Both the position numbers and the translations under genes were made by a program. Under the pieces are notes generated by a model. It was not told where the DNA came from, ran no database searches, and was given only the letters and a program-made list of their open reading frames with translations. 59,613 nt of DNA from Clostridia bacterium (GTDB lineage: Bacteria; Bacillota; Clostridia; Christensenellales; Aristaeellaceae). The stretch lies in NCBI GenBank assembly GCA_017396845.1, contig JAFQKQ010000091.1:1-59613 (forward strand), written 5' to 3'. How positions within the stretch are numbered: the first letter of the stretch is position 1; each line of letters begins with the position of its first letter. Below, piece after piece: positions 1 to 59,613 of this stretch.

Positions 1-67
1 ATCCTTGTCGGATTGCTATATACTGCTCTCGTTGTGGGTTTTTCATAGCAGATTTATTCTACAACAA

Positions 68-115
68 AACAGAGCTTTCTTCCACCTTCCCAGTGGTTGA
101 AAGCTCTGTTTTTTT
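68..115. terminator. Hairpin terminator, possibly bidirectional
   Basis: A 12-bp perfect stem (arms 68-79 and 99-110) with a 19-nt loop is followed by a T run on the plus strand. On the minus strand the hairpin is followed by TTTTGTTG, so it could also end transcription of the minus-strand genes that finish at 176. The gene it would serve on the plus strand lies before the window. Confidence 0.65.
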
Positions 116-118
116 CTC

Positions 119-140
119 GGGGCTGTTGTGCAACAGCCCC
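119..140. repeat. Perfect 10-bp palindrome related to the dispersed GCAACAGCCCC repeat
   Basis: GGGGCTGTTG and CAACAGCCCC form a perfect inverted repeat with a 2-nt spacer. The right arm matches the core GCAACAGCCCCC seen in the intergenic repeat copy near 10146 and, with one change, near 6627. It may be a remnant or end of that repeat family; it could also simply strengthen the adjacent terminator. Confidence 0.4.
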
Positions 141-175
141 TGTATGCATTGGTTTTATTTCTGTTTGCCGGGCGT

Positions 176-748
176 TTATTCCACCGTGAAATCATACAGC
201 CGTACGATTCCTTCGCACATTGTTATGCCGATATGGAAGCGCTCGGGCAGATCTTCCGTTCTGAGCGTCGTCTTTTTTCCGTCTACGGAGAAAATGATGT
301 AATTCTCTTTTGTTTCAACGGTAAGCGTGTGGACGTCGTTTTCCGTAACGGGGTATTCCACGCCCAGGCGTTTGTGCCAGTGGCAGGAGTAGTCCTTTTC
401 CATGAAATGCCGCCATACGTTCACGCCGTCCTTGTATAAAACGACTTCGAAGCATGCGCCGTACTGCACGCTGCCTTCCTTTGTGGTTTCCGTCTCGGGA
501 ACGAGGATGATTTCCGGACAGCCAAGAGAGACAAAGGCGCAGCGAAGGGAAGCTTTTACGCCGGGGGCGTAGGTCTCTTCTGTTACGAAGCTTATGTTGT
601 CAAAGCCCTCGCGGTGATCGGGGTTGACCTTGTTTCCGATGCAGTCCTCAAACTGAGTGTGCTTCGGCGTTTCCGTAAAGCGGAAGGAATAGCATTCGAT
701 GAGTTCGTTTCCGGCCCATTGGCCTTTTGCGAAGTTGATGGTTTTCAT
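176..748 (-). CDS. Hypothetical cytoplasmic protein, probable beta-sandwich domain
   Basis: A 190-residue protein with no signal peptide or membrane segment. It is rich in alternating aromatic and charged residues, and the C-terminus (HIGITMCEGIVRLYDFTVE) resembles the last strands of concanavalin-A-like carbohydrate-binding or laminarinase-type sandwiches, but I cannot assign a named family with confidence. The ATG at 748 is preceded by AAAGGAG at normal spacing. It lies 24 bp downstream of the beta-helix gene on the same strand, so the two are probably co-transcribed and may act on the same carbohydrate. Function is inferred from context only. Confidence 0.6.
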   Translation of the reverse strand: MKTINFAKGQWAGNELIECYSFRFTETPKHTQFEDCIGNKVNPDHREGFDNISFVTEETYAPGVKASLRCAFVSLGCPEIILVPETETTKEGSVQYGACFEVVLYKDGVNVWRHFMEKDYSCHWHKRLGVEYPVTENDVHTLTVETKENYIIFSVDGKKTTLRTEDLPERFHIGITMCEGIVRLYDFTVE

Positions 749-772
749 ATGGAGTCTCCTTTCAAAGAAGAA

Positions 773-2215
773 TTATTTACAGATGAATTCGGTATCTTGA
801 AACAGCTTCTCGTTTTCCGAAAGCAGTATGCGCCGCGAAGAGTGAATATTTCGGATCTTGGCGCGCTTTGCTTCCTTCGGAAGATATTTTTTCTCTGCGT
901 CCGGCGCATCGGTATTTTTCAAATAATCGTTGAACACATATACGGGCGCTTCTTTATCGCTTAAGCCGGTCTCTTCGATGACGAGGCCGTCGATCAGTAC
1001 GTTTTCGGGGAGGAAGCATTCATACCCAAAGTCGTGCGTGCCGTCGTTTTCGGCGGCAAATATGGAGAGCGACCGGGTAAGCGGCTGCCATACGGAGTTT
1101 TTGATGATCATATCGCCGCGCCAAGTTGATCCGTAGTCGCTGCGAAGATTAATAAACGCTCTTCCGCAGGCGCGGGTGTTTTCCACATAAAACGTACCGA
1201 AGCCGATGGCATTTATGCACTGGTACCCCAGCACGCAATTGATAAGCCTGCAGTTGGTAACGCCCATATGCGCATCGAAGCGGGAGAAAACGCAGTCTTT
1301 CAGCGTCAGATCCCGGCAGAAATTGCTGCCGATCAGCCCCCAGTAGGCTTTGTCCATGATATCCGTGGTCTGCCGGCAGGATAAAAATGTCACGTCTGCG
1401 CAGGAATCGATATTGATATCGTAGGAGCCCATGGGAACGGGAAGAGACGCGTTTCCGATGGTCATGTAGGTTTTGTGGCCAGTGAACAGGCAGTTTTTTA
1501 CGGTGATATGCGCCGAATCGATAATGGATAAAAAGCCGCGGTAGGGCGCGCCGTGATCCGGTTCGCCGGTAACGAAATGCGTGATCCCGTCGACTGTTAC
1601 GTTCGAACGGCGGATTTCAATGTTTCTTGCGTGATAATTGTATTTGGATTCGGCCTGATTTGCGATGGTTGTGAATGTGCCGCCGGTCAGCGTGAGCGTA
1701 TCCGTATCGATTCTTTTCGCCTCCGCGGAGGTGATGCAGTCAAAGTCAAAGGATACGGGCGATGAAAGCGAGCCGTCCGGCAGGAGAAGAAAGCTGTCCC
1801 TTCGGGGAACGCCGTTGTTTTGGTTAAGACCCTTTCTGATGTAGTCCGAGTGATTTTCATTAAATACCTTTATGTACAGTTCCGCCCGATAGGGATTCGG
1901 AATATGCGTCTGTCCCTGTTTGAGAGCGGAAACGGAAAAGGGGACGCCCGGAAGCGCACTTTTCACGAGAAACACCGGCGCTTGGAAATCCTCCGGGTTT
2001 ACGTCGTCGATCACAAATTCCGCGCCTGTCCAATCGGTGCTCGTTTGAATTTCCGCCGTTATTGCGCGGGGAGAGATATAGTATTTCGCGTTCTTTTTTG
2101 CGATTACGGGAAGCGACAGCCGGTTGGCTTCGTCATGGGCTTTTTGGATGGCGCTCATATCGTCATGTACGCCGTCGCCCTTTGCGCCGAACATTTCGTA
2201 TGTGATACAGTTCAT
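773..2215 (-). CDS. Right-handed beta-helix protein (pectate lyase 3 / GH28-like), intracellular
   Basis: The N-terminus carries the FGAKGDGVHDDMSAIQKA signature that opens pectate-lyase-3/GH28-like parallel beta-helix proteins. The rest (480 residues) shows the expected repetitive short strands with N, D and S turns (for example ITVKNCLFTGHKTYMTIG and VTFLSCRQTTDIMD around residues 235-280). There is no signal peptide, so if it is an enzyme it acts on imported oligosaccharides. No complete GH28 catalytic motif is obvious, so lyase, hydrolase or epimerase activity cannot be chosen. The start at 2215 has a strong AAGGAGG at 2222-2228. It heads a two-gene minus-strand unit divergent from the cellobiose phosphorylase gene. 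Confidence 0.75.
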   Translation of the reverse strand: MNCITYEMFGAKGDGVHDDMSAIQKAHDEANRLSLPVIAKKNAKYYISPRAITAEIQTSTDWTGAEFVIDDVNPEDFQAPVFLVKSALPGVPFSVSALKQGQTHIPNPYRAELYIKVFNENHSDYIRKGLNQNNGVPRRDSFLLLPDGSLSSPVSFDFDCITSAEAKRIDTDTLTLTGGTFTTIANQAESKYNYHARNIEIRRSNVTVDGITHFVTGEPDHGAPYRGFLSIIDSAHITVKNCLFTGHKTYMTIGNASLPVPMGSYDINIDSCADVTFLSCRQTTDIMDKAYWGLIGSNFCRDLTLKDCVFSRFDAHMGVTNCRLINCVLGYQCINAIGFGTFYVENTRACGRAFINLRSDYGSTWRGDMIIKNSVWQPLTRSLSIFAAENDGTHDFGYECFLPENVLIDGLVIEETGLSDKEAPVYVFNDYLKNTDAPDAEKKYLPKEAKRAKIRNIHSSRRILLSENEKLFQDTEFICK

Positions 2216-2394
2216 GCTATAGCCTCCTTTAAGTGGCAGATAAAAAATACGGGGCGCTTTTATTATCGCATTTTATAAAGGCAATTGCAATAGCGTATAT
2301 TTGCTGGAATATGTATGCCCCATGAACAGTAGCCAAAACCCCTTCCGAAAGCGTTTTCGTTTCGCTGATTTGAGGGATTATTTTCTCAAAACGA

Positions 2395-2423
2395 TTGTAT
2401 GTTAAGTTCTCATGTGATATAAT
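2395..2423 (+). promoter_or_regulatory. Promoter for the cellobiose phosphorylase operon
   Basis: TTGTAT (2395-2400), a 17-bp spacer and a perfect TATAAT (2418-2423), about 50 bp before the gene start at 2475. An imperfect palindrome CGAAAGCGTTTTCG at about 2346-2359, some 35 bp upstream of the -35 box, has the shape of a LacI/CcpA-family operator and could be a regulatory site; this last point is weak. Confidence 0.65.
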
Positions 2424-2474
2424 GGTAACAATATAATAAGCGCTGCAGGGAGCGGCGACAGGAGGGTGCAGAGT

Positions 2475-4931
2475 ATGAAATACGGTTATTTTGACGACTG
2501 CGCGAGGGAATATGTGATTGATACGCCCCGAACGCCTTACCCGTGGATCAACTATCTCGGAAGCGAAAAATTCTTCGGCCTTATCAGCAACACTGCCGGC
2601 GGCTACTGCTTCTACAGAGACGCGCGTCTCCGTCGCGTGACCCGCTACCGCTACAACAATATGCCCGTTGATAACGGCGGACGCTATTTCTATATCAATG
2701 ACGAAGGCGTGATCTGGAATCCGGGTTGGAAGCCTGTAAAGACCGAGCTGGATGCGTACGAATGCCGTCACGGCATGGGCTATACGGTCATTACCGGCAA
2801 AAAGAACGGCCTTTCGGCGAGTCAGCTTTCCTTTGTGCCGCTGGGCGTGAACGCTGAGGTGCATCAGATTACGCTGAAAAACGAAAGCGACTGCGAGAAG
2901 AACGTGATTCTTACATCCTTTGTCGAGTTCTGTTTGTGGGACGCCAATGACGATGCGCTCAACTTCCAGAGAAACTTCTCAATCGGCGAGGTAGAGGTGG
3001 AGGACGGCGTGATCTATCACAAGACGGAGTACCGCGAGAGGCGCAATCACTACGCGTTCTACGCCGTAAATGCGCCCGTGTCCGGCTTTGATACCGATAT
3101 GGAAACCTTCCTCGGCCTGTATAACGGCTTTGAAGCGCCCAAAGCGGTCGTGACGGGCGAAATGGGCAATTCGATTGCTTCAGGATGGCAGCCGATCGCG
3201 GCCCATCAATTGAAGGCCTCGCTCAAGCCGGGCGAAGAGAAAAAGTATAATTTCGTGCTGGGCTATGCAGAGGTTCCGACAGATCAGAAATTTGTCGCGC
3301 CCTTTGTAATCAACAAGGCGCCCGCCAAGGAAATGCTGGCATCTCTTACCGACGATTGCCAGATTGAGAAGGCGTTCAAGGCGCTCAGAGCCTATTGGGA
3401 TGAGCTTTTAAGCGCGTATGTGCTGAAGACCGATGATGAGAAGCTCGGACGCATGGTCAACATCTGGAATCCCTATCAGTGCATGGTAACGTTCAACATG
3501 TCGCGCTCCGCTTCAATGTTTGAAAGTGGCATCGGCCGCGGCATGGGCTTCCGCGATTCCTCGCAGGATCTTCTGGGCTTTGTTCACCAGATTCCCGAGC
3601 GCGCCCGCGAGCGCATACTGGATATCGCCGCTACGCAGTTCCGCGACGGCGGCTGCTATCATCAGTATCAGCCGCTCACGAAAAAGGGCAATAACGACAT
3701 CGGCGGCGGCTTCAACGATGATCCGCTGTGGCTGATTGCGGGAACCGCTGCATATATCAGAGAGACGGGCGACTTTACGATTCTTGACGAGGATACGCCC
3801 TACGACTGTAATAAAAACGATTCGGGTACGCTGCTTGAGCACCTGGAGAACAGCTTCTATCACGTGGTAAACAACAAAGGCCCGCACGGTCTGCCCCTCA
3901 TCGGACGCGCAGACTGGAACGATTGTCTGAACCTGAACTGCTTCTCCGACGCGCCCGGCGAGAGCTTCCAGACCTTCTCAAACCCCGACGCACCCGACGA
4001 GCGCGTTGCGGAGTCAGTGCTGATTGCGGGCATGTTCGTGTCCATCGGTCCCGAGCTTGTGGATATTCTAAGCATCCGCGGCGAAACGGACAAGGCGAAA
4101 AAGGCGCAGGAAGAAATCGACAATATGCGTCAGGCAATCCTCACTTACGGCTGGGACGGCGACTGGTTCGTGCGCGCATATGATGCGTTCGGCAACAAGG
4201 TCGGCTCCAAAGAGTGCGAGGACGGCAAGATATTCATCGAAAGCCAGGGCTACTGCGTAATGGCGGGCGTGGGCGTAGAGGACGGAAAGGCCGAGCGTGC
4301 GCTGAAGTCCGTTGAAGAGTGGCTGGAAACCGAGCACGGTATTGTGCTTCTGCAGCCTGCGTACAAGGAATATCATGTGGAATTGGGCGAAGTTTCCTCC
4401 TATCCGCCGGGATACAAGGAGAACGCCGCCGTATTCTGCCACAACAATCCCTGGATCATTGCGGCGGAAACGGTTGTGGGACACGGCGACCGCGCGTTTG
4501 ATCTGTATAAGAAAATCGCGCCCGCGTACCGCGAGGACATCAGCGACTTGCATAAAATGGAGCCCTATGTATACAGCCAGATGATCGCCGGCAAGGATGC
4601 GAAGAATTTCGGTCAGGCGAAAAACAGCTGGCTCACCGGCACCGCCGCATGGAACTATTATATCATCAGCAATTACATCCTCGGCATCAAGCCCGATTGG
4701 CACGGCCTCAAGGTGGATCCCTGCATTCCGCACGAGTGGACGGGCTATGAGATTTCCCGCCGTTTCAGAGGCGCTGTCTACAATATTTCCATCCGCAATC
4801 CCGACAAGGTATCGCGCGGCGTAAAGAGCGTTGTTGTGGACGGAGAAGCGATTGAAGGAAACGTGCTGCCCGTATTTACGGATGGAAAGGCGCACGAGGT
4901 TGTTGTAACGCTCGGTGAAATCATCAAATGA
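2475..4931 (+). CDS. Cellobiose phosphorylase (GH94)
   Basis: Catalyses phosphorolysis of cellobiose to glucose 1-phosphate and glucose in the cytoplasm, saving ATP. The 818-residue protein matches clostridial cellobiose phosphorylase along its whole length by motif memory: [15 protein letters not shown] at the start, [49 protein letters not shown], and the active-site segment [14 protein letters not shown] with the candidate general-acid aspartates D480 and D483. Length is typical (about 810). I chose ATG 2475 because AGGAGGG (2460-2466) is 8 nt upstream; a GTG at 2466 overlaps that site. No signal peptide. It is followed after 22 bp by a YhcH-type gene and then a GH113-type gene, which suggests a unit for imported beta-linked gluco- or manno-oligosaccharides. 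Confidence 0.96.
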
Positions 4932-4953
4932 TTGATGGGAGATAACGATACAA

Positions 4954-5394
4954 ATGATTTATGACAGCATGAAAAGACTTGGCCAGTACAAAGGACTCAA
5001 TGCAAACCTTGACAAAGCAATAGATGCTGTGCTTTCGAATGCGATCAGTGCGTTTAATCCCGGAAAAAACGAAGTGAACGGCAGCCTATGCTGGATTAAT
5101 TTGAATACTCAGGCGCTTAAGGAAGCAAATGATGTATACGAGCGCCATATGGAGTATATTGATCTTCAGATTCCGCTGGAGGACGGAGAGATCATTTCCG
5201 TAAAAAACGTAGAGGATATCGAATGGCCTGCGTTTGACACCGAAACCGCGTTCACAAAGGCTCCCAGAGGAACCGATCTTCATATGGATCAGGGCACCTT
5301 CGCCATATTCTTCCCGGGCGACGCGCATCTTTGCGGCGTGTCGAAGGACGGCAAAACGCAGGTGAAGAAGCTCGTTGCAAAGGTGCATATCTGA
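4954..5394 (+). CDS. YhcH/YjgK/YiaL (EbgC, DUF386) family protein
   Basis: A 146-residue cupin-fold protein. Members of this family sit in sugar operons (EbgC beside a beta-galactosidase, NanQ/YhcH in sialic acid loci) and are thought to act on sugar anomers or lactones. Typical family features visible are the segment YERHMEYIDLQIPLEDGE (residues 51-68), a later FAIFFPGDAHLCGV with a metal-type histidine, and the ending VKKLVAKVHI. The start ATG at 4954 follows GGGAGAT. It lies 22 bp after the cellobiose phosphorylase gene, so a role in handling the sugar released there is inferred. Confidence 0.85.
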   Translation: MIYDSMKRLGQYKGLNANLDKAIDAVLSNAISAFNPGKNEVNGSLCWINLNTQALKEANDVYERHMEYIDLQIPLEDGEIISVKNVEDIEWPAFDTETAFTKAPRGTDLHMDQGTFAIFFPGDAHLCGVSKDGKTQVKKLVAKVHI

Positions 5395-5445
5395 TAAGAG
5401 GCGGCGCATTTTCGGGCGATGACTGCAGATGAAAGGGCAGAGGAT

Positions 5446-6408
5446 ATGTTTATCAAGGGTTTTACCTACGGCTACGACGCAAGGCGCGGCATGTACAGAA
5501 CTGAGGAAGCGCTCTCTTCCATCAAACGGCTTGCAGGGCTTGGCGGAGACTGGGCGGCGCTTGCGTTTTCCATAAGGCAGGATACTTTCTGTTCAACGGT
5601 CATTCGCCCGGATTACCGGTATACCGTTACGGACAAGGATGTGTACACAGCCATTGAACGGCTGCACGGGGAAGGGCTGAAGGTGTGCCTGAAGCCCATG
5701 ATCAATTGTGCGGACGGTATATGGCGCGCGCGGATTACCTTTCCGGACGCAGAATACGGAAACCGGGATTATTGGAAGGAATGGTTTGACTGCTATACCG
5801 CCTTTTTGTGCCACTACGCGGAGATCGCCGAGGAAACGGGCTGCGAAATGTTCTGCGTTGGCTGCGAGATGCTCGGAACCGAGCATAAGGCGGATTTGTG
5901 GCGATGCGCCATTGGCGAGGTTAGAAAGATTTATCGCGGCCCCATCGTGTACAATACCAACCACGGCAGCGAAAATTCCGTTTCGTGGTGGGACGCCGTG
6001 GATTATATCGGCACTTCCGCATACTTCAAGGTAGCCGGGATCCCGGGGGAAAGCTGTGAAAATATGCTTTCGGAATGGGAAAAGCAGAAGACGCGCCTTT
6101 GCGCCTTATCAAAAGCCCATCACGATAAGAAAATAATATTCATGGAAATCGGTATCAGAAGCGCCCGGGGCTGCGCCATGATGCCCTACGACTTCAGCCA
6201 CAGGGAATTCCCCTACGATGAGGACGAACAGGCAAATTTCTACGAATCCTGCATGCGGGCGATGTGGAATGAGGATTGGTTCGCCGGATTCTTCTGGTGG
6301 GATTGGTATACGTATCTTCCGAAAAAGACTCTCGAAATGGGATTTTCCATCGTTGGAAAGAAAGCGGAAGACGTTGTGAAAAAGTGGTATAAAAAGGAAC
6401 GGGAATAG
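5446..6408 (+). CDS. GH113-like beta-mannanase/mannosidase-type hydrolase
   Basis: A 320-residue TIM-barrel glycoside hydrolase without signal peptide. Motifs fit GH113: the N-terminal FIKGFTYGYDARRG, the acid/base region MFCVGCEMLGTE, and the nucleophile region KIIFMEIGIRS, ending with an aromatic FFWWDWYTYLPKK. Family GH113 members cleave beta-1,4-mannans or mannooligosaccharides; here the enzyme would act on imported oligosaccharides. I prefer the ATG at 5446 (MFIKG) with GAAAGGG nine bases upstream over the in-frame ATG at 5419, which has no well-placed ribosome-binding site. Substrate is inferred from family membership. Confidence 0.82.
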   Translation: MFIKGFTYGYDARRGMYRTEEALSSIKRLAGLGGDWAALAFSIRQDTFCSTVIRPDYRYTVTDKDVYTAIERLHGEGLKVCLKPMINCADGIWRARITFPDAEYGNRDYWKEWFDCYTAFLCHYAEIAEETGCEMFCVGCEMLGTEHKADLWRCAIGEVRKIYRGPIVYNTNHGSENSVSWWDAVDYIGTSAYFKVAGIPGESCENMLSEWEKQKTRLCALSKAHHDKKIIFMEIGIRSARGCAMMPYDFSHREFPYDEDEQANFYESCMRAMWNEDWFAGFFWWDWYTYLPKKTLEMGFSIVGKKAEDVVKKWYKKERE

Positions 6409-6730
6409 CGGTAAATGGCGCGCTTTACGCGTGAGCGCCTGTTTGTTTCCCGCTGTGCGTCAGCAGGAAATAAAACGTCGGCGAAAAAGTTACCCGCCGC
6501 CTTCTGTCTTTCTGCCTCCTGCTGCCCCGCTTGCGGGGATGGCAGGAGGCAGAGTGCGGAATTGCGCTGGATTTTATCGGCATTTCTGAGCTTTCGAGCT
6601 TTTTGGCGGGGGCTGTCTTTTTTATTGCAACATCCCCCGACGGCGAAGCCCGTTAACCAGCAGATCTGATTTGTTGCGTTTCCGCATGATCGAAATACCC
6701 CCGTATTCGCTTTAAGGAGTGACAGACAAT
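6409..6730. other. Gene-free gap with hairpin and degenerate repeat copy
   Basis: No convincing gene: an 84-codon frame at 6415-6669 has no ribosome-binding site and a low-complexity, non-protein-like composition. The gap contains a strong hairpin (GCCTCCTGC 6514-6522 with GCAGGAGGC 6542-6550 around an inner CCCCGC/GCGGGG). It also contains a near-palindrome GGGGGCTGT...GCAACATCCCCC at 6608-6639, related to the dispersed repeat. It probably ends the preceding operon and holds the promoter of the M20 gene, which I could not place. Confidence 0.5.
6555..6668 (+). repeat. Degenerate intergenic repeat, copy C
   Basis: Shares with the copy at 10019-10200 the segments GGAATTGCGCTG (6557-6568), TTTTATTGCAACATCCCCCG (6620-6639, one or two changes) and a GTTAACC-GCAGATC tail (6652-6665) that matches the copy near 45293-45306 in reverse orientation. 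Short, imperfect and AT/GC mixed; not coding. Confidence 0.4.
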
Positions 6731-7864
6731 ATGTACGTTTCTAAAATCCGCCGCGAGCTGCATATGCACCCGGAACTGGGGTATGATCTTCCCTACACGC
6801 TCGGCGTTGTAAAACGGGAGCTGGAAAAATTCAGCATTCCCTATACCGAAAAATACGGAAAAAGCGGAATCGTAGCTACGATCAACGAGGGCGCGCCCGG
6901 AAAAGCGCTGGCGATCCGCGCGGACATGGACGCACTGCCGATTCAGGAAGCCAATGATGTTCCGTACAAATCGCTGTATGAGGGCAGAATGCACGCCTGC
7001 GGTCACGACGCGCATACCGCAATACTGCTCGACACGGCGAGAAAGCTCACCTCTCTCTCCGTTGCGCTCACGCGCCCGGTGAAGCTGATCTTTCAGCCGG
7101 CGGAGGAGGGCGGCGGCGGGGCCGGAAGAATGGTTCAGGACGGCTGTATGGACGATGTGGATGAAATCGTCGCCATTCATGTAAATATTCAGCCTGCGTG
7201 TACCGTCTCTTTCATGACCGGCCCCTGCAATTCCGCAGCGAGCAGCGTAACAATCCGTTTTACGGGAAAAAGCGCGCACGCCGCCATGCAGTCCTCCGGC
7301 TCGGACGCCATTATGATGGCTGCGCATTCGCTGATCGCCATTGAAAGCTATCTTGCAAAGCGCTTTCCCTCCGGCAGTCATATCCTTTTTAACGCCGGAA
7401 CCATTCACGGCGGCACTGCCGCAAACATCATTGCAGACGAATGCACGATCAAGTGTACCATAAGAACGCGTGAAAATCAGGATCTTGAAAAGTTTTTGGA
7501 CGGCATTCAGACGATCGTAAAAAACACCGCCGAAATTTTCGGCGGCACGGGAGAAGCGAAAATAAACGGCATCACGCCCGTGCTCGTTCACGATCCCATC
7601 GTAACGGAGCATCTCCGCAAAGCCGCCGAAGAGGTTCTCGGAAAGGAAAACGTATTTGAAATGCAGCGCGTAGCGGCCTCTGAGGATTTCTCCGTATTTG
7701 CACAAAAAGCCCCCGCGACCATGATGCGGCTGGGCTGCGGAAACGCCGAAAAGGGCTTTGTTCATCCCGTGCATACGCCTCATTTCGATATCGACGAAAG
7801 CGCGCTTGACAAGGGATCGGATATATATGTAAGGTATCTTCTGAACCGAATGGGGATCGGGTGA
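6731..7864 (+). CDS. M20 family metallo-amidohydrolase (N-acyl-amino-acid/hippurate type)
   Basis: A 377-residue cytoplasmic zinc hydrolase that removes acyl groups from N-acylated amino acids or related amides. Diagnostic M20D motifs: ELHMHPELGYD near the N-terminus, RADMDALPIQE, the metal site MHACGHDAHTA, the catalytic glutamates in FQPAEEGGGGAG, and a late ASEDFSVF. Length fits the family. The ATG at 6731 is preferred; a GTG at 6719 abuts the AAGGAG. It appears to be transcribed alone, ending at a strong hairpin shared with the convergent oxidoreductase gene. True substrate is unknown. Confidence 0.9.
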   Translation: MYVSKIRRELHMHPELGYDLPYTLGVVKRELEKFSIPYTEKYGKSGIVATINEGAPGKALAIRADMDALPIQEANDVPYKSLYEGRMHACGHDAHTAILLDTARKLTSLSVALTRPVKLIFQPAEEGGGGAGRMVQDGCMDDVDEIVAIHVNIQPACTVSFMTGPCNSAASSVTIRFTGKSAHAAMQSSGSDAIMMAAHSLIAIESYLAKRFPSGSHILFNAGTIHGGTAANIIADECTIKCTIRTRENQDLEKFLDGIQTIVKNTAEIFGGTGEAKINGITPVLVHDPIVTEHLRKAAEEVLGKENVFEMQRVAASEDFSVFAQKAPATMMRLGCGNAEKGFVHPVHTPHFDIDESALDKGSDIYVRYLLNRMGIG

Positions 7865-7871
7865 TATCATA

Positions 7872-7915
7872 AAATCGGGCCGGAACAGAGAGTATCTTCT
7901 GCTCCGGCCCGATTT
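7872..7915. terminator. Bidirectional terminator between convergent genes
   Basis: A 13-bp perfect stem, AAATCGGGCCGGA (7872-7884) with TCCGGCCCGATTT (7903-7915), lies between the M20 gene and the convergent Gfo/Idh gene, overlapping the stop codon of the latter. T-rich on both outgoing sides. Confidence 0.8.
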
Positions 7916-8915
7916 ATTGCGTTTTATTTTCCTTCACAATCTCTAAAAGCACCTTCTGAACCAGATAATCGTGTTCATAGGTATAGGGATTTACTTTGCT
8001 GCCCATGACATAGTGATAGAAATCCGCCGCCATGGTATCGTAGCGTCCGGTCGCGGAGAGGTCGGCAACCGGGATTTCTTTCTGCATATCCTGATACGCA
8101 TGATCGCAGAAATCCAATGAAGCATATGTCATGCGGGTGGTTCTTTCCATCGGAAGAATGGATACGCTTCCCTTGCTGCCGGTTACGACAAACTGTCTGC
8201 GGCCCCAGCCGTTTACCTCGACCGAGCTTACAAAGATCCTTGCAAGCGCCTTGTCGTATTCCAATACCGCCAGGTTGTTGTCCGGGAAATCCACGCCGTC
8301 GAGCTTCGTGTGCTTTAGGAACGACACAATCCGCTTCGGTTCGCCCAGAAGATATACGATCAGATCCACGAAATGGCTGCCCAGAATATACTGTATACCG
8401 CCTTCAAAGCCCGTGAGCCACTTTTTGTACTCAACGCCGTGATACGTGCTCATCTCGGCGTTTATGGAGTATATTTCGCCCAGCCTGCCTTCCCTGATCA
8501 TTTCAAACGTTTTGAGTATCGCATCGTTGTACCGGTACATGTAGCCCATCTGAACCACCAGATTTTTTGCTTTTGCCGTATCCAGTACATATTTGAATTC
8601 CTCAAGCGTACCGCTTGCGGGCTTATCCATGTGGATATGCTTTCCCTGTTCCACGCATATGGCGGCGGTTTTTGTAAGATCGGGAACGCCGGTTTCTACG
8701 AGAATCGCATCGCATTTATCGATCAGCTCCTGCGTGCGCATGCGCGTAAGACCCTTGTAGCCGTCCAATCCGCTTCTTTTCTCAAGCCAATCGGGATCAT
8801 CCTCCGCATATCCAACCACATCAAACAGCTCCGGGAACTTTCTGAACGCCTTCATTTTCTCTTCCCCGTGGTTATGCCCGATGCCGATCTGACCGATTCG
8901 AATGATTTTATTCAA
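7914..8915 (-). CDS. Gfo/Idh/MocA family oxidoreductase
   Basis: An NAD(P)-dependent sugar or cyclitol dehydrogenase-type enzyme of 333 residues. The Rossmann start IIRIGQIGIGHNHGEEKM, the HIHMDKPASG motif (DKP in place of the usual EKP) and the C-terminal-domain GSHFVDLIVYLLGEP are visible. It is clearly related to the second Gfo/Idh enzyme at 15137, sharing IGIGHNH, RKFPE and AEDDP segments. It follows the epimerase-like SDR gene by 28 bp on the same strand, so both likely form one unit. Substrate is not known; the neighbouring sugar transporter suggests a plant-derived sugar or sugar acid. Confidence 0.9.
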   Translation of the reverse strand: MNKIIRIGQIGIGHNHGEEKMKAFRKFPELFDVVGYAEDDPDWLEKRSGLDGYKGLTRMRTQELIDKCDAILVETGVPDLTKTAAICVEQGKHIHMDKPASGTLEEFKYVLDTAKAKNLVVQMGYMYRYNDAILKTFEMIREGRLGEIYSINAEMSTYHGVEYKKWLTGFEGGIQYILGSHFVDLIVYLLGEPKRIVSFLKHTKLDGVDFPDNNLAVLEYDKALARIFVSSVEVNGWGRRQFVVTGSKGSVSILPMERTTRMTYASLDFCDHAYQDMQKEIPVADLSATGRYDTMAADFYHYVMGSKVNPYTYEHDYLVQKVLLEIVKENKTQ

Positions 8916-8943
8916 AAATATGCGCTCCTTTCAGCATATCTCA

Positions 8944-9903
8944 TCAGTCGTCCGCAAGGATGGTCTCTCTTTCGTGGAGAAGTCCCTCATACAGCGTTTT
9001 AAAATTCTCCTGCTTAAGCCCCGTCGCCTTCAGCATCTTGCTGTTGTCGTATACGCGATTGAACATTCTTGCGTATTTGAGCTGCCAAACCTGATACAGG
9101 TCGACCGCTGGGTTGAAATTCGTCTTCTTGAATCTTTGATACGTAAGCTCATCCACCCATTCGTAATTGAGACCGAAAAGCTCATGATAATATCCTGCGA
9201 TTTCCGCCCACGTGCGGCATTCGGACGAGGTTACATTGAAATCCTCGCCCAGAGAGGATTCCTTGAACAGAAGATTCTTGATCATATCGGCAACGTCTCC
9301 GCCCCAGGTGAGGGACGCAGGAATATCCTTCGCGCCTTCAAACAGAGGAACGGGCGCGCCGGAGCGCATAAAGGGAAGCAGCTGCGCCCTTTCAAGGGTC
9401 AGAAGCTGGCAGCGCTTTCTGGAATAGGTGGTAGAGGGACGGACGATCGTCCAGTTTTTGCGCCCGCTTGCCAAAAGCGCGTCCTCGCTTCTGGCCTTGT
9501 ACATGCAGTAATCCTCCGAAAACAGCAGCTGCGTATCGGTAGATACGTCCAGCAGCTGCGGGCTGCCTTCTCTGATTGGATTTTCTTCGTTTGCATATAC
9601 GCGGCAGGAGGACAGGAATACGTACTGATCCGTCGCATCCAGATATTTTTTGAAGGTGTTTCTGAAATTGATGGTATTGTACACCATGAAATCCACGATG
9701 GCGTCGTAATGGTTCCTCGTGATATCATACACGAAGCCGGGATTCAGAGCGTCATTTACCTGTATGCGGTTTACACCCTCGGGCGTAAACTTCGGCATAT
9801 CCAGAGATACCGCATCCACCAATACACCGTCGGCGGCAAGCTTCTCGGTAAGATAGCTGCCCATAGCGCCGGTAGCGCCGATAATTAATACTTTTTTGCT
9901 CAT
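8944..9903 (-). CDS. Extended SDR: NAD-dependent epimerase/dehydratase
   Basis: A 319-residue protein with the extended short-chain dehydrogenase fold. The start KVLIIGATGAMGSYL is the dinucleotide-binding glycine motif. The serine of FLSSCRVYA and the YxxxK pair in YCMYK complete the catalytic set. Such enzymes epimerise, dehydrate or oxidise nucleotide sugars or free sugars. I place the start at the ATG at 9903 (MSKKVLII, preceded by AAAGG); the longer frame to 9999 adds a proline-rich stretch unlike the family. First gene of a two-gene minus-strand unit with the Gfo/Idh gene. Confidence 0.87.
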   Translation of the reverse strand: MSKKVLIIGATGAMGSYLTEKLAADGVLVDAVSLDMPKFTPEGVNRIQVNDALNPGFVYDITRNHYDAIVDFMVYNTINFRNTFKKYLDATDQYVFLSSCRVYANEENPIREGSPQLLDVSTDTQLLFSEDYCMYKARSEDALLASGRKNWTIVRPSTTYSRKRCQLLTLERAQLLPFMRSGAPVPLFEGAKDIPASLTWGGDVADMIKNLLFKESSLGEDFNVTSSECRTWAEIAGYYHELFGLNYEWVDELTYQRFKKTNFNPAVDLYQVWQLKYARMFNRVYDNSKMLKATGLKQENFKTLYEGLLHERETILADD

Positions 9904-10318
9904 GATATACAACCTTTCTGCGTGCTGATGGGGACTGGATTGGTTTACCCCCGAAAGGACGACCGGGATCGGGGGGATGCTGAATACTATAGGCTGCAAA
10001 CAAGATGATTTTGTTGATTTGCAAGCCTTATACCGCCCTTTTTCAAAGGCGCGGCGCGTTTTTAGAAAAGCGCTGAATTGCGCTGAGTTTGATCTGTTTT
10101 ACCGGGCATACAAGCCCATTAGAGCCATCCTGCTTTTATCTTGGTGCAACAGCCCCCGGTTGACCGATAAATCTTCCCTTTTACGTTTTTTCGTTTTTGA
10201 TTCAGTTCCCAATGGGGAACTGCGTCTTTGCTGCTTCCTCCGGCAGCAGGGACCGATAAACCAATGAGTATTTCCTGTGAACCGCCTGTCAACGCTTAAA
10301 CGGTCATTTTCCTGAATG
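9904..10318. other. Gene-free gap of about 0.4 kb with repeat material
   Basis: No gene is supported. It contains the repeat copy at 10019-10200 and an 8-bp perfect hairpin CAGTTCCC-AATG-GGGAACTG at 10203-10222. The promoter of the epimerase unit should lie near 9910-10010 on the minus strand but no good -35/-10 pair was found. Confidence 0.5.
10019..10200 (-). repeat. Degenerate intergenic repeat, copy B
   Basis: In opposite orientation to the copy at 45220-45470. Two blocks match: CAAGCCT...CTTTTTCAAAG..GCGGCGCGTT (10022-10060 against the complement of 45379-45416), and GCAACAGCCCCCGGTTGACCG followed by an ATC...CCTTTTACG-TTTTTT tail (10146-10192 against the complement of 45223-45265). The region between them is diverged. 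There is no open frame with coding character. Confidence 0.5.
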
Positions 10319-10356
10319 AAAAAGAGGCTGCTGCGGATGAGTTCTCCGCAGCAACC
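10319..10356 (-). terminator. Terminator of the ABC transporter operon
   Basis: On the minus strand a stem of about 9-12 bp (GGTTGCTGCGGA with TCCGCAGCAGCC) is followed by CTCTTTTTC, 16 bases after the stop codon of the solute-binding protein gene. Confidence 0.75.
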
Positions 10357-10371
10357 CCTTATTGGAAGCTA

Positions 10372-12099
10372 TCAGCCGAATACGGACTCAATGTAGGGAG
10401 CATAGCCTCTCTGGAGGATATCGAGCAGCTCTTCGATGCCCATGGCCTTCAGCTCTTCCTGATATGCGTCGAACTCATCCAGAGAACGGCCGCCGGTTAC
10501 GAACTGGGCGAAGTTCTCGCGGACATAGTTGTCAAGAACGCTTCTGAGGTCGGTCATGCGCTGGCTCTCTTCCTCGGTGCAGTACAGGATAGCCATTCTG
10601 ACGGTGGTCAGGTTGTCGATCCATGCATAGTAGCGGTTGAGGCGATAGTAAGCGTCGACGGAGGTGTCGTACTTCTCCGGATAGCCGCTCTTATTGGTAA
10701 CGGTTACGGTTTCGCCGGTGATGCAGTCGGTGTAGGTCTCGTAGGAAAGCTCGAAGTCGAGGCCGGCAACGACGTTCTTGGCGTAGTAGTTGTAGGTGGA
10801 CATGTCGCCGATGAGGCCGCAGGGTGCGATTTCGTCAAACTGCAGGTTGTTGATGGTGGCGTACTTCTGCTCTGCGCCTACGTTTGCGTGAACGAGGTCG
10901 TTTCCGGCTTCGTTAATAACCCATGCATTCTCAAGAATACCGAGCTTGTCTTCCAGAACCGGGCCGTATACGTAGCTCATGATGGCTTCGTCATCATACA
11001 GAAGATCGAGGAATGCGCATACCTCTGCGGGATACTCGGTCTTGGCGGACGCCCATACGCGGTTGCAGGTGTAGGGAACGGTTACGGATGCGACGGGATT
11101 TACGTCGTCATAGAACTGAATGGGAGCAAGCGCGGTGTACTTCTTGTACTCTTCGGGAACGTTGGTGATGTCGGCAACGTTGCCGCCGAAGATCAGGAAG
11201 TTGCCTTCCAGTGCGAGCGCTCTCATGGTTTCGCCGTCCATGGTGAAGAACTCGGAGGAGATCAGGCCTTCCTCATACATAGTGCGGAAGAACTCCAGAT
11301 AGTCCTTGTATTCCTCGGTGTAAACGGGCAGCACGATCTCGCCGTCTTTTACGCCTTCGGTGATGCCGTAGAGCTGATCAGCGCCGTAGAAGCCCTGATA
11401 GGCAAATGCAGCCTGATTGATATAACCGCCGTCCGCTGCGAGGAAGGGGATCATGGGCTTGCCGTTTTCGGTTTCCATATCCTTGGCAGCGCGGAGAACT
11501 TCATACAGCTCTTCAACGGTGGTGGGCATTTCGTATCCCAGCTCTTCGAGCTTTACGGTGTTGATGAACATGCAGTTGAAGTTCGGGGAGGTGCCGGCCA
11601 GCCAGCCAAGGGTGCGGTCTACAACGTAGGGAACGCCGTAGATCTTGCCGGAGGGAGATACGGAGGACGCGAATGCGTCTGCACCGTTGGTCTGAGAGCA
11701 CTCGTATGCATTGGGCATATCGGTCTCGTTTAGATAGGGGGTGATGTCGAGCAGCAGCCCGTCGGTATCGCCGTACAGAACGATTTCGGGGCCGGTGAGG
11801 GTGAAGCCGAACATGATGTCGGGAAGGTTGTCAGAGCCGATGCGAAGCGCCTTGCCCTGAGTAGCTTCGTCGCCGTTAAGACCGCCGGTTACATTGAGCT
11901 TGATGTTATAGCCTGCTTCGTTCAGACGGGCTTCGGCATATCTCCACCACCAGAGATTGGCGGGATCAATGCCGTTTGTGGAGTCGTAGCAGCAATAGAT
12001 TTCCAGTTCAACAGGCGCGCTCTCGGCAAAGCCTGCGAACATAGCGGCTGCCATTACGAGAACGAGCAGCACCGACAGGAGCATCTTGGAAAACTTCAT
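10372..12099 (-). CDS. Extracellular solute-binding protein of a sugar ABC transporter
   Basis: A 575-residue secreted binding protein that would capture an oligosaccharide outside the cell for the two permeases encoded upstream. The N-terminus KFSKMLLSVLLVLVMAAAMF-AGFAES is a signal peptide ending in an A-x-A-like site. There is no lipobox cysteine, unusual for a Gram-positive binding protein. Length and architecture fit the large LipO/YtcQ-type group linked to LplB/LplC permeases. The start at 12099 has AAGGAGG upstream. Third gene of permease-permease-binding-protein; no ATPase is present, as usual for systems that share one MsmX-type ATPase. Confidence 0.88.
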   Translation of the reverse strand: MKFSKMLLSVLLVLVMAAAMFAGFAESAPVELEIYCCYDSTNGIDPANLWWWRYAEARLNEAGYNIKLNVTGGLNGDEATQGKALRIGSDNLPDIMFGFTLTGPEIVLYGDTDGLLLDITPYLNETDMPNAYECSQTNGADAFASSVSPSGKIYGVPYVVDRTLGWLAGTSPNFNCMFINTVKLEELGYEMPTTVEELYEVLRAAKDMETENGKPMIPFLAADGGYINQAAFAYQGFYGADQLYGITEGVKDGEIVLPVYTEEYKDYLEFFRTMYEEGLISSEFFTMDGETMRALALEGNFLIFGGNVADITNVPEEYKKYTALAPIQFYDDVNPVASVTVPYTCNRVWASAKTEYPAEVCAFLDLLYDDEAIMSYVYGPVLEDKLGILENAWVINEAGNDLVHANVGAEQKYATINNLQFDEIAPCGLIGDMSTYNYYAKNVVAGLDFELSYETYTDCITGETVTVTNKSGYPEKYDTSVDAYYRLNRYYAWIDNLTTVRMAILYCTEEESQRMTDLRSVLDNYVRENFAQFVTGGRSLDEFDAYQEELKAMGIEELLDILQRGYAPYIESVFG

Positions 12100-12175
12100 G
12101 AATTTTCCTCCTTCTTTCCTCTTTTTATTTTGCCGCATTTCGCGGCAGAGGTTCAAATGAATCATGCGGGATTTC

Positions 12176-13111
12176 TTATCCCTTTACAGAGCCGATCATT
12201 ACGCCCTTTACGAAATACTTCTGAACGAAGGGGTAGATCGCAAGCATGGGCGCGCTGGCGATGAATACGAGCGCGTACTTCATGGTAACTGCCAGATGCG
12301 CCTGATGCAGAAGCTCGTTCATATACTCCGCATCCACATCCGCGCCGGAGGCCGACACCTGATCATAGGCCGACTGGCTGTAGATCAGAATTCTTTGAAG
12401 CACCAGCTGCAGGGGCTTAAGGTTATTGTCGGTTAAGTAGATCATGGCGTTGAAGTAGCTGTTCCAGTGACCGGAGGCATAATACAAGGCGATAACCGCG
12501 ATGACCGGCATGCTGAGCGGAATGGCGATTCTCACAAAAATGCCGATTTCGCTCGAACCGTCGATTCGCGCCGCCTCATATAAAGATTCGGGCACGCTCG
12601 TCTGGAAATAGGTTCTGGTTACGATCATGTTGTAAATGGAAAGACCGCCCGAAACCACCAGAATCCATCTTGTATCCAAAAGATTCAGATTCTTCATAAG
12701 GATGTAGGTGGGAATGAGACCGCCGCCTACATACATGGGGATAATATAGAGCGTGGTCAGGAAGCCGTGGCCCAGCATTCTCTTTTTACTGAGCGCATAG
12801 GCGGAAGGTATGGTAAGCAGGAGGTTGAAAATCGTGCCCAGCACCGTATAGAAGATGGTGTTTACATAGCCCATCCATACGTCCTTGTTCTGGAATACCT
12901 TCTGATAGGCTTCTATCGTCATCATGCTGGGAACCCACCGGACGTCTCCGTTGTATACCGCAGTCGCATCGGAGATGGAAGAAATGATGGTAAACCAAAT
13001 CGGGTATACGCAGATAAAAGCGGCGAGGAACAGACCTGCGTAAATGAAAAACATAAACGTTTTTTCGCCCAGATGAATTTCTTTTCTCCGCTTGATTACC
13101 GTTTGTGCCAT
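12176..13111 (-). CDS. Sugar ABC transporter permease, LplC/MalG type
   Basis: A 311-residue inner-membrane protein with about six hydrophobic segments. The first, FMFFIYAGLFLAAFICVYPIWF, precedes the characteristic SISDATAV. The EAA-loop for ATPase contact is EAARIDGSSEIGIFVRIAIPLS. Family members of the LplC/YtcP type end with the VKGVMIGSVKG seen here. Start at 13111 (MAQTVIKRRK) has AAGGAG. It lies 13 bp after the first permease gene and 76 bp before the binding-protein gene. Substrate unknown. Confidence 0.93.
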   Translation of the reverse strand: MAQTVIKRRKEIHLGEKTFMFFIYAGLFLAAFICVYPIWFTIISSISDATAVYNGDVRWVPSMMTIEAYQKVFQNKDVWMGYVNTIFYTVLGTIFNLLLTIPSAYALSKKRMLGHGFLTTLYIIPMYVGGGLIPTYILMKNLNLLDTRWILVVSGGLSIYNMIVTRTYFQTSVPESLYEAARIDGSSEIGIFVRIAIPLSMPVIAVIALYYASGHWNSYFNAMIYLTDNNLKPLQLVLQRILIYSQSAYDQVSASGADVDAEYMNELLHQAHLAVTMKYALVFIASAPMLAIYPFVQKYFVKGVMIGSVKG

Positions 13112-13124
13112 ACTGACTCCTTTC

Positions 13125-14060
13125 TCAGAACAATCCAACGTCCGATACCTTCTTGATCACGTAGTTGGCAGACAGCACAATCATTACGTTGACAATCGTA
13201 TTGAAAAGGCCGATTGCGGTAGAATAGCTGTACTGCTGAGAGATCAAACCGATCTCATACACATACGTGGAAAGTACGCGGGACGCAGGGAGGTTCAGGC
13301 TGTTCTGCAAAAGGTAGATCTTGGTGTAGCCGAGGTTCATAAGGCCGCCGAGCTTGAGTATGAAGGTGATTACGATGGTCGGCATGATGGAAGGGATATT
13401 GATATGGCGAATGACCTGCAGGCGGTTTGCGCCGTCGATCTTGGCCGCTTCCACATTCTCCTGCGGAACGCCGGACAATGCGGAAATGTACAGTATCGCG
13501 CTCCAGCCGAAGCCCTGCCATTCGCACATCAGGGAGTAAATCCACGGAAAAGCTTCGGGAGAACCCAGAAGATTCTGCCTGGGCATTCCAAAGAACGTGA
13601 GCACGTCCGTAATTACGCCGTTGTCCTTTTCAAGAAACAGTATAACGAGCGAGCATACGACAACTTCCGACAGAAAGTGCGGAATGTAGGTGACCATCTG
13701 AACGCTCTTTTTGATTTTTGCATTCCGTACTTCGTTGAGCATCAAAGCGAAGATAATCGGAATCGGGAACATTGCAAGGTTCAGAAGCGTAATGGAAAGC
13801 GTGTTTCCGATCAGCTTCAGCATATCTGGGAATTCGAAAAAACGCTGAAAATTCTGGAAACCGGTCCATACGCTATCAAAAATACCGGTGCTCGGCCGGA
13901 AATTCTTAAAGGCAATCAGCACGCCGCCCATGGGAAGGTAGTTGAAAATAATCAGGTATACAAGACCGGGAAGCAGCAAAATATACCATTGCCAACTCTC
14001 CTCCAGGCGTTTCAGGGTGCGCCCCTTACGCTTTACAGCATGCGCTTTCCCGTCAACCAT
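13125..14060 (-). CDS. Sugar ABC transporter permease, LplB/MalF type
   Basis: A 311-residue membrane protein with six expected helices, the first being WYILLLPGLVYLIIFNYLPMGG, followed by VLIAFKNFRPSTGI as in LplB/YteP proteins. The EAA motif NVEAAKIDGANRLQVIRHINIPS is present. It is the first gene of the transporter operon, divergent from the AraC-type regulator gene with an AT-rich 236-bp gap that should hold both promoters. The regulator is therefore the obvious controller. Confidence 0.93.
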   Translation of the reverse strand: MVDGKAHAVKRKGRTLKRLEESWQWYILLLPGLVYLIIFNYLPMGGVLIAFKNFRPSTGIFDSVWTGFQNFQRFFEFPDMLKLIGNTLSITLLNLAMFPIPIIFALMLNEVRNAKIKKSVQMVTYIPHFLSEVVVCSLVILFLEKDNGVITDVLTFFGMPRQNLLGSPEAFPWIYSLMCEWQGFGWSAILYISALSGVPQENVEAAKIDGANRLQVIRHINIPSIMPTIVITFILKLGGLMNLGYTKIYLLQNSLNLPASRVLSTYVYEIGLISQQYSYSTAIGLFNTIVNVMIVLSANYVIKKVSDVGLF

Positions 14061-14203
14061 AAAGCACCTCCATAGATGATTTTCAATACTATCGGCAATC
14101 CATTATGTATATTAATAATTTTATTATAAATCACAACTGTTTATTAAAAAATAGAAAAAACATTACTGTTTGTCATATTCGATACACCATTTCGGCAAAT
14201 GAA

Positions 14204-14232
14204 TTGACTTTTGATTTCGACAAATTTATAAT
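14204..14232 (+). promoter_or_regulatory. Promoter of the AraC regulator gene
   Basis: TTGACT (14204-14209), a 17-bp spacer and a perfect TATAAT (14227-14232). It lies about 65 bp before the regulator start in the AT-rich divergent gap. No confident minus-strand promoter was identified, although TATAAT-like sequences around 14115-14130 are candidates. Confidence 0.7.
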
Positions 14233-14296
14233 GTTAGATATAGGTTAGCAATTATAACAGCAGTATTGCCATGAAATTAGGAGTGTATCTGAGATC

Positions 14297-15091
14297 ATGT
14301 CAGTTTCAGAACTGGTCATCAAAGAAATAATTTCCATATATACTGTTGATCGGAGCATCGGCGAATATTCCGTTGTCAACCGCCCTTATTCTGCATTCTG
14401 CATCAAGATGTCGGGCAACAGCTCTTATTCTCAGGACGGACGAGAGTATGTATCCGATGACAGGCATGTGATATTTATTCCGCAGTTATCCACCTACACC
14501 TACAGTGTGCTGGGACAGGGCAGCTGTGTAATTATTGAGTTTATATCCGAAAACGCGCCGAAAACCATTAAAAGCTATTCCATCAATGAAGGAAGCGTAA
14601 TCAAGGCCATCATATCCACTATGGAATACACATGGCGGCTCAAAAGAACCGGCTACAGAGAAAACTGCTTCAGCGGCATTTACCAGCTGATGTATCATAT
14701 CGTTCTGAATCAGAATAACACCTATATTCCCAAGGTGCATCAGATGCGCATTACCCGCAGCATTCAGTATCTTCACGAGCATTTCTGCGATCATAATCTG
14801 GCCATTGAATCCATCGCAGAGCAGTCGGACGTGAGCGCCATCTATTTCAGACGGCTCTTTACGGAGATTTATGGGCTGTCGCCCAAGAAATACATCATTA
14901 TGATGCGCATCAACCGCGCCAAAGAGCTGTTGGATCCGGGAATGCTGTCCATAAGCGAAATCGCCGAGCGCGTAGGTTTCGGCGACGTATACTCCTTCTG
15001 CAAGGCGTTTCGAAAGGAAGTGGGCTCAACGCCCACCGAATACAAAAAGCGCCTGCGCGATGAGGATTCGTCCAACATCCCCGGCTCCTGA
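14297..15091 (+). CDS. AraC family transcriptional regulator
   Basis: A 264-residue regulator. The N-terminal half is a cupin-like sensing domain (YSAFCIKMSGNSSYSQDG...VIFIPQLSTYTYSVLGQG). The C-terminal 100 residues carry two helix-turn-helices: AIESIAEQSDVSAIYFRRLF and ISEIAERVGFGDVYSFCKAF, followed by the family's GSTPTEYKKR end. It is divergent from the ABC transporter and 45 bp upstream of the oxidoreductase genes, so it likely controls both sides in response to the transported sugar. The ATG at 14297 has TTAGGAG 13 bases upstream, a rather long spacing. Confidence 0.92.
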   Translation: MSVSELVIKEIISIYTVDRSIGEYSVVNRPYSAFCIKMSGNSSYSQDGREYVSDDRHVIFIPQLSTYTYSVLGQGSCVIIEFISENAPKTIKSYSINEGSVIKAIISTMEYTWRLKRTGYRENCFSGIYQLMYHIVLNQNNTYIPKVHQMRITRSIQYLHEHFCDHNLAIESIAEQSDVSAIYFRRLFTEIYGLSPKKYIIMMRINRAKELLDPGMLSISEIAERVGFGDVYSFCKAFRKEVGSTPTEYKKRLRDEDSSNIPGS

Positions 15092-15136
15092 GAAAAGAAT
15101 CGTTTTTTACAAATACGCATGAACGGAGTGAATGAT

Positions 15137-16153
15137 ATGAAGCCCATCAAAATTGCACAGATCGGCATCGGCCACAACCACGCCGAAGCCGCCATGAGAA
15201 CCATGCGCAAATTCCCGGAATACTTCGAAATCGTAGGCGTGGCCGAGGACGATCCGGTATGGTACGAAAAGCGCAAAGACTGGGCGCCCTACCAAGGCAT
15301 CAAATTTATGACGGAGGACGAGCTTCTGTCAACGCCCGGCCTTGAAGCCGTATGCGTGGAGAAGGATGTTCCCAATAACGAAGCCATGGCGCTCAAATGC
15401 GCGAAAATGGGGCTTCATATCCGCATGGACAAGCCCGGCGGCGAAGATCACGAAATGTTCAAACAGATCGTGGAGCTGCAGAGAAAAAACAACAAAGCCT
15501 TCCAAATGGCGTATATGTACAGGTACAACCCGTACATCAAAAAGTGCCTCGACATGGTGCGCTCGGGCGAAATCGGAGAGATTTTCGAAATCGACTGTCA
15601 GATGAGCAGCACGCACCCGGCTGTGTACCGCGATTGGCTTTCCAATTTCAAAGGCGGCGATATGTACATATTCGGTTCGCACCTGATTGACCTGATCGTA
15701 TGCATGATGGGCGAACCCGAAAGAGTGGTATCGTTTAATAAAAACAGCTTCCCCGAGGTTTCAAAGTGCGTGGACAACGGCCTTTCGGTATTGGAATACC
15801 CCCGCGCATCCTGCACCGTGCGCACAACCTCCATGGAAGCAAACGGCTATTACCGCCGTCAGCTGGTGGTATGCGGAACCAACGGCACGATCGAAATCAA
15901 GCCGCTTGAACGGCCGACCATCATGTCCATCGCCATGCAGGAGCCGTTTGTAGGAAACGAAATCCACACGAACGGACATCCCGATTCCAGAAAATACATC
16001 GACGCGCCCATTGAAGAGGACAGATACGACGCCCAGATGATCGATTTTGCCCGCGTAGTCCGGGGCGAAGTGAAGCCCGAATTCGATTACGATTACGAGC
16101 TTATGGTAAACCGCACGGTGCTCAGAGCCTGCGGGATTGAAGCAAAGGAGTGA
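15137..16153 (+). CDS. Gfo/Idh/MocA family oxidoreductase (second copy)
   Basis: A 338-residue NAD(P)-dependent dehydrogenase. KIAQIGIGHNHAEAAM opens the Rossmann domain, LHIRMDKPGGED carries the catalytic-lysine motif (DKP), and GSHLIDLIVCMMGEP lies in the C-terminal sheet domain. It is a paralogue of the minus-strand enzyme at 7914, with the same IGIGHNH and RKFPE/AEDDP landmarks. The ATG at 15137 is 8 nt after GGAG; an earlier in-frame ATG at 15119 lacks a site. First of a four-gene run (oxidoreductase, SDR, MDR, transporter), each nearly touching the next. Confidence 0.92.
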   Translation: MKPIKIAQIGIGHNHAEAAMRTMRKFPEYFEIVGVAEDDPVWYEKRKDWAPYQGIKFMTEDELLSTPGLEAVCVEKDVPNNEAMALKCAKMGLHIRMDKPGGEDHEMFKQIVELQRKNNKAFQMAYMYRYNPYIKKCLDMVRSGEIGEIFEIDCQMSSTHPAVYRDWLSNFKGGDMYIFGSHLIDLIVCMMGEPERVVSFNKNSFPEVSKCVDNGLSVLEYPRASCTVRTTSMEANGYYRRQLVVCGTNGTIEIKPLERPTIMSIAMQEPFVGNEIHTNGHPDSRKYIDAPIEEDRYDAQMIDFARVVRGEVKPEFDYDYELMVNRTVLRACGIEAKE

Positions 16154-16158
16154 AGGGA

Positions 16159-16911
16159 ATGAAATTTGAAAACAAGGCCGTATTTATCACCGGCGGCGGC
16201 GGATATATCGGCGGAACCGCCGCGCGTATGTTTGCAAAGGAAGGCGCATTCGTCGCCGTTTGCGATATCAATCAGGAAACCGTAGATAAAACCGTAAACG
16301 ATATTGTCAATGAAGGCGGCCGGGCCATCGGCATCGCGCTGAACGTAACAAACTCCAAAGAAGTGGACGAAGCGGTTTTAAAAACCGTCGAGACCTTCGG
16401 CCATATCGACATTATGGTTCACGTAGCCGGCGGAAGCGCACGCGCAAGAAGCAGAATGCTGATTGATCAGACGGACGATGTGATTCAGGATATTATCGGC
16501 GTAAACATGTTCGGCGGCATATATGCAAGCCGCGCCGCCGCGCGTGAAATGGTGAAGGCGGGAAACAAGGGCAGAATAATCAATATCTCCTCCGTAGTCG
16601 CGCTTAACGGTCTTCGCGGGCATGCGGATTACGCCGCTGCCAAGGGCGGACTGATCGCCATGAGCCGTTCCCTCGCCAAGGAGCTCGCGCCCTACGGAAT
16701 CACCGTAAATACCGTAGCCCCTGGCATCGTTCAGCGCCCGGGCGAAACAAACGACGCTGTCAATACCAATTTCCTGGGTGAAAAATGCACCGCCGAGGAC
16801 GTTGCGCACGTGATCATGTTCCTGTCTTCGGAAGAAGCGCATTTTATCACCGGACAAACCTACGTAGTCGACGGCGGCAGAGGACTCGCCATGAAAGGAA
16901 CAGACGTATGA
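16159..16911 (+). CDS. Short-chain dehydrogenase/reductase (SDR)
   Basis: A classical SDR of 250 residues: cofactor motif GGGGYIGG, serine in NISSVVAL, and the YxxxK pair in ADYAAAKGG, ending in GQTYVVDGGRGLAM. These enzymes oxidise or reduce a hydroxyl using NAD(P). ATG 16159 is 6 codons into the sequence after AAAGGAG; a GTG at 16150 overlaps the upstream stop. Its stop overlaps the next gene's start (ATGA). Together with the Gfo/Idh enzyme it probably performs sequential redox steps on one sugar. Confidence 0.92.
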   Translation: MKFENKAVFITGGGGYIGGTAARMFAKEGAFVAVCDINQETVDKTVNDIVNEGGRAIGIALNVTNSKEVDEAVLKTVETFGHIDIMVHVAGGSARARSRMLIDQTDDVIQDIIGVNMFGGIYASRAAAREMVKAGNKGRIINISSVVALNGLRGHADYAAAKGGLIAMSRSLAKELAPYGITVNTVAPGIVQRPGETNDAVNTNFLGEKCTAEDVAHVIMFLSSEEAHFITGQTYVVDGGRGLAMKGTDV

Positions 16912-17888
16912 TGAAGGCAATGCTGATTAACAAGGAAGACGGATCCCTCAACTGGACGGATGTACAAAAGCCGACCGCCAAGGAAGGGGAAATCGTAATC
17001 AAAATCCGCGCGGCGGCGCTCAACCGTGCCGATCTTCTCCAGCGCAAGGGCTCTTATCCCTCTCCCAAGGGCTGGCCGGAGTGGATGGGACTTGAGGTTG
17101 CGGGCGATGTATGCGAAGTCGGCGAAGGCGCTGCGCGCTGGAAAATCGGCGACAAGGTATGCGCGCTTTTGGGCGGCGGCGGATATGCGGAATATATCGC
17201 CGTACCCGAGGACATGGTTATGCCGATCCCCGAGGGGCTTACCTACGAAGAAGCCTCCTCGCTTCCGGAGGCATACGCAACCTGCTATTTGAATCTGTTT
17301 ATTGAGGGCGGCTTCAAGCCCGGCGAAACGCTTTTCTTCCCCGCCGGCGCAAGCGGGCTGGCTTCCGTGGGCATTCAGATGGCGCACGCCTTCGGCGCAT
17401 ACGTAATCACATCCGTGCTTACAACGGAAATCAAGAACAAGATTTCTCACCTGCCCGCTGACGTCGTAATCGATTCATCCGCAGAAAACACGGTGGACGT
17501 CTTAAAGCGCGAGAGCGAAAACGGGCATCCGATCGACGTAGCCATCGACTGTCTGGCCGGCGAGACCATCGGCCAGGCGTTCCCCTACGTAAACGAAGGC
17601 TGCCGCTGGGTGCTGATTTCAACGCTTGACGGTATCTATACAACCGTGCCGCTTCGCGCACTTCTTACAAAGGGCATCGTGTTCAAGGGCAGCATGCTCA
17701 GAAAGCGCACCGTTCAGGAAAAGGGAGACCTGCTTTCAAAGCTCGTTAAGGAAGTCTGGCCGAAGCTCGAATCGAAGGAAATTGTTCCCTGCGTATATAA
17801 GGTGCTGCCGATAGAACAGGCGGCCGAAGCGCACGCCATACTTGAAAGAGGCGAAAATGTAGGGAAAGTTGTACTGAAGGTGTGTTGA
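16908..17888 (+). CDS. MDR oxidoreductase, PIG3/quinone-oxidoreductase type
   Basis: A 326-residue medium-chain reductase without the zinc ligands of alcohol dehydrogenases. Family landmarks are AALNRADLLQRKGSYPSP, the GLEVAGDVCEVGEG segment, and the nucleotide-binding loop AGASGLASVGIQMA. PIG3-type enzymes reduce quinones or enals with NADPH. The start overlaps the previous stop by 4 bases (ATGA), indicating translational coupling. A role in reducing an unsaturated sugar-derived intermediate is possible, but this is inference. Confidence 0.9.
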   Translation: MMKAMLINKEDGSLNWTDVQKPTAKEGEIVIKIRAAALNRADLLQRKGSYPSPKGWPEWMGLEVAGDVCEVGEGAARWKIGDKVCALLGGGGYAEYIAVPEDMVMPIPEGLTYEEASSLPEAYATCYLNLFIEGGFKPGETLFFPAGASGLASVGIQMAHAFGAYVITSVLTTEIKNKISHLPADVVIDSSAENTVDVLKRESENGHPIDVAIDCLAGETIGQAFPYVNEGCRWVLISTLDGIYTTVPLRALLTKGIVFKGSMLRKRTVQEKGDLLSKLVKEVWPKLESKEIVPCVYKVLPIEQAAEAHAILERGENVGKVVLKVC

Positions 17889-17891
17889 TTT

Positions 17892-18821
17892 ATGAAAATC
17901 AATTACGCGGACAAAAAGATATCCTCTCTTTTGTGTCTCGTTGCCATGTTCTTCTGGGGATCGCTCTTTCCGATGATCAAGATGGGTTATAATGCGTTTG
18001 AAATCGACGTAAATTCCCCCGCCAGCATACTGCTGTTTGCGGGGATCCGCTTTCTCATCTGCGGCATAGTGCTGCTTATCCTTACGTTTGTCAGAGGCAA
18101 AAGGATTTACGTGCCGGAAAAAAGCGTATTTTTCCCGATATTGCTCGTGGCTTTATTTGCATACGTGCTTCACTACACCTGCACCTACATAGGGCTTTCG
18201 CATCTTGAAAGCTCGAAAACCGCGCTCATCAAGCAGATCGGAACCCTGTTTATTATCTGCTTTGCGTTCCTTTTCCGAAAGGAAGACAAATTCACGATCA
18301 GTAAGCTTGCAGGCGGAATTCTGGGATTCGGAAGCATCATCGCGGTAAACCTGAACGGCCTTCGCCTTCAGTTCAGCGCTTATGATTTTCTCGTCATCAT
18401 GGCGGCGGTCTGCACAGTGCTCTCCACCATACTCTCGAAAAATGCTTACGACAAGTACGATCCGCTGGATGTAACCGCATGGGCGCAGCTGTTCGGCGGC
18501 GTTATACTGCTTCTGATCGGGCTTTCAATGGGCGGAAGCATCGGAAAGGTCGACTTGCGCGCAGCGGCAATCCTTGCATACATATGCTTTGCCTCCTGCA
18601 CCGGCTACGCGCTTTGGAACATCCTCTTAAAGTACAACAATATGTCAAGGCTCAACACCATCAAATACACCGAAACCCTCTTCAGCGCCGTTTGCTCCTG
18701 GATTCTGCTCGGCGAAAACATTTTCAAGCCCGAATACCTGATCTCCTTCCTGCTTGTGTGCCTGGGACTGTTGATCGGCAACAATGTGATTCGGCTGAAA
18801 CGGAACAAACCGGGATTTTGA
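17892..18821 (+). CDS. EamA/DMT family transporter
   Basis: A 309-residue membrane protein with ten expected hydrophobic segments, for example SSLLCLVAMFFWGSLFPMIK at the start and a final LISFLLVCLGLLIGNNVI. The two EamA repeats are visible as two five-helix halves. Drug/metabolite-superfamily proteins usually export metabolites. It starts 3 bp after the MDR gene and ends at a strong terminator, so it is the last gene of the AraC-linked operon and may export the product of the oxidoreductases. Confidence 0.9.
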   Translation: MKINYADKKISSLLCLVAMFFWGSLFPMIKMGYNAFEIDVNSPASILLFAGIRFLICGIVLLILTFVRGKRIYVPEKSVFFPILLVALFAYVLHYTCTYIGLSHLESSKTALIKQIGTLFIICFAFLFRKEDKFTISKLAGGILGFGSIIAVNLNGLRLQFSAYDFLVIMAAVCTVLSTILSKNAYDKYDPLDVTAWAQLFGGVILLLIGLSMGGSIGKVDLRAAAILAYICFASCTGYALWNILLKYNNMSRLNTIKYTETLFSAVCSWILLGENIFKPEYLISFLLVCLGLLIGNNVIRLKRNKPGF

Positions 18822-18838
18822 AACCAACGGCTCTCTGT

Positions 18839-18888
18839 AAAAAACCGCATCCCTCCGCCTGACAGGCGAACAAGGGATGCGGTTTTTT
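18839..18888. terminator. Strong terminator after the EamA gene
   Basis: AAAACCGCATCCCT (18841-18854) pairs with AGGGATGCGGTTTT (18873-18886), and T residues follow on the plus strand. It closes the AraC-oxidoreductase-transporter operon. Confidence 0.85.
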
Positions 18889-19201
18889 CATATGTTTTTT
18901 TGGCGGTATGGCGGGAATCAACCGGTAATGAATTTCGGGATTCAGATCGCTCGAACATTATTTGCCGCCGGATGCGCGAGGGCCCGATATCCCGCTTCTA
19001 TGCGCTTTCCGATGAAAAGACGCATCGGATATGCGGAAAAGTTCGGCGCGGCGCATATACGTATACGGACGGCTTTTGCCTGACCGCAGCGGGCGCAAGG
19101 CCTTCGGACGGAATACGCTTACGAAAAGGAACATCCGTCGGAGGAACCCGTAAATGGTCCGATTGACTTAGGGTTCAGACTGCAAAGCAGGCGGCGCTGA
19201 C
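18889..19201. other. Gap without a supported gene
   Basis: Two overlapping plus-strand frames (68 and 88 codons, starting at 18877 and 18900) exist. Neither has a ribosome-binding site, and the first begins inside the terminator. The 88-codon frame has a reasonably protein-like middle part (FYALSDEKTHRICGKV), so a decayed gene fragment is possible. I see no RNA gene. Confidence 0.35.
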
Positions 19202-19984
19202 TTATACGGATTTTCCGAGCTCCTCAATGATCAGGGCCATCGCGTCCTGATCGTTTCTTACGGTTACTCTGCCGGCCTGTTTTTTTACGTGCTCGGGGGC
19301 GTTGGCGACGGCGTAGCTGATATCGGCTCTTTTGAACATGGATACGTCGTTTTCGTAGTCGCCCACGGCGACGGTGGTTGTAATTTCCTGTTTCAGGTGC
19401 GCTTTCACCCAGTCCATGCACGCGCCTTTTCCGCTGTCAAGCGTGTGAATCTCAATGCCCATGGAGTAGCTTCTGTCAAAGGCGAACCGGTCGCCGAAGC
19501 GGTTTTCAAGATCCGCCATAAGCTCAAACGCGTATTCCTCCGGCTGCCTTGTGACCGCCTTGTACCACGGCTTTGACAAAGAACGGTAGTACGCCATTTT
19601 TTCGCTTAACGTGCCCTCCATCATGCGGTTATACTGCGTTTCTCCGTTTCCGAAGTATACGCACTCCATATAGGGAATCGTTAAAAGGTATTCTACCAGC
19701 GGCATTATGTCTTCGCCGAGCTGATATTCCTTAAGCACCGTTTGGCCGTCCGGCGTTGTAATCATCGTGCCGTTTAATGTAATCAGCGGCGCGTTCGGGC
19801 GGAAAACATGCTCGAAAAGCGAGATGAAATTCGGCGATCTGCCGGTAGCAACGGTAAACAATCCGCCTTCTTTTTGAAAATATCGGACTGCGTCGATATT
19901 TGCCTTGGAGATCTCCTTACCGCCCGGAAGGGTAAAGGTGTTGTCAAAATCCGTAAATATCATGAAGCCGTCAAATTTTCCCAT
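19202..19984 (-). CDS. HAD hydrolase, Cof-like subfamily IIB
   Basis: A 260-residue phosphatase of the haloacid dehalogenase fold. The nucleophile motif is IFTDFDNTFTL (DxDxT form), motif II is TVATGRSP, and the late motif TTVAVGDYENDVSMFKRAD supplies the metal-binding aspartates. Cof-type enzymes dephosphorylate sugar phosphates or cofactors. The start has GGAGG nine bases upstream. It is preceded on the same strand by an SDR gene 42 bp away; the two may share a transcript. Confidence 0.92.
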   Translation of the reverse strand: MGKFDGFMIFTDFDNTFTLPGGKEISKANIDAVRYFQKEGGLFTVATGRSPNFISLFEHVFRPNAPLITLNGTMITTPDGQTVLKEYQLGEDIMPLVEYLLTIPYMECVYFGNGETQYNRMMEGTLSEKMAYYRSLSKPWYKAVTRQPEEYAFELMADLENRFGDRFAFDRSYSMGIEIHTLDSGKGACMDWVKAHLKQEITTTVAVGDYENDVSMFKRADISYAVANAPEHVKKQAGRVTVRNDQDAMALIIEELGKSV

Positions 19985-20026
19985 GGTTCAACCTCCGTTT
20001 TTTCAGCTTAAAGGGATATGGATTCG

Positions 20027-20743
20027 TTACATGCCGAATCCGCCGTTTACGCCGAGCGTCTGGGCGGTGATAAAGCCCGCCTCCTCCGACAAAAGGAATT
20101 TTACCGCCTGCGCTACATCTTCGCCCGTTCCGATTCGCATAAGCGGCGTTTCCTCTTTCAGCTGATCGAGCGTTTCCCCGTCAAAGCAGGACAGCATGTC
20201 CGTCATGATCACGCCGGGTGAGACAACGTTTACGCGGATGCCCGAGGGGCCGACCTCCTTGGCAAGCGCGCGCATAAGCCCGATCAGACCCGCCTTGGCG
20301 GCGGAATAATGCGCCTCCATCGACGCGCCTACTTCGCCCCATATGGATGCTATAAATACGATGGAGCCTTTTTTTCTGGATATCATGCCCTCAAGTGCGG
20401 CCTGTGCAAGATATGCGGCGCCGGAGAGGTTTACGTTTATCATCCTCAGCCATTCATCCGCCGTTACGTCCTGAAACAGCTTCTGCTGCGCAATGCCGGC
20501 GGAGGAGACCAGCGAATCAATGGGGCCTATTTTCTTTTCCGCTTCGGAAAACGCACGGAACACGCTTTCCCTGTCGGATACGTCGCACCGGATCGCATGC
20601 GCGCCGGTTTCCGCTGAAAGCTTCATTGCCGCTTCCGCGTTCTTTTCATATAGAAAGGCAATGTTTGCGCCGCTTTTTGAAAGCAAGCGAACGCAAGCCG
20701 CGCCGATACCGCGCGACCCGCCGGAAATCAATACGTTTTGCAT
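20027..20743 (-). CDS. SDR oxidoreductase, FabG-like
   Basis: A 238-residue classical SDR: glycine motif NVLISGGSRGIGAACV, active-site serine in IVFIASIWGE, and the YxxxK pair in AHYSAAKAG, ending in AQTLGVNGGFGM. This resembles 3-oxoacyl-ACP reductase, but the standard fab operon is absent, so a fatty-acid role cannot be assumed. I set the start at 20743 (MQNVLISGG), with GGAGGCG at proper spacing; the longer frame to 20806 would begin inside the upstream regulatory region. Confidence 0.88.
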   Translation of the reverse strand: MQNVLISGGSRGIGAACVRLLSKSGANIAFLYEKNAEAAMKLSAETGAHAIRCDVSDRESVFRAFSEAEKKIGPIDSLVSSAGIAQQKLFQDVTADEWLRMINVNLSGAAYLAQAALEGMISRKKGSIVFIASIWGEVGASMEAHYSAAKAGLIGLMRALAKEVGPSGIRVNVVSPGVIMTDMLSCFDGETLDQLKEETPLMRIGTGEDVAQAVKFLLSEEAGFITAQTLGVNGGFGM

Positions 20744-20824
20744 GAAGATCGCCTCCGTACTCATTTGAAATTCCACATTTTTATCAAATATCCTGCCAAA
20801 AAACATGATTATCGCGTGGGATTC

Positions 20825-20853
20825 TTGACAGTTTTACCTTTACACTATAAAAT
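20825..20853 (+). promoter_or_regulatory. Promoter of the CARDB-like membrane protein gene
   Basis: TTGACA (20825-20830), a 17-bp spacer and TAAAAT (20848-20853). Transcription would start near 20860, which favours the ATG at 20896 over the GTG at 20869 as the start codon. Confidence 0.6.
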
Positions 20854-20895
20854 AAAGGATGGATTATTGTGTATTCGAAGGAGACTGTCACGAAC

Positions 20896-22425
20896 ATGCG
20901 CTTAAGGCACATCCTTCTTTGGCTGATTGTGGTTCTATCGGTGTTTTTTGCATGCCCGTCGCTGTGCGCGCCCGAAGCGCCGCTGACTGTGATCGCCGTA
21001 ATGACGCCGACGGATTATGTGGAGATCGGAAACGGAACGCTTATGATCACGCTGATCAATCGGTCGGAATTAAACGTTACCGGCGTGTCTCTTTCGCCCG
21101 GCAAGGGTCAGGCGGGGGATATGATCGGCGATATCGAGCCGGGTGCGAGCAGTTACTACGCATATCCCGTTGAAGTTACCGAAAAGCTGCTCGAGGCGGG
21201 CAGCGCAGACGTATATATTTCCTACAAGGCCGGAAATCAGAACTATAAGGAGCAGACAAGCGCGGTTGTAAGAAAGGTAAGCGCGCTGCCGAAGGCGGAG
21301 CTTACCGTTCGCATCGAATCCGACGTGCTTCACGAGGGCGATGATCAGCTGATCGTATATACCGCGTCGAATACGGGCGATGTGGAAATAAAGAACGCGC
21401 AGATTTCCGATTCGCTCGGTTCGTATACCTCCGGGATATTTGAGCTCGCGCCGGGAGAAACGAAAACCGTATCGCAGCTTCTGACCGTTGAAAGCAAATA
21501 CGAAAGCGAAGCGAGAATGACGTTTCTTTCCGCGCTTTCGGGAACCGCGTACGATGTGACTGCCGGGAAAAAGGCGTTTGACATCGCCCGAGACGACGTA
21601 GTCATCACGCCCGGGAGCGGCACGCACGATATTTCCTATGGCGAAAGGGCGTATTTTACGCTGACGATCGAAAACCGGGGCGCGTTCAGATATACTGATC
21701 TGCATCTTGTAAGCCCGCTGCTCGGCAGCCTTTCGCCGCTTCCGGATACGCTGAATCCGGGCGAAACGGTTTCTGCGGACATATCCACTCCGCCGATGAC
21801 GGAAAATGCGCAGATTTCATTTACGCTTGCGCTCAGAGACGAGACGGGAACGCTGATTTCCATCGAAAGTCCGGGCGTGATGGTGAACGTGCGTCCGCTG
21901 CCTGAAAGCGAACCCGTCATGTACGCTTCAGCCGGCGGCAGAGATGATTGCGAATTTACCGTTTTCATTCAGGGCGGCAGCAAGAATATCGTAAACGCGC
22001 GGCTTTCGGAAGGAAAGCTTTCTTATGCAAGAACGCTGGCTGTAATCCCGGCGGGGCGCGAAACCGCCGTCTATGTGGACGCGGAGCCCGAAAAGGACGG
22101 GGAATACAAATTTCTGCTAACGTGGGATGAGGACGGCGTAAGCAAGAGCATTTCGGCTTCTCCCGTGCGCTATGTAGGCGGAATTTCAAGCGATAAAGCT
22201 GCGGGAGATGTAAGAAACGCGCTGGATGCGATTGTTCATCTTAAGAATCTTCCTCTGATTGTGATTATTGTATGCGTATCGATCATTGCAGGCTATATTG
22301 CGTTTCTGCTTGTACGTGGGGTTCGAAAGGAAAAGCTGAAACGGAAGAAGCGGATGGACGATATGTCAAAGACCAGTAAATTTGCGCCCGTCCGCATTCG
22401 AGATCAGGAAAAGGAGAACCAGTAA
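20896..22425 (+). CDS. Secreted, membrane-anchored protein with CARDB-like repeats
   Basis: A 509-residue protein. It has an N-terminal signal peptide (HILLWLIVVLSVFFACPSLC), then about four tandem immunoglobulin-like modules, each with a pattern such as LTVRIESDVLHEGDDQLIVY or FTLTIENRGAFRYTDLHL plus LAPGET/LNPGET turns. A single C-terminal membrane helix (LPLIVIIVCVSIIAGYIAFLLV) and a lysine-rich cytoplasmic tail follow. This is the layout of CARDB/DUF11-type surface proteins. AAGGAG at 20878-20883 lies upstream. Function is unknown; it is likely co-transcribed with the DUF2461 gene 3 bp downstream. Confidence 0.8.
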   Translation: MRLRHILLWLIVVLSVFFACPSLCAPEAPLTVIAVMTPTDYVEIGNGTLMITLINRSELNVTGVSLSPGKGQAGDMIGDIEPGASSYYAYPVEVTEKLLEAGSADVYISYKAGNQNYKEQTSAVVRKVSALPKAELTVRIESDVLHEGDDQLIVYTASNTGDVEIKNAQISDSLGSYTSGIFELAPGETKTVSQLLTVESKYESEARMTFLSALSGTAYDVTAGKKAFDIARDDVVITPGSGTHDISYGERAYFTLTIENRGAFRYTDLHLVSPLLGSLSPLPDTLNPGETVSADISTPPMTENAQISFTLALRDETGTLISIESPGVMVNVRPLPESEPVMYASAGGRDDCEFTVFIQGGSKNIVNARLSEGKLSYARTLAVIPAGRETAVYVDAEPEKDGEYKFLLTWDEDGVSKSISASPVRYVGGISSDKAAGDVRNALDAIVHLKNLPLIVIIVCVSIIAGYIAFLLVRGVRKEKLKRKKRMDDMSKTSKFAPVRIRDQEKENQ

Positions 22426-22428
22426 AAC

Positions 22429-23100
22429 GTGTTTAATGGATTTACCGATAAAACGTTTGAATTTTTCATGGCGATCCGCTTTAACAACAACCGCGAGTTT
22501 TTTCAGGACAACCACGACTGGTATCTGGAAAGCGTGAGAACGCCTGCTCTGGAATTGGTCGAGGCGCTTTCCGAAAGCGTGGAGGCGCTGGACCCGGAGC
22601 TTGAAAGACGGCCGCATAAAGTGGTATCCCGCATCAACCGCGATATCCGCTTTTCCAACGATAAATCGCCCTACCGCGATTATTTGTGGCTGGCGTTTCG
22701 AAAGCCCGGTGAAGAGCGAAAAACGACGCTGGGCGTGTATGCGGATTTTTCGGACGCAGGTCTCAGCTACGGCATGGGTTTTTATTCGGAAAACCTGCCG
22801 CTGATGAAGGCGCACAGAAATCAGCTTCTAAATGATTTCAGCGAATTTCAGGAGATCGCCGAAAGGGTGGAGGAGCGTTTTACGCTGTTTTCCAAATCCT
22901 TCAGGCGCATGAAGATTCCGGAGCATCTGCCTGAGGCGCTTCATAAGTGGTATCCGCTTCGCGGGTTCTATGTGGAGAAGGAGATTAACGATTTTGATCT
23001 TCTGAAATCTTCAAAGCTTGCGGATGAGATTGCGGACGGCTACCGCTATCTTCAGCCGCTGTACAGATATTTTACCCGGCTTACGCCCGTTGAGGACTGA
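22429..23100 (+). CDS. DUF2461 (TIGR02453) family protein
   Basis: A 223-residue protein with the family's start FNGFTDKTFEFFMAIRFNNNREFF, then RINRDIRFSNDKSPYRDYLWLAF and GMGFYSEN. The family's biochemical function is not known. It begins with GTG and has AAGGAG 12 bases upstream, inside the end of the previous gene. No signal peptide. Confidence 0.9.
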   Translation: MFNGFTDKTFEFFMAIRFNNNREFFQDNHDWYLESVRTPALELVEALSESVEALDPELERRPHKVVSRINRDIRFSNDKSPYRDYLWLAFRKPGEERKTTLGVYADFSDAGLSYGMGFYSENLPLMKAHRNQLLNDFSEFQEIAERVEERFTLFSKSFRRMKIPEHLPEALHKWYPLRGFYVEKEINDFDLLKSSKLADEIADGYRYLQPLYRYFTRLTPVED

Positions 23101-23266
23101 AGGCGGGAAAGAATATGTCGCCCGTTCCGGTATTATGGAACAGCCGCAGGAAGGCGCGATTGCCGAAAGGCAAGGCGGTCAAGCCTCCCGCCGCAAGTAA
23201 ATTGCGGTCAGCAGGGAAATGCGTTTCCCCGCCAAGCGGCAGCTCATTCGACCAAAGGGGGTATTT

Positions 23267-24775
23267 ATGGATTTAGGCATTACCCGGCTTTTAAGCGGCG
23301 CCATGATTCGCGCGCGCGACGAACTTCTCACCGACGAACTTACCAAAAAGCTGGGGTATTCCTTCGCGCTCTGGCTTTCTGAGCGCCAGGGCGTAACGCC
23401 CGACCAACTGTCCGTAGCCGTAGGCTGCGATTCGCGTCCCAGCGGCGCGCGGCTCATGCGCGCGTTCATTCATGGACTTACGCAGGCGGACGCAGATGTA
23501 TTCGATTGCGGCATGGCAACTACGCCGGCCATGCAGCTGAGCACGCAGCTCAGCGATGTTTGCGCAAGCGGTTCCGTAATGATCACCGCAAGCGCCAGAG
23601 AAAGCGGTATGAATGGCTTTAAATTCTTTACGCCGGACGGAGCGGTCACGGCGGAGGATGTGGCTGTCATTTTAGAACGCGCTGCCAATGCCGTCGTTCC
23701 GCACAGACTTGTAAAGAATCTCAACCTGATGGACGCGTACTGTGAACGCCTGAAGGCACAGATCATGGAATTTATGGGCGGCGATGTGGCGCTGCCTTTA
23801 CTGGGACTGCACGTAGTTGTAGACGCCTCCGGCGGCGCATGCGGCTTTTATGCCGATCTGCTTGCTTCGCTCGGCGCAGACACGACCGGCAGCTTAAATC
23901 TTAAGCCCGACGGGCTGTTCAAGGCGCATGCGCCCAGCCCCGAGAGCGAGGAAGCGCTCAAAGCGCTGTCCGAGGCGGTCATTCAAAACGGGGCGGACGT
24001 AGGCGTTATATTCGACGCAGACGGAGACCGCGTGGCGATTGTGGACAAGAGCGGAAAGGCGCTTAACAAAAACCGCCTGATAGCGCTGATTGCCGCCATT
24101 CTGCTGGACGATGAAAAGAATCTCACCTTTGTTACCGACTCTGTTACATCCTCCGGTTTGAGCCGTTTTATCACCGAATGGGGCGGAACCCATTACCGCT
24201 ACCGCCGCGGCTACAGGAATGTAATCGAGGAGGCCAGAAGGCTGAGCGACGAGGGTTTCAATGTGCCCGTTGCCATTGAGACCAGCGGTCACGCCGCAAT
24301 GGCGGAGAACTATTTTATCGACGACGGCATGTATCTGGCGACAAAGGTTATCTGCGAAACCATGTGGCGAAAGAGAGACGGGCTTACGCTGGCTTCGCTG
24401 ATAGACGAACTTTCCGAGCCCGTTGAAAGCGTAGAAGTGCGCCTTCCGATCATTCAGGAGGATTACCGCAAGGCGGCGGGCTATGTAATCGAAGCCATTC
24501 TTTCCAGGACCCTCGTCAATCCCAACTGGCGGCTTGCGCCGGATAACCGCGAGGGCGTGAGAATACTGTTCTCGCTCGACGGAGGCGTGGACAACGCGTG
24601 GTTTATGCTGCGCCTGTCCGTACACGACCCGGTAATGCCCGTCAACGCCGAAAGCGATGTTCCGGGCGGACTTAGAAGAATCCTGAACGAGCTTTACGCC
24701 GTGCTCGAAAAGGATAATGAGGAATTGGACCTAACGCCCCTCAGGGCAGCGATAGATCAATTGGAAACGGAATAA
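23267..24775 (+). CDS. Phosphohexomutase (phosphomannomutase/phosphoglucomutase family)
   Basis: A 502-residue alpha-D-phosphohexomutase that would interconvert hexose 1- and 6-phosphates. The active-site phosphoserine loop reads MITASARESGMNGFKFF (Ser109), where most relatives have TASHNP or TASHLP: the following histidine is replaced by alanine. The metal-binding loop DADGDR and the sugar-specificity segment AIETSGHAAM are intact. Start at 23267 (MDLGITRLL) follows AAAGGGGG. It could process the glucose 1-phosphate released by the cellobiose phosphorylase. It lies 22 bp before the transketolase gene. Confidence 0.87.
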   Translation: MDLGITRLLSGAMIRARDELLTDELTKKLGYSFALWLSERQGVTPDQLSVAVGCDSRPSGARLMRAFIHGLTQADADVFDCGMATTPAMQLSTQLSDVCASGSVMITASARESGMNGFKFFTPDGAVTAEDVAVILERAANAVVPHRLVKNLNLMDAYCERLKAQIMEFMGGDVALPLLGLHVVVDASGGACGFYADLLASLGADTTGSLNLKPDGLFKAHAPSPESEEALKALSEAVIQNGADVGVIFDADGDRVAIVDKSGKALNKNRLIALIAAILLDDEKNLTFVTDSVTSSGLSRFITEWGGTHYRYRRGYRNVIEEARRLSDEGFNVPVAIETSGHAAMAENYFIDDGMYLATKVICETMWRKRDGLTLASLIDELSEPVESVEVRLPIIQEDYRKAAGYVIEAILSRTLVNPNWRLAPDNREGVRILFSLDGGVDNAWFMLRLSVHDPVMPVNAESDVPGGLRRILNELYAVLEKDNEELDLTPLRAAIDQLETE

Positions 24776-24797
24776 TTAAAAATAGGAGTGAACGATC

Positions 24798-26780
24798 ATG
24801 AACAAGGAAACCATGGTAGTAAATGCGATTCGCATTCTGTCTGCGGAAGCGGTTCAGAAAGCCAAGTCCGGCCACCCCGGAATGCCCATGGGCGCAGCCG
24901 CAATGGCGTACGCCGTATGGGGACGCGAAATGAAGCACAACCCCGCCGATGACAAGTGGGCGGATCGCGACCGCTTTGTTTTGTCCTCCGGACACGGTTC
25001 CATGCTTATCTATTCCCTCCTGCACTTGTTCGGCTACGGCCTTACGATTGAGGATCTCAAGCAGTTCCGTCAGTTCGGCTCCCTGACCCCCGGACATCCC
25101 GAGTATCATCACACCCGCGGTGTTGAAACCTCTACCGGCCCGCTCGGCATGGGCATTTCCAACGCCGTTGGTATGGCAATGGCGGAAAAGTATCTGGCTG
25201 CGAAGTTCAACCGCGAGGGATTCCCGGTTGTCGATCACAATACCTATGTCATCCTCGGCGACGGCTGCATGATGGAAGGTCTGAGCCACGAGGCATGCTC
25301 CCTGGCCGGAACGCTCAAGCTCAATAAGCTGATCGCGCTGTATGACGATAACGAGATTTCCATCGAAGGCAATACCGATATCGCTTTCCGCGAGGATGTA
25401 CAGGCCCGCTTCCGCGCCTATGGCTGGAACGTAATCGACGTTGCCGATGCAAATGTATTTGAGAACGTTGAGGCCGCCATCAAGGTAGCCAAGCTTTCCG
25501 ACAAGCCCACCCTGATCGCCTGCCACACTGCCATCGGCTTCGGTTCCCCTAAGGCCGGCATGGCAAGCGCGCACGGCGAACCTCTGGGCGAGGACAACAT
25601 TGTTCAGCTGAAGAAGAACCTCGGCTGGATCGACGAAGCGCCCATGACCTTCGCCGTTCCCGAGGAAGTATATGAAACCACCGCCGCTATCGCCGAAAAG
25701 GGCAAGAAGGCGCAGGCGGATTGGGAAGAGATGTTTGACAAGTGGGCCGAGGCGTATCCTGAGCTCAAGAAGGAATGGGATGTATGGCACTCTGAAGAGC
25801 TGCCCGTAGACCTTCTGAATGACGAAGCCTTCTGGGCTTTCGAAGGCAAGGCTGCGACCCGCAATTCCTCCGGCGAAGTGATCAACCGCCTGGCTTCCCG
25901 CATCCCGAACCTGATCGGCGGCAGCGCCGACCTCGCGCCCTCCAACAAGACCTACATGAAGGGTCAGGGCGACTTCTCCGCAGAGACTCCCGACGGACGC
26001 AACCTGCACTTCGGCGTCCGCGAGCACGCCATGGCCTGCATCTGCGCCGGTATGTACCTGCACGGCGGCCTGCGCCCCTACTGCGGCACCTTCTTCGTAT
26101 TCTCCGACTTCATGAAGAACGCCATGCGCGTGGCCTCCATCATGAAGATTCCGGTAACCTACGTGCTTACCCACGACTCCATCGGCGTCGGCGAAGACGG
26201 CCCGACCCATCAGCCCATAGAGCAGCTGGCAGGTCTGAGAGCCATTCCGGACATGGTAGTATTCCGTCCCTGCGACAGCAAGGAAGTTGCTGCCGGCTGG
26301 TACGCCGCCATAACCCAGAAGCGCCCCGTATCCCTGATCCTCTCCCGCCAGGATCTCGCGCTCAACGAAAAGAGCGGCCCCGCCGCGCTTAAGGGCGGCT
26401 ACATCATCAAGGACGGCGAGAAGGAAACGCCCGACGTGATCCTGATGGCTTCCGGCTCCGAAGTAGAGCCCTGCGTTGCCGCGCAGGCGCTTCTCAAGGA
26501 AGAGGGAATCGACGCGCGCGTAGTTTCCATGCCTTCCTTCGAGCTGTTTGACGAGCAGTCCGACGAGTACAAGGAGAGCGTGCTTCCCAAGAATGTACGC
26601 GCCCGCGTTGCCGTAGAAGCCGCCGCTACCATCGGCTGGCACAAGTATGTAGGCCTTGACGGCGAAGTACTCGGCATCGACCGCTTCGGCGCAAGCGCTC
26701 CGTACAAGGTACTGTTCAAGGAGTACGGCTTCACCGCCGAGAACATTGCTTCTCTCGCCAAGAAGACGCTGAACAAGTAA
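24798..26780 (+). CDS. tkt: Transketolase
   Basis: A 660-residue thiamine-diphosphate enzyme of the non-oxidative pentose phosphate pathway that moves two-carbon units between sugar phosphates. Visible motifs: KSGHPGMPMGAAAMAY, LSSGHGSMLIY, the TPP-binding ILGDGCMMEG...NEISIEG, the pyrimidine-domain FGVREHAMACICAGM, and THDSIGVGEDGPTHQP. Full length and intact. Dense, optimised codon use (many GGC, AAG, CGC) suggests high expression. It follows the mutase gene by 22 bp and is closed by a terminator. Confidence 0.97.
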   Translation: MNKETMVVNAIRILSAEAVQKAKSGHPGMPMGAAAMAYAVWGREMKHNPADDKWADRDRFVLSSGHGSMLIYSLLHLFGYGLTIEDLKQFRQFGSLTPGHPEYHHTRGVETSTGPLGMGISNAVGMAMAEKYLAAKFNREGFPVVDHNTYVILGDGCMMEGLSHEACSLAGTLKLNKLIALYDDNEISIEGNTDIAFREDVQARFRAYGWNVIDVADANVFENVEAAIKVAKLSDKPTLIACHTAIGFGSPKAGMASAHGEPLGEDNIVQLKKNLGWIDEAPMTFAVPEEVYETTAAIAEKGKKAQADWEEMFDKWAEAYPELKKEWDVWHSEELPVDLLNDEAFWAFEGKAATRNSSGEVINRLASRIPNLIGGSADLAPSNKTYMKGQGDFSAETPDGRNLHFGVREHAMACICAGMYLHGGLRPYCGTFFVFSDFMKNAMRVASIMKIPVTYVLTHDSIGVGEDGPTHQPIEQLAGLRAIPDMVVFRPCDSKEVAAGWYAAITQKRPVSLILSRQDLALNEKSGPAALKGGYIIKDGEKETPDVILMASGSEVEPCVAAQALLKEEGIDARVVSMPSFELFDEQSDEYKESVLPKNVRARVAVEAAATIGWHKYVGLDGEVLGIDRFGASAPYKVLFKEYGFTAENIASLAKKTLNK

Positions 26781-26795
26781 GCACGCGTTTTATTC

Positions 26796-26838
26796 GGCTG
26801 CCAATCTGCGTTTTTTTCGCACTTTGGCAGCCTTTTTG
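26796..26838 (+). terminator. Terminator after transketolase
   Basis: GGCTGCCAA (26796-26804) pairs with TTGGCAGCC (26824-26832) and is followed by five T residues. It lies just upstream of the next gene. Confidence 0.8.
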
Positions 26839-26858
26839 GTATGGAAAGGAGAAAGAGC

Positions 26859-28097
26859 TTGCGTTATATAGATTTGAATAATGATACTCACCGCCAGATT
26901 GTTGTCGACAGGGAAGATGGACAGTATCTGGGACACGTGTCCAGCGTGCTTCTGGAAGATAAAAAGACGATCGTCGCCGTATATCCCAAGGGACACGGCC
27001 GGGGAAGTATCGTTGAAAAGATGAGCTATGACGGAGGACTTACATGGACCGACCGTCTGCCGCTTCCCGAATCCTTTGTTACCTCGATGGAGGTTCCAAC
27101 CATATTCCGCATGACGGATCGCGCGGAAAAAGAAAGGATTGTGCTTTTCTCGGGTCTGTATCCCATCCGGAAATCCTTGAGCGAAGACAATGGGTATACA
27201 TGGACGGAGCTTGAACCGATCGGCGATTACGGCGGAATCGTCGCAATGGGCGATGTGATACCGCTCAATGAGCCGGGAAAATATATTGCGATGTTTCACG
27301 ATGAACCCAATTTCCTGTACGGCGGCGACAAGAGCGAAAGGTTTACGTTTATAAGGTACGCTGACGGAGACAGAAAAAAATACGTCCGGCGCACGGACGC
27401 ACTCAATGATCAGGGTGAATATGAATTCAGATATTCGGAATTTCTGGAGGGCGACAGGGACGTAAAGGAGGAAAATGGCGAAGTTATCTACGTGAGCTTC
27501 CTTGGTAAGCGGCTGTCTTTTCCCATATTCAGCGTTGACAAGGTGATATCAAAGGACGGCGGGCTCACGTGGTCCGAGCCCGAAGCGATTGCGAGGCACG
27601 AAAGCGCGCACCTTTGCGAGCCCGGCATGCTCAGACTCACCGACGGCAGAATCGCCGTACTCATGCGCGAAAACAGCCGGAAGCACCAGTCCTTTGTCAT
27701 GATTTCGGACGACGACGGCGAAACGTTTTCAAAGCCGAAGGAGCTTTCCGATGATCTGACCGGCGACCGGCATACCCTTCGCCGCCTGCCCGACGGCAGA
27801 ATCTGCGCAACCTTCCGAGACATGGGTCACAAGAGCAATACCCACGGCGACTGGGTGCTCTGGGTAGGCACGGAGGATGACATTGTAAACGGCGGAGACG
27901 GACAGTACAAATTCCGCCTGAAGGACAACCATCCCACGCATTCCGACGCGGATTGCGGCTATCCGGGGCTTCATGTGCTGCCGGACGGCACGATCGTCGC
28001 GATTACCTACGGTCATTGGCAGGAGTGGGAAAACGGAAAAAATCAGCCGTATATACTGTGCGTAAGGCTGAACCTGAACGAGTTCGAGGAAAAATAA
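26859..28097 (+). CDS. Cytoplasmic sialidase-fold (BNR/Asp-box) protein
   Basis: A six-bladed propeller protein of about 412 residues. At least four Asp-boxes (S-x-D-x-G-x-T-W/F) are visible: SYDGGLTW, SEDNGYTW, SKDGGLTW and SDDDGETF. There is no signal peptide or carbohydrate-binding module, so it is not a classic secreted neuraminidase; it may be an intracellular glycosidase or a sialidase-like protein. I favour a TTG start at 26859 (MRYIDLNND), because AAAGGAG at 26845-26851 is ideally spaced for it; the ATG at 26841 precedes that site. Substrate unknown. Confidence 0.8.
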   Translation: MRYIDLNNDTHRQIVVDREDGQYLGHVSSVLLEDKKTIVAVYPKGHGRGSIVEKMSYDGGLTWTDRLPLPESFVTSMEVPTIFRMTDRAEKERIVLFSGLYPIRKSLSEDNGYTWTELEPIGDYGGIVAMGDVIPLNEPGKYIAMFHDEPNFLYGGDKSERFTFIRYADGDRKKYVRRTDALNDQGEYEFRYSEFLEGDRDVKEENGEVIYVSFLGKRLSFPIFSVDKVISKDGGLTWSEPEAIARHESAHLCEPGMLRLTDGRIAVLMRENSRKHQSFVMISDDDGETFSKPKELSDDLTGDRHTLRRLPDGRICATFRDMGHKSNTHGDWVLWVGTEDDIVNGGDGQYKFRLKDNHPTHSDADCGYPGLHVLPDGTIVAITYGHWQEWENGKNQPYILCVRLNLNEFEEK

Positions 28098-28100
28098 ACA

Positions 28101-28150
28101 AAAAAACCGGGAAGCGCGGACGGATGAAAAGACGCCTTCCCGATTTTTTT
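28101..28150. terminator. Bidirectional terminator between convergent genes
   Basis: CGGGAAG (28108-28114) pairs with CTTCCCG (28136-28142), flanked by an A run on the left and a T run on the right. It serves both the sialidase-fold gene and the convergent kinase gene. Confidence 0.75.
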
Positions 28151-29033
28151 ACTTTTCTCTGTGCGGCTGATACCATGACGGTACGGCGCATTTCATGCCG
28201 TCGTACCAAGACAGAATCTCCTTTGCCTGGTTCTGCATGACGGAGATTTCCCTTTCTCCGAAGGGAATCGCCCAGGGAAGGGAGCTTAGTGAGTTTGAGG
28301 ATATGTAGAGGGCGAGAAGGCGCCAGAAATCCATGGGTACGGAAAAATCAAAATAGGCGTCGGTCATGCCGGAGGCAAAGGCGGGAGACTTCTGGGCGCA
28401 CCACACGATGCGGTTGAATTCCTCCCACGGGTCTCCGCAGTCGTCGCGGTCAAAATCGATTACAACGAGATTTCCATCCGTGTCCACCATCATGTTTCCG
28501 ATGTGGTAATCTCCGTGCTGCATGCATTGCGGGCGGTTTTTCAGGAGATGGCGGTTTTCTTTTATAAACTCAATGAATGCTTGTCCGTTTTCATATTTCA
28601 GCGGGCAGGATGCATACATATTGAGTTTTCTGTCGATTTTCTGATTGAACCGCGTTTCCCAGTCCGGTGCGCTCGCGGGCGCGGGGAGCGAATGGAGCTT
28701 TTTCAGGATTTCACCGGCTTTTACGCCGTAAAAATACTGCCGGGCTTCGGGGAGCGCGGGGATGTATTCCTCTGCGTCATAGCCTTCGATCCAGCTCATA
28801 ATGGCGTATACGCCCTCTGAGCACCGGCCGAGTTCTATCGGAAGACACATCGACGCGCCGGTTTTGCAAAACGCCTGCATGCGGAAAAAGCTCTCGCGAA
28901 AGCGATTCTCTCTATCCGGGCGCGCAATGCGGAGGAGGTATTTTCTTCCGTCCTTCGTCTCGGCGCGGTATTTTTTATCGCCCGACCAGCCCTTGTCGAT
29001 ATACTCTCTTCTTACGATGCTCCCGTAGATCAT
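28149..29033 (-). CDS. Aminoglycoside phosphotransferase-fold (APH) kinase
   Basis: A 294-residue small-molecule kinase of the APH/choline-kinase fold. The catalytic loop is MQHGDYHIGNMMV and the metal-binding loop VVIDFDRDDCGDPWEEF; an earlier KYLLRIARP holds the ATP-binding lysine strand region. Relatives phosphorylate aminoglycosides, choline, homoserine or sugars, and the sequence alone does not decide. ATG 29033 has GGAGG five bases upstream; an in-frame TTG at 29048 lies before it. No resistance role should be assumed. Confidence 0.85.
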   Translation of the reverse strand: MIYGSIVRREYIDKGWSGDKKYRAETKDGRKYLLRIARPDRENRFRESFFRMQAFCKTGASMCLPIELGRCSEGVYAIMSWIEGYDAEEYIPALPEARQYFYGVKAGEILKKLHSLPAPASAPDWETRFNQKIDRKLNMYASCPLKYENGQAFIEFIKENRHLLKNRPQCMQHGDYHIGNMMVDTDGNLVVIDFDRDDCGDPWEEFNRIVWCAQKSPAFASGMTDAYFDFSVPMDFWRLLALYISSNSLSSLPWAIPFGEREISVMQNQAKEILSWYDGMKCAVPSWYQPHREK

Positions 29034-29074
29034 GAGGTCCTCCGCCAAAATCGCTTTTTCAATGATTATACAAC

Positions 29075-29122
29075 AAAACCGGGCAAATGGGAACCTTGGC
29101 GCGGTTTCATTTGCCCGGTTTT
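29075..29122. terminator. Terminator downstream of the triple-repeat protein gene
   Basis: AAAACCGGGCAAATG (29075-29089) and CATTTGCCCGGTTTT (29108-29122) form a perfect 15-bp stem. On the minus strand it follows the stop codon at 29141 and is followed by T residues. Confidence 0.8.
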
Positions 29123-29140
29123 TTATAGTGCGAATGAATT

Positions 29141-29863
29141 TCAGGCTTCTTTTTCGATATGGATGGCGCTGATCTGTCCGGGGAAGGACCGGGTCATCAT
29201 GCCGTTATAGGTAACGGTGATTTTGTCGCCGTCGGCGTATTCCTCTTCGCCTTCGGTGTCCGGATGGAGATTCACCTGGACTTCGCCGTTTTCGGTATCG
29301 ATCATAATGCATTCGGCCGATGCATCCAATACGGTTCCTGAGATTTTATACAGCGCTACGATATGCATGCCGCTGATCTGCGCGGGGAGGGAGAGCATCA
29401 TTGCGCCGTCAAAATACACCATAACGCTTTCGACTTCCTTATAATCCTGCGCATGAATCGTCTCGGGAAGGTTTACCACCACTTCGCCGTGCATTTCCGT
29501 ATGCATGGTGAACGCGTTCTCGGTGTCCGATACCGACAGGATATCGCCCGTCAGGCGGAAGTTTGAAATCATGAAGGCGCTGATCTGCGGGGGAAGGGAG
29601 CGGGTCATCATGCCGTTATAGGCGATAAATACGTACTGTCCTTCGCATACGGGAAGCTCGTTTGTGAATACGGTGTCGGCGGTGATGTTGGCCTGTACGC
29701 TGCCGATATCGGCGTTTTCGATCAGAATATACTCGCCGGTGATTTCGGAGACGATGCCTTCGATGGTGAAAAGCTCAATTTCTGTTTCCTCGGTTTCCTC
29801 GGAGATGACGGGGAAGGTGAGAAGCATAACGAGCGCGAGAATCATGGTGAGAAGCTTTTTCAT
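29141..29863 (-). CDS. Secreted protein with three internal repeats
   Basis: A 240-residue exported protein of unknown function. The signal peptide KKLLTMILALVMLLTFPVIS is followed by three copies of a module of about 70 residues. Each module ends in a closely related motif: YNGMMTRSLPPQISAFMI, FDGAMMLSLPAQISGMHI and YNGMMTRSFPGQISAIHI. Each begins with a G-x-V/I-x-x-I/V strand followed by a residue run such as ILIENADIGSVQANI or IMIDTENGEVQVNL. The modules look like small beta-barrels. I prefer the start at 29863 (MKKLL). Alternating hydrophobic strands and acidic character suggest a surface or periplasm-like binding role. Confidence 0.75.
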   Translation of the reverse strand: MKKLLTMILALVMLLTFPVISEETEETEIELFTIEGIVSEITGEYILIENADIGSVQANITADTVFTNELPVCEGQYVFIAYNGMMTRSLPPQISAFMISNFRLTGDILSVSDTENAFTMHTEMHGEVVVNLPETIHAQDYKEVESVMVYFDGAMMLSLPAQISGMHIVALYKISGTVLDASAECIMIDTENGEVQVNLHPDTEGEEEYADGDKITVTYNGMMTRSFPGQISAIHIEKEA

Positions 29864-29966
29864 TGTATCGGTGTCCATCCTTTGTTTTATTCTTTCCGCT
29901 TCTCCCGAAGCGGTCGATTATAAGACGGATGGAACGCGGAATTGTTTCCACCGGAAGGTTAAGATT

Positions 29967-30728
29967 TCACTTGGCCTTTATAAATCTTCGGGCGAACTCC
30001 GAAAGGCTGTTTTCGGGTGCAAGCGCAGGTAGGTATTCAAGCCCGACAAAGCCCGTATAGCCGTTTTCGCTGAGGCTTGCAAACACGTTTTCATAATTCG
30101 TTTCGCCCGTCCAGGGTTCGCGTCTTCCTGGATTTGAGGCGATGTGTACATGCCGGATTTCATTTTTCATATCGAGGAAGGTGCTGATGAGGTCGCCGCC
30201 CGAGGCCTGCTGGTGATAAAAATCGAGCACCATGCGGATGTTTTCGTGGTTTATAATTCTTACGATATCCCTGCATTCCTCCGCGGTATCCAGATAATAG
30301 CCCTTATGATCGTATTTTGTATTGAGCGGCTCCGGCATGAGCGTAATGCCCGAGGAAGCAAGCATCGGCCCGGCGCCTTCCAGAGCGCGCAGGATGGCCT
30401 CTCTCTGAATCTGCCTGTCCTCGCCCGTATCCTGCCCTACCTGAGTGATCAGAAGCTTTGCGCCGAGGGCTTCTGCCTTTTCAAGGCTCTTTTCAAGCGA
30501 ACGGAGCCATTTTTCCGTGTGAGACATATCGTTCATCACAAAATCGTCCGTGCACATGCTTACGATCGGAACGCCCGTATTTTGTACGGCTTCCTTTGCT
30601 TCCTTCAGGCGTTCATCCTCAATTCGCCAGCACTCCGCATAGGAAAAACCCGAGCGCTTGATCTTTTCAAGCGCTTTTTCGAAGGGATCCTTCGGAAAGA
30701 AGCAGGGAATGCATACGGTGAAATTCAT
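29967..30728 (-). CDS. Sugar phosphate isomerase/epimerase-type TIM barrel
   Basis: A 253-residue xylose-isomerase-like (AP endonuclease 2 fold) protein. Features: INFTVCIPCF-like first strand, LMPEPLNTKYDHKGYYL with the metal glutamate, MVLDFYHQQASGGD, RHVHIASNPGRREPW and FVGLEYLP near the C-terminus. Such enzymes epimerise ketoses or act on inositols. It starts 15 bp after the helicase gene with GGGAGG upstream, so it is probably on that transcript although the functions look unrelated. Confidence 0.88.
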   Translation of the reverse strand: MNFTVCIPCFFPKDPFEKALEKIKRSGFSYAECWRIEDERLKEAKEAVQNTGVPIVSMCTDDFVMNDMSHTEKWLRSLEKSLEKAEALGAKLLITQVGQDTGEDRQIQREAILRALEGAGPMLASSGITLMPEPLNTKYDHKGYYLDTAEECRDIVRIINHENIRMVLDFYHQQASGGDLISTFLDMKNEIRHVHIASNPGRREPWTGETNYENVFASLSENGYTGFVGLEYLPALAPENSLSEFARRFIKAK

Positions 30729-30743
30729 ATATTTTTCCTCCCG

Positions 30744-33700
30744 TCAGTCGATTAGCGCCATGAGATCGTCCTTGGACATCGACATAATGCCGCCGTCCGC
30801 GCCGTCCGTGACCGTGTCTGCCAGCAGTTTCTTCTGAGATTGAAGCTTTAATATGTTTTCTTCAATGGTGTCCTTGGTAATCAGCTGATATACCTGCACC
30901 TTCCGCTTCTGTCCGATGCGGTAGCAGCGGTCGGTGGCCTGATTCTGCGCCGCGATATTCCACCAGGGGTCAAAATGGATTACGGTGTCGGCGCGGGTAA
31001 GGTTGAGCCCCGTGCCGCCGGCTTTGAGCGATATCAAAAATACAGGAACTTCGCCCGCGTTAAAGCGCTTTACAAGCTCTGCGCGTTCCTCCCGGGAGGT
31101 TGCGCCTTCCAGCGTAAAGGAGGGAATATCAAGCGCGTCCAGTCTGTCGCGGATGCGGGCAAGCATAGATGTAAACTGGGAGAACAGAAGGATTACGTGT
31201 CCGCTTTCCGTAAGCTCCTCCGCCATGCGCACGCATTCCTCTAGCTTGCAGCTTTCGCCCCTGTAATTATCAATGGCGAGCGCGGGGTCGCAGCAGATCT
31301 GGCGAAGGCGCGTGAGCATGGAGAGAATGAGAAATTTGTCCTTGTCGTTTGCGCCTTCCAGCGTCTGCTTTACGTGATGCGCGTAGGCGAGATAGGCCTT
31401 TCTTTGTTCTTCCTCCATTTGGATTTTCTGAACCGTTTCCACCTTCGGGGGAAGCTCGGTGAGAACGTCCTTTTTCATGCGCCTGAGGATAAAGGGCGAC
31501 GTGAGGTCTTTGAGCGTTTTTTTCGCGTGCGCATCGTTTTCCCGGGCGATGGGCGATTCGAGCTTCTGGCGGAAGGAGGTGTAGCGGTAGAGATAGCCGG
31601 GCATGAGAAAATCGAATATGCTCCACAGCTCGCTTAAGCGGTTTTCCACCGGCGTACCCGTAAGCGCGATTCGAACGCACGCGTTTATGCCCTTGACTGC
31701 CTTGAACGATTTGGTTTCATGGTTTTTGATGTACTGCGCTTCGTCCAGTATGCATGCGTAGTATTTCACCTTTTTGTGAAGCTCCGCGTCTCTTCGCAAT
31801 AGGTCGTAGGAGGTAATTACGAGATCGTACTCGTTTGCACGCATGATTTCCATTTCGCGCTCCTGCGCGCTTTGGGAAAGCAGGCATACCTTGAATTCGC
31901 TTGTCCATTTCTGCGCCTCTTCGCCCCAGTTCAGTATGAGGGAAGCCGGGCATACGATGAGGGAAGCGTTTGGAAGATCGGAATCCTCTTTTCGCTCCTG
32001 CTTTATGGAAAGCAGGTAGGCGAGTATCTGAAGCGTCTTTCCAAGGCCCATATCGTCCGCCAATATGCCGCCGAAGCGGTAGGCGTCCAGAGTTCGTAAC
32101 CACCGATAGCCGGTCTTCTGATAGTTTCTGAGTATGCCGTCCAGCGGAGGCGGCACCTGAAAATCGCTGTCGTCCACGGTTTTGAAATCGCGCACCAGTT
32201 TTTTAAAGTCGCTGTTGCGGTGAAAGGTCAGATCGCCGTCCTGCTTGACCGCGGCGTCCAGATACAGCGCGCGGGACATCGGCACCTCGATTTCGCCCTT
32301 TTCAAGGTCCCCGGCAGTTAAGCCGAGGCCGTCTGCAAGCTCGGTAAGTCCATTCAGGCTGCTGTCTTTAAGCGTAAGGAAGCGTCCGTCCGAAAGGCGG
32401 TAATACTGCTTCTTCATGCGCATGGCTTCCATCAGCTCTTCAAGCTCCGAAATCGGGAATTCGCCGGTGTCCACATTCAGATTCAACACGCTTTCGCCCG
32501 CCGAAACGCCGACGGTGACTTTCGAAAGCTTTTTCATGTTGATGTTTTTAAGCTTATCGGATATATAGATTTCACCCGCTTCCGAAAGCGTTTCCATGCC
32601 GGAGGAGAGGAATTCATAAATGCGGTCTTCATCCGTAACGGTGTATTCCTCTGCCCCGTCCTGCGGCGGATCGAAATGCATAAGCAGGCTTTCTACTGCG
32701 GATGTTTCCCTGTGCGCGTTTCTTCGGATTTCGGGATACGCGTCCTTCGGCGTTGCCGGCGTAAGCGCCGTTTCGCCGTACTGAAATACGGGACGGGCGG
32801 TTAAAAGCGATCTTTCGGGGAGATCGATATAGAAACGCGTTTCCATTTCGCTCGGAAGATAGGGCGAAAGCGCCTGATTCGGCGAAAGGGCGGCGTACTT
32901 TTCGATTTGAGGAAGTACCGTTTGGCAGAAATCCTCCGCGCCCTTGGGGGAGAAGAGCATATTGCCCGCGTTTGCAATTTCCATCAGCGGGAGCATGCGC
33001 TGGGCGTATTCCTCCGACAAGCGGTATATATTTCTGTCAATCAGCGCGTAATCGTATCCTGCGCCCTGAATCGGCTTTGGAAGCGGCGATAAGGAAACGC
33101 TTAGATGCTCTCCGGCGGCGGAGGACTGAATGGCTACGGAAGGGTTTTCATCAAGAAAACGCCATTTTTCGCCGCCCTCCTTGTCTGCAATTTCTTTGCC
33201 CAAACAGATGTCAAAGAGATCGTCGAGCTGGCGGCCGACGAGCGGCATGGTTTTTGTCTGCGGAAGGCTGTCGTTTTTGTAATAGCCGATTTCCTTGAAA
33301 TATGCCTTTTTATTGGAAATATAGGTGCAGATGAAATCGCTCAGGCGGCGGGAATGCTCGTCAAAAGCGCTTCTTTCGTGAAGAAGGGAAAGCTTCTGAC
33401 CGTATTCTATGGTTTCCCGGTATTCCATGGCCCTTTGAAACTGAGCGAGATCCTTAATGACATATTGACGGTCGCTGCCGACGGTAAATGAGACTTCAAG
33501 GCCTGTATATCCCATTTGAAGGACGGGAACAAGCTTCACCGTGCCTTCATGCGTGGATTTGGCGATGGGGTTGTAGCGGGTTAAGAGGAGACTCGCGTTT
33601 GCGTTGTTGTATATGCGCTTGACTTCCGGCGCGGTTTTTTTTTCGGCTGCGCGCGTCTTTACGGGCGTAAGCGGCGCATTGAGCTTTTCCTGATCCTCAT

Positions 33701-33971
33701 ATTCCAAAAGCACCGCGCCGATATGCTTGCACCTTTTGAAGGTTTCATATGCGGGGCAGCCGCAGCGCGCGAATATCATGTCGTCGTTTTCGGGGATATC
33801 GATTTCTACATGATAGCGGAACGCGCCGCGGACGACCGCGCGGATGCTCACGTTTCCGTTGGATGATGAGGACACAAATTTAATTACGCGCCCGGAACGA
33901 AAATAATCCTCCGCGCGGCTGTAGATCAGAGTGCCCAGCAGGCGTTTTATGTAATCGCGGGTAATTTTCAT
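30744..33971 (-). CDS. SNF2-family DNA-dependent ATPase with SWIM zinc finger
   Basis: A 1075-residue protein. The N-terminus has a SWIM domain (FARCGCPAYETFKRCKHIGAVLLEY, C-x-C...C-x-H form), the middle is a long divergent SNF2-associated region, and the last 450 residues are the helicase core. Core motifs: GGILADDMGLGKTLQ (Walker A), ILDEAQYIKN (DEAx), LTGTPVENRLSELWS, ISLKAGGTGLNLTRAD, and ATDRCYRIGQKRKVQVY. Relatives are cytoplasmic chromatin-like remodellers of uncertain role in Firmicutes. Start at 33971 (MKITRDYI) follows GGTGAGAG; the longer frame to 34076 would begin in the upstream region. Confidence 0.92.
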   Translation of the reverse strand: MKITRDYIKRLLGTLIYSRAEDYFRSGRVIKFVSSSSNGNVSIRAVVRGAFRYHVEIDIPENDDMIFARCGCPAYETFKRCKHIGAVLLEYEDQEKLNAPLTPVKTRAAEKKTAPEVKRIYNNANASLLLTRYNPIAKSTHEGTVKLVPVLQMGYTGLEVSFTVGSDRQYVIKDLAQFQRAMEYRETIEYGQKLSLLHERSAFDEHSRRLSDFICTYISNKKAYFKEIGYYKNDSLPQTKTMPLVGRQLDDLFDICLGKEIADKEGGEKWRFLDENPSVAIQSSAAGEHLSVSLSPLPKPIQGAGYDYALIDRNIYRLSEEYAQRMLPLMEIANAGNMLFSPKGAEDFCQTVLPQIEKYAALSPNQALSPYLPSEMETRFYIDLPERSLLTARPVFQYGETALTPATPKDAYPEIRRNAHRETSAVESLLMHFDPPQDGAEEYTVTDEDRIYEFLSSGMETLSEAGEIYISDKLKNINMKKLSKVTVGVSAGESVLNLNVDTGEFPISELEELMEAMRMKKQYYRLSDGRFLTLKDSSLNGLTELADGLGLTAGDLEKGEIEVPMSRALYLDAAVKQDGDLTFHRNSDFKKLVRDFKTVDDSDFQVPPPLDGILRNYQKTGYRWLRTLDAYRFGGILADDMGLGKTLQILAYLLSIKQERKEDSDLPNASLIVCPASLILNWGEEAQKWTSEFKVCLLSQSAQEREMEIMRANEYDLVITSYDLLRRDAELHKKVKYYACILDEAQYIKNHETKSFKAVKGINACVRIALTGTPVENRLSELWSIFDFLMPGYLYRYTSFRQKLESPIARENDAHAKKTLKDLTSPFILRRMKKDVLTELPPKVETVQKIQMEEEQRKAYLAYAHHVKQTLEGANDKDKFLILSMLTRLRQICCDPALAIDNYRGESCKLEECVRMAEELTESGHVILLFSQFTSMLARIRDRLDALDIPSFTLEGATSREERAELVKRFNAGEVPVFLISLKAGGTGLNLTRADTVIHFDPWWNIAAQNQATDRCYRIGQKRKVQVYQLITKDTIEENILKLQSQKKLLADTVTDGADGGIMSMSKDDLMALID

Positions 33972-34133
33972 TCTCTCACCGCCGTTTTGATAATTACTTT
34001 TATAAAAAAGTATATCATGCCCTCGGAGGGCTGTCAATTCCGTTGAAACGCCGCCTTGCGCACGTTTTTTCATCATGAGAAATAAAGATATGCATATGAT
34101 GATTTGGGATCAGTTTGATTAGGGGGTGACGAT

Positions 34134-34532
34134 ATGACGGCGGAAGCCGGAATCGACCGTGCGCTTCGCGTTGCAAAGGGCGTATTGGCCGCGTCGGCGA
34201 TCACGCTTGCGGGAATGGCGGTGTATGCGCTGGCTGTTTTGTATCTGGGGCTCAATCCCGACAGGCTTATGATTTTGAATCAGGTTTTAAAGGCGGTGAG
34301 CATCCTCTCAGGAACGCTGCTGGCGCTCGGACGCGGGGGCGGCAAGGGACTGATTACGGGCGCGTCCGTGGGGCTTTTGTATATGGTTGTCGGCTTTGGA
34401 TTTTACTGTTTGCTGGACGGAACCGGCGCGGATGCGGGCGCGTTTGCAAAGGAACTGATATCGGGCGCAATCTTCGGCGCGATTGCCGGGATAGCGATTG
34501 CCAATCTGAAGCCGGCGAAAAGCCGCGCATAA
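34134..34532 (+). CDS. Small membrane protein, TIGR04086-like
   Basis: A 132-residue integral membrane protein with four predicted helices, for example GVLAASAITLAGMAVYALAV, SILSGTLLALGRGGGKGLI, SVGLLYMVVGFGFYCLL and LISGAIFGAIAGIAIANL. The glycine-rich helices and length fit the TIGR04086 family found in clostridia, of unknown function. GGGGGTG lies 8 bases upstream of the ATG. Single gene closed by a bidirectional terminator. Confidence 0.8.
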   Translation: MTAEAGIDRALRVAKGVLAASAITLAGMAVYALAVLYLGLNPDRLMILNQVLKAVSILSGTLLALGRGGGKGLITGASVGLLYMVVGFGFYCLLDGTGADAGAFAKELISGAIFGAIAGIAIANLKPAKSRA

Positions 34533-34536
34533 ATCA

Positions 34537-34585
34537 AAAATCCGCTTCCCGGCCGATCATATCAGATTGGGCGGGAGCGGATTTT
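34537..34585. terminator. Bidirectional terminator
   Basis: AAAATCCGCT (34537-34546) pairs with AGCGGATTTT (34576-34585), with an additional inner CCCG/CGGG pairing. It separates the small membrane protein gene from the convergent amidohydrolase gene. Confidence 0.75.
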
Positions 34586-34591
34586 CTTTAT

Positions 34592-35386
34592 TCAGTCTAT
34601 TCCAAGAAGCGCAGAGAGGTTTTTGGAGAATATTTTTTCGTTTACGCGCTCCGGGAGCTTAAGCCGGAGTATGTTTTCAATCTCGTCGCCGACGCTCCAC
34701 ATGGGGTAGTCGCTTCCGAACAGCACGCGGTCTTCGCCGTAGAGCGATATATAGCGCTTTGCTTCCTCGTCCGAGATCACGAACATGGAAGAGGAGGTGT
34801 CTACATATACGTCCTCGTCCTTCAAACAGTCCGCCGCGCTGTCCCATTCGGAGTATGCGCCGAAATGCGCGCAGATCACCTGAAGATGCGTATGCTTTTT
34901 CTTGATGACGGGAATATGGGCAGGACTCGACCAGTTATAGCGCTTGTCGCCCGTATGAAATAATACCGGAAGCTTCAGTTCCGCCATCGCCCGGTACGCA
35001 TCGTCCATTTTGGGGTCGCTGATTTCGAATTTCTGAAAATCGGGGTGCAGCTTTACGCCGTGAAGTCCTGCGCCTTTTACGCGGGAAAGCTCCTCCCACG
35101 GGTTTTCAAAATCGGGATGCAGCGTTGCAAAGCCGATGAATTTTTCCGGATGTAAGGCGCATTCCGACAGAATAAAGTCATTGATGCGCGTAACCTGATG
35201 GGGAACCGTAGCCACCGAGTGAACGAGGAATTTCTCGACGCCGTACTTTTCGCCGAGGCTGATCAGCGTATTGGTCGTTCCGTCAAAATGCATGCCGATA
35301 TCGTAAAACTCACCGATGGTTTTGCTGGCCTTTGATGCGATTTTCTCCGGGTAGATATGCGCGTGCGCGTCAAATATTCGGTACAT
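34592..35386 (-). CDS. Amidohydrolase-2 family metal-dependent hydrolase
   Basis: A 264-residue TIM-barrel hydrolase of the ACMSD/amidohydrolase-2 group. The HxH metal motif is in FDAHAHIYPE; further landmarks are GVKLHPDFQKF, PVLFHTGD (metal histidine), VICAHFGA and RVLFGSDYPMWS (metal aspartate). Relatives decarboxylate or hydrolyse small carboxylated substrates. The start at 35386 has a perfect AGGAGG; the longer frame to 35551 would overlap the T-box promoter. It is divergent from the isoleucine T-box unit. Confidence 0.9.
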   Translation of the reverse strand: MYRIFDAHAHIYPEKIASKASKTIGEFYDIGMHFDGTTNTLISLGEKYGVEKFLVHSVATVPHQVTRINDFILSECALHPEKFIGFATLHPDFENPWEELSRVKGAGLHGVKLHPDFQKFEISDPKMDDAYRAMAELKLPVLFHTGDKRYNWSSPAHIPVIKKKHTHLQVICAHFGAYSEWDSAADCLKDEDVYVDTSSSMFVISDEEAKRYISLYGEDRVLFGSDYPMWSVGDEIENILRLKLPERVNEKIFSKNLSALLGID

Positions 35387-35518
35387 AATAAACCTCCTGA
35401 ATATGCATGGTATTATACGCCCGTTTTGACGCAGTGGATGGACTGTCCCGTATAAATATACGTAAATTTTTGCTGTTTTCTGCGTGGTTAACATTCGGTA
35501 AAGTTCGAAAAATGCGTG

Positions 35519-35547
35519 TTGACAGCCGGAGAAAATGATGGTAACAT
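35519..35547 (+). promoter_or_regulatory. Promoter for the isoleucine T-box transcript
   Basis: Perfect TTGACA (35519-35524), a 17-bp spacer and TAACAT (35542-35547), placing the start of transcription just before the T-box leader. Confidence 0.8.
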
Positions 35548-35555
35548 ACATTCCA

Positions 35556-35826
35556 TCAGCAATGACGGAGACGGTCGAAATCAGTCTTTTCAGAGAGCCG
35601 GCGGTTGGTGCAAGTCCGGTAAAGACGCGCTTTCGTATGACCTATCACTCCCGAGCCGGAAGGGTGAAACCTTGTAAGTAGCCGCTTCCCGCAGGCGCAG
35701 CGTTATTGGCGCAGGGCTTATAGGAGCCTGCTGAGCGGCGCAGAGAGCGCAATTTGAGTGGTACCGCGGGAATCATATAGAATGATTTTCGTCTCAAAGA
35801 AGAAATTCTTTGAGGCGTTTTTTATT
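35556..35826 (+). promoter_or_regulatory. T-box riboswitch, predicted isoleucine (ATC) specificity
   Basis: An about 270-nt leader with all T-box parts. Stem I carries CAGAGAGCCGGCGGTTGGTG (35590-35610 region). The specifier site CCT-ATC-A at 35641-35647 gives codon ATC (35644-35646), framed by GGAG/CTCC pairing. The T-box itself is AATTTGAGTGGTACCGCGG (35751-35769), with TGGT suited to a tRNA with discriminator A. A 12-bp terminator stem (35790-35801 with 35806-35817) is followed by T residues. Uncharged tRNA-Ile would favour the antiterminator and switch on the synthetase gene. The codon call rests on aligning this leader with the two others here. Confidence 0.9.
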
Positions 35827-35860
35827 TTATCAATAATAATTTGAGAAAAGGAGGGTTTTC

Positions 35861-38137
35861 ATGCAGACAGGTACAACGGCGTCCAATAAAATCTATGAGG
35901 TAGCTGCGCGAATTCGCGAGCTGCGTGAAATCACCGGCCTGACAAGAGAGGAAATGGCGCTTCGCACGGAAGTCAGCCTTGAAATGTACGTGATGTACGA
36001 GGAAGGTCAGCTGGATTTTCCGTTTTCGTTCATTCACAAGTGCGCTTTGGAGCTGGGCGTAGAAATCACCGATCTTATGGAAGGCAAGAGCGCGCATCTG
36101 ACCGGTTATACGATTACGCGCAAGGGACACGGCAGAATCACTGCCCGTGAGCCCGGTCTTGAAATCCGTTCGCTTGCGCCGCTTTTTAAGAAAAAAATCG
36201 CGGAGCCGTATTTTGTAAAGTACGAATATTCCAAGGAGCAGCAGAATCAGCCCATCCATTTAAGCCGCCACAGCGGTCAGGAATTTGATATGATCATGTC
36301 CGGCGCTTTAAAGGTGCAGATCGGCGATCATATCGAGGTTCTGCATGAGGGAGACAGCATTTACTACGATTCGTCCACGCCGCACGGCATGATCGCGGTG
36401 GAAGGCGAGGACTGCCTCTTCTGCGCGGTGGTACTGCCCGGAGAAGAGATTGAGGAAATGGAAGTGCGCGATACCATCGTCGCTGCCAAGCGCACGGAAA
36501 AGCGCATCCATTCCGCATTTGTTGAGGGAATCGAGGATGCAAACGGCTTAGTGACCGACTTGAAATTTACTGACGCCGAAAAATTCAACTTCGCCTTCGA
36601 TATCGTGGACGGGCTAGCGCAGAAAAAGCCCGACAAGCTGGCTATGGTGCACATCGACCGCAGTATGAACGAGCGCAAATTTACGTTCCGCGAGATATCC
36701 CGCGCATCCAGCCGCGCCGCGAACTACTTCAAATCGCTGGGCATCAAAAAGGGCGACAGAGTGATGCTGATATTAAGACGCCATTACCAGTTCTGGTTTG
36801 CCATCATCGCGCTTCATAAGCTTGGCGCTATCGTCATCCCCGCCACGAATCTCCTGGTGGAGCACGATCTTACCTACCGCTTTAATGCAGCCGGCGTTTC
36901 CGCGATCCTCTGCACGGGAACCGGAAATGTAGCTTCCGAAGTCGATAAAGCGCTTAAGGACAGCCCGACGCTCAAGCACAGAATCATTGTGGACGGCGAG
37001 CGCGAGGGCTGGAGAGACTTTGATGTGGAATCGCGCATGTTCTCAAGCACCTTTACGAGAACGGAGAACGCGCCCGCGGGCGATGATCCCATGCTGATGC
37101 TCTTTACCAGCGGAACCACAGGATATCCCAAGATTGCCACGCATTCCTATAAATATCCGCTGGGTCACTTTGCCACAGCGAAGTACTGGCACAATGTGAA
37201 TCCCGACGGCGTACACTTCACCATCTCCGATACCGGCTGGGGCAAGGCGCTTTGGGGCAAGCTCTACGGACAGTGGATGTGCGAGGCGGCGACGTTTGTA
37301 TACGACTTTGACAGGTTCGATGCATCGCAGATTCTGCCGATGTTCAAAAAGTACAACATCACCACCTTCTGCGCGCCGCCGACCATGTACCGCTTCATGA
37401 TCAAGGAAGATCTTTCGAAGTACGATCTTTCCTCCATCGAGCATGCGACCATCGCGGGCGAGGCTTTGAACCCCGAGGTATTCTATCAGTTCAGAAAGGC
37501 GACCGGCATATCGCTGATGGAAGGCTTTGGACAGACGGAAACCACGCTCACGGTCGGAAACCTGATCGGCATGCGCCCGAAGGTCGGCTCTATGGGCAAG
37601 CCTATCCCCGGATATGACGTGGATATCGTAGACCACAACGGAAACAGTGTGGGACAGGGCGAGACCGGCGAAATCGTCGTGCGCCTGAAGGACGGAAAGC
37701 GGCCCGTGGGCCTTACGCTCGGCTACTACAATAATGAAACCGGCGTTCCGGAAATCGATCTTTCCGACGGCATGTACCATACGGGCGATACCGCTTGGCG
37801 CGATGAGGACGGCTACTTCTGGTATGTCGGCCGTGTGGATGATCTGATCAAGTCCTCCGGCTATAGAATCGGGCCTTTCGAAATCGAGTCCGTCATCATG
37901 GAGCTTCCCTATGTGCTCGAGTGCGGCGTATCCGCTGCGCCCGACGAGATCCGCGGACAGGTGGTCAAGGCTTCAATCGTGCTTACCAAAGGCACCGAGC
38001 CCAGCGATCTTCTCAAAATGGAAATTCAGGAATACGTCAAGCATAAAACCGCGCCGTATAAATATCCGCGCATCGTAGTATTCAGAGAAGAGCTTCCCAA
38101 GACCATCAGCGGAAAGATTCAGAGGAACCTTTTGTAA
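35861..38137 (+). CDS. HTH(XRE)-cupin-acyl-CoA synthetase fusion (isoleucine T-box regulated)
   Basis: A 758-residue, three-part protein. Residues 12-75 form an XRE-type helix-turn-helix (RIRELREITGLTREEMAL). Residues 125-200 are a cupin (HSGQEFDMIMSGALKV and DSSTPHGMIA). Residues 240-758 are an AMP-forming acyl-CoA synthetase with the P-loop FTSGTTGYPK (415-424), GFGQTETT (555-562), YHTGDTAWRDEDGYFWY and the C-terminal lysine in SGKIQRN (K752). Synthetases of this family make acyl-CoA from a carboxylic acid, ATP and CoA. The T-box leader with codon ATC suggests 2-methylbutyrate, the isoleucine precursor acid. The HTH part may be a regulator of the same or another gene. AAAAGGAGGG precedes the start. 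Confidence 0.93.
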   Translation: MQTGTTASNKIYEVAARIRELREITGLTREEMALRTEVSLEMYVMYEEGQLDFPFSFIHKCALELGVEITDLMEGKSAHLTGYTITRKGHGRITAREPGLEIRSLAPLFKKKIAEPYFVKYEYSKEQQNQPIHLSRHSGQEFDMIMSGALKVQIGDHIEVLHEGDSIYYDSSTPHGMIAVEGEDCLFCAVVLPGEEIEEMEVRDTIVAAKRTEKRIHSAFVEGIEDANGLVTDLKFTDAEKFNFAFDIVDGLAQKKPDKLAMVHIDRSMNERKFTFREISRASSRAANYFKSLGIKKGDRVMLILRRHYQFWFAIIALHKLGAIVIPATNLLVEHDLTYRFNAAGVSAILCTGTGNVASEVDKALKDSPTLKHRIIVDGEREGWRDFDVESRMFSSTFTRTENAPAGDDPMLMLFTSGTTGYPKIATHSYKYPLGHFATAKYWHNVNPDGVHFTISDTGWGKALWGKLYGQWMCEAATFVYDFDRFDASQILPMFKKYNITTFCAPPTMYRFMIKEDLSKYDLSSIEHATIAGEALNPEVFYQFRKATGISLMEGFGQTETTLTVGNLIGMRPKVGSMGKPIPGYDVDIVDHNGNSVGQGETGEIVVRLKDGKRPVGLTLGYYNNETGVPEIDLSDGMYHTGDTAWRDEDGYFWYVGRVDDLIKSSGYRIGPFEIESVIMELPYVLECGVSAAPDEIRGQVVKASIVLTKGTEPSDLLKMEIQEYVKHKTAPYKYPRIVVFREELPKTISGKIQRNLL

Positions 38138-38155
38138 CAGAATATTCCATAATCA

Positions 38156-38187
38156 AACGCCCGGCTTACGCAATGAAGCCGGGCGTT
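38156..38187. terminator. Terminator after the first acyl-CoA synthetase gene
   Basis: AACGCCCGGCTT (38156-38167) and AAGCCGGGCGTT (38176-38187) form a perfect 12-bp stem, followed by a T-rich stretch (GCGTTTTTC). It separates the synthetase gene from the convergent GH31 gene. Confidence 0.8.
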
Positions 38188-38226
38188 ATGCGTTTTTCGT
38201 AAAGACCGGAGAAATCAACCGATATA

Positions 38227-40371
38227 TTATACCGATTCAAATACAATCGCTTGCTCGATGGGGCAGGGGATGTAATGATCTCCCGCGGGATAGATTTCTC
38301 CGGTAAAAAAGTGCTTCCAGACGCCGTTTGGAAGGTATACCCTGCGCCCTTTTGCGCCTTCCTCCGTAATCGGTGCGACCAGGTATTTTCTTCCGAGCAT
38401 GAATTCGTCGTGCGTGACATATGCGCGTTCATCGTGCGGATAATCCAATATGAGATGCGCCATCATGGGGCGCTTGTTTTTTACACATGCCTGTGCTTCT
38501 TCCCAGAGATAGGGGCGAAGAGATTCGCGGATGCGGGCAAAGCGGCATGCGATATCGATGACGGAGGGATCATGGAGCTTTTCGGCAAGGTTCCACGGGC
38601 TTCTGTCGTTTATGTATTCGCTTGCGTTTGTTTCGAAGAACTGGCCGCTTCGGGGCTCTGCGTGCCACTGCATAACGGGACAAAAGCAGGCGAGGGCGGT
38701 TGCGCGAAGGTACAATTCGGCGGTCGGAATTTCGCCCGCAAAGCCGCCGATATCAAAACCGAAGAACAGGACGCCCGAGAGCGAAGCGGAAAGCCCCGCT
38801 GTCAGCTGGGCGCGAAGCTCCGGCCATGTGCTCAGCTGATCGCCTGCCCAGTGAATGGGAAGATTCTGCACGCCGCCGTAGCCTGCGCGGCTGAAGGTTA
38901 CGCCGTTTACATTCCTCTTTTTCATCCATTCGTTGTAGGCGGATATGTACTGATTCGGGAAAAGATTGTGCGCTTCTTTTCCGTTTGTGCCGTCCCAAAG
39001 CGTGAAATCGCTTCCGAACAGGAACTCTCCGCCGTCCGTTTTAAAGCCCTCAACGCCGGCTTCAAGCAGATGATCCCGCTTTTCAAACCACCATCTGCAC
39101 GCTTCGGGATTCGTAAAATCGATCAGGAAGCTGCCTTCAAACCATTTTTCGGGTATGACATAGGGCGTGTCGTCCGCATGCTTTATCAGATAGCCTTTTT
39201 GCATTGCTTCCGTCAGATCGCGCCGGACGGGCTCCGGATCCGGGCAGTCGGATACAGCTTTGATTACGGGAATCTGCCACAATACAAGGTGAAGGCCGGC
39301 GCTGCGGATGCGTTTTACCGTGTTTTTCGGATCGGGCCATTGATTGCTCCAGCGGTAAAACGTGCTTTCGTCGCTCCACGCTTCGAGCACCATGACGGAG
39401 GCGGGGCAATCGTGCTTTTTAAGCATTTCAAGCTGTTCATCTACATCCCTGTCATTTTTCCAGCCGTTGGCGCTGATCCACAGGCCGAACGTCCACTCGG
39501 GCGGAAGCGCGCATTCGCCGGACAGGGAAAGATAGGTTTTAAGCTGTATATCCGGCGTTCCCAGCAGAAAGTAATCTGTTTTTCCATGAAGCACGGACGA
39601 GGATATGCGAATCTCTTCTTTAAATTCCATCTTTACGTTTTCTGCGCCCGTATGATAGAAACCGAAGCCGCCGTCGGTTAGGAACATGGGCGAGGGAAGA
39701 TAGCTCCACGGACCCTGTCTGGTAAAGTGCTCTACTACCTGACCGCAGGATGCGTATCCGTTCTGATCTGCGTGATCGAATCTTTCGCCGGTTCCGAACA
39801 CATGCTTATGGTTTGCGCTGATTTGCATACTGCGCGTTTTCACGATTCCGCATGCGTCGATACCGAGATCCATGCTTTTGCAGCAAAGGACGGCTTTTCC
39901 GTTTTGGCAGATGGTGAAAAGCGCGCCGTTTCCAAAGGAAATATCGGCATATTCGGGATCGTTTTGAGGCGCGGAATCGGAAAACCGCATGGAAACAGAA
40001 GAGTCTTCTTTTTGGAATACGAGATATACGCCGGGAACGAGCATAATGAAGCTGTTTCCCGTTTTCAGCGGAGAAGAAACGCGCGTTTCCTTTAATATGT
40101 CCATGTTAAACCAGCGGCTTTTTTCGCCCGGGCAGATAAAGCGGTATTGAAAGGAACAGGCGGCGCTTTGCGGGGGAGCGGTGAAGCGCCAGCCCTTTTC
40201 CGTTTGCGTGCGCTTGACGGGAAAGGAAGCTCCGTCCGTTTCGAGCGTGGGAATGCCTGCGTCTGAAATACAGTCGATATGGATGGGGCTGCCTGTAAGG
40301 GCTTCAAGCGGCGTTCGCGCCGAGAAGGAGTTTTCAAACGGCACGACGCCTTCGGGTATATGTCTTAACAA
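38227..40371 (-). CDS. GH31 alpha-glycosidase (glucosidase/xylosidase type)
   Basis: A 714-residue cytoplasmic glycosidase. The GH31 nucleophile aspartate is in EGFKTDGGEF and the acid/base aspartate in IHWAGDQLSTW. Other signatures are GLWISANGWKNDRDVDEQL and FFGFDIGGFAG. Family members release alpha-linked glucose or xylose from oligosaccharides. The gene starts with TTG at 40371, nine bases after AAAGGAGGT. It is the last gene of the permease-permease-binding protein-GH31 unit under LacI control, so it should hydrolyse the sugar taken up by that transporter. Confidence 0.93.
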   Translation of the reverse strand: MLRHIPEGVVPFENSFSARTPLEALTGSPIHIDCISDAGIPTLETDGASFPVKRTQTEKGWRFTAPPQSAACSFQYRFICPGEKSRWFNMDILKETRVSSPLKTGNSFIMLVPGVYLVFQKEDSSVSMRFSDSAPQNDPEYADISFGNGALFTICQNGKAVLCCKSMDLGIDACGIVKTRSMQISANHKHVFGTGERFDHADQNGYASCGQVVEHFTRQGPWSYLPSPMFLTDGGFGFYHTGAENVKMEFKEEIRISSSVLHGKTDYFLLGTPDIQLKTYLSLSGECALPPEWTFGLWISANGWKNDRDVDEQLEMLKKHDCPASVMVLEAWSDESTFYRWSNQWPDPKNTVKRIRSAGLHLVLWQIPVIKAVSDCPDPEPVRRDLTEAMQKGYLIKHADDTPYVIPEKWFEGSFLIDFTNPEACRWWFEKRDHLLEAGVEGFKTDGGEFLFGSDFTLWDGTNGKEAHNLFPNQYISAYNEWMKKRNVNGVTFSRAGYGGVQNLPIHWAGDQLSTWPELRAQLTAGLSASLSGVLFFGFDIGGFAGEIPTAELYLRATALACFCPVMQWHAEPRSGQFFETNASEYINDRSPWNLAEKLHDPSVIDIACRFARIRESLRPYLWEEAQACVKNKRPMMAHLILDYPHDERAYVTHDEFMLGRKYLVAPITEEGAKGRRVYLPNGVWKHFFTGEIYPAGDHYIPCPIEQAIVFESV

Positions 40372-40398
40372 TCGGCTGCTTACCTCCTTTATCGGGAA

Positions 40399-40435
40399 GC
40401 GGCGGAGGCGTATGCGCTTGGCATGCCTCCGCCGC
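40399..40435. other. Intercistronic hairpin between binding protein and GH31 genes
   Basis: GCGGCGGAGGC (40399-40409) and GCCTCCGCCGC (40425-40435) form a perfect 11-bp GC-rich stem in the 77-bp gap. There is no T run on the minus strand, so it is more likely a 3'-end stabiliser or partial attenuator, which would keep the binding-protein message more abundant than the GH31 message. Confidence 0.6.
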
Positions 40436-40448
40436 GTATGCGTGTATT

Positions 40449-41984
40449 TTATTTCTGCGCTTCAAGATATCTTGCGTACGCGCCGAAGTAAATGTTGTTC
40501 ATGTCCTCAAGGCCCATTGCGTAGAGCGTGGATACATAATCGTCCCATTCCTCGTCAATGCCGCCTTCGGTTACCCATCTGGCGCGGGTGGTGTCGACAA
40601 ATGTGTCGATGTCCGCCTGCAGGAAGGAAAGTTCGTTGTATTCATCCGCCGTGTACTTAAGCTCGGGGAAGCACTCGCCTACGTACTGAGCGGTGTTTTC
40701 GTCCATCGCCACCTTAAGGCCGTCGCCCTGCGTGGGATCGAGGATGATCTTCTCGTCAAATGCGAGGGAGGAATACTTGGGGCCGAAATCGCGCAGGGAG
40801 CGGTCCCAGTACCAGCTGTCGGCGCTGATGCCCTCGGGCGGGTTATTGAGCGTATAGGTGCCGTCGGGATTTGCGGAGGTTACTTCGCCAAGGCCGCCCC
40901 AGAAGTTCTGAATGCTGGCTTCGCCGGTGTAGAACTTGTCTGCCCACTGAAGCACCAGTGCGGGATCCTCGCATGCGGTGGTGATGGAAAGCTGATTCGA
41001 CTTAATGGAGTACAGGCCGTTCTTGTCGCCCTGCTGATAGCGAACTCCGTCGGGACCTGCAATCGGCTCGATGACGGCATATTCATTCATCCAGCGGCGG
41101 AAGATTGCGTCATAGCTCCAGGCGTATGCAAAGCCTACGCGGGAAACCTCGGGATCATCGCACTTTGCGTCGCGGATTACCTGATCCTGCGTGAACAGCT
41201 CGTTGTCGATAACGCCCAGCTTATACAGCTTATGCGCCCACTTGAGGCCTTCCTTGTATTCGTCGCTGGTGTAGGCGTATTTGACCGTTCCGTCCTCTTC
41301 CACCAGGTATCTCTGTCCGTAAACGTCGGTCATGCCGAAGGGCGTTAAGAAATCCATGCCGAGTCCGATGCCGGTGAAGGGGATTTCATCATTCGGATCG
41401 CCGTTTCCGTTGGCGTCCTGCTCTTTAAAGGCGACGAGAACCGCTTCCAGCTCTTCGATGGTGGTGGGAACCGCAAGGTTCAGGTTTTCGAGCCACTTCA
41501 TATTGATGACGGGTACGTTGCAGGCGACGGGGCGCTTCGGCATGCGGCTGGGAAGCGAGTAGATATGGCCGTCTGCGGAGGTGGAGATCGCCTTGAGCGC
41601 GGGCATTTCTTCAAATGCGGCTACGAGGTTGGGCATGTTTTCCTCAATCAGATCCTCCAGGGGAAGGAAGTATTCCACGTTGTTGATGATGTCCGCTTCG
41701 CTGAAGGTCTGAAAGCCCAGAACGGCATCCGGGAGAACGCTTTCGCCGCCGGCGAGCAGGATCGGCTTCTGATCGCCCCAGTCATTGGAAGAGACGATCT
41801 GCCAGTCAACCTTGATGTTCATTTCCTCTTCCAGCTGTACGAGGAAGGGGTTGGAGACGAAGGAATCGCCCATGTCGCTCCAGCGCATGGTGAGTACGCT
41901 GAAGGTTTTGGGTTCCTCTGCAAAGGATGCAGAAAAAACCGGCAAAAGACACACGATGAGCAGCAGAGACAGAAGTTTTTTCAT
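40449..41984 (-). CDS. Extracellular solute-binding protein of a second sugar ABC transporter
   Basis: A 511-residue secreted binding protein. The signal peptide KKLLSLLLIVCLLPVFSASFAEE ends in an A-x-A-like site without a standard lipobox; the only cysteine, in LLIVC, does not fit the lipobox consensus well. The mature part has typical features of the oligosaccharide-binding family (VDWQIVSSNDWGDQKPILLAGG, FDEKIILDPTQGDG). The ATG at 41984 follows AAAGGAGGG. It is the third gene of the LacI-linked operon and supplies the substrate to the two permeases. Confidence 0.88.
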   Translation of the reverse strand: MKKLLSLLLIVCLLPVFSASFAEEPKTFSVLTMRWSDMGDSFVSNPFLVQLEEEMNIKVDWQIVSSNDWGDQKPILLAGGESVLPDAVLGFQTFSEADIINNVEYFLPLEDLIEENMPNLVAAFEEMPALKAISTSADGHIYSLPSRMPKRPVACNVPVINMKWLENLNLAVPTTIEELEAVLVAFKEQDANGNGDPNDEIPFTGIGLGMDFLTPFGMTDVYGQRYLVEEDGTVKYAYTSDEYKEGLKWAHKLYKLGVIDNELFTQDQVIRDAKCDDPEVSRVGFAYAWSYDAIFRRWMNEYAVIEPIAGPDGVRYQQGDKNGLYSIKSNQLSITTACEDPALVLQWADKFYTGEASIQNFWGGLGEVTSANPDGTYTLNNPPEGISADSWYWDRSLRDFGPKYSSLAFDEKIILDPTQGDGLKVAMDENTAQYVGECFPELKYTADEYNELSFLQADIDTFVDTTRARWVTEGGIDEEWDDYVSTLYAMGLEDMNNIYFGAYARYLEAQK

Positions 41985-42038
41985 GGTTTACCCTCCTTTA
42001 TTTTCAAGCGGACGCATCCGCCTGGATTCACGGAATCC

Positions 42039-42938
42039 TTATCCCTTTACCGCGCCGATCATGACGCCCTGATCAAAGTGCTTTTGAATAAAGGGATACA
42101 CGCACATAATGGGAACGGTGGTTACGATAATCATGGAATACCGTACGAGATTCGCTCTTCGCATGGCGATCATGGCGGCTTCGCCGGTTCCGAGGGCGGC
42201 GAAATTCTGGTTGGTGATGAGGATATTGCGCATGATCAGCTGAAGCGGATACAGATTCTCATCCCGTATGTAGATCAGCGCGTTGAAGTAGCTGTTCCAC
42301 TGCCCGACCGCCGTCCAGAGCGCGATTACGGATATGACGGCCTTTGAGAGCGGAAGCGCGATGGTGAAAAAATAGCGCAGGTTTCCGCAGCCGTCGATCT
42401 GCGCCGCATCGAATAGATCCGGCGGAAGGCTCGTTTCAAAGAACGTGCGGGCGACGATGATGTTGTAGGCGCTTACGGAAAAGGGAATGATGAGCACCCA
42501 GAAGGTGTTGTAAAAGCCGGCTTTTTGTACGGTAAGGAATATGGGAATGAGGCCGCCTGAAAAGAACATGGTGAATACATACAGCGACATCAGCGCTTTT
42601 CTTCCCCAGAGATCCTTTCTGGAAAGCGAATAGGCGGCGGAGATATTTACGGCAAGCCCAAAGAAGGTTCCGAGCAGGGTATACAGTATGGTATTTTTGT
42701 AGCCGATCCATACTTCCTTTTGCCTGAACAGCTCGTCGTAGCCGTCCAGCGTGAAGCCGACCGGCCAGAGCCACACATGCCCGCCTGCGACGGCGGAAGG
42801 ATCGGAAAAGGAGGCGATTACGATAAACCAGAGGGGATAGAGTATCAGTATCAGAAAAAGAATGCATATGACGTACAGTATTACGGAGAATATGAGGTCG
42901 CTTCCCTTGGTTCGGATGCGGCTGTTGTTTTTCGGCAT
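42039..42938 (-). CDS. Sugar ABC transporter permease, LplC/MalG type
   Basis: A 299-residue inner-membrane protein with six expected helices, including VILYVICILFLILILYPLWF, then the ASFSDPSAV segment. The EAA-loop region DLFDAAQIDGCGNLRYFFTIALPL contacts the ATPase. The sequence ends with FDQGVMIGAVKG, as in the other LplC-type protein of this window. I prefer the ATG at 42938, 8 nt after AGGAGG, over the in-frame GTG at 42947, which overlaps that site. Second gene of the operon. Confidence 0.92.
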   Translation of the reverse strand: MPKNNSRIRTKGSDLIFSVILYVICILFLILILYPLWFIVIASFSDPSAVAGGHVWLWPVGFTLDGYDELFRQKEVWIGYKNTILYTLLGTFFGLAVNISAAYSLSRKDLWGRKALMSLYVFTMFFSGGLIPIFLTVQKAGFYNTFWVLIIPFSVSAYNIIVARTFFETSLPPDLFDAAQIDGCGNLRYFFTIALPLSKAVISVIALWTAVGQWNSYFNALIYIRDENLYPLQLIMRNILITNQNFAALGTGEAAMIAMRRANLVRYSMIIVTTVPIMCVYPFIQKHFDQGVMIGAVKG

Positions 42939-42950
42939 ATGATTCACCTC

Positions 42951-43874
42951 CTACCAAAGGCCGGTATTTCCGAGCTTTTTTGTTATGCCGTTTACTAAAA
43001 GCAGAAGCGTAAGGTTGATGACGTTGTTAAAAAGGCTGACGGCGGTGGAAACCGAGTACTGAGAGTTTTTAAGACCCATTTTGTATACATAGGTGGCGAT
43101 GATTTCGCTTGACGGCATGTTCAGATCGTTCTGCATCAGGAACACCTTTTCAAAGCCCACGTTCATGATGTTTCCGGCGCGGAGAATGAGCAGGATGCAG
43201 GCGGTCGGCAGGATCAGCGGAAGCTCGATATAACGCATCTTCTGAATTTTTGTCGCGCCGTCCACGATTGCGGCTTCATAGAGTGATGGATCGATGGAGG
43301 AAAGCGCCGCTAAGAATATAATGGAATCCCAGCCCGCGTGCTGCCATATATCAGACCATACATACAGGCTCGGAAATGCCCTTGCGCTTGCCATCAGGTT
43401 GGGCGCCTCACTATTGAACGCGCCGTATACGGTGCCGATTAATCCCCTTGACGGCGACAGCCATATCAGAAGCAGTCCGACCATTACGACGGTCGATATG
43501 AAATGGGGGAGGTAGAGAACCGTCTGGAAACCCTTTCTAAAGCGCTTTAAGGTGATCTGATTGATCATCAGCGCGAGCAGTATCGGTATCGGAAAACCGG
43601 CGAGCATGCTGTAAAGGCTCAGTACGAGCGTGTTTCTGATGGTGATTTCACATTGATAGGAATTGAAAAAGCGGATGAAGTTTTTAAAAAGCGGATCCGC
43701 CCAAGGGCTCCCTACGATTCCGAGCGCATTTTTGTAGTTTTTGAACGCGATGATCACGCCGTACATGGGCTTGTAGGCAAACCAGATGAGCAGGATCAAA
43801 GAGGGAGACAGCAGAAGATACAGCCCCCAGTTTCGCTGAATGCGCTTCAGAGTTTTCTGAAATCCGGTTTTCAT
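42951..43874 (-). CDS. Sugar ABC transporter permease, LplB/MalF type
   Basis: A 307-residue membrane protein with six expected helices, the first being LYLLLSPSLILLIWFAYKPM, followed by GVIIAFKNYKNALGI. The EAA motif is SLYEAAIVDGATKIQKMRYI. First gene of the LacI-controlled operon; the intended operator overlaps the region just after its transcription start, 24 bp before the ATG. The next gene begins 12 bp after its stop. Confidence 0.92.
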   Translation of the reverse strand: MKTGFQKTLKRIQRNWGLYLLLSPSLILLIWFAYKPMYGVIIAFKNYKNALGIVGSPWADPLFKNFIRFFNSYQCEITIRNTLVLSLYSMLAGFPIPILLALMINQITLKRFRKGFQTVLYLPHFISTVVMVGLLLIWLSPSRGLIGTVYGAFNSEAPNLMASARAFPSLYVWSDIWQHAGWDSIIFLAALSSIDPSLYEAAIVDGATKIQKMRYIELPLILPTACILLILRAGNIMNVGFEKVFLMQNDLNMPSSEIIATYVYKMGLKNSQYSVSTAVSLFNNVINLTLLLLVNGITKKLGNTGLW

Positions 43875-43897
43875 AGTATCACTCTTTCATTTAAAGG

Positions 43898-43910
43898 TTA
43901 AGCGCTAAAC
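43898..43910. promoter_or_regulatory. LacI-type operator 1 (TTAAGCGCTAAAC)
   Basis: A near-palindrome with core TTAAGCGCTAAAC, identical to the site at 44063. It sits just downstream of the inferred transcription start of the permease operon, where a bound repressor would block initiation or elongation. Core AGCGCT with flanking TT/AA is the common LacI-family shape. Confidence 0.75.
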
Positions 43911-43917
43911 TAACAGT

Positions 43918-43946
43918 AATATACCATGCGGTTTTCGCGTTGTCAA
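43918..43946 (-). promoter_or_regulatory. Promoter of the permease-binding protein-GH31 operon
   Basis: On the minus strand, a perfect TTGACA (43946-43941), a 17-bp spacer and TATATT (43923-43918). It lies between the two operator copies, 44 bp upstream of the permease ATG. Confidence 0.75.
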
Positions 43947-44062
43947 GCATTTATTGCCAAAAAGTGAAAAATTATTGACTTATGTGCGGGTTTATGAGAA
44001 TATATGGGCACTTTAAGAAACTGCCCGCGGGCGGAGGCAGAGGCGAAAATGCTGCAAAGGGA

Positions 44063-44075
44063 TTAAGCGCTAAAC
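44063..44075. promoter_or_regulatory. LacI-type operator 2 (TTAAGCGCTAAAC)
   Basis: An exact copy of the 13-bp site at 43898, with an extra base match on each side (GATTAAGCGCTAAACA). It lies 10 bp upstream of the -35 box of the lacI-type gene and 165 bp from operator 1. The arrangement would suit repression loops or autoregulation. Confidence 0.7.
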
Positions 44076-44084
44076 ATAGCGCAC

Positions 44085-44114
44085 TTGCATTGTCGGGCGA
44101 ATATGTGCTATAAT
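44085..44114 (+). promoter_or_regulatory. Promoter of the LacI-type regulator gene
   Basis: TTGCAT (44085-44090), an 18-bp spacer and a perfect TATAAT (44109-44114), 35 bp before the start codon. A second, weaker TTGACT at 43975-43980 upstream could be an additional promoter. Confidence 0.65.
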
Positions 44115-44148
44115 CACAGAACAGTCAGAAGCGAAAAGGGGCGAAGAA

Positions 44149-45162
44149 ATGGTAACCCTTAAGGATATAGCGAAAAAAGCCGGCGTGAGCATGACGACGG
44201 TTTCCAATGTAATCAACGGAAATCAGGGGCGCGTGTCTGAGGAAACGGTGGAAAGAATCAAAACAATCATCCGCGAATCGGGCTATGTTCCGAACCAGGC
44301 AGCCAGGTCGCTTGCGCAGAGGGAGTCCAGAATCATCGCTGTGATCATACAGGCGGTCGGCAAGGAAAATATATTCAGAAATCCGTACACGGCGGAATAC
44401 GTCGGAGCACTGACGGCGGAGCTGTATCAGAACGGCTATTATCCGCTGATCCGCTATACCGATGATTACAGGGATGTGGAGGCGGATCTTCGCGGCTGGA
44501 ACGTAGCCGGTGCGATTTTCAGCGGCACATTTCCAAGACATCTGAAAAACATCAAATCGCTCACCATGGTTCCGACCGTGTTTACGGACTGCTATTTCAG
44601 AATTCCCGGCGCGAATCATGTGGGCGTGGACGATGTAAGCGGCGGGCAGATGGCGGCTGAGTATCTTGCGGGAATGGGGCACAGAAGGCTTGCCTTTATC
44701 GCCAACAGCATCGACGAAAGCGATGTGGATCAGCACAGGCTTGAGGGTTTTCGGGAGGGACTGAAGCCGTTCGGCGTATGCCTTACGGACGAATCTGTAC
44801 TTCCGACGCCCGCAACGGTGTACGACAGGGAGCTTCTCAAAGCGCTTGTCGAAAGAGAGGATCGCCCCAGCGCCATATTCTGTACGGCCGACCGGGTGGC
44901 GGCGCAGCTGATGAAGACGCTGAACGCAATGAATATTTCCGTGCCCGAGGACATTTCCGTGATGGGCTTTGACGATCTTCCGATGGCGGAAATTACAACT
45001 CCCCCTTTAACCACGCTCAGACAGGATATCGAGCAGAAGGCGCAGCTGGTTGTAGAGATGCTGATCCGCCATATTCGAAACAAGGAGCTTCCCGAGGAAC
45101 GCACGCTTTTAGGGGTGAAGCTGGTGGAAAGGCAGAGCGTGAAAAGGCTGATGGAGGAATAA
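44149..45162 (+). CDS. LacI family transcriptional regulator
   Basis: A 337-residue repressor. Residues 1-55 are the DNA-binding head (TLKDIAKKAGVSMTTVSNVING), with a hinge helix around GYVPNQAARSLA. The rest is a periplasmic-binding-protein-like sugar sensor (SRIIAVIIQ, FIANSIDESDVDQHR, ISVMGFDDLPMAEITTPPLTT). It is transcribed divergently from the transporter/GH31 operon and two identical operator-like sites lie in the shared gap, so local regulation by the transported sugar is very likely. Confidence 0.94.
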   Translation: MVTLKDIAKKAGVSMTTVSNVINGNQGRVSEETVERIKTIIRESGYVPNQAARSLAQRESRIIAVIIQAVGKENIFRNPYTAEYVGALTAELYQNGYYPLIRYTDDYRDVEADLRGWNVAGAIFSGTFPRHLKNIKSLTMVPTVFTDCYFRIPGANHVGVDDVSGGQMAAEYLAGMGHRRLAFIANSIDESDVDQHRLEGFREGLKPFGVCLTDESVLPTPATVYDRELLKALVEREDRPSAIFCTADRVAAQLMKTLNAMNISVPEDISVMGFDDLPMAEITTPPLTTLRQDIEQKAQLVVEMLIRHIRNKELPEERTLLGVKLVERQSVKRLMEE

Positions 45163-45504
45163 GCGCGGCGGACGGATGCGATAACGAAAAAACGGACGAT
45201 TGCTCCGGGGCGCGCAGCAAAAAACCGTAAAAGGAACGATTTGCCGGTTAATTAGGGGCTGCCGCAAAAAAGAAAAATGTAAAAAGGTGAAATCTGCCGG
45301 TTAACCGGCCGCTCATGCGGTATTTCGCGCCGCTTTGTTCTGCGTTTTGCTGAAAATGCGCCGCCGGTTCATTTTATTAACGCGCCGCATCTTTGAAAAA
45401 GTGCGCCCGGAGGCTTGTACACTTGCGGATTCTTCTTTTGCGCTGTTTTTTGTTATTGAAACCTCACCTGTGCAAAGCGAAATTTGTTAAAATCTGAATT
45501 GCGA
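45163..45504. other. Gap without a gene, largely repeat material
   Basis: No coding frame is supported between the regulator and the valine T-box promoter. About 250 bases of it belong to the degenerate repeat family described separately. No tRNA or other RNA gene was recognised. Confidence 0.5.
45220..45470 (+). repeat. Degenerate intergenic repeat, copy A, with an internal tandem duplication
   Basis: Two diverged tandem units occur: AAAAACCGTAAAAGG...TTGCCGGTTAATTAGGGGCT (45220-45260) and AAAAATGTAAAAAGGTGAAATCTGCCGGTTAACCGG (45273-45308, partial). The reverse complement of the first and of the stretch 45379-45416 matches copy B near 10146-10192 and 10022-10060. No coding potential is seen, and no terminal repeat or target duplication was confirmed. 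Confidence 0.5.
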
Positions 45505-45533
45505 TTGACAGTAAAATTTCGGCATGATATCAT
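45505..45533 (+). promoter_or_regulatory. Promoter for the valine T-box transcript
   Basis: Perfect TTGACA (45505-45510), a 17-bp spacer and TATCAT (45528-45533), immediately before the T-box leader. Confidence 0.78.
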
Positions 45534-45540
45534 AAATTTA

Positions 45541-45825
45541 ATTTCATATAAGGCGTTGACGAAGAGGGCTTGTTCGGATTCGTTTCAGAGAATCGGCGGT
45601 TGGTGCGAGCCGAGAACGGAGAATTACTTGCTTGTCGCTTCCGAGCCGGAGTGCAGAACATCCTGTGAAAAGGATCAGTAGAGCCTCCCGTGAACCTGCG
45701 TCAAGGGTGAACGGCTTGTCGGAGCCGTGAGGCGTATTATTGAATACGTGAATTTGAGTGGTACCGCGGATGAATGAAACTACCTTCATTCGCCTCAAAG
45801 AGGTTTCTTTGGGGCGTTTTCTTTT
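45541..45825 (+). promoter_or_regulatory. T-box riboswitch, predicted valine (GTC) specificity
   Basis: A complete leader: stem-I loop (CAGAGAATCGGCGGTTGGTG from about 45586), specifier CTT-GTC-G at 45631-45637 (codon GTC, 45634-45636), T-box AATTTGAGTGGTACCGCGG (45751-45769), and an 11-bp terminator stem starting CGCCTCAAAGA (45791) and closing TCTTTGGGGCG before a T run. The specifier was called by aligning the conserved CTTCCGAGCC that follows it with the same element in the other two leaders; stem-I base pairing beside the codon is weaker here, so the codon is less certain than for the other two. Confidence 0.85.
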
Positions 45826-45847
45826 TTCGGAAAAGGAGGCAGAAAAC

Positions 45848-48166
45848 ATGAATCAGACAACGGGTCTGGAGTTTAAGCTTCAGGAGATGGCGGGGCGTAT
45901 TCGGGAGCTTCGCGAAATTGAAGGACTTTCACAGGAGAGCATGGCGCAGAAAACCGGCGTTTCGCTTTCCGAATACCGGGCGTGCGAAGAGGGAAAGAGC
46001 GATTTGAACTTTGCCTTTATCTATCGCTGCGCGCTGGTTTTAAATGTCGACGTTACCGATATTATCGAAGGCGCGAGCCCGAAGCTTTCAAGCTATACGG
46101 TGACCAGGCGCGGCATGGGCCAGAGGATCGAGCAGGCGCACGGCATGGTGTATTACAACCTTGCCGCTCAGTTCAAAAACAGAATCGCCGAGCCGCTGTA
46201 TGTAAACGCCGCATTCTCGGAGGAGGCGCAGTATCAGGATATCGAGCTCACCAGCCACGAAGGTCAGGAGTGCGATATCGTCATCAGCGGAAAATTAAAG
46301 GTGCAGGTGGGAACGCACTGGGAGATTCTGGGCCCGGGCGACAGCATCTATTACGATTCCTCTACGCCCCACGGCATGATCGCCGTGGAGGGCGGCGACT
46401 GCCTGTTCTATGCGATCGTATTGAACCCCTCGGGTGAGCCGATTCCGGAGCTTACGGTGCGCGAGCCCAGCATGTCGCTTCCCAAGGAGAAGGAAGTAAA
46501 GCCCGTCAGAACCGCGCCCGCGGGCGACCATGTGTGGTCGAAGTGGGTGAACGCGGTTGAAAATGCCGACGGTTCGCTCAAAGCCATATCCTTTAACAAT
46601 ACGGATAAGTTCAATTTTGCCTTTGACATTGTGGACGAGATCGCAAGAACGAATCCCGATAAGCTCGCCTTGATGCATATATCCAGAGATAAAACGGAAA
46701 CCCGCTTTACCTTCGCCGATATCTCCCGCCTTTCCAACCGCGCGGCGAATTATTTCCGCTCGATCGGCATTAAAAAGGGCGATAAGGTGCTTTTGATGTT
46801 AAGACGCCACTATCAGTTCTGGATCATCATGATGGCGCTTAACAAGATCGGCGCAATTGCCATTCTCGCGCCGAATCAGCTGCTCAAAAAGGATCTGAGC
46901 TACCGCTTTACCGCCGCCGGCATAACCACCGTCATCGTGACGGGCGTCGGCGACTGCATCAAGCAGGCGGAGCTTGCGATTGAAGAATGCCCGTTTGTCA
47001 AAAACCGCATCGTGGTCGAGGGCGAAAGGGAAGGCTGGCGCGCCTTTGATCAGGAGTACAGAATGTTCCGTTCGACCCTTTCCCGTCCGGAAAACGAAAA
47101 GCGTCCCGAGGGCGAGGATCTCATGCTCATGTTCTTTACCAGCGGAACGACCGGTTATCCGAAGATTGCAAGCCATACGTTTACCTATCCGCTCGGACAT
47201 TTTATCACCGCACACTACTGGCATACGGTCGATCCCGAGGGACTTCACTATACCATTTCCGATACCGGCTGGGCAAAGAGCATGTGGGGCAAGCTCTACG
47301 GCCAGTGGCTGAGCGAAGGCGCGATATTCGTGTACGACTTTGACAGGTTCGATGCAAACGACATACTGCCGATGTTTAAAAAGTACAACATCACCACCTT
47401 CTGCGCGCCGCCGACCATGTACCGCTTCATGATCAAGGAGGATCTGTCGAAGTTCGATCTTACCTCGATCCAGCATGCAACCATCGCGGGCGAGGCGTTG
47501 AACCCCGAGGTGTTCCACCAGTTCAAGAAGGCGACGGGGCTTTCTCTGATGGAGGGCTTCGGACAGAGCGAAACCACAATGATGATCGGAAATACCGTCG
47601 GCATGATCCCGAAGGTAGGCTCCATGGGAAAGCCCGTGCCGCTGTACGATGTGGATATTGTGGATGTAAGCGGAAAGAGCGTGGGCGTTGGCGAAACGGG
47701 CGAAATCGTTATTCACGTGGAGGACGGACTTCCCTGCGGCCTTACGCGCGGCTATTATAACAACGAAATCGGAAAGCCCGTTATGGATATTTCCGACGGA
47801 CTTTACCATACGGGCGACACCGCGTGGCGCGACGAGGACGGCTATTTCTGGTATGTGGGCCGCGTAGACGACGTAATCAAGTCCTCTGGCTACAGAATCG
47901 GGCCGTTTGAAATCGAATCGGTCATCATGGAGCTTCCCTATGTGCTCGAATGCGGCGTATCGGCCGCACCCGACGAGATTCGCGGACAGGTGGTCAAGGC
48001 CTCGATCGTGCTTACCAAAGGTACGGAGGCTACGGACGCGCTCAAGAAAGAAATTCAGAATTACGTCAAGCAGAAGACCGCGCCGTATAAATATCCGCGC
48101 ATCGTAGTCTTCCGCGATGAATTGCCGAAGACCACAAGCGGCAAAATTATGAGAAATAAGCTGTAA
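45848..48166 (+). CDS. HTH(XRE)-cupin-acyl-CoA synthetase fusion (valine T-box regulated)
   Basis: A 772-residue paralogue of the protein at 35861, with the same order. HTH (RIRELREIEGLSQESMAQKTG) spans residues 12-70, cupin (SHEGQECDIVISGKLKV, DSSTPHGMIAVEGG) about 130-205, and AMP-forming acyl-CoA synthetase 260-772. Key synthetase motifs are FTSGTTGYPK, GFGQSETT, the aspartate of YHTGDTAWRDEDG and lysine in SGKIMRN. The C-terminal half is nearly identical to its paralogue while the sensor part has diverged. With a GTC T-box, the likely acid is isobutyrate, the valine precursor. Start ATG 45848 follows AAGGAGG; an upstream in-frame start lies in the T-box. Confidence 0.93.
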   Translation: MNQTTGLEFKLQEMAGRIRELREIEGLSQESMAQKTGVSLSEYRACEEGKSDLNFAFIYRCALVLNVDVTDIIEGASPKLSSYTVTRRGMGQRIEQAHGMVYYNLAAQFKNRIAEPLYVNAAFSEEAQYQDIELTSHEGQECDIVISGKLKVQVGTHWEILGPGDSIYYDSSTPHGMIAVEGGDCLFYAIVLNPSGEPIPELTVREPSMSLPKEKEVKPVRTAPAGDHVWSKWVNAVENADGSLKAISFNNTDKFNFAFDIVDEIARTNPDKLALMHISRDKTETRFTFADISRLSNRAANYFRSIGIKKGDKVLLMLRRHYQFWIIMMALNKIGAIAILAPNQLLKKDLSYRFTAAGITTVIVTGVGDCIKQAELAIEECPFVKNRIVVEGEREGWRAFDQEYRMFRSTLSRPENEKRPEGEDLMLMFFTSGTTGYPKIASHTFTYPLGHFITAHYWHTVDPEGLHYTISDTGWAKSMWGKLYGQWLSEGAIFVYDFDRFDANDILPMFKKYNITTFCAPPTMYRFMIKEDLSKFDLTSIQHATIAGEALNPEVFHQFKKATGLSLMEGFGQSETTMMIGNTVGMIPKVGSMGKPVPLYDVDIVDVSGKSVGVGETGEIVIHVEDGLPCGLTRGYYNNEIGKPVMDISDGLYHTGDTAWRDEDGYFWYVGRVDDVIKSSGYRIGPFEIESVIMELPYVLECGVSAAPDEIRGQVVKASIVLTKGTEATDALKKEIQNYVKQKTAPYKYPRIVVFRDELPKTTSGKIMRNKL

Positions 48167-48225
48167 ACAGATTGAAATCTGCAAGGCGCGAATGTTAAAT
48201 GCGCAAAAAATCGTTTTTCAGGGCA

Positions 48226-48254
48226 TTGACAACGAGATATGAAAGTGATATAGT
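48226..48254 (+). promoter_or_regulatory. Promoter for the leucine T-box operon
   Basis: Perfect TTGACA (48226-48231), a 17-bp spacer and TATAGT (48249-48254), just upstream of the T-box leader. Confidence 0.78.
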
Positions 48255-48261
48255 CTCTCCA

Positions 48262-48538
48262 TTGCAAAATCAAATGCGATGACGGAATCAAGCCCATTTC
48301 CCACGCGCTTCAGAGAGCCGGCGTCTGGTGCGAGCCGGTGCGCAGTGATCAGGGCAGTCTCCTTCCCGAGCAGGGCTCCTGAATAAGCGCGGCAGTAGGG
48401 GGTCACGGTTCGCCCCGTTACCATGGCGAAGGGTTTGTAGGAACCTTACAGAGGCTGTCTCCAAAGGCAGTAAATTCGGGTGGTACCGCGAGTGATGCAT
48501 CGCCCCGGAAACGGATGTTTCCGGGGCGTAATTTTTTT
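48262..48538 (+). promoter_or_regulatory. T-box riboswitch, predicted leucine (CTC) specificity
   Basis: A complete leader: the specifier loop is closed by GGAA/TTCC and GCCC/GGGC pairs and reads AGT-CTC-C on its 3' side, giving CTC (48359-48361). Stem-I distal loop CAGAGAGCCGGCGTCTGGTG starts near 48311. The T-box is the canonical AATTCGGGTGGTACCGCG (48473-48490). A 12-bp terminator stem (48501-48512 with 48517-48528) is followed by seven T residues. The base after the codon is C rather than the usual purine. The match to the leucine genes downstream supports the call. Confidence 0.88.
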
Positions 48539-48576
48539 AAACGCCGAACGCGCAGGCACAAAAAGGAGTTTATATT

Positions 48577-49974
48577 ATGAAAAATATCAGACTGATCGAA
48601 ACGACACTTTCCCACGACGCGCACATGAGTTTTAAAGAGAAGCTGGAAAGCGCCAGAATTCTGGACAGTATTTCGGTAGACGTTATTGAAACCTGCGCAA
48701 TCGGCAACGACAAGGCAGACGATATTCTTGTAAAAACCATTTCTCAGCAGACGGTGACGAGCATCGTATCCTGCCCGGTGTATTCCGCATCGGATATTGA
48801 CCGCGCATGGGCGGCGATCAGCGGCGCAAAGAATAAGCGCTTGAATGTGAAAATGCCCGTATCCGTGGTTCAGATGGAATACATGGGCAAGAAAAAGCCC
48901 GCCGCAATGCTGGACGCAATTCAAGAGGCGGTTCAGAAGGCGAAGGAAAAGGGCTGCGAAGTGGAATTTACGGCGCTGGACGCGACGCGCGCGGAAGCAG
49001 GTTTCCTGATTCAGGCGATTGACCGCGCTGTAAAGGCGGGCGCGGACGTGATTACTGTGTCCGACGAAGCGGGCGAAATGCTGCCGGACGAGTTCGGCGG
49101 GTTTGTAAAGAGCCTGTATGTGGGCGTTCCCGAGCTTTACGAAAAGACGGTGGGCGTATCCTGCGCCAATCACCTTTCGATGGCGGCGGCATGCGCGTTT
49201 GAAGCGGTTCGCGCAGGCGCCAGGCAGATCTGCGTATGCGCGGTTGAAAACGGGCTTCCCGGACTTGAAACCATGGTGCGCCTGATAAACGCCAGAGGCG
49301 AAACCTGCGGCGCAAAATGCGATGTGGACGTTACGGCGCTGAAAAGAGCGGTCGGACAGATTGCGCGCTACTGCCGCGCGGAGGTACGCCAGACGTTAAA
49401 CGGCGCGGAGGCGGCGTCTCCCGCCGCGCCCCGTCAGGAACTTTCAAAGTCCTCCGATATAAACGAGGTCGCCCGCGCAGCGAGTCTGCTGGGCTATCAG
49501 CTCTCCGACGAGGACATGGCCCGCGTATTTGAAGCGTTTACCGCGTTCGTTCAGAAAAAGCCGGTCGGAAGCCGGGAGCTGGATGCGATTATCGCAAATG
49601 TGGCGCTTCAGGTGCCGCCGACCTACCGCCTTTCGAGCTATGTGGTAAACAGCGGAAATATCATCAGCGCGACTGCGCACGTGGTTCTTGACAAAAACGG
49701 GGAGAGCGTGCAGGGTCTTTCCACCGGCGACGGCCCGATTGACGCGGCGTTTATGGCGCTGGAGAGAATCGTTGGACATCATTACGAGCTGGACGATTTC
49801 CAGATTCAGTCCGTTACCGGTGGACGCGAGGCGATGGGCGAAGCGCTTGTGAAGCTCCGCGACGGCGGGAAGCTTTATTCCGGACGCGGTATATCCACCG
49901 ATATTATCGGCGCGTCTATCCGCGCGTACCTGAATGCCCTCAATAAAATCGTTTACAGGGAGACAAATATATGA
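48577..49974 (+). CDS. LeuA-like protein with intact regulatory domain but degenerate catalytic motifs
   Basis: A 465-residue relative of 2-isopropylmalate synthase. Residues 1-270 form the TIM-barrel part, and 345-460 are a clear leucine-binding LeuA dimerisation domain (STGDGPIDAAFMALERI, GISTDIIGASIRAYLNALNK). The catalytic DRE-TIM signature TLRDGEQ is replaced by TTLSHDAHMSF (9-19), the HxHND metal motif by SCANHLSMA (195-203), and NGxGERAGN by NGLPGLETM. It is therefore unlikely to make isopropylmalate. It might sense leucine and control partner enzymes, or have another activity. First gene of the Leu T-box operon; its stop overlaps the next start. Confidence 0.88.
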   Translation: MKNIRLIETTLSHDAHMSFKEKLESARILDSISVDVIETCAIGNDKADDILVKTISQQTVTSIVSCPVYSASDIDRAWAAISGAKNKRLNVKMPVSVVQMEYMGKKKPAAMLDAIQEAVQKAKEKGCEVEFTALDATRAEAGFLIQAIDRAVKAGADVITVSDEAGEMLPDEFGGFVKSLYVGVPELYEKTVGVSCANHLSMAAACAFEAVRAGARQICVCAVENGLPGLETMVRLINARGETCGAKCDVDVTALKRAVGQIARYCRAEVRQTLNGAEAASPAAPRQELSKSSDINEVARAASLLGYQLSDEDMARVFEAFTAFVQKKPVGSRELDAIIANVALQVPPTYRLSSYVVNSGNIISATAHVVLDKNGESVQGLSTGDGPIDAAFMALERIVGHHYELDDFQIQSVTGGREAMGEALVKLRDGGKLYSGRGISTDIIGASIRAYLNALNKIVYRETNI

Positions 49975-52484
49975 AGCTTTCTGTTTCTACCTACGGATGG
50001 TCAAATTTCTCGTTTGAGGATTATGCGTCTCTGGCGAAGGAAATGCATATAGAAGGCGTTGAAATACACGATATAACGGAAAGCCGCTTTTCCGGCGTCG
50101 GCGCGCCCTTTCAGAAGGGCGAAATCGAACACACAGTCCGCGGCCTGACCGCGCAGGGGCTTTCGATTACCTGCCTTGATGCGAGAAGCAACCCGGCAGA
50201 TAAAAATCAGGCGGAAAAGAGCGGCAAGGAAATCCTTTTCCTGATTGATATGGCGAAAAAGGTGAACGCGTCGTTCGTGAGGATCCGCGCGCTTGAAACC
50301 GGGCTCAGTGAAGCGGAAGAGGATGAGAACGTAAAAAGCGTTGTAAGGAGCGTGCTGAACGAGGCCGAAAAGGCGAACGTAACGATACTGATTGAAACCG
50401 CCGGCATCTATGCGGATACCTCGCGCCTTGCAGACATATTAAATGATTTCGCCTGCGATTCCCTTCAGGCGCTTTGGGATGTGCATCATCCTTATCGTTT
50501 CCGCGGTGAAAAGCCTGAAAAGACGATCACTAATTTGGGCGCATATGTAAAGCATGTGCATCTGAAGGATTCCGTGGTCGGCGCGTGCGGGCCTCAGTAT
50601 TGTCTCCTGGGCGAAGGCACGCTTCCCATGAGGGAAATATTTCTGGCGCTTCGTTCCGTGAGCTACGACGGGTTCTATTGCCTGGAATGGGATCCCGACT
50701 GGATGAAGGAGATCAGCGACCCCAGCGTTATTCTGGCGCATTTCTCCTCCTTCGTTCACGGCTTTGAGCCGGAATCCAGCTGGAAGAGCCACCTGTATAT
50801 GAATAAGCAGGGAAACGGCAAGTATGTCTGGAAGCATGATCAGCTGATCGACGCCACCTTTCCGCAGGTGCTCGACAGGATGGTGCAGGAATTCCCGGAT
50901 CAGTTGTGCTTTAAATATACCACCCTCGATTACACGCGCACCTATTCTCAGTTCAGAGACGACGTGGACGCATGCGCAAGGGCGCTGATTTCCTTGGGCG
51001 TAAAGCCCAATTCGCATGTAACCATCTGGGCGACCAATGTGCCCGCATGGTACATTTCCTTCTGGGCGACCACGAAAATCGGTGCGACGCTGGTTACTAT
51101 GAATACGGCCTATAAAATTGCGGAGGCGGAATACCTTTTGAGGCAGTCCGACACGCATACGCTGATCATGGTGGACGGCTACAGAGACTCGAATTATGTA
51201 GAAATTATCAAGACGCTCTGTCCGGAGCTTAAGGATACGAAGCCCGGCGAGAGCCTGCATGCAAAGAAGCTTCCGTTCTTAAGAAACGTAGTGACCGTGG
51301 GCTTTTCCATGGACGGTTGTCTTACATGGGATGAGATGATGGCAAGAGCGCCCATGGTGCCGGTGGAAGAGGTATACAGACGCGCCGCCGAGATCAAGGG
51401 CGACGACGTAGCCAACATGCAGTACACCTCCGGAACGACGGGCTTCCCCAAGGGCGTTATGCTTACGCACAGGGGCGTAGTCAATAACGGCAAATGCATC
51501 GGCGATAGAATGGATCTTTCCACCGCCGACCGCATGATGATTCAGGTGCCCATGTTCCATTGCTTCGGCATGGTGCTTTCGATGACCGCCAGCATGACGC
51601 ACGGAAGCACAATGTGTCCGCTGCCGTATTTTTCGCCCAAGCCTGCGCTGGACTGCGTGAGCCGCGAAAAAATCACCTGCTTTAACGGCGTTCCCACGAT
51701 GTTTATCGCAATGCTTTCGCATCCCGACTTTGAAAAGGTGGATTTCAGCTATATGCGCACCGGCATCATGGCGGGATCCAACTGCCCCGAAACCGTTATG
51801 CGGGAAGCTGCGGACCGAATGAATATGACCGGCATCGTGTCCGTATACGGACAGACCGAGGCTGCGCCGGGCTGTACGATGTCCAGGTGCTACGAGGACT
51901 CTTTAACCGTTCGAACCACCACCGTCGGCTGTGCGCTTCCCGAAATTGAGTGCCGCATTGTGGATCCCGCAACGGGGCGCGAGCTTCCCGACGGCGAACA
52001 GGGCGAATTCGTCGCCCGCGGTTACAATATTATGAAGGGCTATTACAAAATGCCTGCCGCCACCGCCGAGGCGATCGACAAGGACGGCTGGCTGCACACG
52101 GGAGACCTGTGCATAAGGGATAAGGACGGCAACTACCGCGTAACCGGAAGGCTTAAGGACATGATCATCAGAGGCGGCGAAAACATCTACCCGCGCGAAA
52201 TCGAGGAATTCCTGATTACGCACGACAAGGTGTCCGATGTTCAGGTGATCGGCGTTCCCGACAAGCAGTACGGCGAAGAAATCATGGCCTGCGTCATCGT
52301 CAGGGAAGGCGAGGCGATGACGGAAGAGGACGTGAAGGCGTTTGTCCGAAAGAATATGGCGCGGCATAAGGTGCCCAAGTACGTGTGGTTCATGGATAAA
52401 TTTATAATGAACGACGCAGGAAAAATACAAAAATATAAAATGAGAGAAAAGGCTGTGGAGCTGTTTGGGCTTCAGGGGAAATAA
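49971..52484 (+). CDS. TIM-barrel/acyl-CoA synthetase fusion protein
   Basis: An 837-residue fusion. Residues 1-262 are a sugar phosphate isomerase/epimerase-type barrel (KLSVSTYGWSNFSFEDYASL, ILIETAGIYADTSRL, LWDVHHPYRF, YVKHVHLKDSVV, FYCLEWDPDW). Residues 290-837 are an AMP-forming acyl-CoA synthetase with P-loop YTSGTTGFPKG (485-495), YGQTEAAP (626-633), HTGDLCIRDKDGNYR and the terminal lysine in AGKIQK. The barrel keeps metal-type E and H residues, so it may be active. The synthetase is more FadD-like than the two HTH-cupin paralogues. Placed after the leucine T-box, it most likely activates isovalerate. The start overlaps the previous stop (ATGA). Confidence 0.9.
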   Translation: MKLSVSTYGWSNFSFEDYASLAKEMHIEGVEIHDITESRFSGVGAPFQKGEIEHTVRGLTAQGLSITCLDARSNPADKNQAEKSGKEILFLIDMAKKVNASFVRIRALETGLSEAEEDENVKSVVRSVLNEAEKANVTILIETAGIYADTSRLADILNDFACDSLQALWDVHHPYRFRGEKPEKTITNLGAYVKHVHLKDSVVGACGPQYCLLGEGTLPMREIFLALRSVSYDGFYCLEWDPDWMKEISDPSVILAHFSSFVHGFEPESSWKSHLYMNKQGNGKYVWKHDQLIDATFPQVLDRMVQEFPDQLCFKYTTLDYTRTYSQFRDDVDACARALISLGVKPNSHVTIWATNVPAWYISFWATTKIGATLVTMNTAYKIAEAEYLLRQSDTHTLIMVDGYRDSNYVEIIKTLCPELKDTKPGESLHAKKLPFLRNVVTVGFSMDGCLTWDEMMARAPMVPVEEVYRRAAEIKGDDVANMQYTSGTTGFPKGVMLTHRGVVNNGKCIGDRMDLSTADRMMIQVPMFHCFGMVLSMTASMTHGSTMCPLPYFSPKPALDCVSREKITCFNGVPTMFIAMLSHPDFEKVDFSYMRTGIMAGSNCPETVMREAADRMNMTGIVSVYGQTEAAPGCTMSRCYEDSLTVRTTTVGCALPEIECRIVDPATGRELPDGEQGEFVARGYNIMKGYYKMPAATAEAIDKDGWLHTGDLCIRDKDGNYRVTGRLKDMIIRGGENIYPREIEEFLITHDKVSDVQVIGVPDKQYGEEIMACVIVREGEAMTEEDVKAFVRKNMARHKVPKYVWFMDKFIMNDAGKIQKYKMREKAVELFGLQGK

Positions 52485-52537
52485 TCTTATAACATAAATG
52501 GTTTATAATACAGCTATCAACAAATGGAGGAAATCAT

Positions 52538-53602
52538 ATGGATATTCGCGTTGAACTGAATGCAAATCCCGGTGTCAAGCCTCAGGATGCTTCGAAGCTC
52601 GGATTCGGAAAAATATTCACCGATCATATGTTTATGATGGAGTATGACCGCGAAAACGGCTGGCACGACGCGCGGATTGTTCCCTACGGAAATATTTGCG
52701 TGTCTCCCGCATCCACCGTTCTGCACTACGGCGCTGAAATTTTTGAGGGCATGAAGGCCTACCGCCGTCCGGACGGAGAAATTCAGCTGTTCAGACCCCT
52801 TGATAATTTTGACCGCATGAATCAGTCCGCAGACAGGCTCTGCCTTCCCCAGATCGATCCAGATTTCTGCCTGAAGGCGCTTAAGAAGCTGATTGATATC
52901 GACAGAGATTGGGTTCCTTCCGCCGAGGGCGCGAGCCTCTACATTCGCCCGTTCCTGTTCGGAAACGATCCGTTCCTGGGCGTGCACACGGTCAATAACG
53001 CCGTGTTCGTCATCATTCTTTCGCCCTCCGGCTCCTATTATAAGGAAGGCGTAAACCCCGTCAGAATCATGATCGAAACCGAGGACGTTCGCGCGGTTCG
53101 CGGCGGCACCGGCTATGCCAAGTGTGGCGGCAACTATGCGGCTTCCATGCGTGCGGGCGAGAAGGCCGAAAAGAAGGGTTTTGCCCAGGTGCTGTGGCTT
53201 GACGGCGTAGAGCGCAAGTATGTGGAAGAAGTAGGATCCATGAACGTTATGTTCAAAATTAACGGCGTAGTTGTAACGCCGAAGCTCACCGGCTCCGTGC
53301 TTCCCGGCATCACCAGAAGAAGCTGCATCGCGCTTCTCAAGGAGTGGGGCGTACCGGTTGAGGAGAGACTGGTTTCCGTTGAAGAGCTGGCGGAAGCGGT
53401 AAAGACTGGCGCGCTGGAAGAGGCGTTCGGCTGCGGTACGGCGGCGGTCATTTCTCCCATCGGCGAGCTGTCCGTGGACGATGTTCCCTATGTCGTAAAC
53501 GGCGGAAATATCGGCGAAGTCACCCAGAAGCTGTATGACGAATTGACCGGCATCCAGTGGGGCAAGAAGGCGGATCCCTTTGGCTGGACGGAAGCTATAT
53601 AA
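52538..53602 (+). CDS. ilvE: Branched-chain amino acid aminotransferase
   Basis: A 354-residue PLP enzyme (fold type IV) that interconverts Leu, Ile and Val with their 2-oxoacids, using glutamate/2-oxoglutarate. Landmarks: LHYGAEIFEGMKAYRRPDG, FDRMNQSADRLCLP, YIRPFLFGNDPFLGV, the catalytic lysine in GGTGYAKCGGNYA (K195), and VEEVGSMNVMF. It belongs to the larger BCAT type resembling the eukaryotic enzyme. ATG has GGAGG upstream. In the proposed pathway it is the last step, amination of the 2-oxoacids made by the Vor enzyme. Its TAATG junction with the next gene suggests coupling. Confidence 0.96.
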   Translation: MDIRVELNANPGVKPQDASKLGFGKIFTDHMFMMEYDRENGWHDARIVPYGNICVSPASTVLHYGAEIFEGMKAYRRPDGEIQLFRPLDNFDRMNQSADRLCLPQIDPDFCLKALKKLIDIDRDWVPSAEGASLYIRPFLFGNDPFLGVHTVNNAVFVIILSPSGSYYKEGVNPVRIMIETEDVRAVRGGTGYAKCGGNYAASMRAGEKAEKKGFAQVLWLDGVERKYVEEVGSMNVMFKINGVVVTPKLTGSVLPGITRRSCIALLKEWGVPVEERLVSVEELAEAVKTGALEEAFGCGTAAVISPIGELSVDDVPYVVNGGNIGEVTQKLYDELTGIQWGKKADPFGWTEAI

Positions 53603-54270
53603 TGAAGAGAGTTACGCTGTTTGCCGGGCATTACGGAAGCGGCAAGACGAATTTAGCGGTAAATTACGCGCTCAGGCTCGCTGAAATGGGAAAAAAGACG
53701 ATGATCGCCGATCTTGACATTGTAAATCCCTATTTCAGAACGCGGGACAGCGAGAAGGCGCTTGCGGATGCGGGCGTGCGCATCGTGGTATCGCCCTTTG
53801 CCAACAGCAATGTGGACGTGCCCGCGCTTCCGCAGGAGATGTATGCGGTCACGGACGACAAAAGCTATTTTGCCGTAGTGGACGTAGGCGGCGACGACCG
53901 CGGCGCGCTTGCGCTTGGCAGACTTGCTCCGGCGCTGATGAAAGAAGACGATTATGAAATGCTGTTTGTCATGAATTTCTATCGTCCGCTCACAACAAAT
54001 GCCGAAAGCGCCGTTGCCGTTATGCGCGAGGTGGAAAACGCTTCCCATATGAAATTTACCGGCATTATCAATAACTCAAATCTCGGTCAGCAAACGACGG
54101 GCGAGGATATCATACGTACGCATGCGCGGGCGATGGAGGTTTCCCGCCTTACCGGTCTTGAGCTTGCGGCAACCTGCGTGCGCGAGGATCTGATAGGGGA
54201 AGTGTCCCCCAAAATCGAAAACCTGATTCCCATACGGCTGCACTTCCGCGACGAATGGGCAATCTTCTGA
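53602..54270 (+). CDS. MinD/ParA-like P-loop ATPase
   Basis: A 222-residue cytoplasmic ATPase. The deviant Walker A motif is FAGHYGSGKTNLAVN; KKTMIADLDIVNPYFRTRDSEKAL and YFAVVDVGGDDRGA supply the other nucleotide-binding aspartates; MNFYRPLT follows. The start is shared with the ilvE stop codon (TAATG). Clostridial 2-oxoacid:ferredoxin oxidoreductase genes often have such an ATPase next to them; its role is not established, and an iron-sulfur or complex assembly role is only a guess. Next gene is 18 bp downstream. Confidence 0.88.
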   Translation: MKRVTLFAGHYGSGKTNLAVNYALRLAEMGKKTMIADLDIVNPYFRTRDSEKALADAGVRIVVSPFANSNVDVPALPQEMYAVTDDKSYFAVVDVGGDDRGALALGRLAPALMKEDDYEMLFVMNFYRPLTTNAESAVAVMREVENASHMKFTGIINNSNLGQQTTGEDIIRTHARAMEVSRLTGLELAATCVREDLIGEVSPKIENLIPIRLHFRDEWAIF

Positions 54271-54288
54271 AATACGGGAGGAAAAAAT

Positions 54289-54495
54289 ATGGCAAAGGTA
54301 ACGTTCCGGGAGGAAAGATGCAAGGGCTGCGGCCTGTGTGTCGGCGCCTGCCCGAAAAAAATCGTGAAGCTGGATGAAGAAAAGCTGAACGCGCTGGGAC
54401 ATCATCCCGCGAAGGTGGACGATATGGATAAGTGCATCGGCTGCGCGTTCTGTGCGACGATGTGCCCCGATTGCGTAATTACGGTGGAAAGGTAA
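54289..54495 (+). CDS. 2x[4Fe-4S] ferredoxin-type subunit (Vor/Kor delta)
   Basis: A 68-residue protein with two classical cysteine sets: CKGCGLCVGACPKK and CIGCAFCATMCPDC. It is the small electron-transfer subunit of four-subunit 2-oxoacid:ferredoxin oxidoreductases, passing electrons between ferredoxin and the TPP subunit. Full length. It is followed 12 bp later by the alpha subunit gene, and its start has GGGAGG. Confidence 0.94.
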   Translation: MAKVTFREERCKGCGLCVGACPKKIVKLDEEKLNALGHHPAKVDDMDKCIGCAFCATMCPDCVITVER

Positions 54496-54507
54496 GGAAT
54501 GTAAGAT

Positions 54508-55575
54508 ATGGCTGATAAAGTGCTTATGAAGGGCAACGAAGCCCTGGCAGAGGCCGCCATCATGGCAGGCTGCCGCCATTACTTCGGCTATCCCATTACG
54601 CCGCAGACCGAGGTCGCGGCATATCTGGCCAAGCGCATGCCGCAGATCGGCGGAACCTTTCTGCAGGCGGAGAGCGAAGTCGCGGCGATCAATATGGTAA
54701 TTGGCGTTGCTTCTGCGGGCAAGCGCGTAATGACGTCCTCGTCAAGCCCCGGAATCTCGTTAAAGAGCGAGGGCCTCAGCTATCTGGCGGGCTGCGATCT
54801 TCCGGCGCTGGTTGTAAACGTACAGCGCGGCGGGCCGGGACTGGGCGGCATTCAGCCCAGCCAGTCCGACTATTTCCAGGCGACCAGAGGCGCGGGACAC
54901 GGCGATTTCCACATGCTGGTTCTGGCTCCCGCATCCGTTCAGGAAATGGCGAGTTTGGTATTCAAGGGCTTTGACCTTGCGGACAAATACCGCATGACTA
55001 CCATGATCCTTGCAGACGGCACCATGGGACAGATGATGGAGCCGGTATCTCTGGATATGGGCAGCGTAAATGAATACGACAAGAGCTGGGCGGTTACGGG
55101 TACGAAGTGCGAAAGAAAGCACAACATCATCAATTCCCTCTCCCTGCTTCCCGAGGAACTGGAACAGTGGAATATCCGCCGCTATGATATGTACAAAAAG
55201 ATCGAAGAAAGAGAGGTTATGTATGATGAATACATGACCGAAGATGCGGATATTATCGTTGTGGCGTTCGGTGTTGCGGCGCGCGTTGCGAGAAACGCAA
55301 TCGTTGCGGCGAGAGAAAAGGGCATCAAAGCTGGTCTCGTTCGCCCGATCACCCTTTGGCCATTCCCGAAGGAAATTCTGAAACAGCGCGCGAAGAACGC
55401 CAAGGCGTTTGTAAGCGTAGAGCTTTCCACGGGTCAGATGATCGAGGATATCGAGCTTGCCATTCGCTGCACGCGTCCGGTGCTTTTGGCCTCCCGCGTC
55501 GGCGGCATGATTCCCACGCCCGAAGAGGTGCTTGAAAAGATTGAAGAAGCTCAGAAGATCGGAGGCGAGGCGTAA
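54508..55575 (+). CDS. vorB: 2-oxoacid:ferredoxin oxidoreductase alpha subunit (VorB type)
   Basis: A 355-residue protein of the 2-oxoisovalerate/2-oxoacid ferredoxin oxidoreductase alpha family. Landmarks: KGNEALAEAAIMAGCRHYFGYPITPQTEVAAYL, the substrate-site segment FLQAESEVAAINMVIGVASAG, TSSSSPGISLKSEGLSYLAG, VVNVQRGGPGLGGIQPSQ and ATRGAGHGD. It oxidises 2-oxoacids to acyl-CoA plus CO2, or runs in reverse to carboxylate acyl-CoA with reduced ferredoxin. The synthetase and aminotransferase neighbours and the T-box argue for the reverse, biosynthetic direction and for branched substrates. It abuts the beta gene with no gap. Confidence 0.95.
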   Translation: MADKVLMKGNEALAEAAIMAGCRHYFGYPITPQTEVAAYLAKRMPQIGGTFLQAESEVAAINMVIGVASAGKRVMTSSSSPGISLKSEGLSYLAGCDLPALVVNVQRGGPGLGGIQPSQSDYFQATRGAGHGDFHMLVLAPASVQEMASLVFKGFDLADKYRMTTMILADGTMGQMMEPVSLDMGSVNEYDKSWAVTGTKCERKHNIINSLSLLPEELEQWNIRRYDMYKKIEEREVMYDEYMTEDADIIVVAFGVAARVARNAIVAAREKGIKAGLVRPITLWPFPKEILKQRAKNAKAFVSVELSTGQMIEDIELAIRCTRPVLLASRVGGMIPTPEEVLEKIEEAQKIGGEA

Positions 55576-56328
55576 ATGATCGTATTTGAAAAGCCGAAAG
55601 CGCTGGCGGATGTGAAGATGCACTACTGCCCGGGCTGCACCCACGGCATTATCCACAGGCTCGTCGCCGAGGCGATTGATGAACTGGGCATTGAAGGACG
55701 CGTAATCGGTGTTGCGCCCGTCGGCTGCTCGGTATTTGCCTACAACTACTTTAACTGCGATATGGTTCAGGCGGCGCACGGCCGTGCTCCGGCGGTTGCC
55801 ACGGGCGTAAAGCGCGCAGATCCCGAAAATATCGTATTCACCTATCAGGGCGACGGCGATTTGGCCGCCATCGGTACCGCTGAAACCGTGCACAGCGCGG
55901 CAAGAGGCGAAAACATCACCATTATCTTTGTAAATAACGCCATTTACGGCATGACCGGCGGACAGATGGCTCCGACCACGCTGCCCGGACAGGTTACGCA
56001 GACTTCTCCCTACGGCCGTCAGGTGGAATCGGTCGGCTTCCCGATCAAGGTTTGCGAGCTTCTGAAAAATGTAGACGGCGCAGCGTATCTGGAGCGCGTA
56101 GCGGTAAACGATGTAAAGAACGTCAAAAACGCTAAGCGCGCCATCAAGAAGGCGTTTGAGTATCAGGTTCAGGGTAAGGGCTTCTCGCTGATTGAAGTGC
56201 TTTCCACCTGCCCCACCAACTGGGGACTTACGCCGGACAAGGCGCTCAAGTGGCTGGAAGAGAACATGATGCCCTATTATCCGCTGGGTGTATACAAGGA
56301 TAAGTACGCAGAGGAGGCCGGCAAATGA
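55576..56328 (+). CDS. 2-oxoacid:ferredoxin oxidoreductase beta subunit (TPP-binding)
   Basis: A 250-residue thiamine-diphosphate subunit. CPGCTHG is near the N-terminus, the TPP/Mg motif is YQGDGDLAAIG (90-100) with NNAIYGMTGGQMAPT (120-134), and HGRAPAVATGVK precedes it. It carries the catalytic centre where the C-C bond is made or broken. It starts directly after the alpha stop codon and overlaps the gamma start by 4 bases. Confidence 0.95.
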   Translation: MIVFEKPKALADVKMHYCPGCTHGIIHRLVAEAIDELGIEGRVIGVAPVGCSVFAYNYFNCDMVQAAHGRAPAVATGVKRADPENIVFTYQGDGDLAAIGTAETVHSAARGENITIIFVNNAIYGMTGGQMAPTTLPGQVTQTSPYGRQVESVGFPIKVCELLKNVDGAAYLERVAVNDVKNVKNAKRAIKKAFEYQVQGKGFSLIEVLSTCPTNWGLTPDKALKWLEENMMPYYPLGVYKDKYAEEAGK

Positions 56329-56858
56329 AGACGACGAACATACTGATTTCCGGCTTCGGCGGACAGGGCGTGCTGTTTACCGGAAAATTCATTGCCTATG
56401 AGGGACTTTTGGAGGGAAAGGAAGTCACATGGCTTCCGTCCTACGGCCCCGAGATGCGCGGCGGAACCGCCAGCTGCTCGGTTATCATTTCGGATTCGCC
56501 CATCGGAAGTCCGCTGGTTCCCAAGCCCGACATACTGATCGCTATGAATCTCCCGTCTCTTGACAAGTTTGAGGACGCGGTAGTTCCCGGCGGCATGATC
56601 TTCTACGATTCGTCCCTGATCGACCGCGATGTAAAGCGCACGGACGTCAAGGCGTTTCCCGTTCCCGCTACGAAAATTGCGGGCGAAGAGGGAATGACGA
56701 CGTTGGCAAACATGATCGTAATGGGAAAGATGCTGAAGGAAAGCGCCCTTTTCCCGATGGATGCCATCGATAAGACGATTGCCAAGGTGGTATCTGCCAA
56801 GCGGCAGAACCTCATTGAACTGAATAAAAAAGCCATTTCCATCGGAAGTGAAATGTAA
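56325..56858 (+). CDS. 2-oxoacid:ferredoxin oxidoreductase gamma subunit
   Basis: A 177-residue subunit of the PFOR-gamma fold that helps bind CoA. Recognisable features are [23 protein letters not shown], the [22 protein letters not shown] segment and [16 protein letters not shown]. It is the last gene of the Leu T-box operon; its stop lies inside a large hairpin terminator. Confidence 0.94.
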
Positions 56859-56918
56859 ACGAAAATTGTTCGCCATAGAATTATCACGATTCTGTGGCGA
56901 TTAGTTTACATTTTTGGT
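56851..56918 (+). terminator. Long hairpin terminator of the Vor operon
   Basis: AAATGTAAAC (56851-56860) pairs with GTTTACATTT (56905-56914); an inner stem TCGCCATAGAAT/ATTCTGTGGCGA adds about 12 bp. A T run closes it. The gamma stop codon is within the left arm. Confidence 0.8.
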
Positions 56919-57010
56919 GTGTGAAAACACTGGTAATTGCAGCGAAAATAATGTATACTGATACTGAGTACATATCGAAAGAGGAAGCGGACGCGAGAAA
57001 GGATGCGCAT

Positions 57011-58060
57011 ATGATCAGGAAATTACTGGCGTGGATGCTCATGCTTGCGCTTATGATAAGCGCACCGGCCTTTGTGGAAGGCGAAAGCGGCTTTGAACAG
57101 TTTCTCTTTATCGACTGCGATACGTTTTTGAACGGATGCGCCGGCCTTCCCATAACATGGACGGTCATCGATGTAATGAATGAGAATGCACCGGAGGGGA
57201 CGTTCACATACCGGCTGATGAAGGACGGGGAAGAGATATCGTCTCAGGAGACAGATCAGCCGATATATCAATATACGCCGGATGAAGGCGGCGCATATTG
57301 GCTGGAAGCGGAGGTTCTCACTTCCGCGGGAGAAGAGCTTCTGTTTTCGGAAGAGGTCCTTGTGTCGGACAAGCTGTATATGGGCTTTTTCGAGCAGGAC
57401 CGCAATGAGAAAACGGAGGATCCGATTGAATGGCGGATTCTTGCGGTGGGGGACGGACGCGCGTTTGTGTTGAGCGAGTATGTGCTGAAAAACGGGTCGT
57501 ACTTCAATCCGGAATGGATCAAATACAAATATTGCTATTGGAGCCGCAGCTATATCGGCGAAGCGGGTGAAAACAATATGCGAACGGGCAAGAAGATCAT
57601 GCCCACGCCCGACACGGTGCCGCTCAAAGATGGCAGCATGGGAACGGACGACGATTTGTACTATGTACACGTTCGCAAATGGCTCAACGATGATTTTCTG
57701 CATTCCGCATTTTCAGAGGCGGAGCAGGAGCGCATATTGCTTACGCACAACGAAAATGCCGATAGTCCGTACGGAATTGAGGGCGGCCCCGATACGGACG
57801 ACTATATATTCTTTTTAAGCCTTGACGAGCTGCTCACCTATCTTCCCGAGGAGCGGGACAGAAAGTGCAAAATGACAAAGAGCGCGCTTAAGGAGATTGG
57901 AAGCAAGCCGCAGTATTACTGGCTGAGAAACAACGGCAAATGGCGCTGCAATGCAATGTACGTATATGCGGACAGCGGCAAGCATTCCACCTATGGCTCG
58001 GACGTCGGCCATAGCGATCTCGGATACCGCCCCGCCATGTGGATTTCCATCGGCGGATGA
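57011..58060 (+). CDS. Secreted DUF6273 protein, copy 1
   Basis: A 349-residue exported protein. Signal peptide: IRKLLAWMLMLALMISAPAF. An Ig-like domain follows (LPITWTVIDVMN...GGAYWLEAEVLTSAGEE, about 35-115), then a DUF6273 C-terminal domain (PIEWRILAVGDGRAFVLSEY...WLNDDFLHSAFSEAEQERI...WLRNNGKWRCNAMYV...GYRPAMWISIGG, about 130-349). DUF6273 proteins are typical surface proteins of gut clostridia, with no defined function. I start at 57011, seven bases after AAAGGA; the longer frame lies in upstream non-coding sequence. The next gene is a paralogue. Confidence 0.86.
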   Translation: MIRKLLAWMLMLALMISAPAFVEGESGFEQFLFIDCDTFLNGCAGLPITWTVIDVMNENAPEGTFTYRLMKDGEEISSQETDQPIYQYTPDEGGAYWLEAEVLTSAGEELLFSEEVLVSDKLYMGFFEQDRNEKTEDPIEWRILAVGDGRAFVLSEYVLKNGSYFNPEWIKYKYCYWSRSYIGEAGENNMRTGKKIMPTPDTVPLKDGSMGTDDDLYYVHVRKWLNDDFLHSAFSEAEQERILLTHNENADSPYGIEGGPDTDDYIFFLSLDELLTYLPEERDRKCKMTKSALKEIGSKPQYYWLRNNGKWRCNAMYVYADSGKHSTYGSDVGHSDLGYRPAMWISIGG

Positions 58061-58115
58061 CGGATCAATGAAAATGTGCAGTCTATAAGTCTATAAAGAG
58101 AATATGAGGAGAAGT

Positions 58116-59228
58116 ATGAAAAAGAGCATCATTTCCCTGCTGCTGGCGGCAGCTATGATTACGGCGGTTTTTACAGGCTTTGCGGAAACGGATCATCAGA
58201 AGAAACGCAGCGATATAATGCTTTCTTCGGCGTATGTGGATATAGACAGCCGCGCATATATGATCACCTGTGATACGAAATCGAACGGCTACATAGGCAT
58301 TCCGATCACATGGACGATTGATAGCCTTGTACCCGGCGAAAACGTGTACGGCACATTCATATTCGATGTGTACAGAGACGGCGAAATCGTGTATCAGGGG
58401 GAAGAGACGCAGGATATTACCGTATCCCATATTCCCGACCGCGAGGGAACGTATTATGCGGTCGCGCATCAGACGGATGTGGAAGGCGGAATCATGTATG
58501 TGTCCGGCGAAGCGGACGTTCAGCCGTCCATTGTCATAGGCACGTTTGAGCAGGACAGAAAAGAGGAGACGATTGATCCTATCGAGTGGCAGGTTGTAAC
58601 CGTAAAGGACGGCCGCGCGCTCATCATCAGCAAATATATTCTCAAGTGCGATTCGTACTTTGATCCCAGCTGGATCAAGTATAAATATTGCAACTGGGAG
58701 GGCTCGATCATCGGCACGACGGAAGATACCAATTACCTTGGAAACGTAAACGGCAGGCGCGTAAACGTAGCGCCGGACAAGGTTCCGCTGAGAGACGGAA
58801 GCAAGGGCACGGATGCGGATCTTTTTCCGGAGCACTGCCGCTACTGGTGCAGCGAGATCTTCTATAAGGATGCGTTTACCGAGGAAGAGAAGGAGAGAAT
58901 TCTTCTCACCGTGAACACCAATCCCGATAATCCGCAGGGCGTCGATTGCGGTCCGGACACGGAGGACTATGTATTCTTCTTAAGCTATGAAGAGATTCTG
59001 GAATACTGGCCGGAGAATGAAATGCGCAAGTCGAGTCTGACGCCGCAGGCCAGAAGCGAGCTTCCGGATAGAAAGCCAATCCGCTACTGGCTGAGAACCA
59101 ACGGCGAATACCGCTGCAACGCCATGCACGTTAGGGGCGACAACGGCGCCATTTCCACTTATGGCGATGATGTAGGGCATGCGACTGTGGGCTACAGACC
59201 CGCCATGTGGATTACCATCGGCGGCTGA
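58116..59228 (+). CDS. Secreted DUF6273 protein, copy 2
   Basis: A 370-residue paralogue of the preceding gene: signal peptide KKSIISLLLAAAMITAVFTG, Ig-like domain (IGIPITWTIDSLVPGENVYG, EGTYYAVAHQTDVEGG), then DUF6273 (DPIEWQVVTVKDGRALIIS, WCSEIFYKDAFTEEEKERI, WLRTNGEYRCNAMHV, GYRPAMWITIGG). Start 58116 follows GAGGAG. The pair shares FEQDRKEET/FEQDRNEKT and WIKYKYCNW/WIKYKYCYW segments, so it arose by tandem duplication. Confidence 0.86.
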   Translation: MKKSIISLLLAAAMITAVFTGFAETDHQKKRSDIMLSSAYVDIDSRAYMITCDTKSNGYIGIPITWTIDSLVPGENVYGTFIFDVYRDGEIVYQGEETQDITVSHIPDREGTYYAVAHQTDVEGGIMYVSGEADVQPSIVIGTFEQDRKEETIDPIEWQVVTVKDGRALIISKYILKCDSYFDPSWIKYKYCNWEGSIIGTTEDTNYLGNVNGRRVNVAPDKVPLRDGSKGTDADLFPEHCRYWCSEIFYKDAFTEEEKERILLTVNTNPDNPQGVDCGPDTEDYVFFLSYEEILEYWPENEMRKSSLTPQARSELPDRKPIRYWLRTNGEYRCNAMHVRGDNGAISTYGDDVGHATVGYRPAMWITIGG

Positions 59229-59286
59229 AGCGCGGAATCGGGTAAAGATATATAAATAAGTATAGGAAGGAAGGACTTAAGCAGTT

Positions 59287-59613
59287 ATGCGTAGATTAGC
59301 AATGATTATGTGCCTGGTTGTGTTTGTGCTTGCGTCCATGGGCGCGTCTTCTTCGGCGGAAGCGATCGATTTCTCCATCGTCCTTCTTACTGAAGTGGAG
59401 GAGAATGCGTTTACGGACAATGAGAACCTTAGGGAGATCATTTTGCCCAAGCATGTCGAAAAAATCGGAGCCGAAGCGTTTAAAGGATGTACGTCTCTTG
59501 AAAAGGTTACCTGTCTTTCGAGGGATGTAAAGATCGACGATACCGCATTTGACGGGGCGGGCGAGTTTGTCGCAGAGTGTTTTATCGGAAGCACGATGGA
59601 TGAATTTGCCGAG
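59287..59613 (+). CDS. Secreted leucine-rich-repeat (BspA-like, LRR_5) protein, truncated by window end
   Basis: An open frame runs from ATG 59287 to the last base of the window (109 codons, no stop). It has a signal peptide (RRLAMIMCLVVFVLASMGASSSAEA), then typical BspA-type repeats: ENAFTDNENLREIILPKHV, EKIGAEAFKGCTSLEKV and DDTAFDGAGEFV. Such surface repeats mediate adhesion or host contact. A GGAAGGAAGGA purine tract lies upstream. The full length lies beyond the window. Confidence 0.75.
   Translation, partial: MRRLAMIMCLVVFVLASMGASSSAEAIDFSIVLLTEVEENAFTDNENLREIILPKHVEKIGAEAFKGCTSLEKVTCLSRDVKIDDTAFDGAGEFVAECFIGSTMDEFAE

Follow-up and report, generated by a model that had tools for sequence, protein, structure and literature searches.

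T-box riboswitches (Rfam RF00230) are best known from ilv-leu operons and aminoacyl-tRNA synthetase genes. The leaders described here resemble them in having a Stem I with a specifier, the T-box sequence UGGU and a terminator, and in lying ahead of genes for the cognate amino acid. Unlike the usual T-box targets, however, these genes encode acyl-CoA synthetases and a 2-oxoacid:ferredoxin oxidoreductase. No link of T-boxes to such genes was found in the titles and abstracts of the open-licence literature searched, and a T-box survey from 2008 (PMC2494555) does not use the words acyl-CoA, oxidoreductase or ilvE in its main text. The chemistry proposed below is classical, and this form of control was not found in the literature searched. 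Isovalerate, isobutyrate and 2-methylbutyrate are named as rumen precursors of leucine, valine and isoleucine (Allison and co-workers, cited in PMC7356843, 2020), and synthesis of the three amino acids from branched acids in rumen microbes has been reported since the 1960s (references in PMC7356843). Branched acids have also been tried as feed additives. Relative to the carboxylation work cited in PMC7356843, the chemistry and habitat proposed here are the same; what we add is a proposed gene set and branch-specific control. The closest described synthetases are MbcS of S. aureus, which acts on 2-methylbutyrate and isobutyrate with an apparent KM below 10 uM and hardly at all on isovalerate (PMC10026030), and MacsMa of M. 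acetivorans (PDB 3ETC), which prefers 2-methylbutyrate (PMC10455477). The synthetases of the present locus are related to both, but are XRE-cupin-fused, lie behind a T-box, are clustered with Vor and IlvE, and score under the MbcS cut-off.

The gene set lies within positions 35519 to 56918, on the forward strand, of a 59,613-nt stretch of Clostridia bacterium DNA (GCA_017396845.1, contig JAFQKQ010000091.1), referred to in full as the window. With a probability of about 85%, we read it as a demand-controlled route that salvages branched acids into branched-chain amino acids: shortage of isoleucine, valine or leucine is probably sensed by three RNA switches, each ahead of a dedicated enzyme that probably activates the matching branched fermentation acid.

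The first-pass annotation had reported three T-box leaders, each with promoter and terminator, and an RF00230 covariance search and consensus sites agree with it. The Ile leader (35553 to 35799; 73.0 bits, E 2.8e-14) is accompanied by a promoter-like site at 35519 to 35547 (TTGACA-17-TAACAT) and, at 35790 to 35817, by a hairpin and T run resembling a terminator. The corresponding elements of the Val leader (45547 to 45800; 71.1 bits, E 8.2e-14) are at 45505 to 45533 (TTGACA-17-TATCAT) and 45791 to 45816, and those of the Leu leader (48270 to 48510; 101.2 bits, E 1.5e-21) at 48226 to 48254 (TTGACA-17-TATAGT) and 48501 to 48528; all six flanking sites are consensus matches only. The Rfam gathering score (93 bits) is exceeded by the Leu leader only, and a chance match is excluded for all three by E-value. 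Alignment to the model places the specifiers at 35644-35646 (ATC), 45634-45636 (GTC) and 48359-48361 (CTC), so that the Ile, Val and Leu codons previously read by eye are returned as AUC, GUC and CUC. Each specifier is cognate to the gene it precedes, the amino acid branch of which we infer because the specifier match recurs and because of the substrates of related enzymes.

The Ile and Val leaders each precede a gene for an XRE-cupin module fused to an AMP-forming acyl-CoA synthetase. Domain and family profiles identify HTH_19, Cupin_2 and AMP-binding domains in the MbcS-like Ile-branch enzyme (758 aa, 35861 to 38137), and HTH, cupin and AMP-binding domains in the Val-branch enzyme (772 aa, 45848 to 48166), which is 66% identical to it; in both MbcS-like proteins the HTH and cupin domains are N-terminal. 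The Val gene starts at 45848, preceded by AGGAGG, and the start of a longer reading frame, 45758, falls within the T-box. For both enzymes the best-matching family is the MbcS equivalog NF047394, but at 433.5 and 422.6 bits they are far under its 850-bit cut-off and are not members. The best solved-structure match of the Val enzyme is MacsMa. DNA binding by the HTH part is disfavoured: residues 36-49, around the recognition helix, carry a net negative charge, with a mean of -3.4 in 83 Val-type and -3.3 in 58 Ile-type proteins. A sensor role is therefore preferred. The Ile and Val genes are separated by GH31, ABC-transporter and LacI-type genes, so the units are not all contiguous.

Behind the Leu leader, an operon encodes a LeuA-like protein, a TIM-barrel-synthetase fusion, IlvE, a P-loop ATPase and VorDBAC. 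The Leu-branch acyl-CoA synthetase (837 aa, 49971 to 52484) has an N-terminal AP_endonuc_2 TIM barrel and an AMP-binding domain, and is PRK12583-like, below the cut-off. Plausible metal ligands, at the positions expected for a xylose-isomerase-like barrel, are present in the barrel of the window protein and replaced in many of 25 sequences. IlvE, the branched-chain aminotransferase (52538 to 53602), scores 481.2 bits with NF009897, over the cut-off of 307. It is followed by a CbiA/ParA-like P-loop ATPase (53602 to 54270; below the Pfam cut-off), the gene for which adjoins vor in many loci. The oxidoreductase consists of VorD, the two-cluster ferredoxin subunit (54289 to 54495), VorB, the alpha subunit (54508 to 55575; 528.7 bits with NF005507 (PRK07119), over the cut-off of 399), VorA, the beta (TPP-binding) subunit (55576 to 56328), and VorC, the gamma subunit (56325 to 56858), the last two being assigned by domain search and below NCBIfam cut-offs. 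Family profile searches thus bear out the gene content given by the first-pass annotation, namely a synthetase behind each leader (the second gene in the Leu operon), ilvE and four Vor subunits. The first gene of the Leu operon, left unnamed there, is LeuA-like; its pseudoenzyme look, and the extra domains fused to all three synthetases, were also absent from that annotation. Vor lies inside the Leu operon in two genus-mates as well (G002, locus L023; G001, locus L144), which is not the common layout. Among the 62 fetched Val-gene loci with enough downstream sequence, 41 have VorBAC behind the Val synthetase, in neighbourhood counts that left VorD out of the scoring.

The match between specifier and gene family is conserved in relatives. 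Confident specifiers from 111 sources were cognate in 58/59 Val, 48/49 Ile and 22/22 Leu cases, and the agreement vanished on shifting the frame. The calls were made with a home-made, strict parser which, on 11 aminoacyl-tRNA synthetase T-boxes of the window's own genome (genes named by eye), gave four confident calls, all right, and seven without a call. For a transporter T-box (L001) it gave a confident ACA, although TAC is another possible reading. Two confident calls at odds with the gene family, Val-type L072 as His and Ile-type L067 as Thr, were counted as misses; at both, a cognate codon, GTA or ATC, can be seen where the specifier is expected. The T-box core is missing upstream of 9/87 Val, 13/73 Ile and 4/33 LeuA-like matches. 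When the core-bearing matches without a cognate confident call, including these two, were examined less strictly, a cognate candidate was seen in 12/18 Val-type, 8/9 Ile-type and 4/6 LeuA-like cases. The exceptions were Val-type L069, where a weakly parsed leader has CTG (Leu) in the specifier position, L097, which shows only GGT, and seven without a candidate; among these seven, L038 has GTA before CAGC (by eye) and Val-type L067 has GTC (separate scan).

Phenylalanine was considered as a general fourth branch and rejected. A leader was parsed at only 2 of 30 fetched loci with phenylacetate-CoA-ligase-like genes, both times as TCA (Ser); two more have a T-box core only and 26 have no core. 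One T-box of this kind precedes such a gene in the window's own genome (L005), where the Rfam alignment also gives TCA. The T-box sequence UGGU suits a tRNA with A73, and because the T-box of L005 reads UGGU, TTC (Phe) is favoured there over TCA. The same genome contains prephenate dehydratase.

The synthetases themselves also separate by branch. When enzymes were labelled by T-box specifier, residue 476, which lies close to the presumed acyl pocket, was Ala in 58/58 Val-labelled and Gly in 47/48 Ile-labelled enzymes. On a tree of 157 synthetases the specifier changes twice, compared with a mean of 35.1 and a minimum of 27 after shuffling. At locus L032 the catalytic domain is like that of its own Ile paralog, yet Ala476 and the Val-type regulatory domain are kept.

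The first-pass annotation had suggested looking for a lack of classical pathway genes. Of these, ilvC, ilvD and leuD were searched for: IlvC and IlvD were undetected, and no LeuD-sized frame was present, in three genomes of the genus (G000, the window's own, and G001 and G002), which are 73, 80 and 93% complete (own, 73%). Across 40 genomes, MbcS-like synthetases and VorB tend to stand in for IlvC. At least two MbcS-like synthetases were found in 1/12 genomes with IlvC and 22/28 without (p 5e-5, Fisher test on genome sets compiled by hand). VorB was not found at E <= 1e-80 in G007 and G010, although the Leu module is present; another oxidoreductase would therefore have to act there.

As with MbcS in S. 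aureus, branched acyl-CoA could mainly prime branched-chain membrane fatty acids, the T-boxes just reporting amino acid supply. We regard this as unlikely, given that Vor, and often IlvE, occur in the same clusters as the synthetases, that neither IlvC nor IlvD was detected in the three genus genomes, and that the tRNA sensor differs from branch to branch, whereas lipid priming needs no three tRNA-specific leaders. That the enzymes run catabolically, fermenting amino acids to branched acids, is the least probable reading. It would suit the reversibility of Vor-type oxidoreductases, whose best-known activity is the oxidation of 2-oxoacids; against it, T-boxes turn genes on when an amino acid is scarce, activation by AMP-forming synthetases consumes ATP, and the gene set tends to take the place of IlvC across relatives.

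The LeuA-like protein (465 aa, 48577 to 49974) shares with 2-isopropylmalate synthase the barrel and LeuA_dimer architecture and the regulatory-domain motifs. Its HMGL barrel is degenerate and its LeuA_dimer (leucine-regulatory) domain well kept (114.7 bits over 24.9, motifs near-invariant), and conservation of the barrel has collapsed compared with that of the LeuA_dimer domain. The protein could be an active isopropylmalate synthase, leucine being made by chain elongation of isobutyrate-derived 2-oxoisovalerate and the operon synthetase having another substrate. The Leu-specific T-box on the operon would fit, as would the lack of any other LeuA homolog in G000 at E <= 1e-15; its best families are also 2-isopropylmalate synthases, though it is below cut-off (278.7 bits against 532 for PRK00915.1-3, the best, and 250.4 against 598.7 for TIGR00973). 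We take metal binding in these synthases to involve the Asp of TLRDGEQ and both His of HCHND. Unlike in LeuA, none of these residues is kept in 29/29 LeuA-like sequences, the alignment being gappy around the first motif, and no LeuD-sized partner gene was found in G000-G002. The comparison with canonical LeuA was repeated with five distinct sequences; L139/L166 and L142/L164 hold identical genes. With the barrel collapse, the lost residues and the missing LeuD-sized gene make an active synthase very improbable. Because the metal-binding residues are lost and the leucine-regulatory domain is kept, the protein is probably a leucine-sensing pseudoenzyme.

For the salvage route, the leaders, specifiers, gene families, conserved match, non-detection of IlvC, IlvD and LeuD, and lost LeuA metal-binding residues come from sequence, and the tRNA response, substrates, flux direction and sensing are proposed from them. 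Uncharged tRNA-Ile, tRNA-Val or tRNA-Leu would cause its own leader to read through, and the branch-specific AMP-forming synthetase would be made. This would yield the CoA ester of 2-methylbutyrate (Ile), isobutyrate (Val) or isovalerate (Leu), which a single shared Vor complex would carboxylate, using CO2 and reduced ferredoxin; IlvE would then transaminate the resulting 2-oxo acid. The recurring specifier match, undetected IlvC and IlvD, relatives' substrates and residue 476 favour the earlier proposal of one synthetase per branch feeding a shared Vor-IlvE module. Each synthetase has its own accessory module, which probably senses a product or substrate. In the Ile and Val branches this is XRE-cupin; in the Leu branch it is the TIM barrel together with the presumed LeuA-derived pseudoenzyme encoded next to it. 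The fused domains and the LeuA-like protein suggest a second, post-translational control layer. More tentatively, and at a little under even odds, each branch would have two feedback layers, a T-box responding to tRNA charging and a branch-specific sensor module acting on the synthetase protein. In the Ile and Val branches the module would be the XRE-cupin domain, having exchanged DNA binding for ligand sensing. In the Leu branch it would be the LeuA-derived pseudoenzyme, binding leucine with its retained allosteric domain and inhibiting the TIM-barrel-tagged isovaleryl-CoA synthetase. In this way an allosteric switch from the classical pathway, itself lost, would have been kept and transferred to the first enzyme of the replacement.

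The locus proposes a gene set and its control for the branched-acid route in gut Clostridia. In uncultured genomes, the T-box codon may suggest the substrate of each synthetase. The LeuA-derived pseudoenzyme, if confirmed, would be an allosteric domain that has outlived its own pathway and been reused.

The three T-box leaders of the window, to which the first-pass annotation had assigned Ile, Val and Leu specifiers and a promoter and terminator each, were all recovered. The Rfam T-box model matched at 35553-35799, 45547-45800 and 48270-48510, two of the three falling short of its gathering score, and in the model alignment the specifier codons read AUC, GUC and CUC. Every leader is accompanied by a promoter-like site close to consensus (17-base spacing) and by a terminator-like hairpin plus T run. 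The T-box of all three contains UGGU, which fits A73, the discriminator of tRNA-Ile, tRNA-Val and tRNA-Leu.

An acyl-CoA synthetase had been proposed behind each leader, and an AMP-binding domain was found in the Ile and Val genes and in the second gene of the Leu operon. The Ile and Val proteins (758 and 772 residues, 66% identical) both combine HTH, cupin and AMP-binding domains; their best family is that of the S. aureus synthetase MbcS, with a score far under its cut-off. In the Leu operon lie genes for a LeuA-like protein, for a fusion of a TIM barrel to an AMP-binding domain (nearest family PRK12583, under cut-off), for IlvE, as claimed, for a CbiA/ParA-like P-loop ATPase (weak match; 53602-54270) that is conserved beside vor genes in many loci, and, also as claimed, for all four subunits of the 2-oxoacid:ferredoxin oxidoreductase Vor. 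Two adjoining proteins with a C-terminal DUF6273 domain (56894-58060 and 58104-59228) follow downstream of vorC. The Ile and Val units are separated by genes for a GH31 glycosidase, ABC transporters and a LacI-type regulator (38227-45162). This stretch looks like an insertion or rearrangement, because 41 of the 68 fetched loci with room (best 80 loci) have the Ile gene a short way upstream of the Val gene.

The pairing of specifier with gene family was examined in 111 sources: 80 loci of named genomes (the best 80 of at least 522 relatives), 30 loci of relatives and the window itself, a few of them overlapping (L023 and L120, equal in length, are apparently a single contig). The hits used were all LeuA-like ones and those Ile- and Val-type ones that scored 550 bits or more; each was typed by its best match to the window proteins, and a T-box was sought upstream. 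Confident specifiers were 58 Val and one His for Val-type genes, 48 Ile and one Thr for Ile-type genes, and 22 Leu and no other for LeuA-like genes (57, 47 and 22 distinct sequences among the called genes). A confident call was absent for 28 of 87 Val-type, 24 of 73 Ile-type and 11 of 33 LeuA-like hits. On laxer re-examination, most uncalled hits with a T-box core had the cognate codon; the sole clear mismatch was a Val-type synthetase leader with CTG at the specifier place (9650-10010 of the relative's locus L069), where no T-box core was found upstream of the Leu-type gene. A shift of the triplet by one base or by two abolished the agreement. The specifier changes twice on a FastTree tree of 157 synthetases, as against 35.1 times on average (minimum 27) in 300 permutations of the 106 labels, and 57 of the 58 Val-labelled tips fall in a single 83-tip clade (support 98), which has no Ile-labelled tip. 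Bacillota account for 78 of the 80 loci, with one from Spirochaetota and one unassigned, and many record titles mention gut samples from ruminants or other animals. The spirochaete-labelled contig (L085, Sphaerochaetaceae MAG, horse feces) carries a Val-type synthetase behind a GTC T-box, through either inter-phylum transfer or a binning error.

Eighteen T-box matches were found in the source genome, 15 of them outside the three window leaders, and 11 of these 15 precede frames resembling aminoacyl-tRNA synthetases (genes named by eye). Others, likewise named by eye, precede different genes. At 2804-3065 of contig C30 (loci L005 and L143) a T-box is followed by a phenylacetate-CoA-ligase-like gene and an ACT-domain-like protein. 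Its specifier reads TTC or TCA depending on frame, and the UGGU of its T-box speaks for Phe rather than Ser; such a T-box was seen in just 2 of the 30 loci fetched for the ligase-like gene. At 10547-10788 of contig C48 (L016) a possible TGG (Trp) specifier precedes a 456-residue TrpB2-like protein, perhaps making Trp from salvaged indole. Possible Tyr T-boxes precede a transporter-like gene on C43 (L001) and an aminotransferase-like gene on C89 (L007).

The first-pass annotation had proposed a search for absence of the classical ilv and leu genes. IlvC and IlvD were undetected in the source genome and two genus-mates (80% and 93% complete), and the sole frame of the LeuD kind was aconitase-sized, none being LeuD-sized; the search covered ilvC, ilvD and leuD in genomes that are all incomplete, which limits the weight of these absences. 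Among 40 genomes including the source, at least two matches to the Ile synthetase (E <= 1e-100, fused or unfused) occurred in 22 of 28 IlvC-negative versus 1 of 12 IlvC-positive genomes (p 5e-5), and VorB in 22 of 28 versus 3 of 12 (p 0.003). VorB was present in 22 of 23 genomes having the synthetases and 3 of 17 lacking them (p 4e-7); as relatives are non-independent, all three p values are a guide only. Among the best 80 loci, 41 of the 62 with room have VorBAC behind the Val gene, and the TIM-barrel synthetase adjoins the LeuA-like gene in 29 of 31. MbcS of S. aureus accepts 2-methylbutyrate and isobutyrate as substrates, and isovalerate very poorly (PMC10026030). This range agrees with one subfamily that would serve Ile and Val and another that would serve Leu. 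It is classical knowledge that rumen Leu, Val and Ile can derive from these branched acids (PMC7356843). Two relatives (G007 and G010) have IlvC, IlvD and the Leu module; neither an Ile/Val synthetase match (E <= 1e-100) nor a LeuD-sized frame was found in them. This gene mix supports independence of the branches. Close VorB was not found in either, so another oxidoreductase would have to act, for example IOR, which both possess.

The LeuA-like proteins were compared in a set of 29 of the 33 hits, those longer than 380 residues and including the window protein, aligned with two canonical LeuA of relatives. Neither the Asp of TLRDGEQ nor either His of HCHND was kept in any of the 29; around TLRDGEQ, where the alignment has many gaps, four sequences kept the Arg. 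The regulatory-domain motifs GDGPIDAAF and GxGxSTDI were nearly invariant. Mean pairwise identity was 0.39 in the barrel versus 0.66 in the regulatory domain, the barrel being higher in 0 of 406 pairs; for canonical LeuA (five distinct, chosen for intact motifs) the values were 0.59 and 0.46, the barrel being higher in 9 of 10 pairs. Nearly full-length LeuA-like matches above 330 bits were found in 13 of 60 genomes, always with the TIM-barrel synthetase downstream, and the motifs were lost also in the 12 that could be aligned. In the TIM domain of that synthetase the supposed metal positions vary among 25 sequences; the inspected AMP-binding motifs hardly vary. From this pattern we read the LeuA-like protein as a leucine-binding pseudoenzyme that would act on its partner synthetase; its binding of leucine or of the TIM domain is inferred.

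Of the top 30 columns separating Ile from Val synthetases, 28 fall within or just behind the XRE-cupin part, which suggests that this part may have a branch-specific ligand. DNA binding by it is doubtful, since the helix region is acidic. In five fetched relatives (L126, L128, L129, L132 and L138) a separate HTH-cupin gene lies beside an unfused synthetase gene. No other column of the catalytic domain separates the two types as well as residue 476 (Val numbering): all 58 Val-labelled proteins have Ala and 47 of the 48 Ile-labelled ones have Gly, the remaining one, unfused, having Met. In the related M. acetivorans synthetase MacsMa, Lys256 and Trp259 are presumably acyl-pocket residues. They align (PDB 3ETC) with Lys477, which adjoins residue 476, and with Trp480 near it. 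MacsMa has Gly at the position of 476, and its preferred substrate is 2-methylbutyrate according to a passage in PMC10455477. Pairing of the larger Ala with the smaller acid would make sense sterically. Of the 74 tips that lie outside the Val clade, 65 have Gly; because the other nine deviate (eight are short frames of 547-612 residues, and seven lack a called specifier), the Gly/Ala rule is not general across the wider synthetase family.

In the tree, one relative's synthetase behind a GTC leader (L032) clusters with its own Ile paralog. Identity between the two is 82-96% per 50-residue window across residues 266-768, as might be seen after gene conversion, and across residues 48-147 the synthetase matches Val-type proteins better (0.71 and 0.66 on average) than it does the paralog (0.46 and 0.54). 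The 53 differences from the paralog in the catalytic part include Ala476 and Met479. As residues 468-517 are equally near the best Val protein (0.90) and the paralog (0.88), Ala476 may as likely mark an unconverted stretch as a later change. On either account, what sets branch identity seems to be the leader, the regulatory domain and few catalytic positions.
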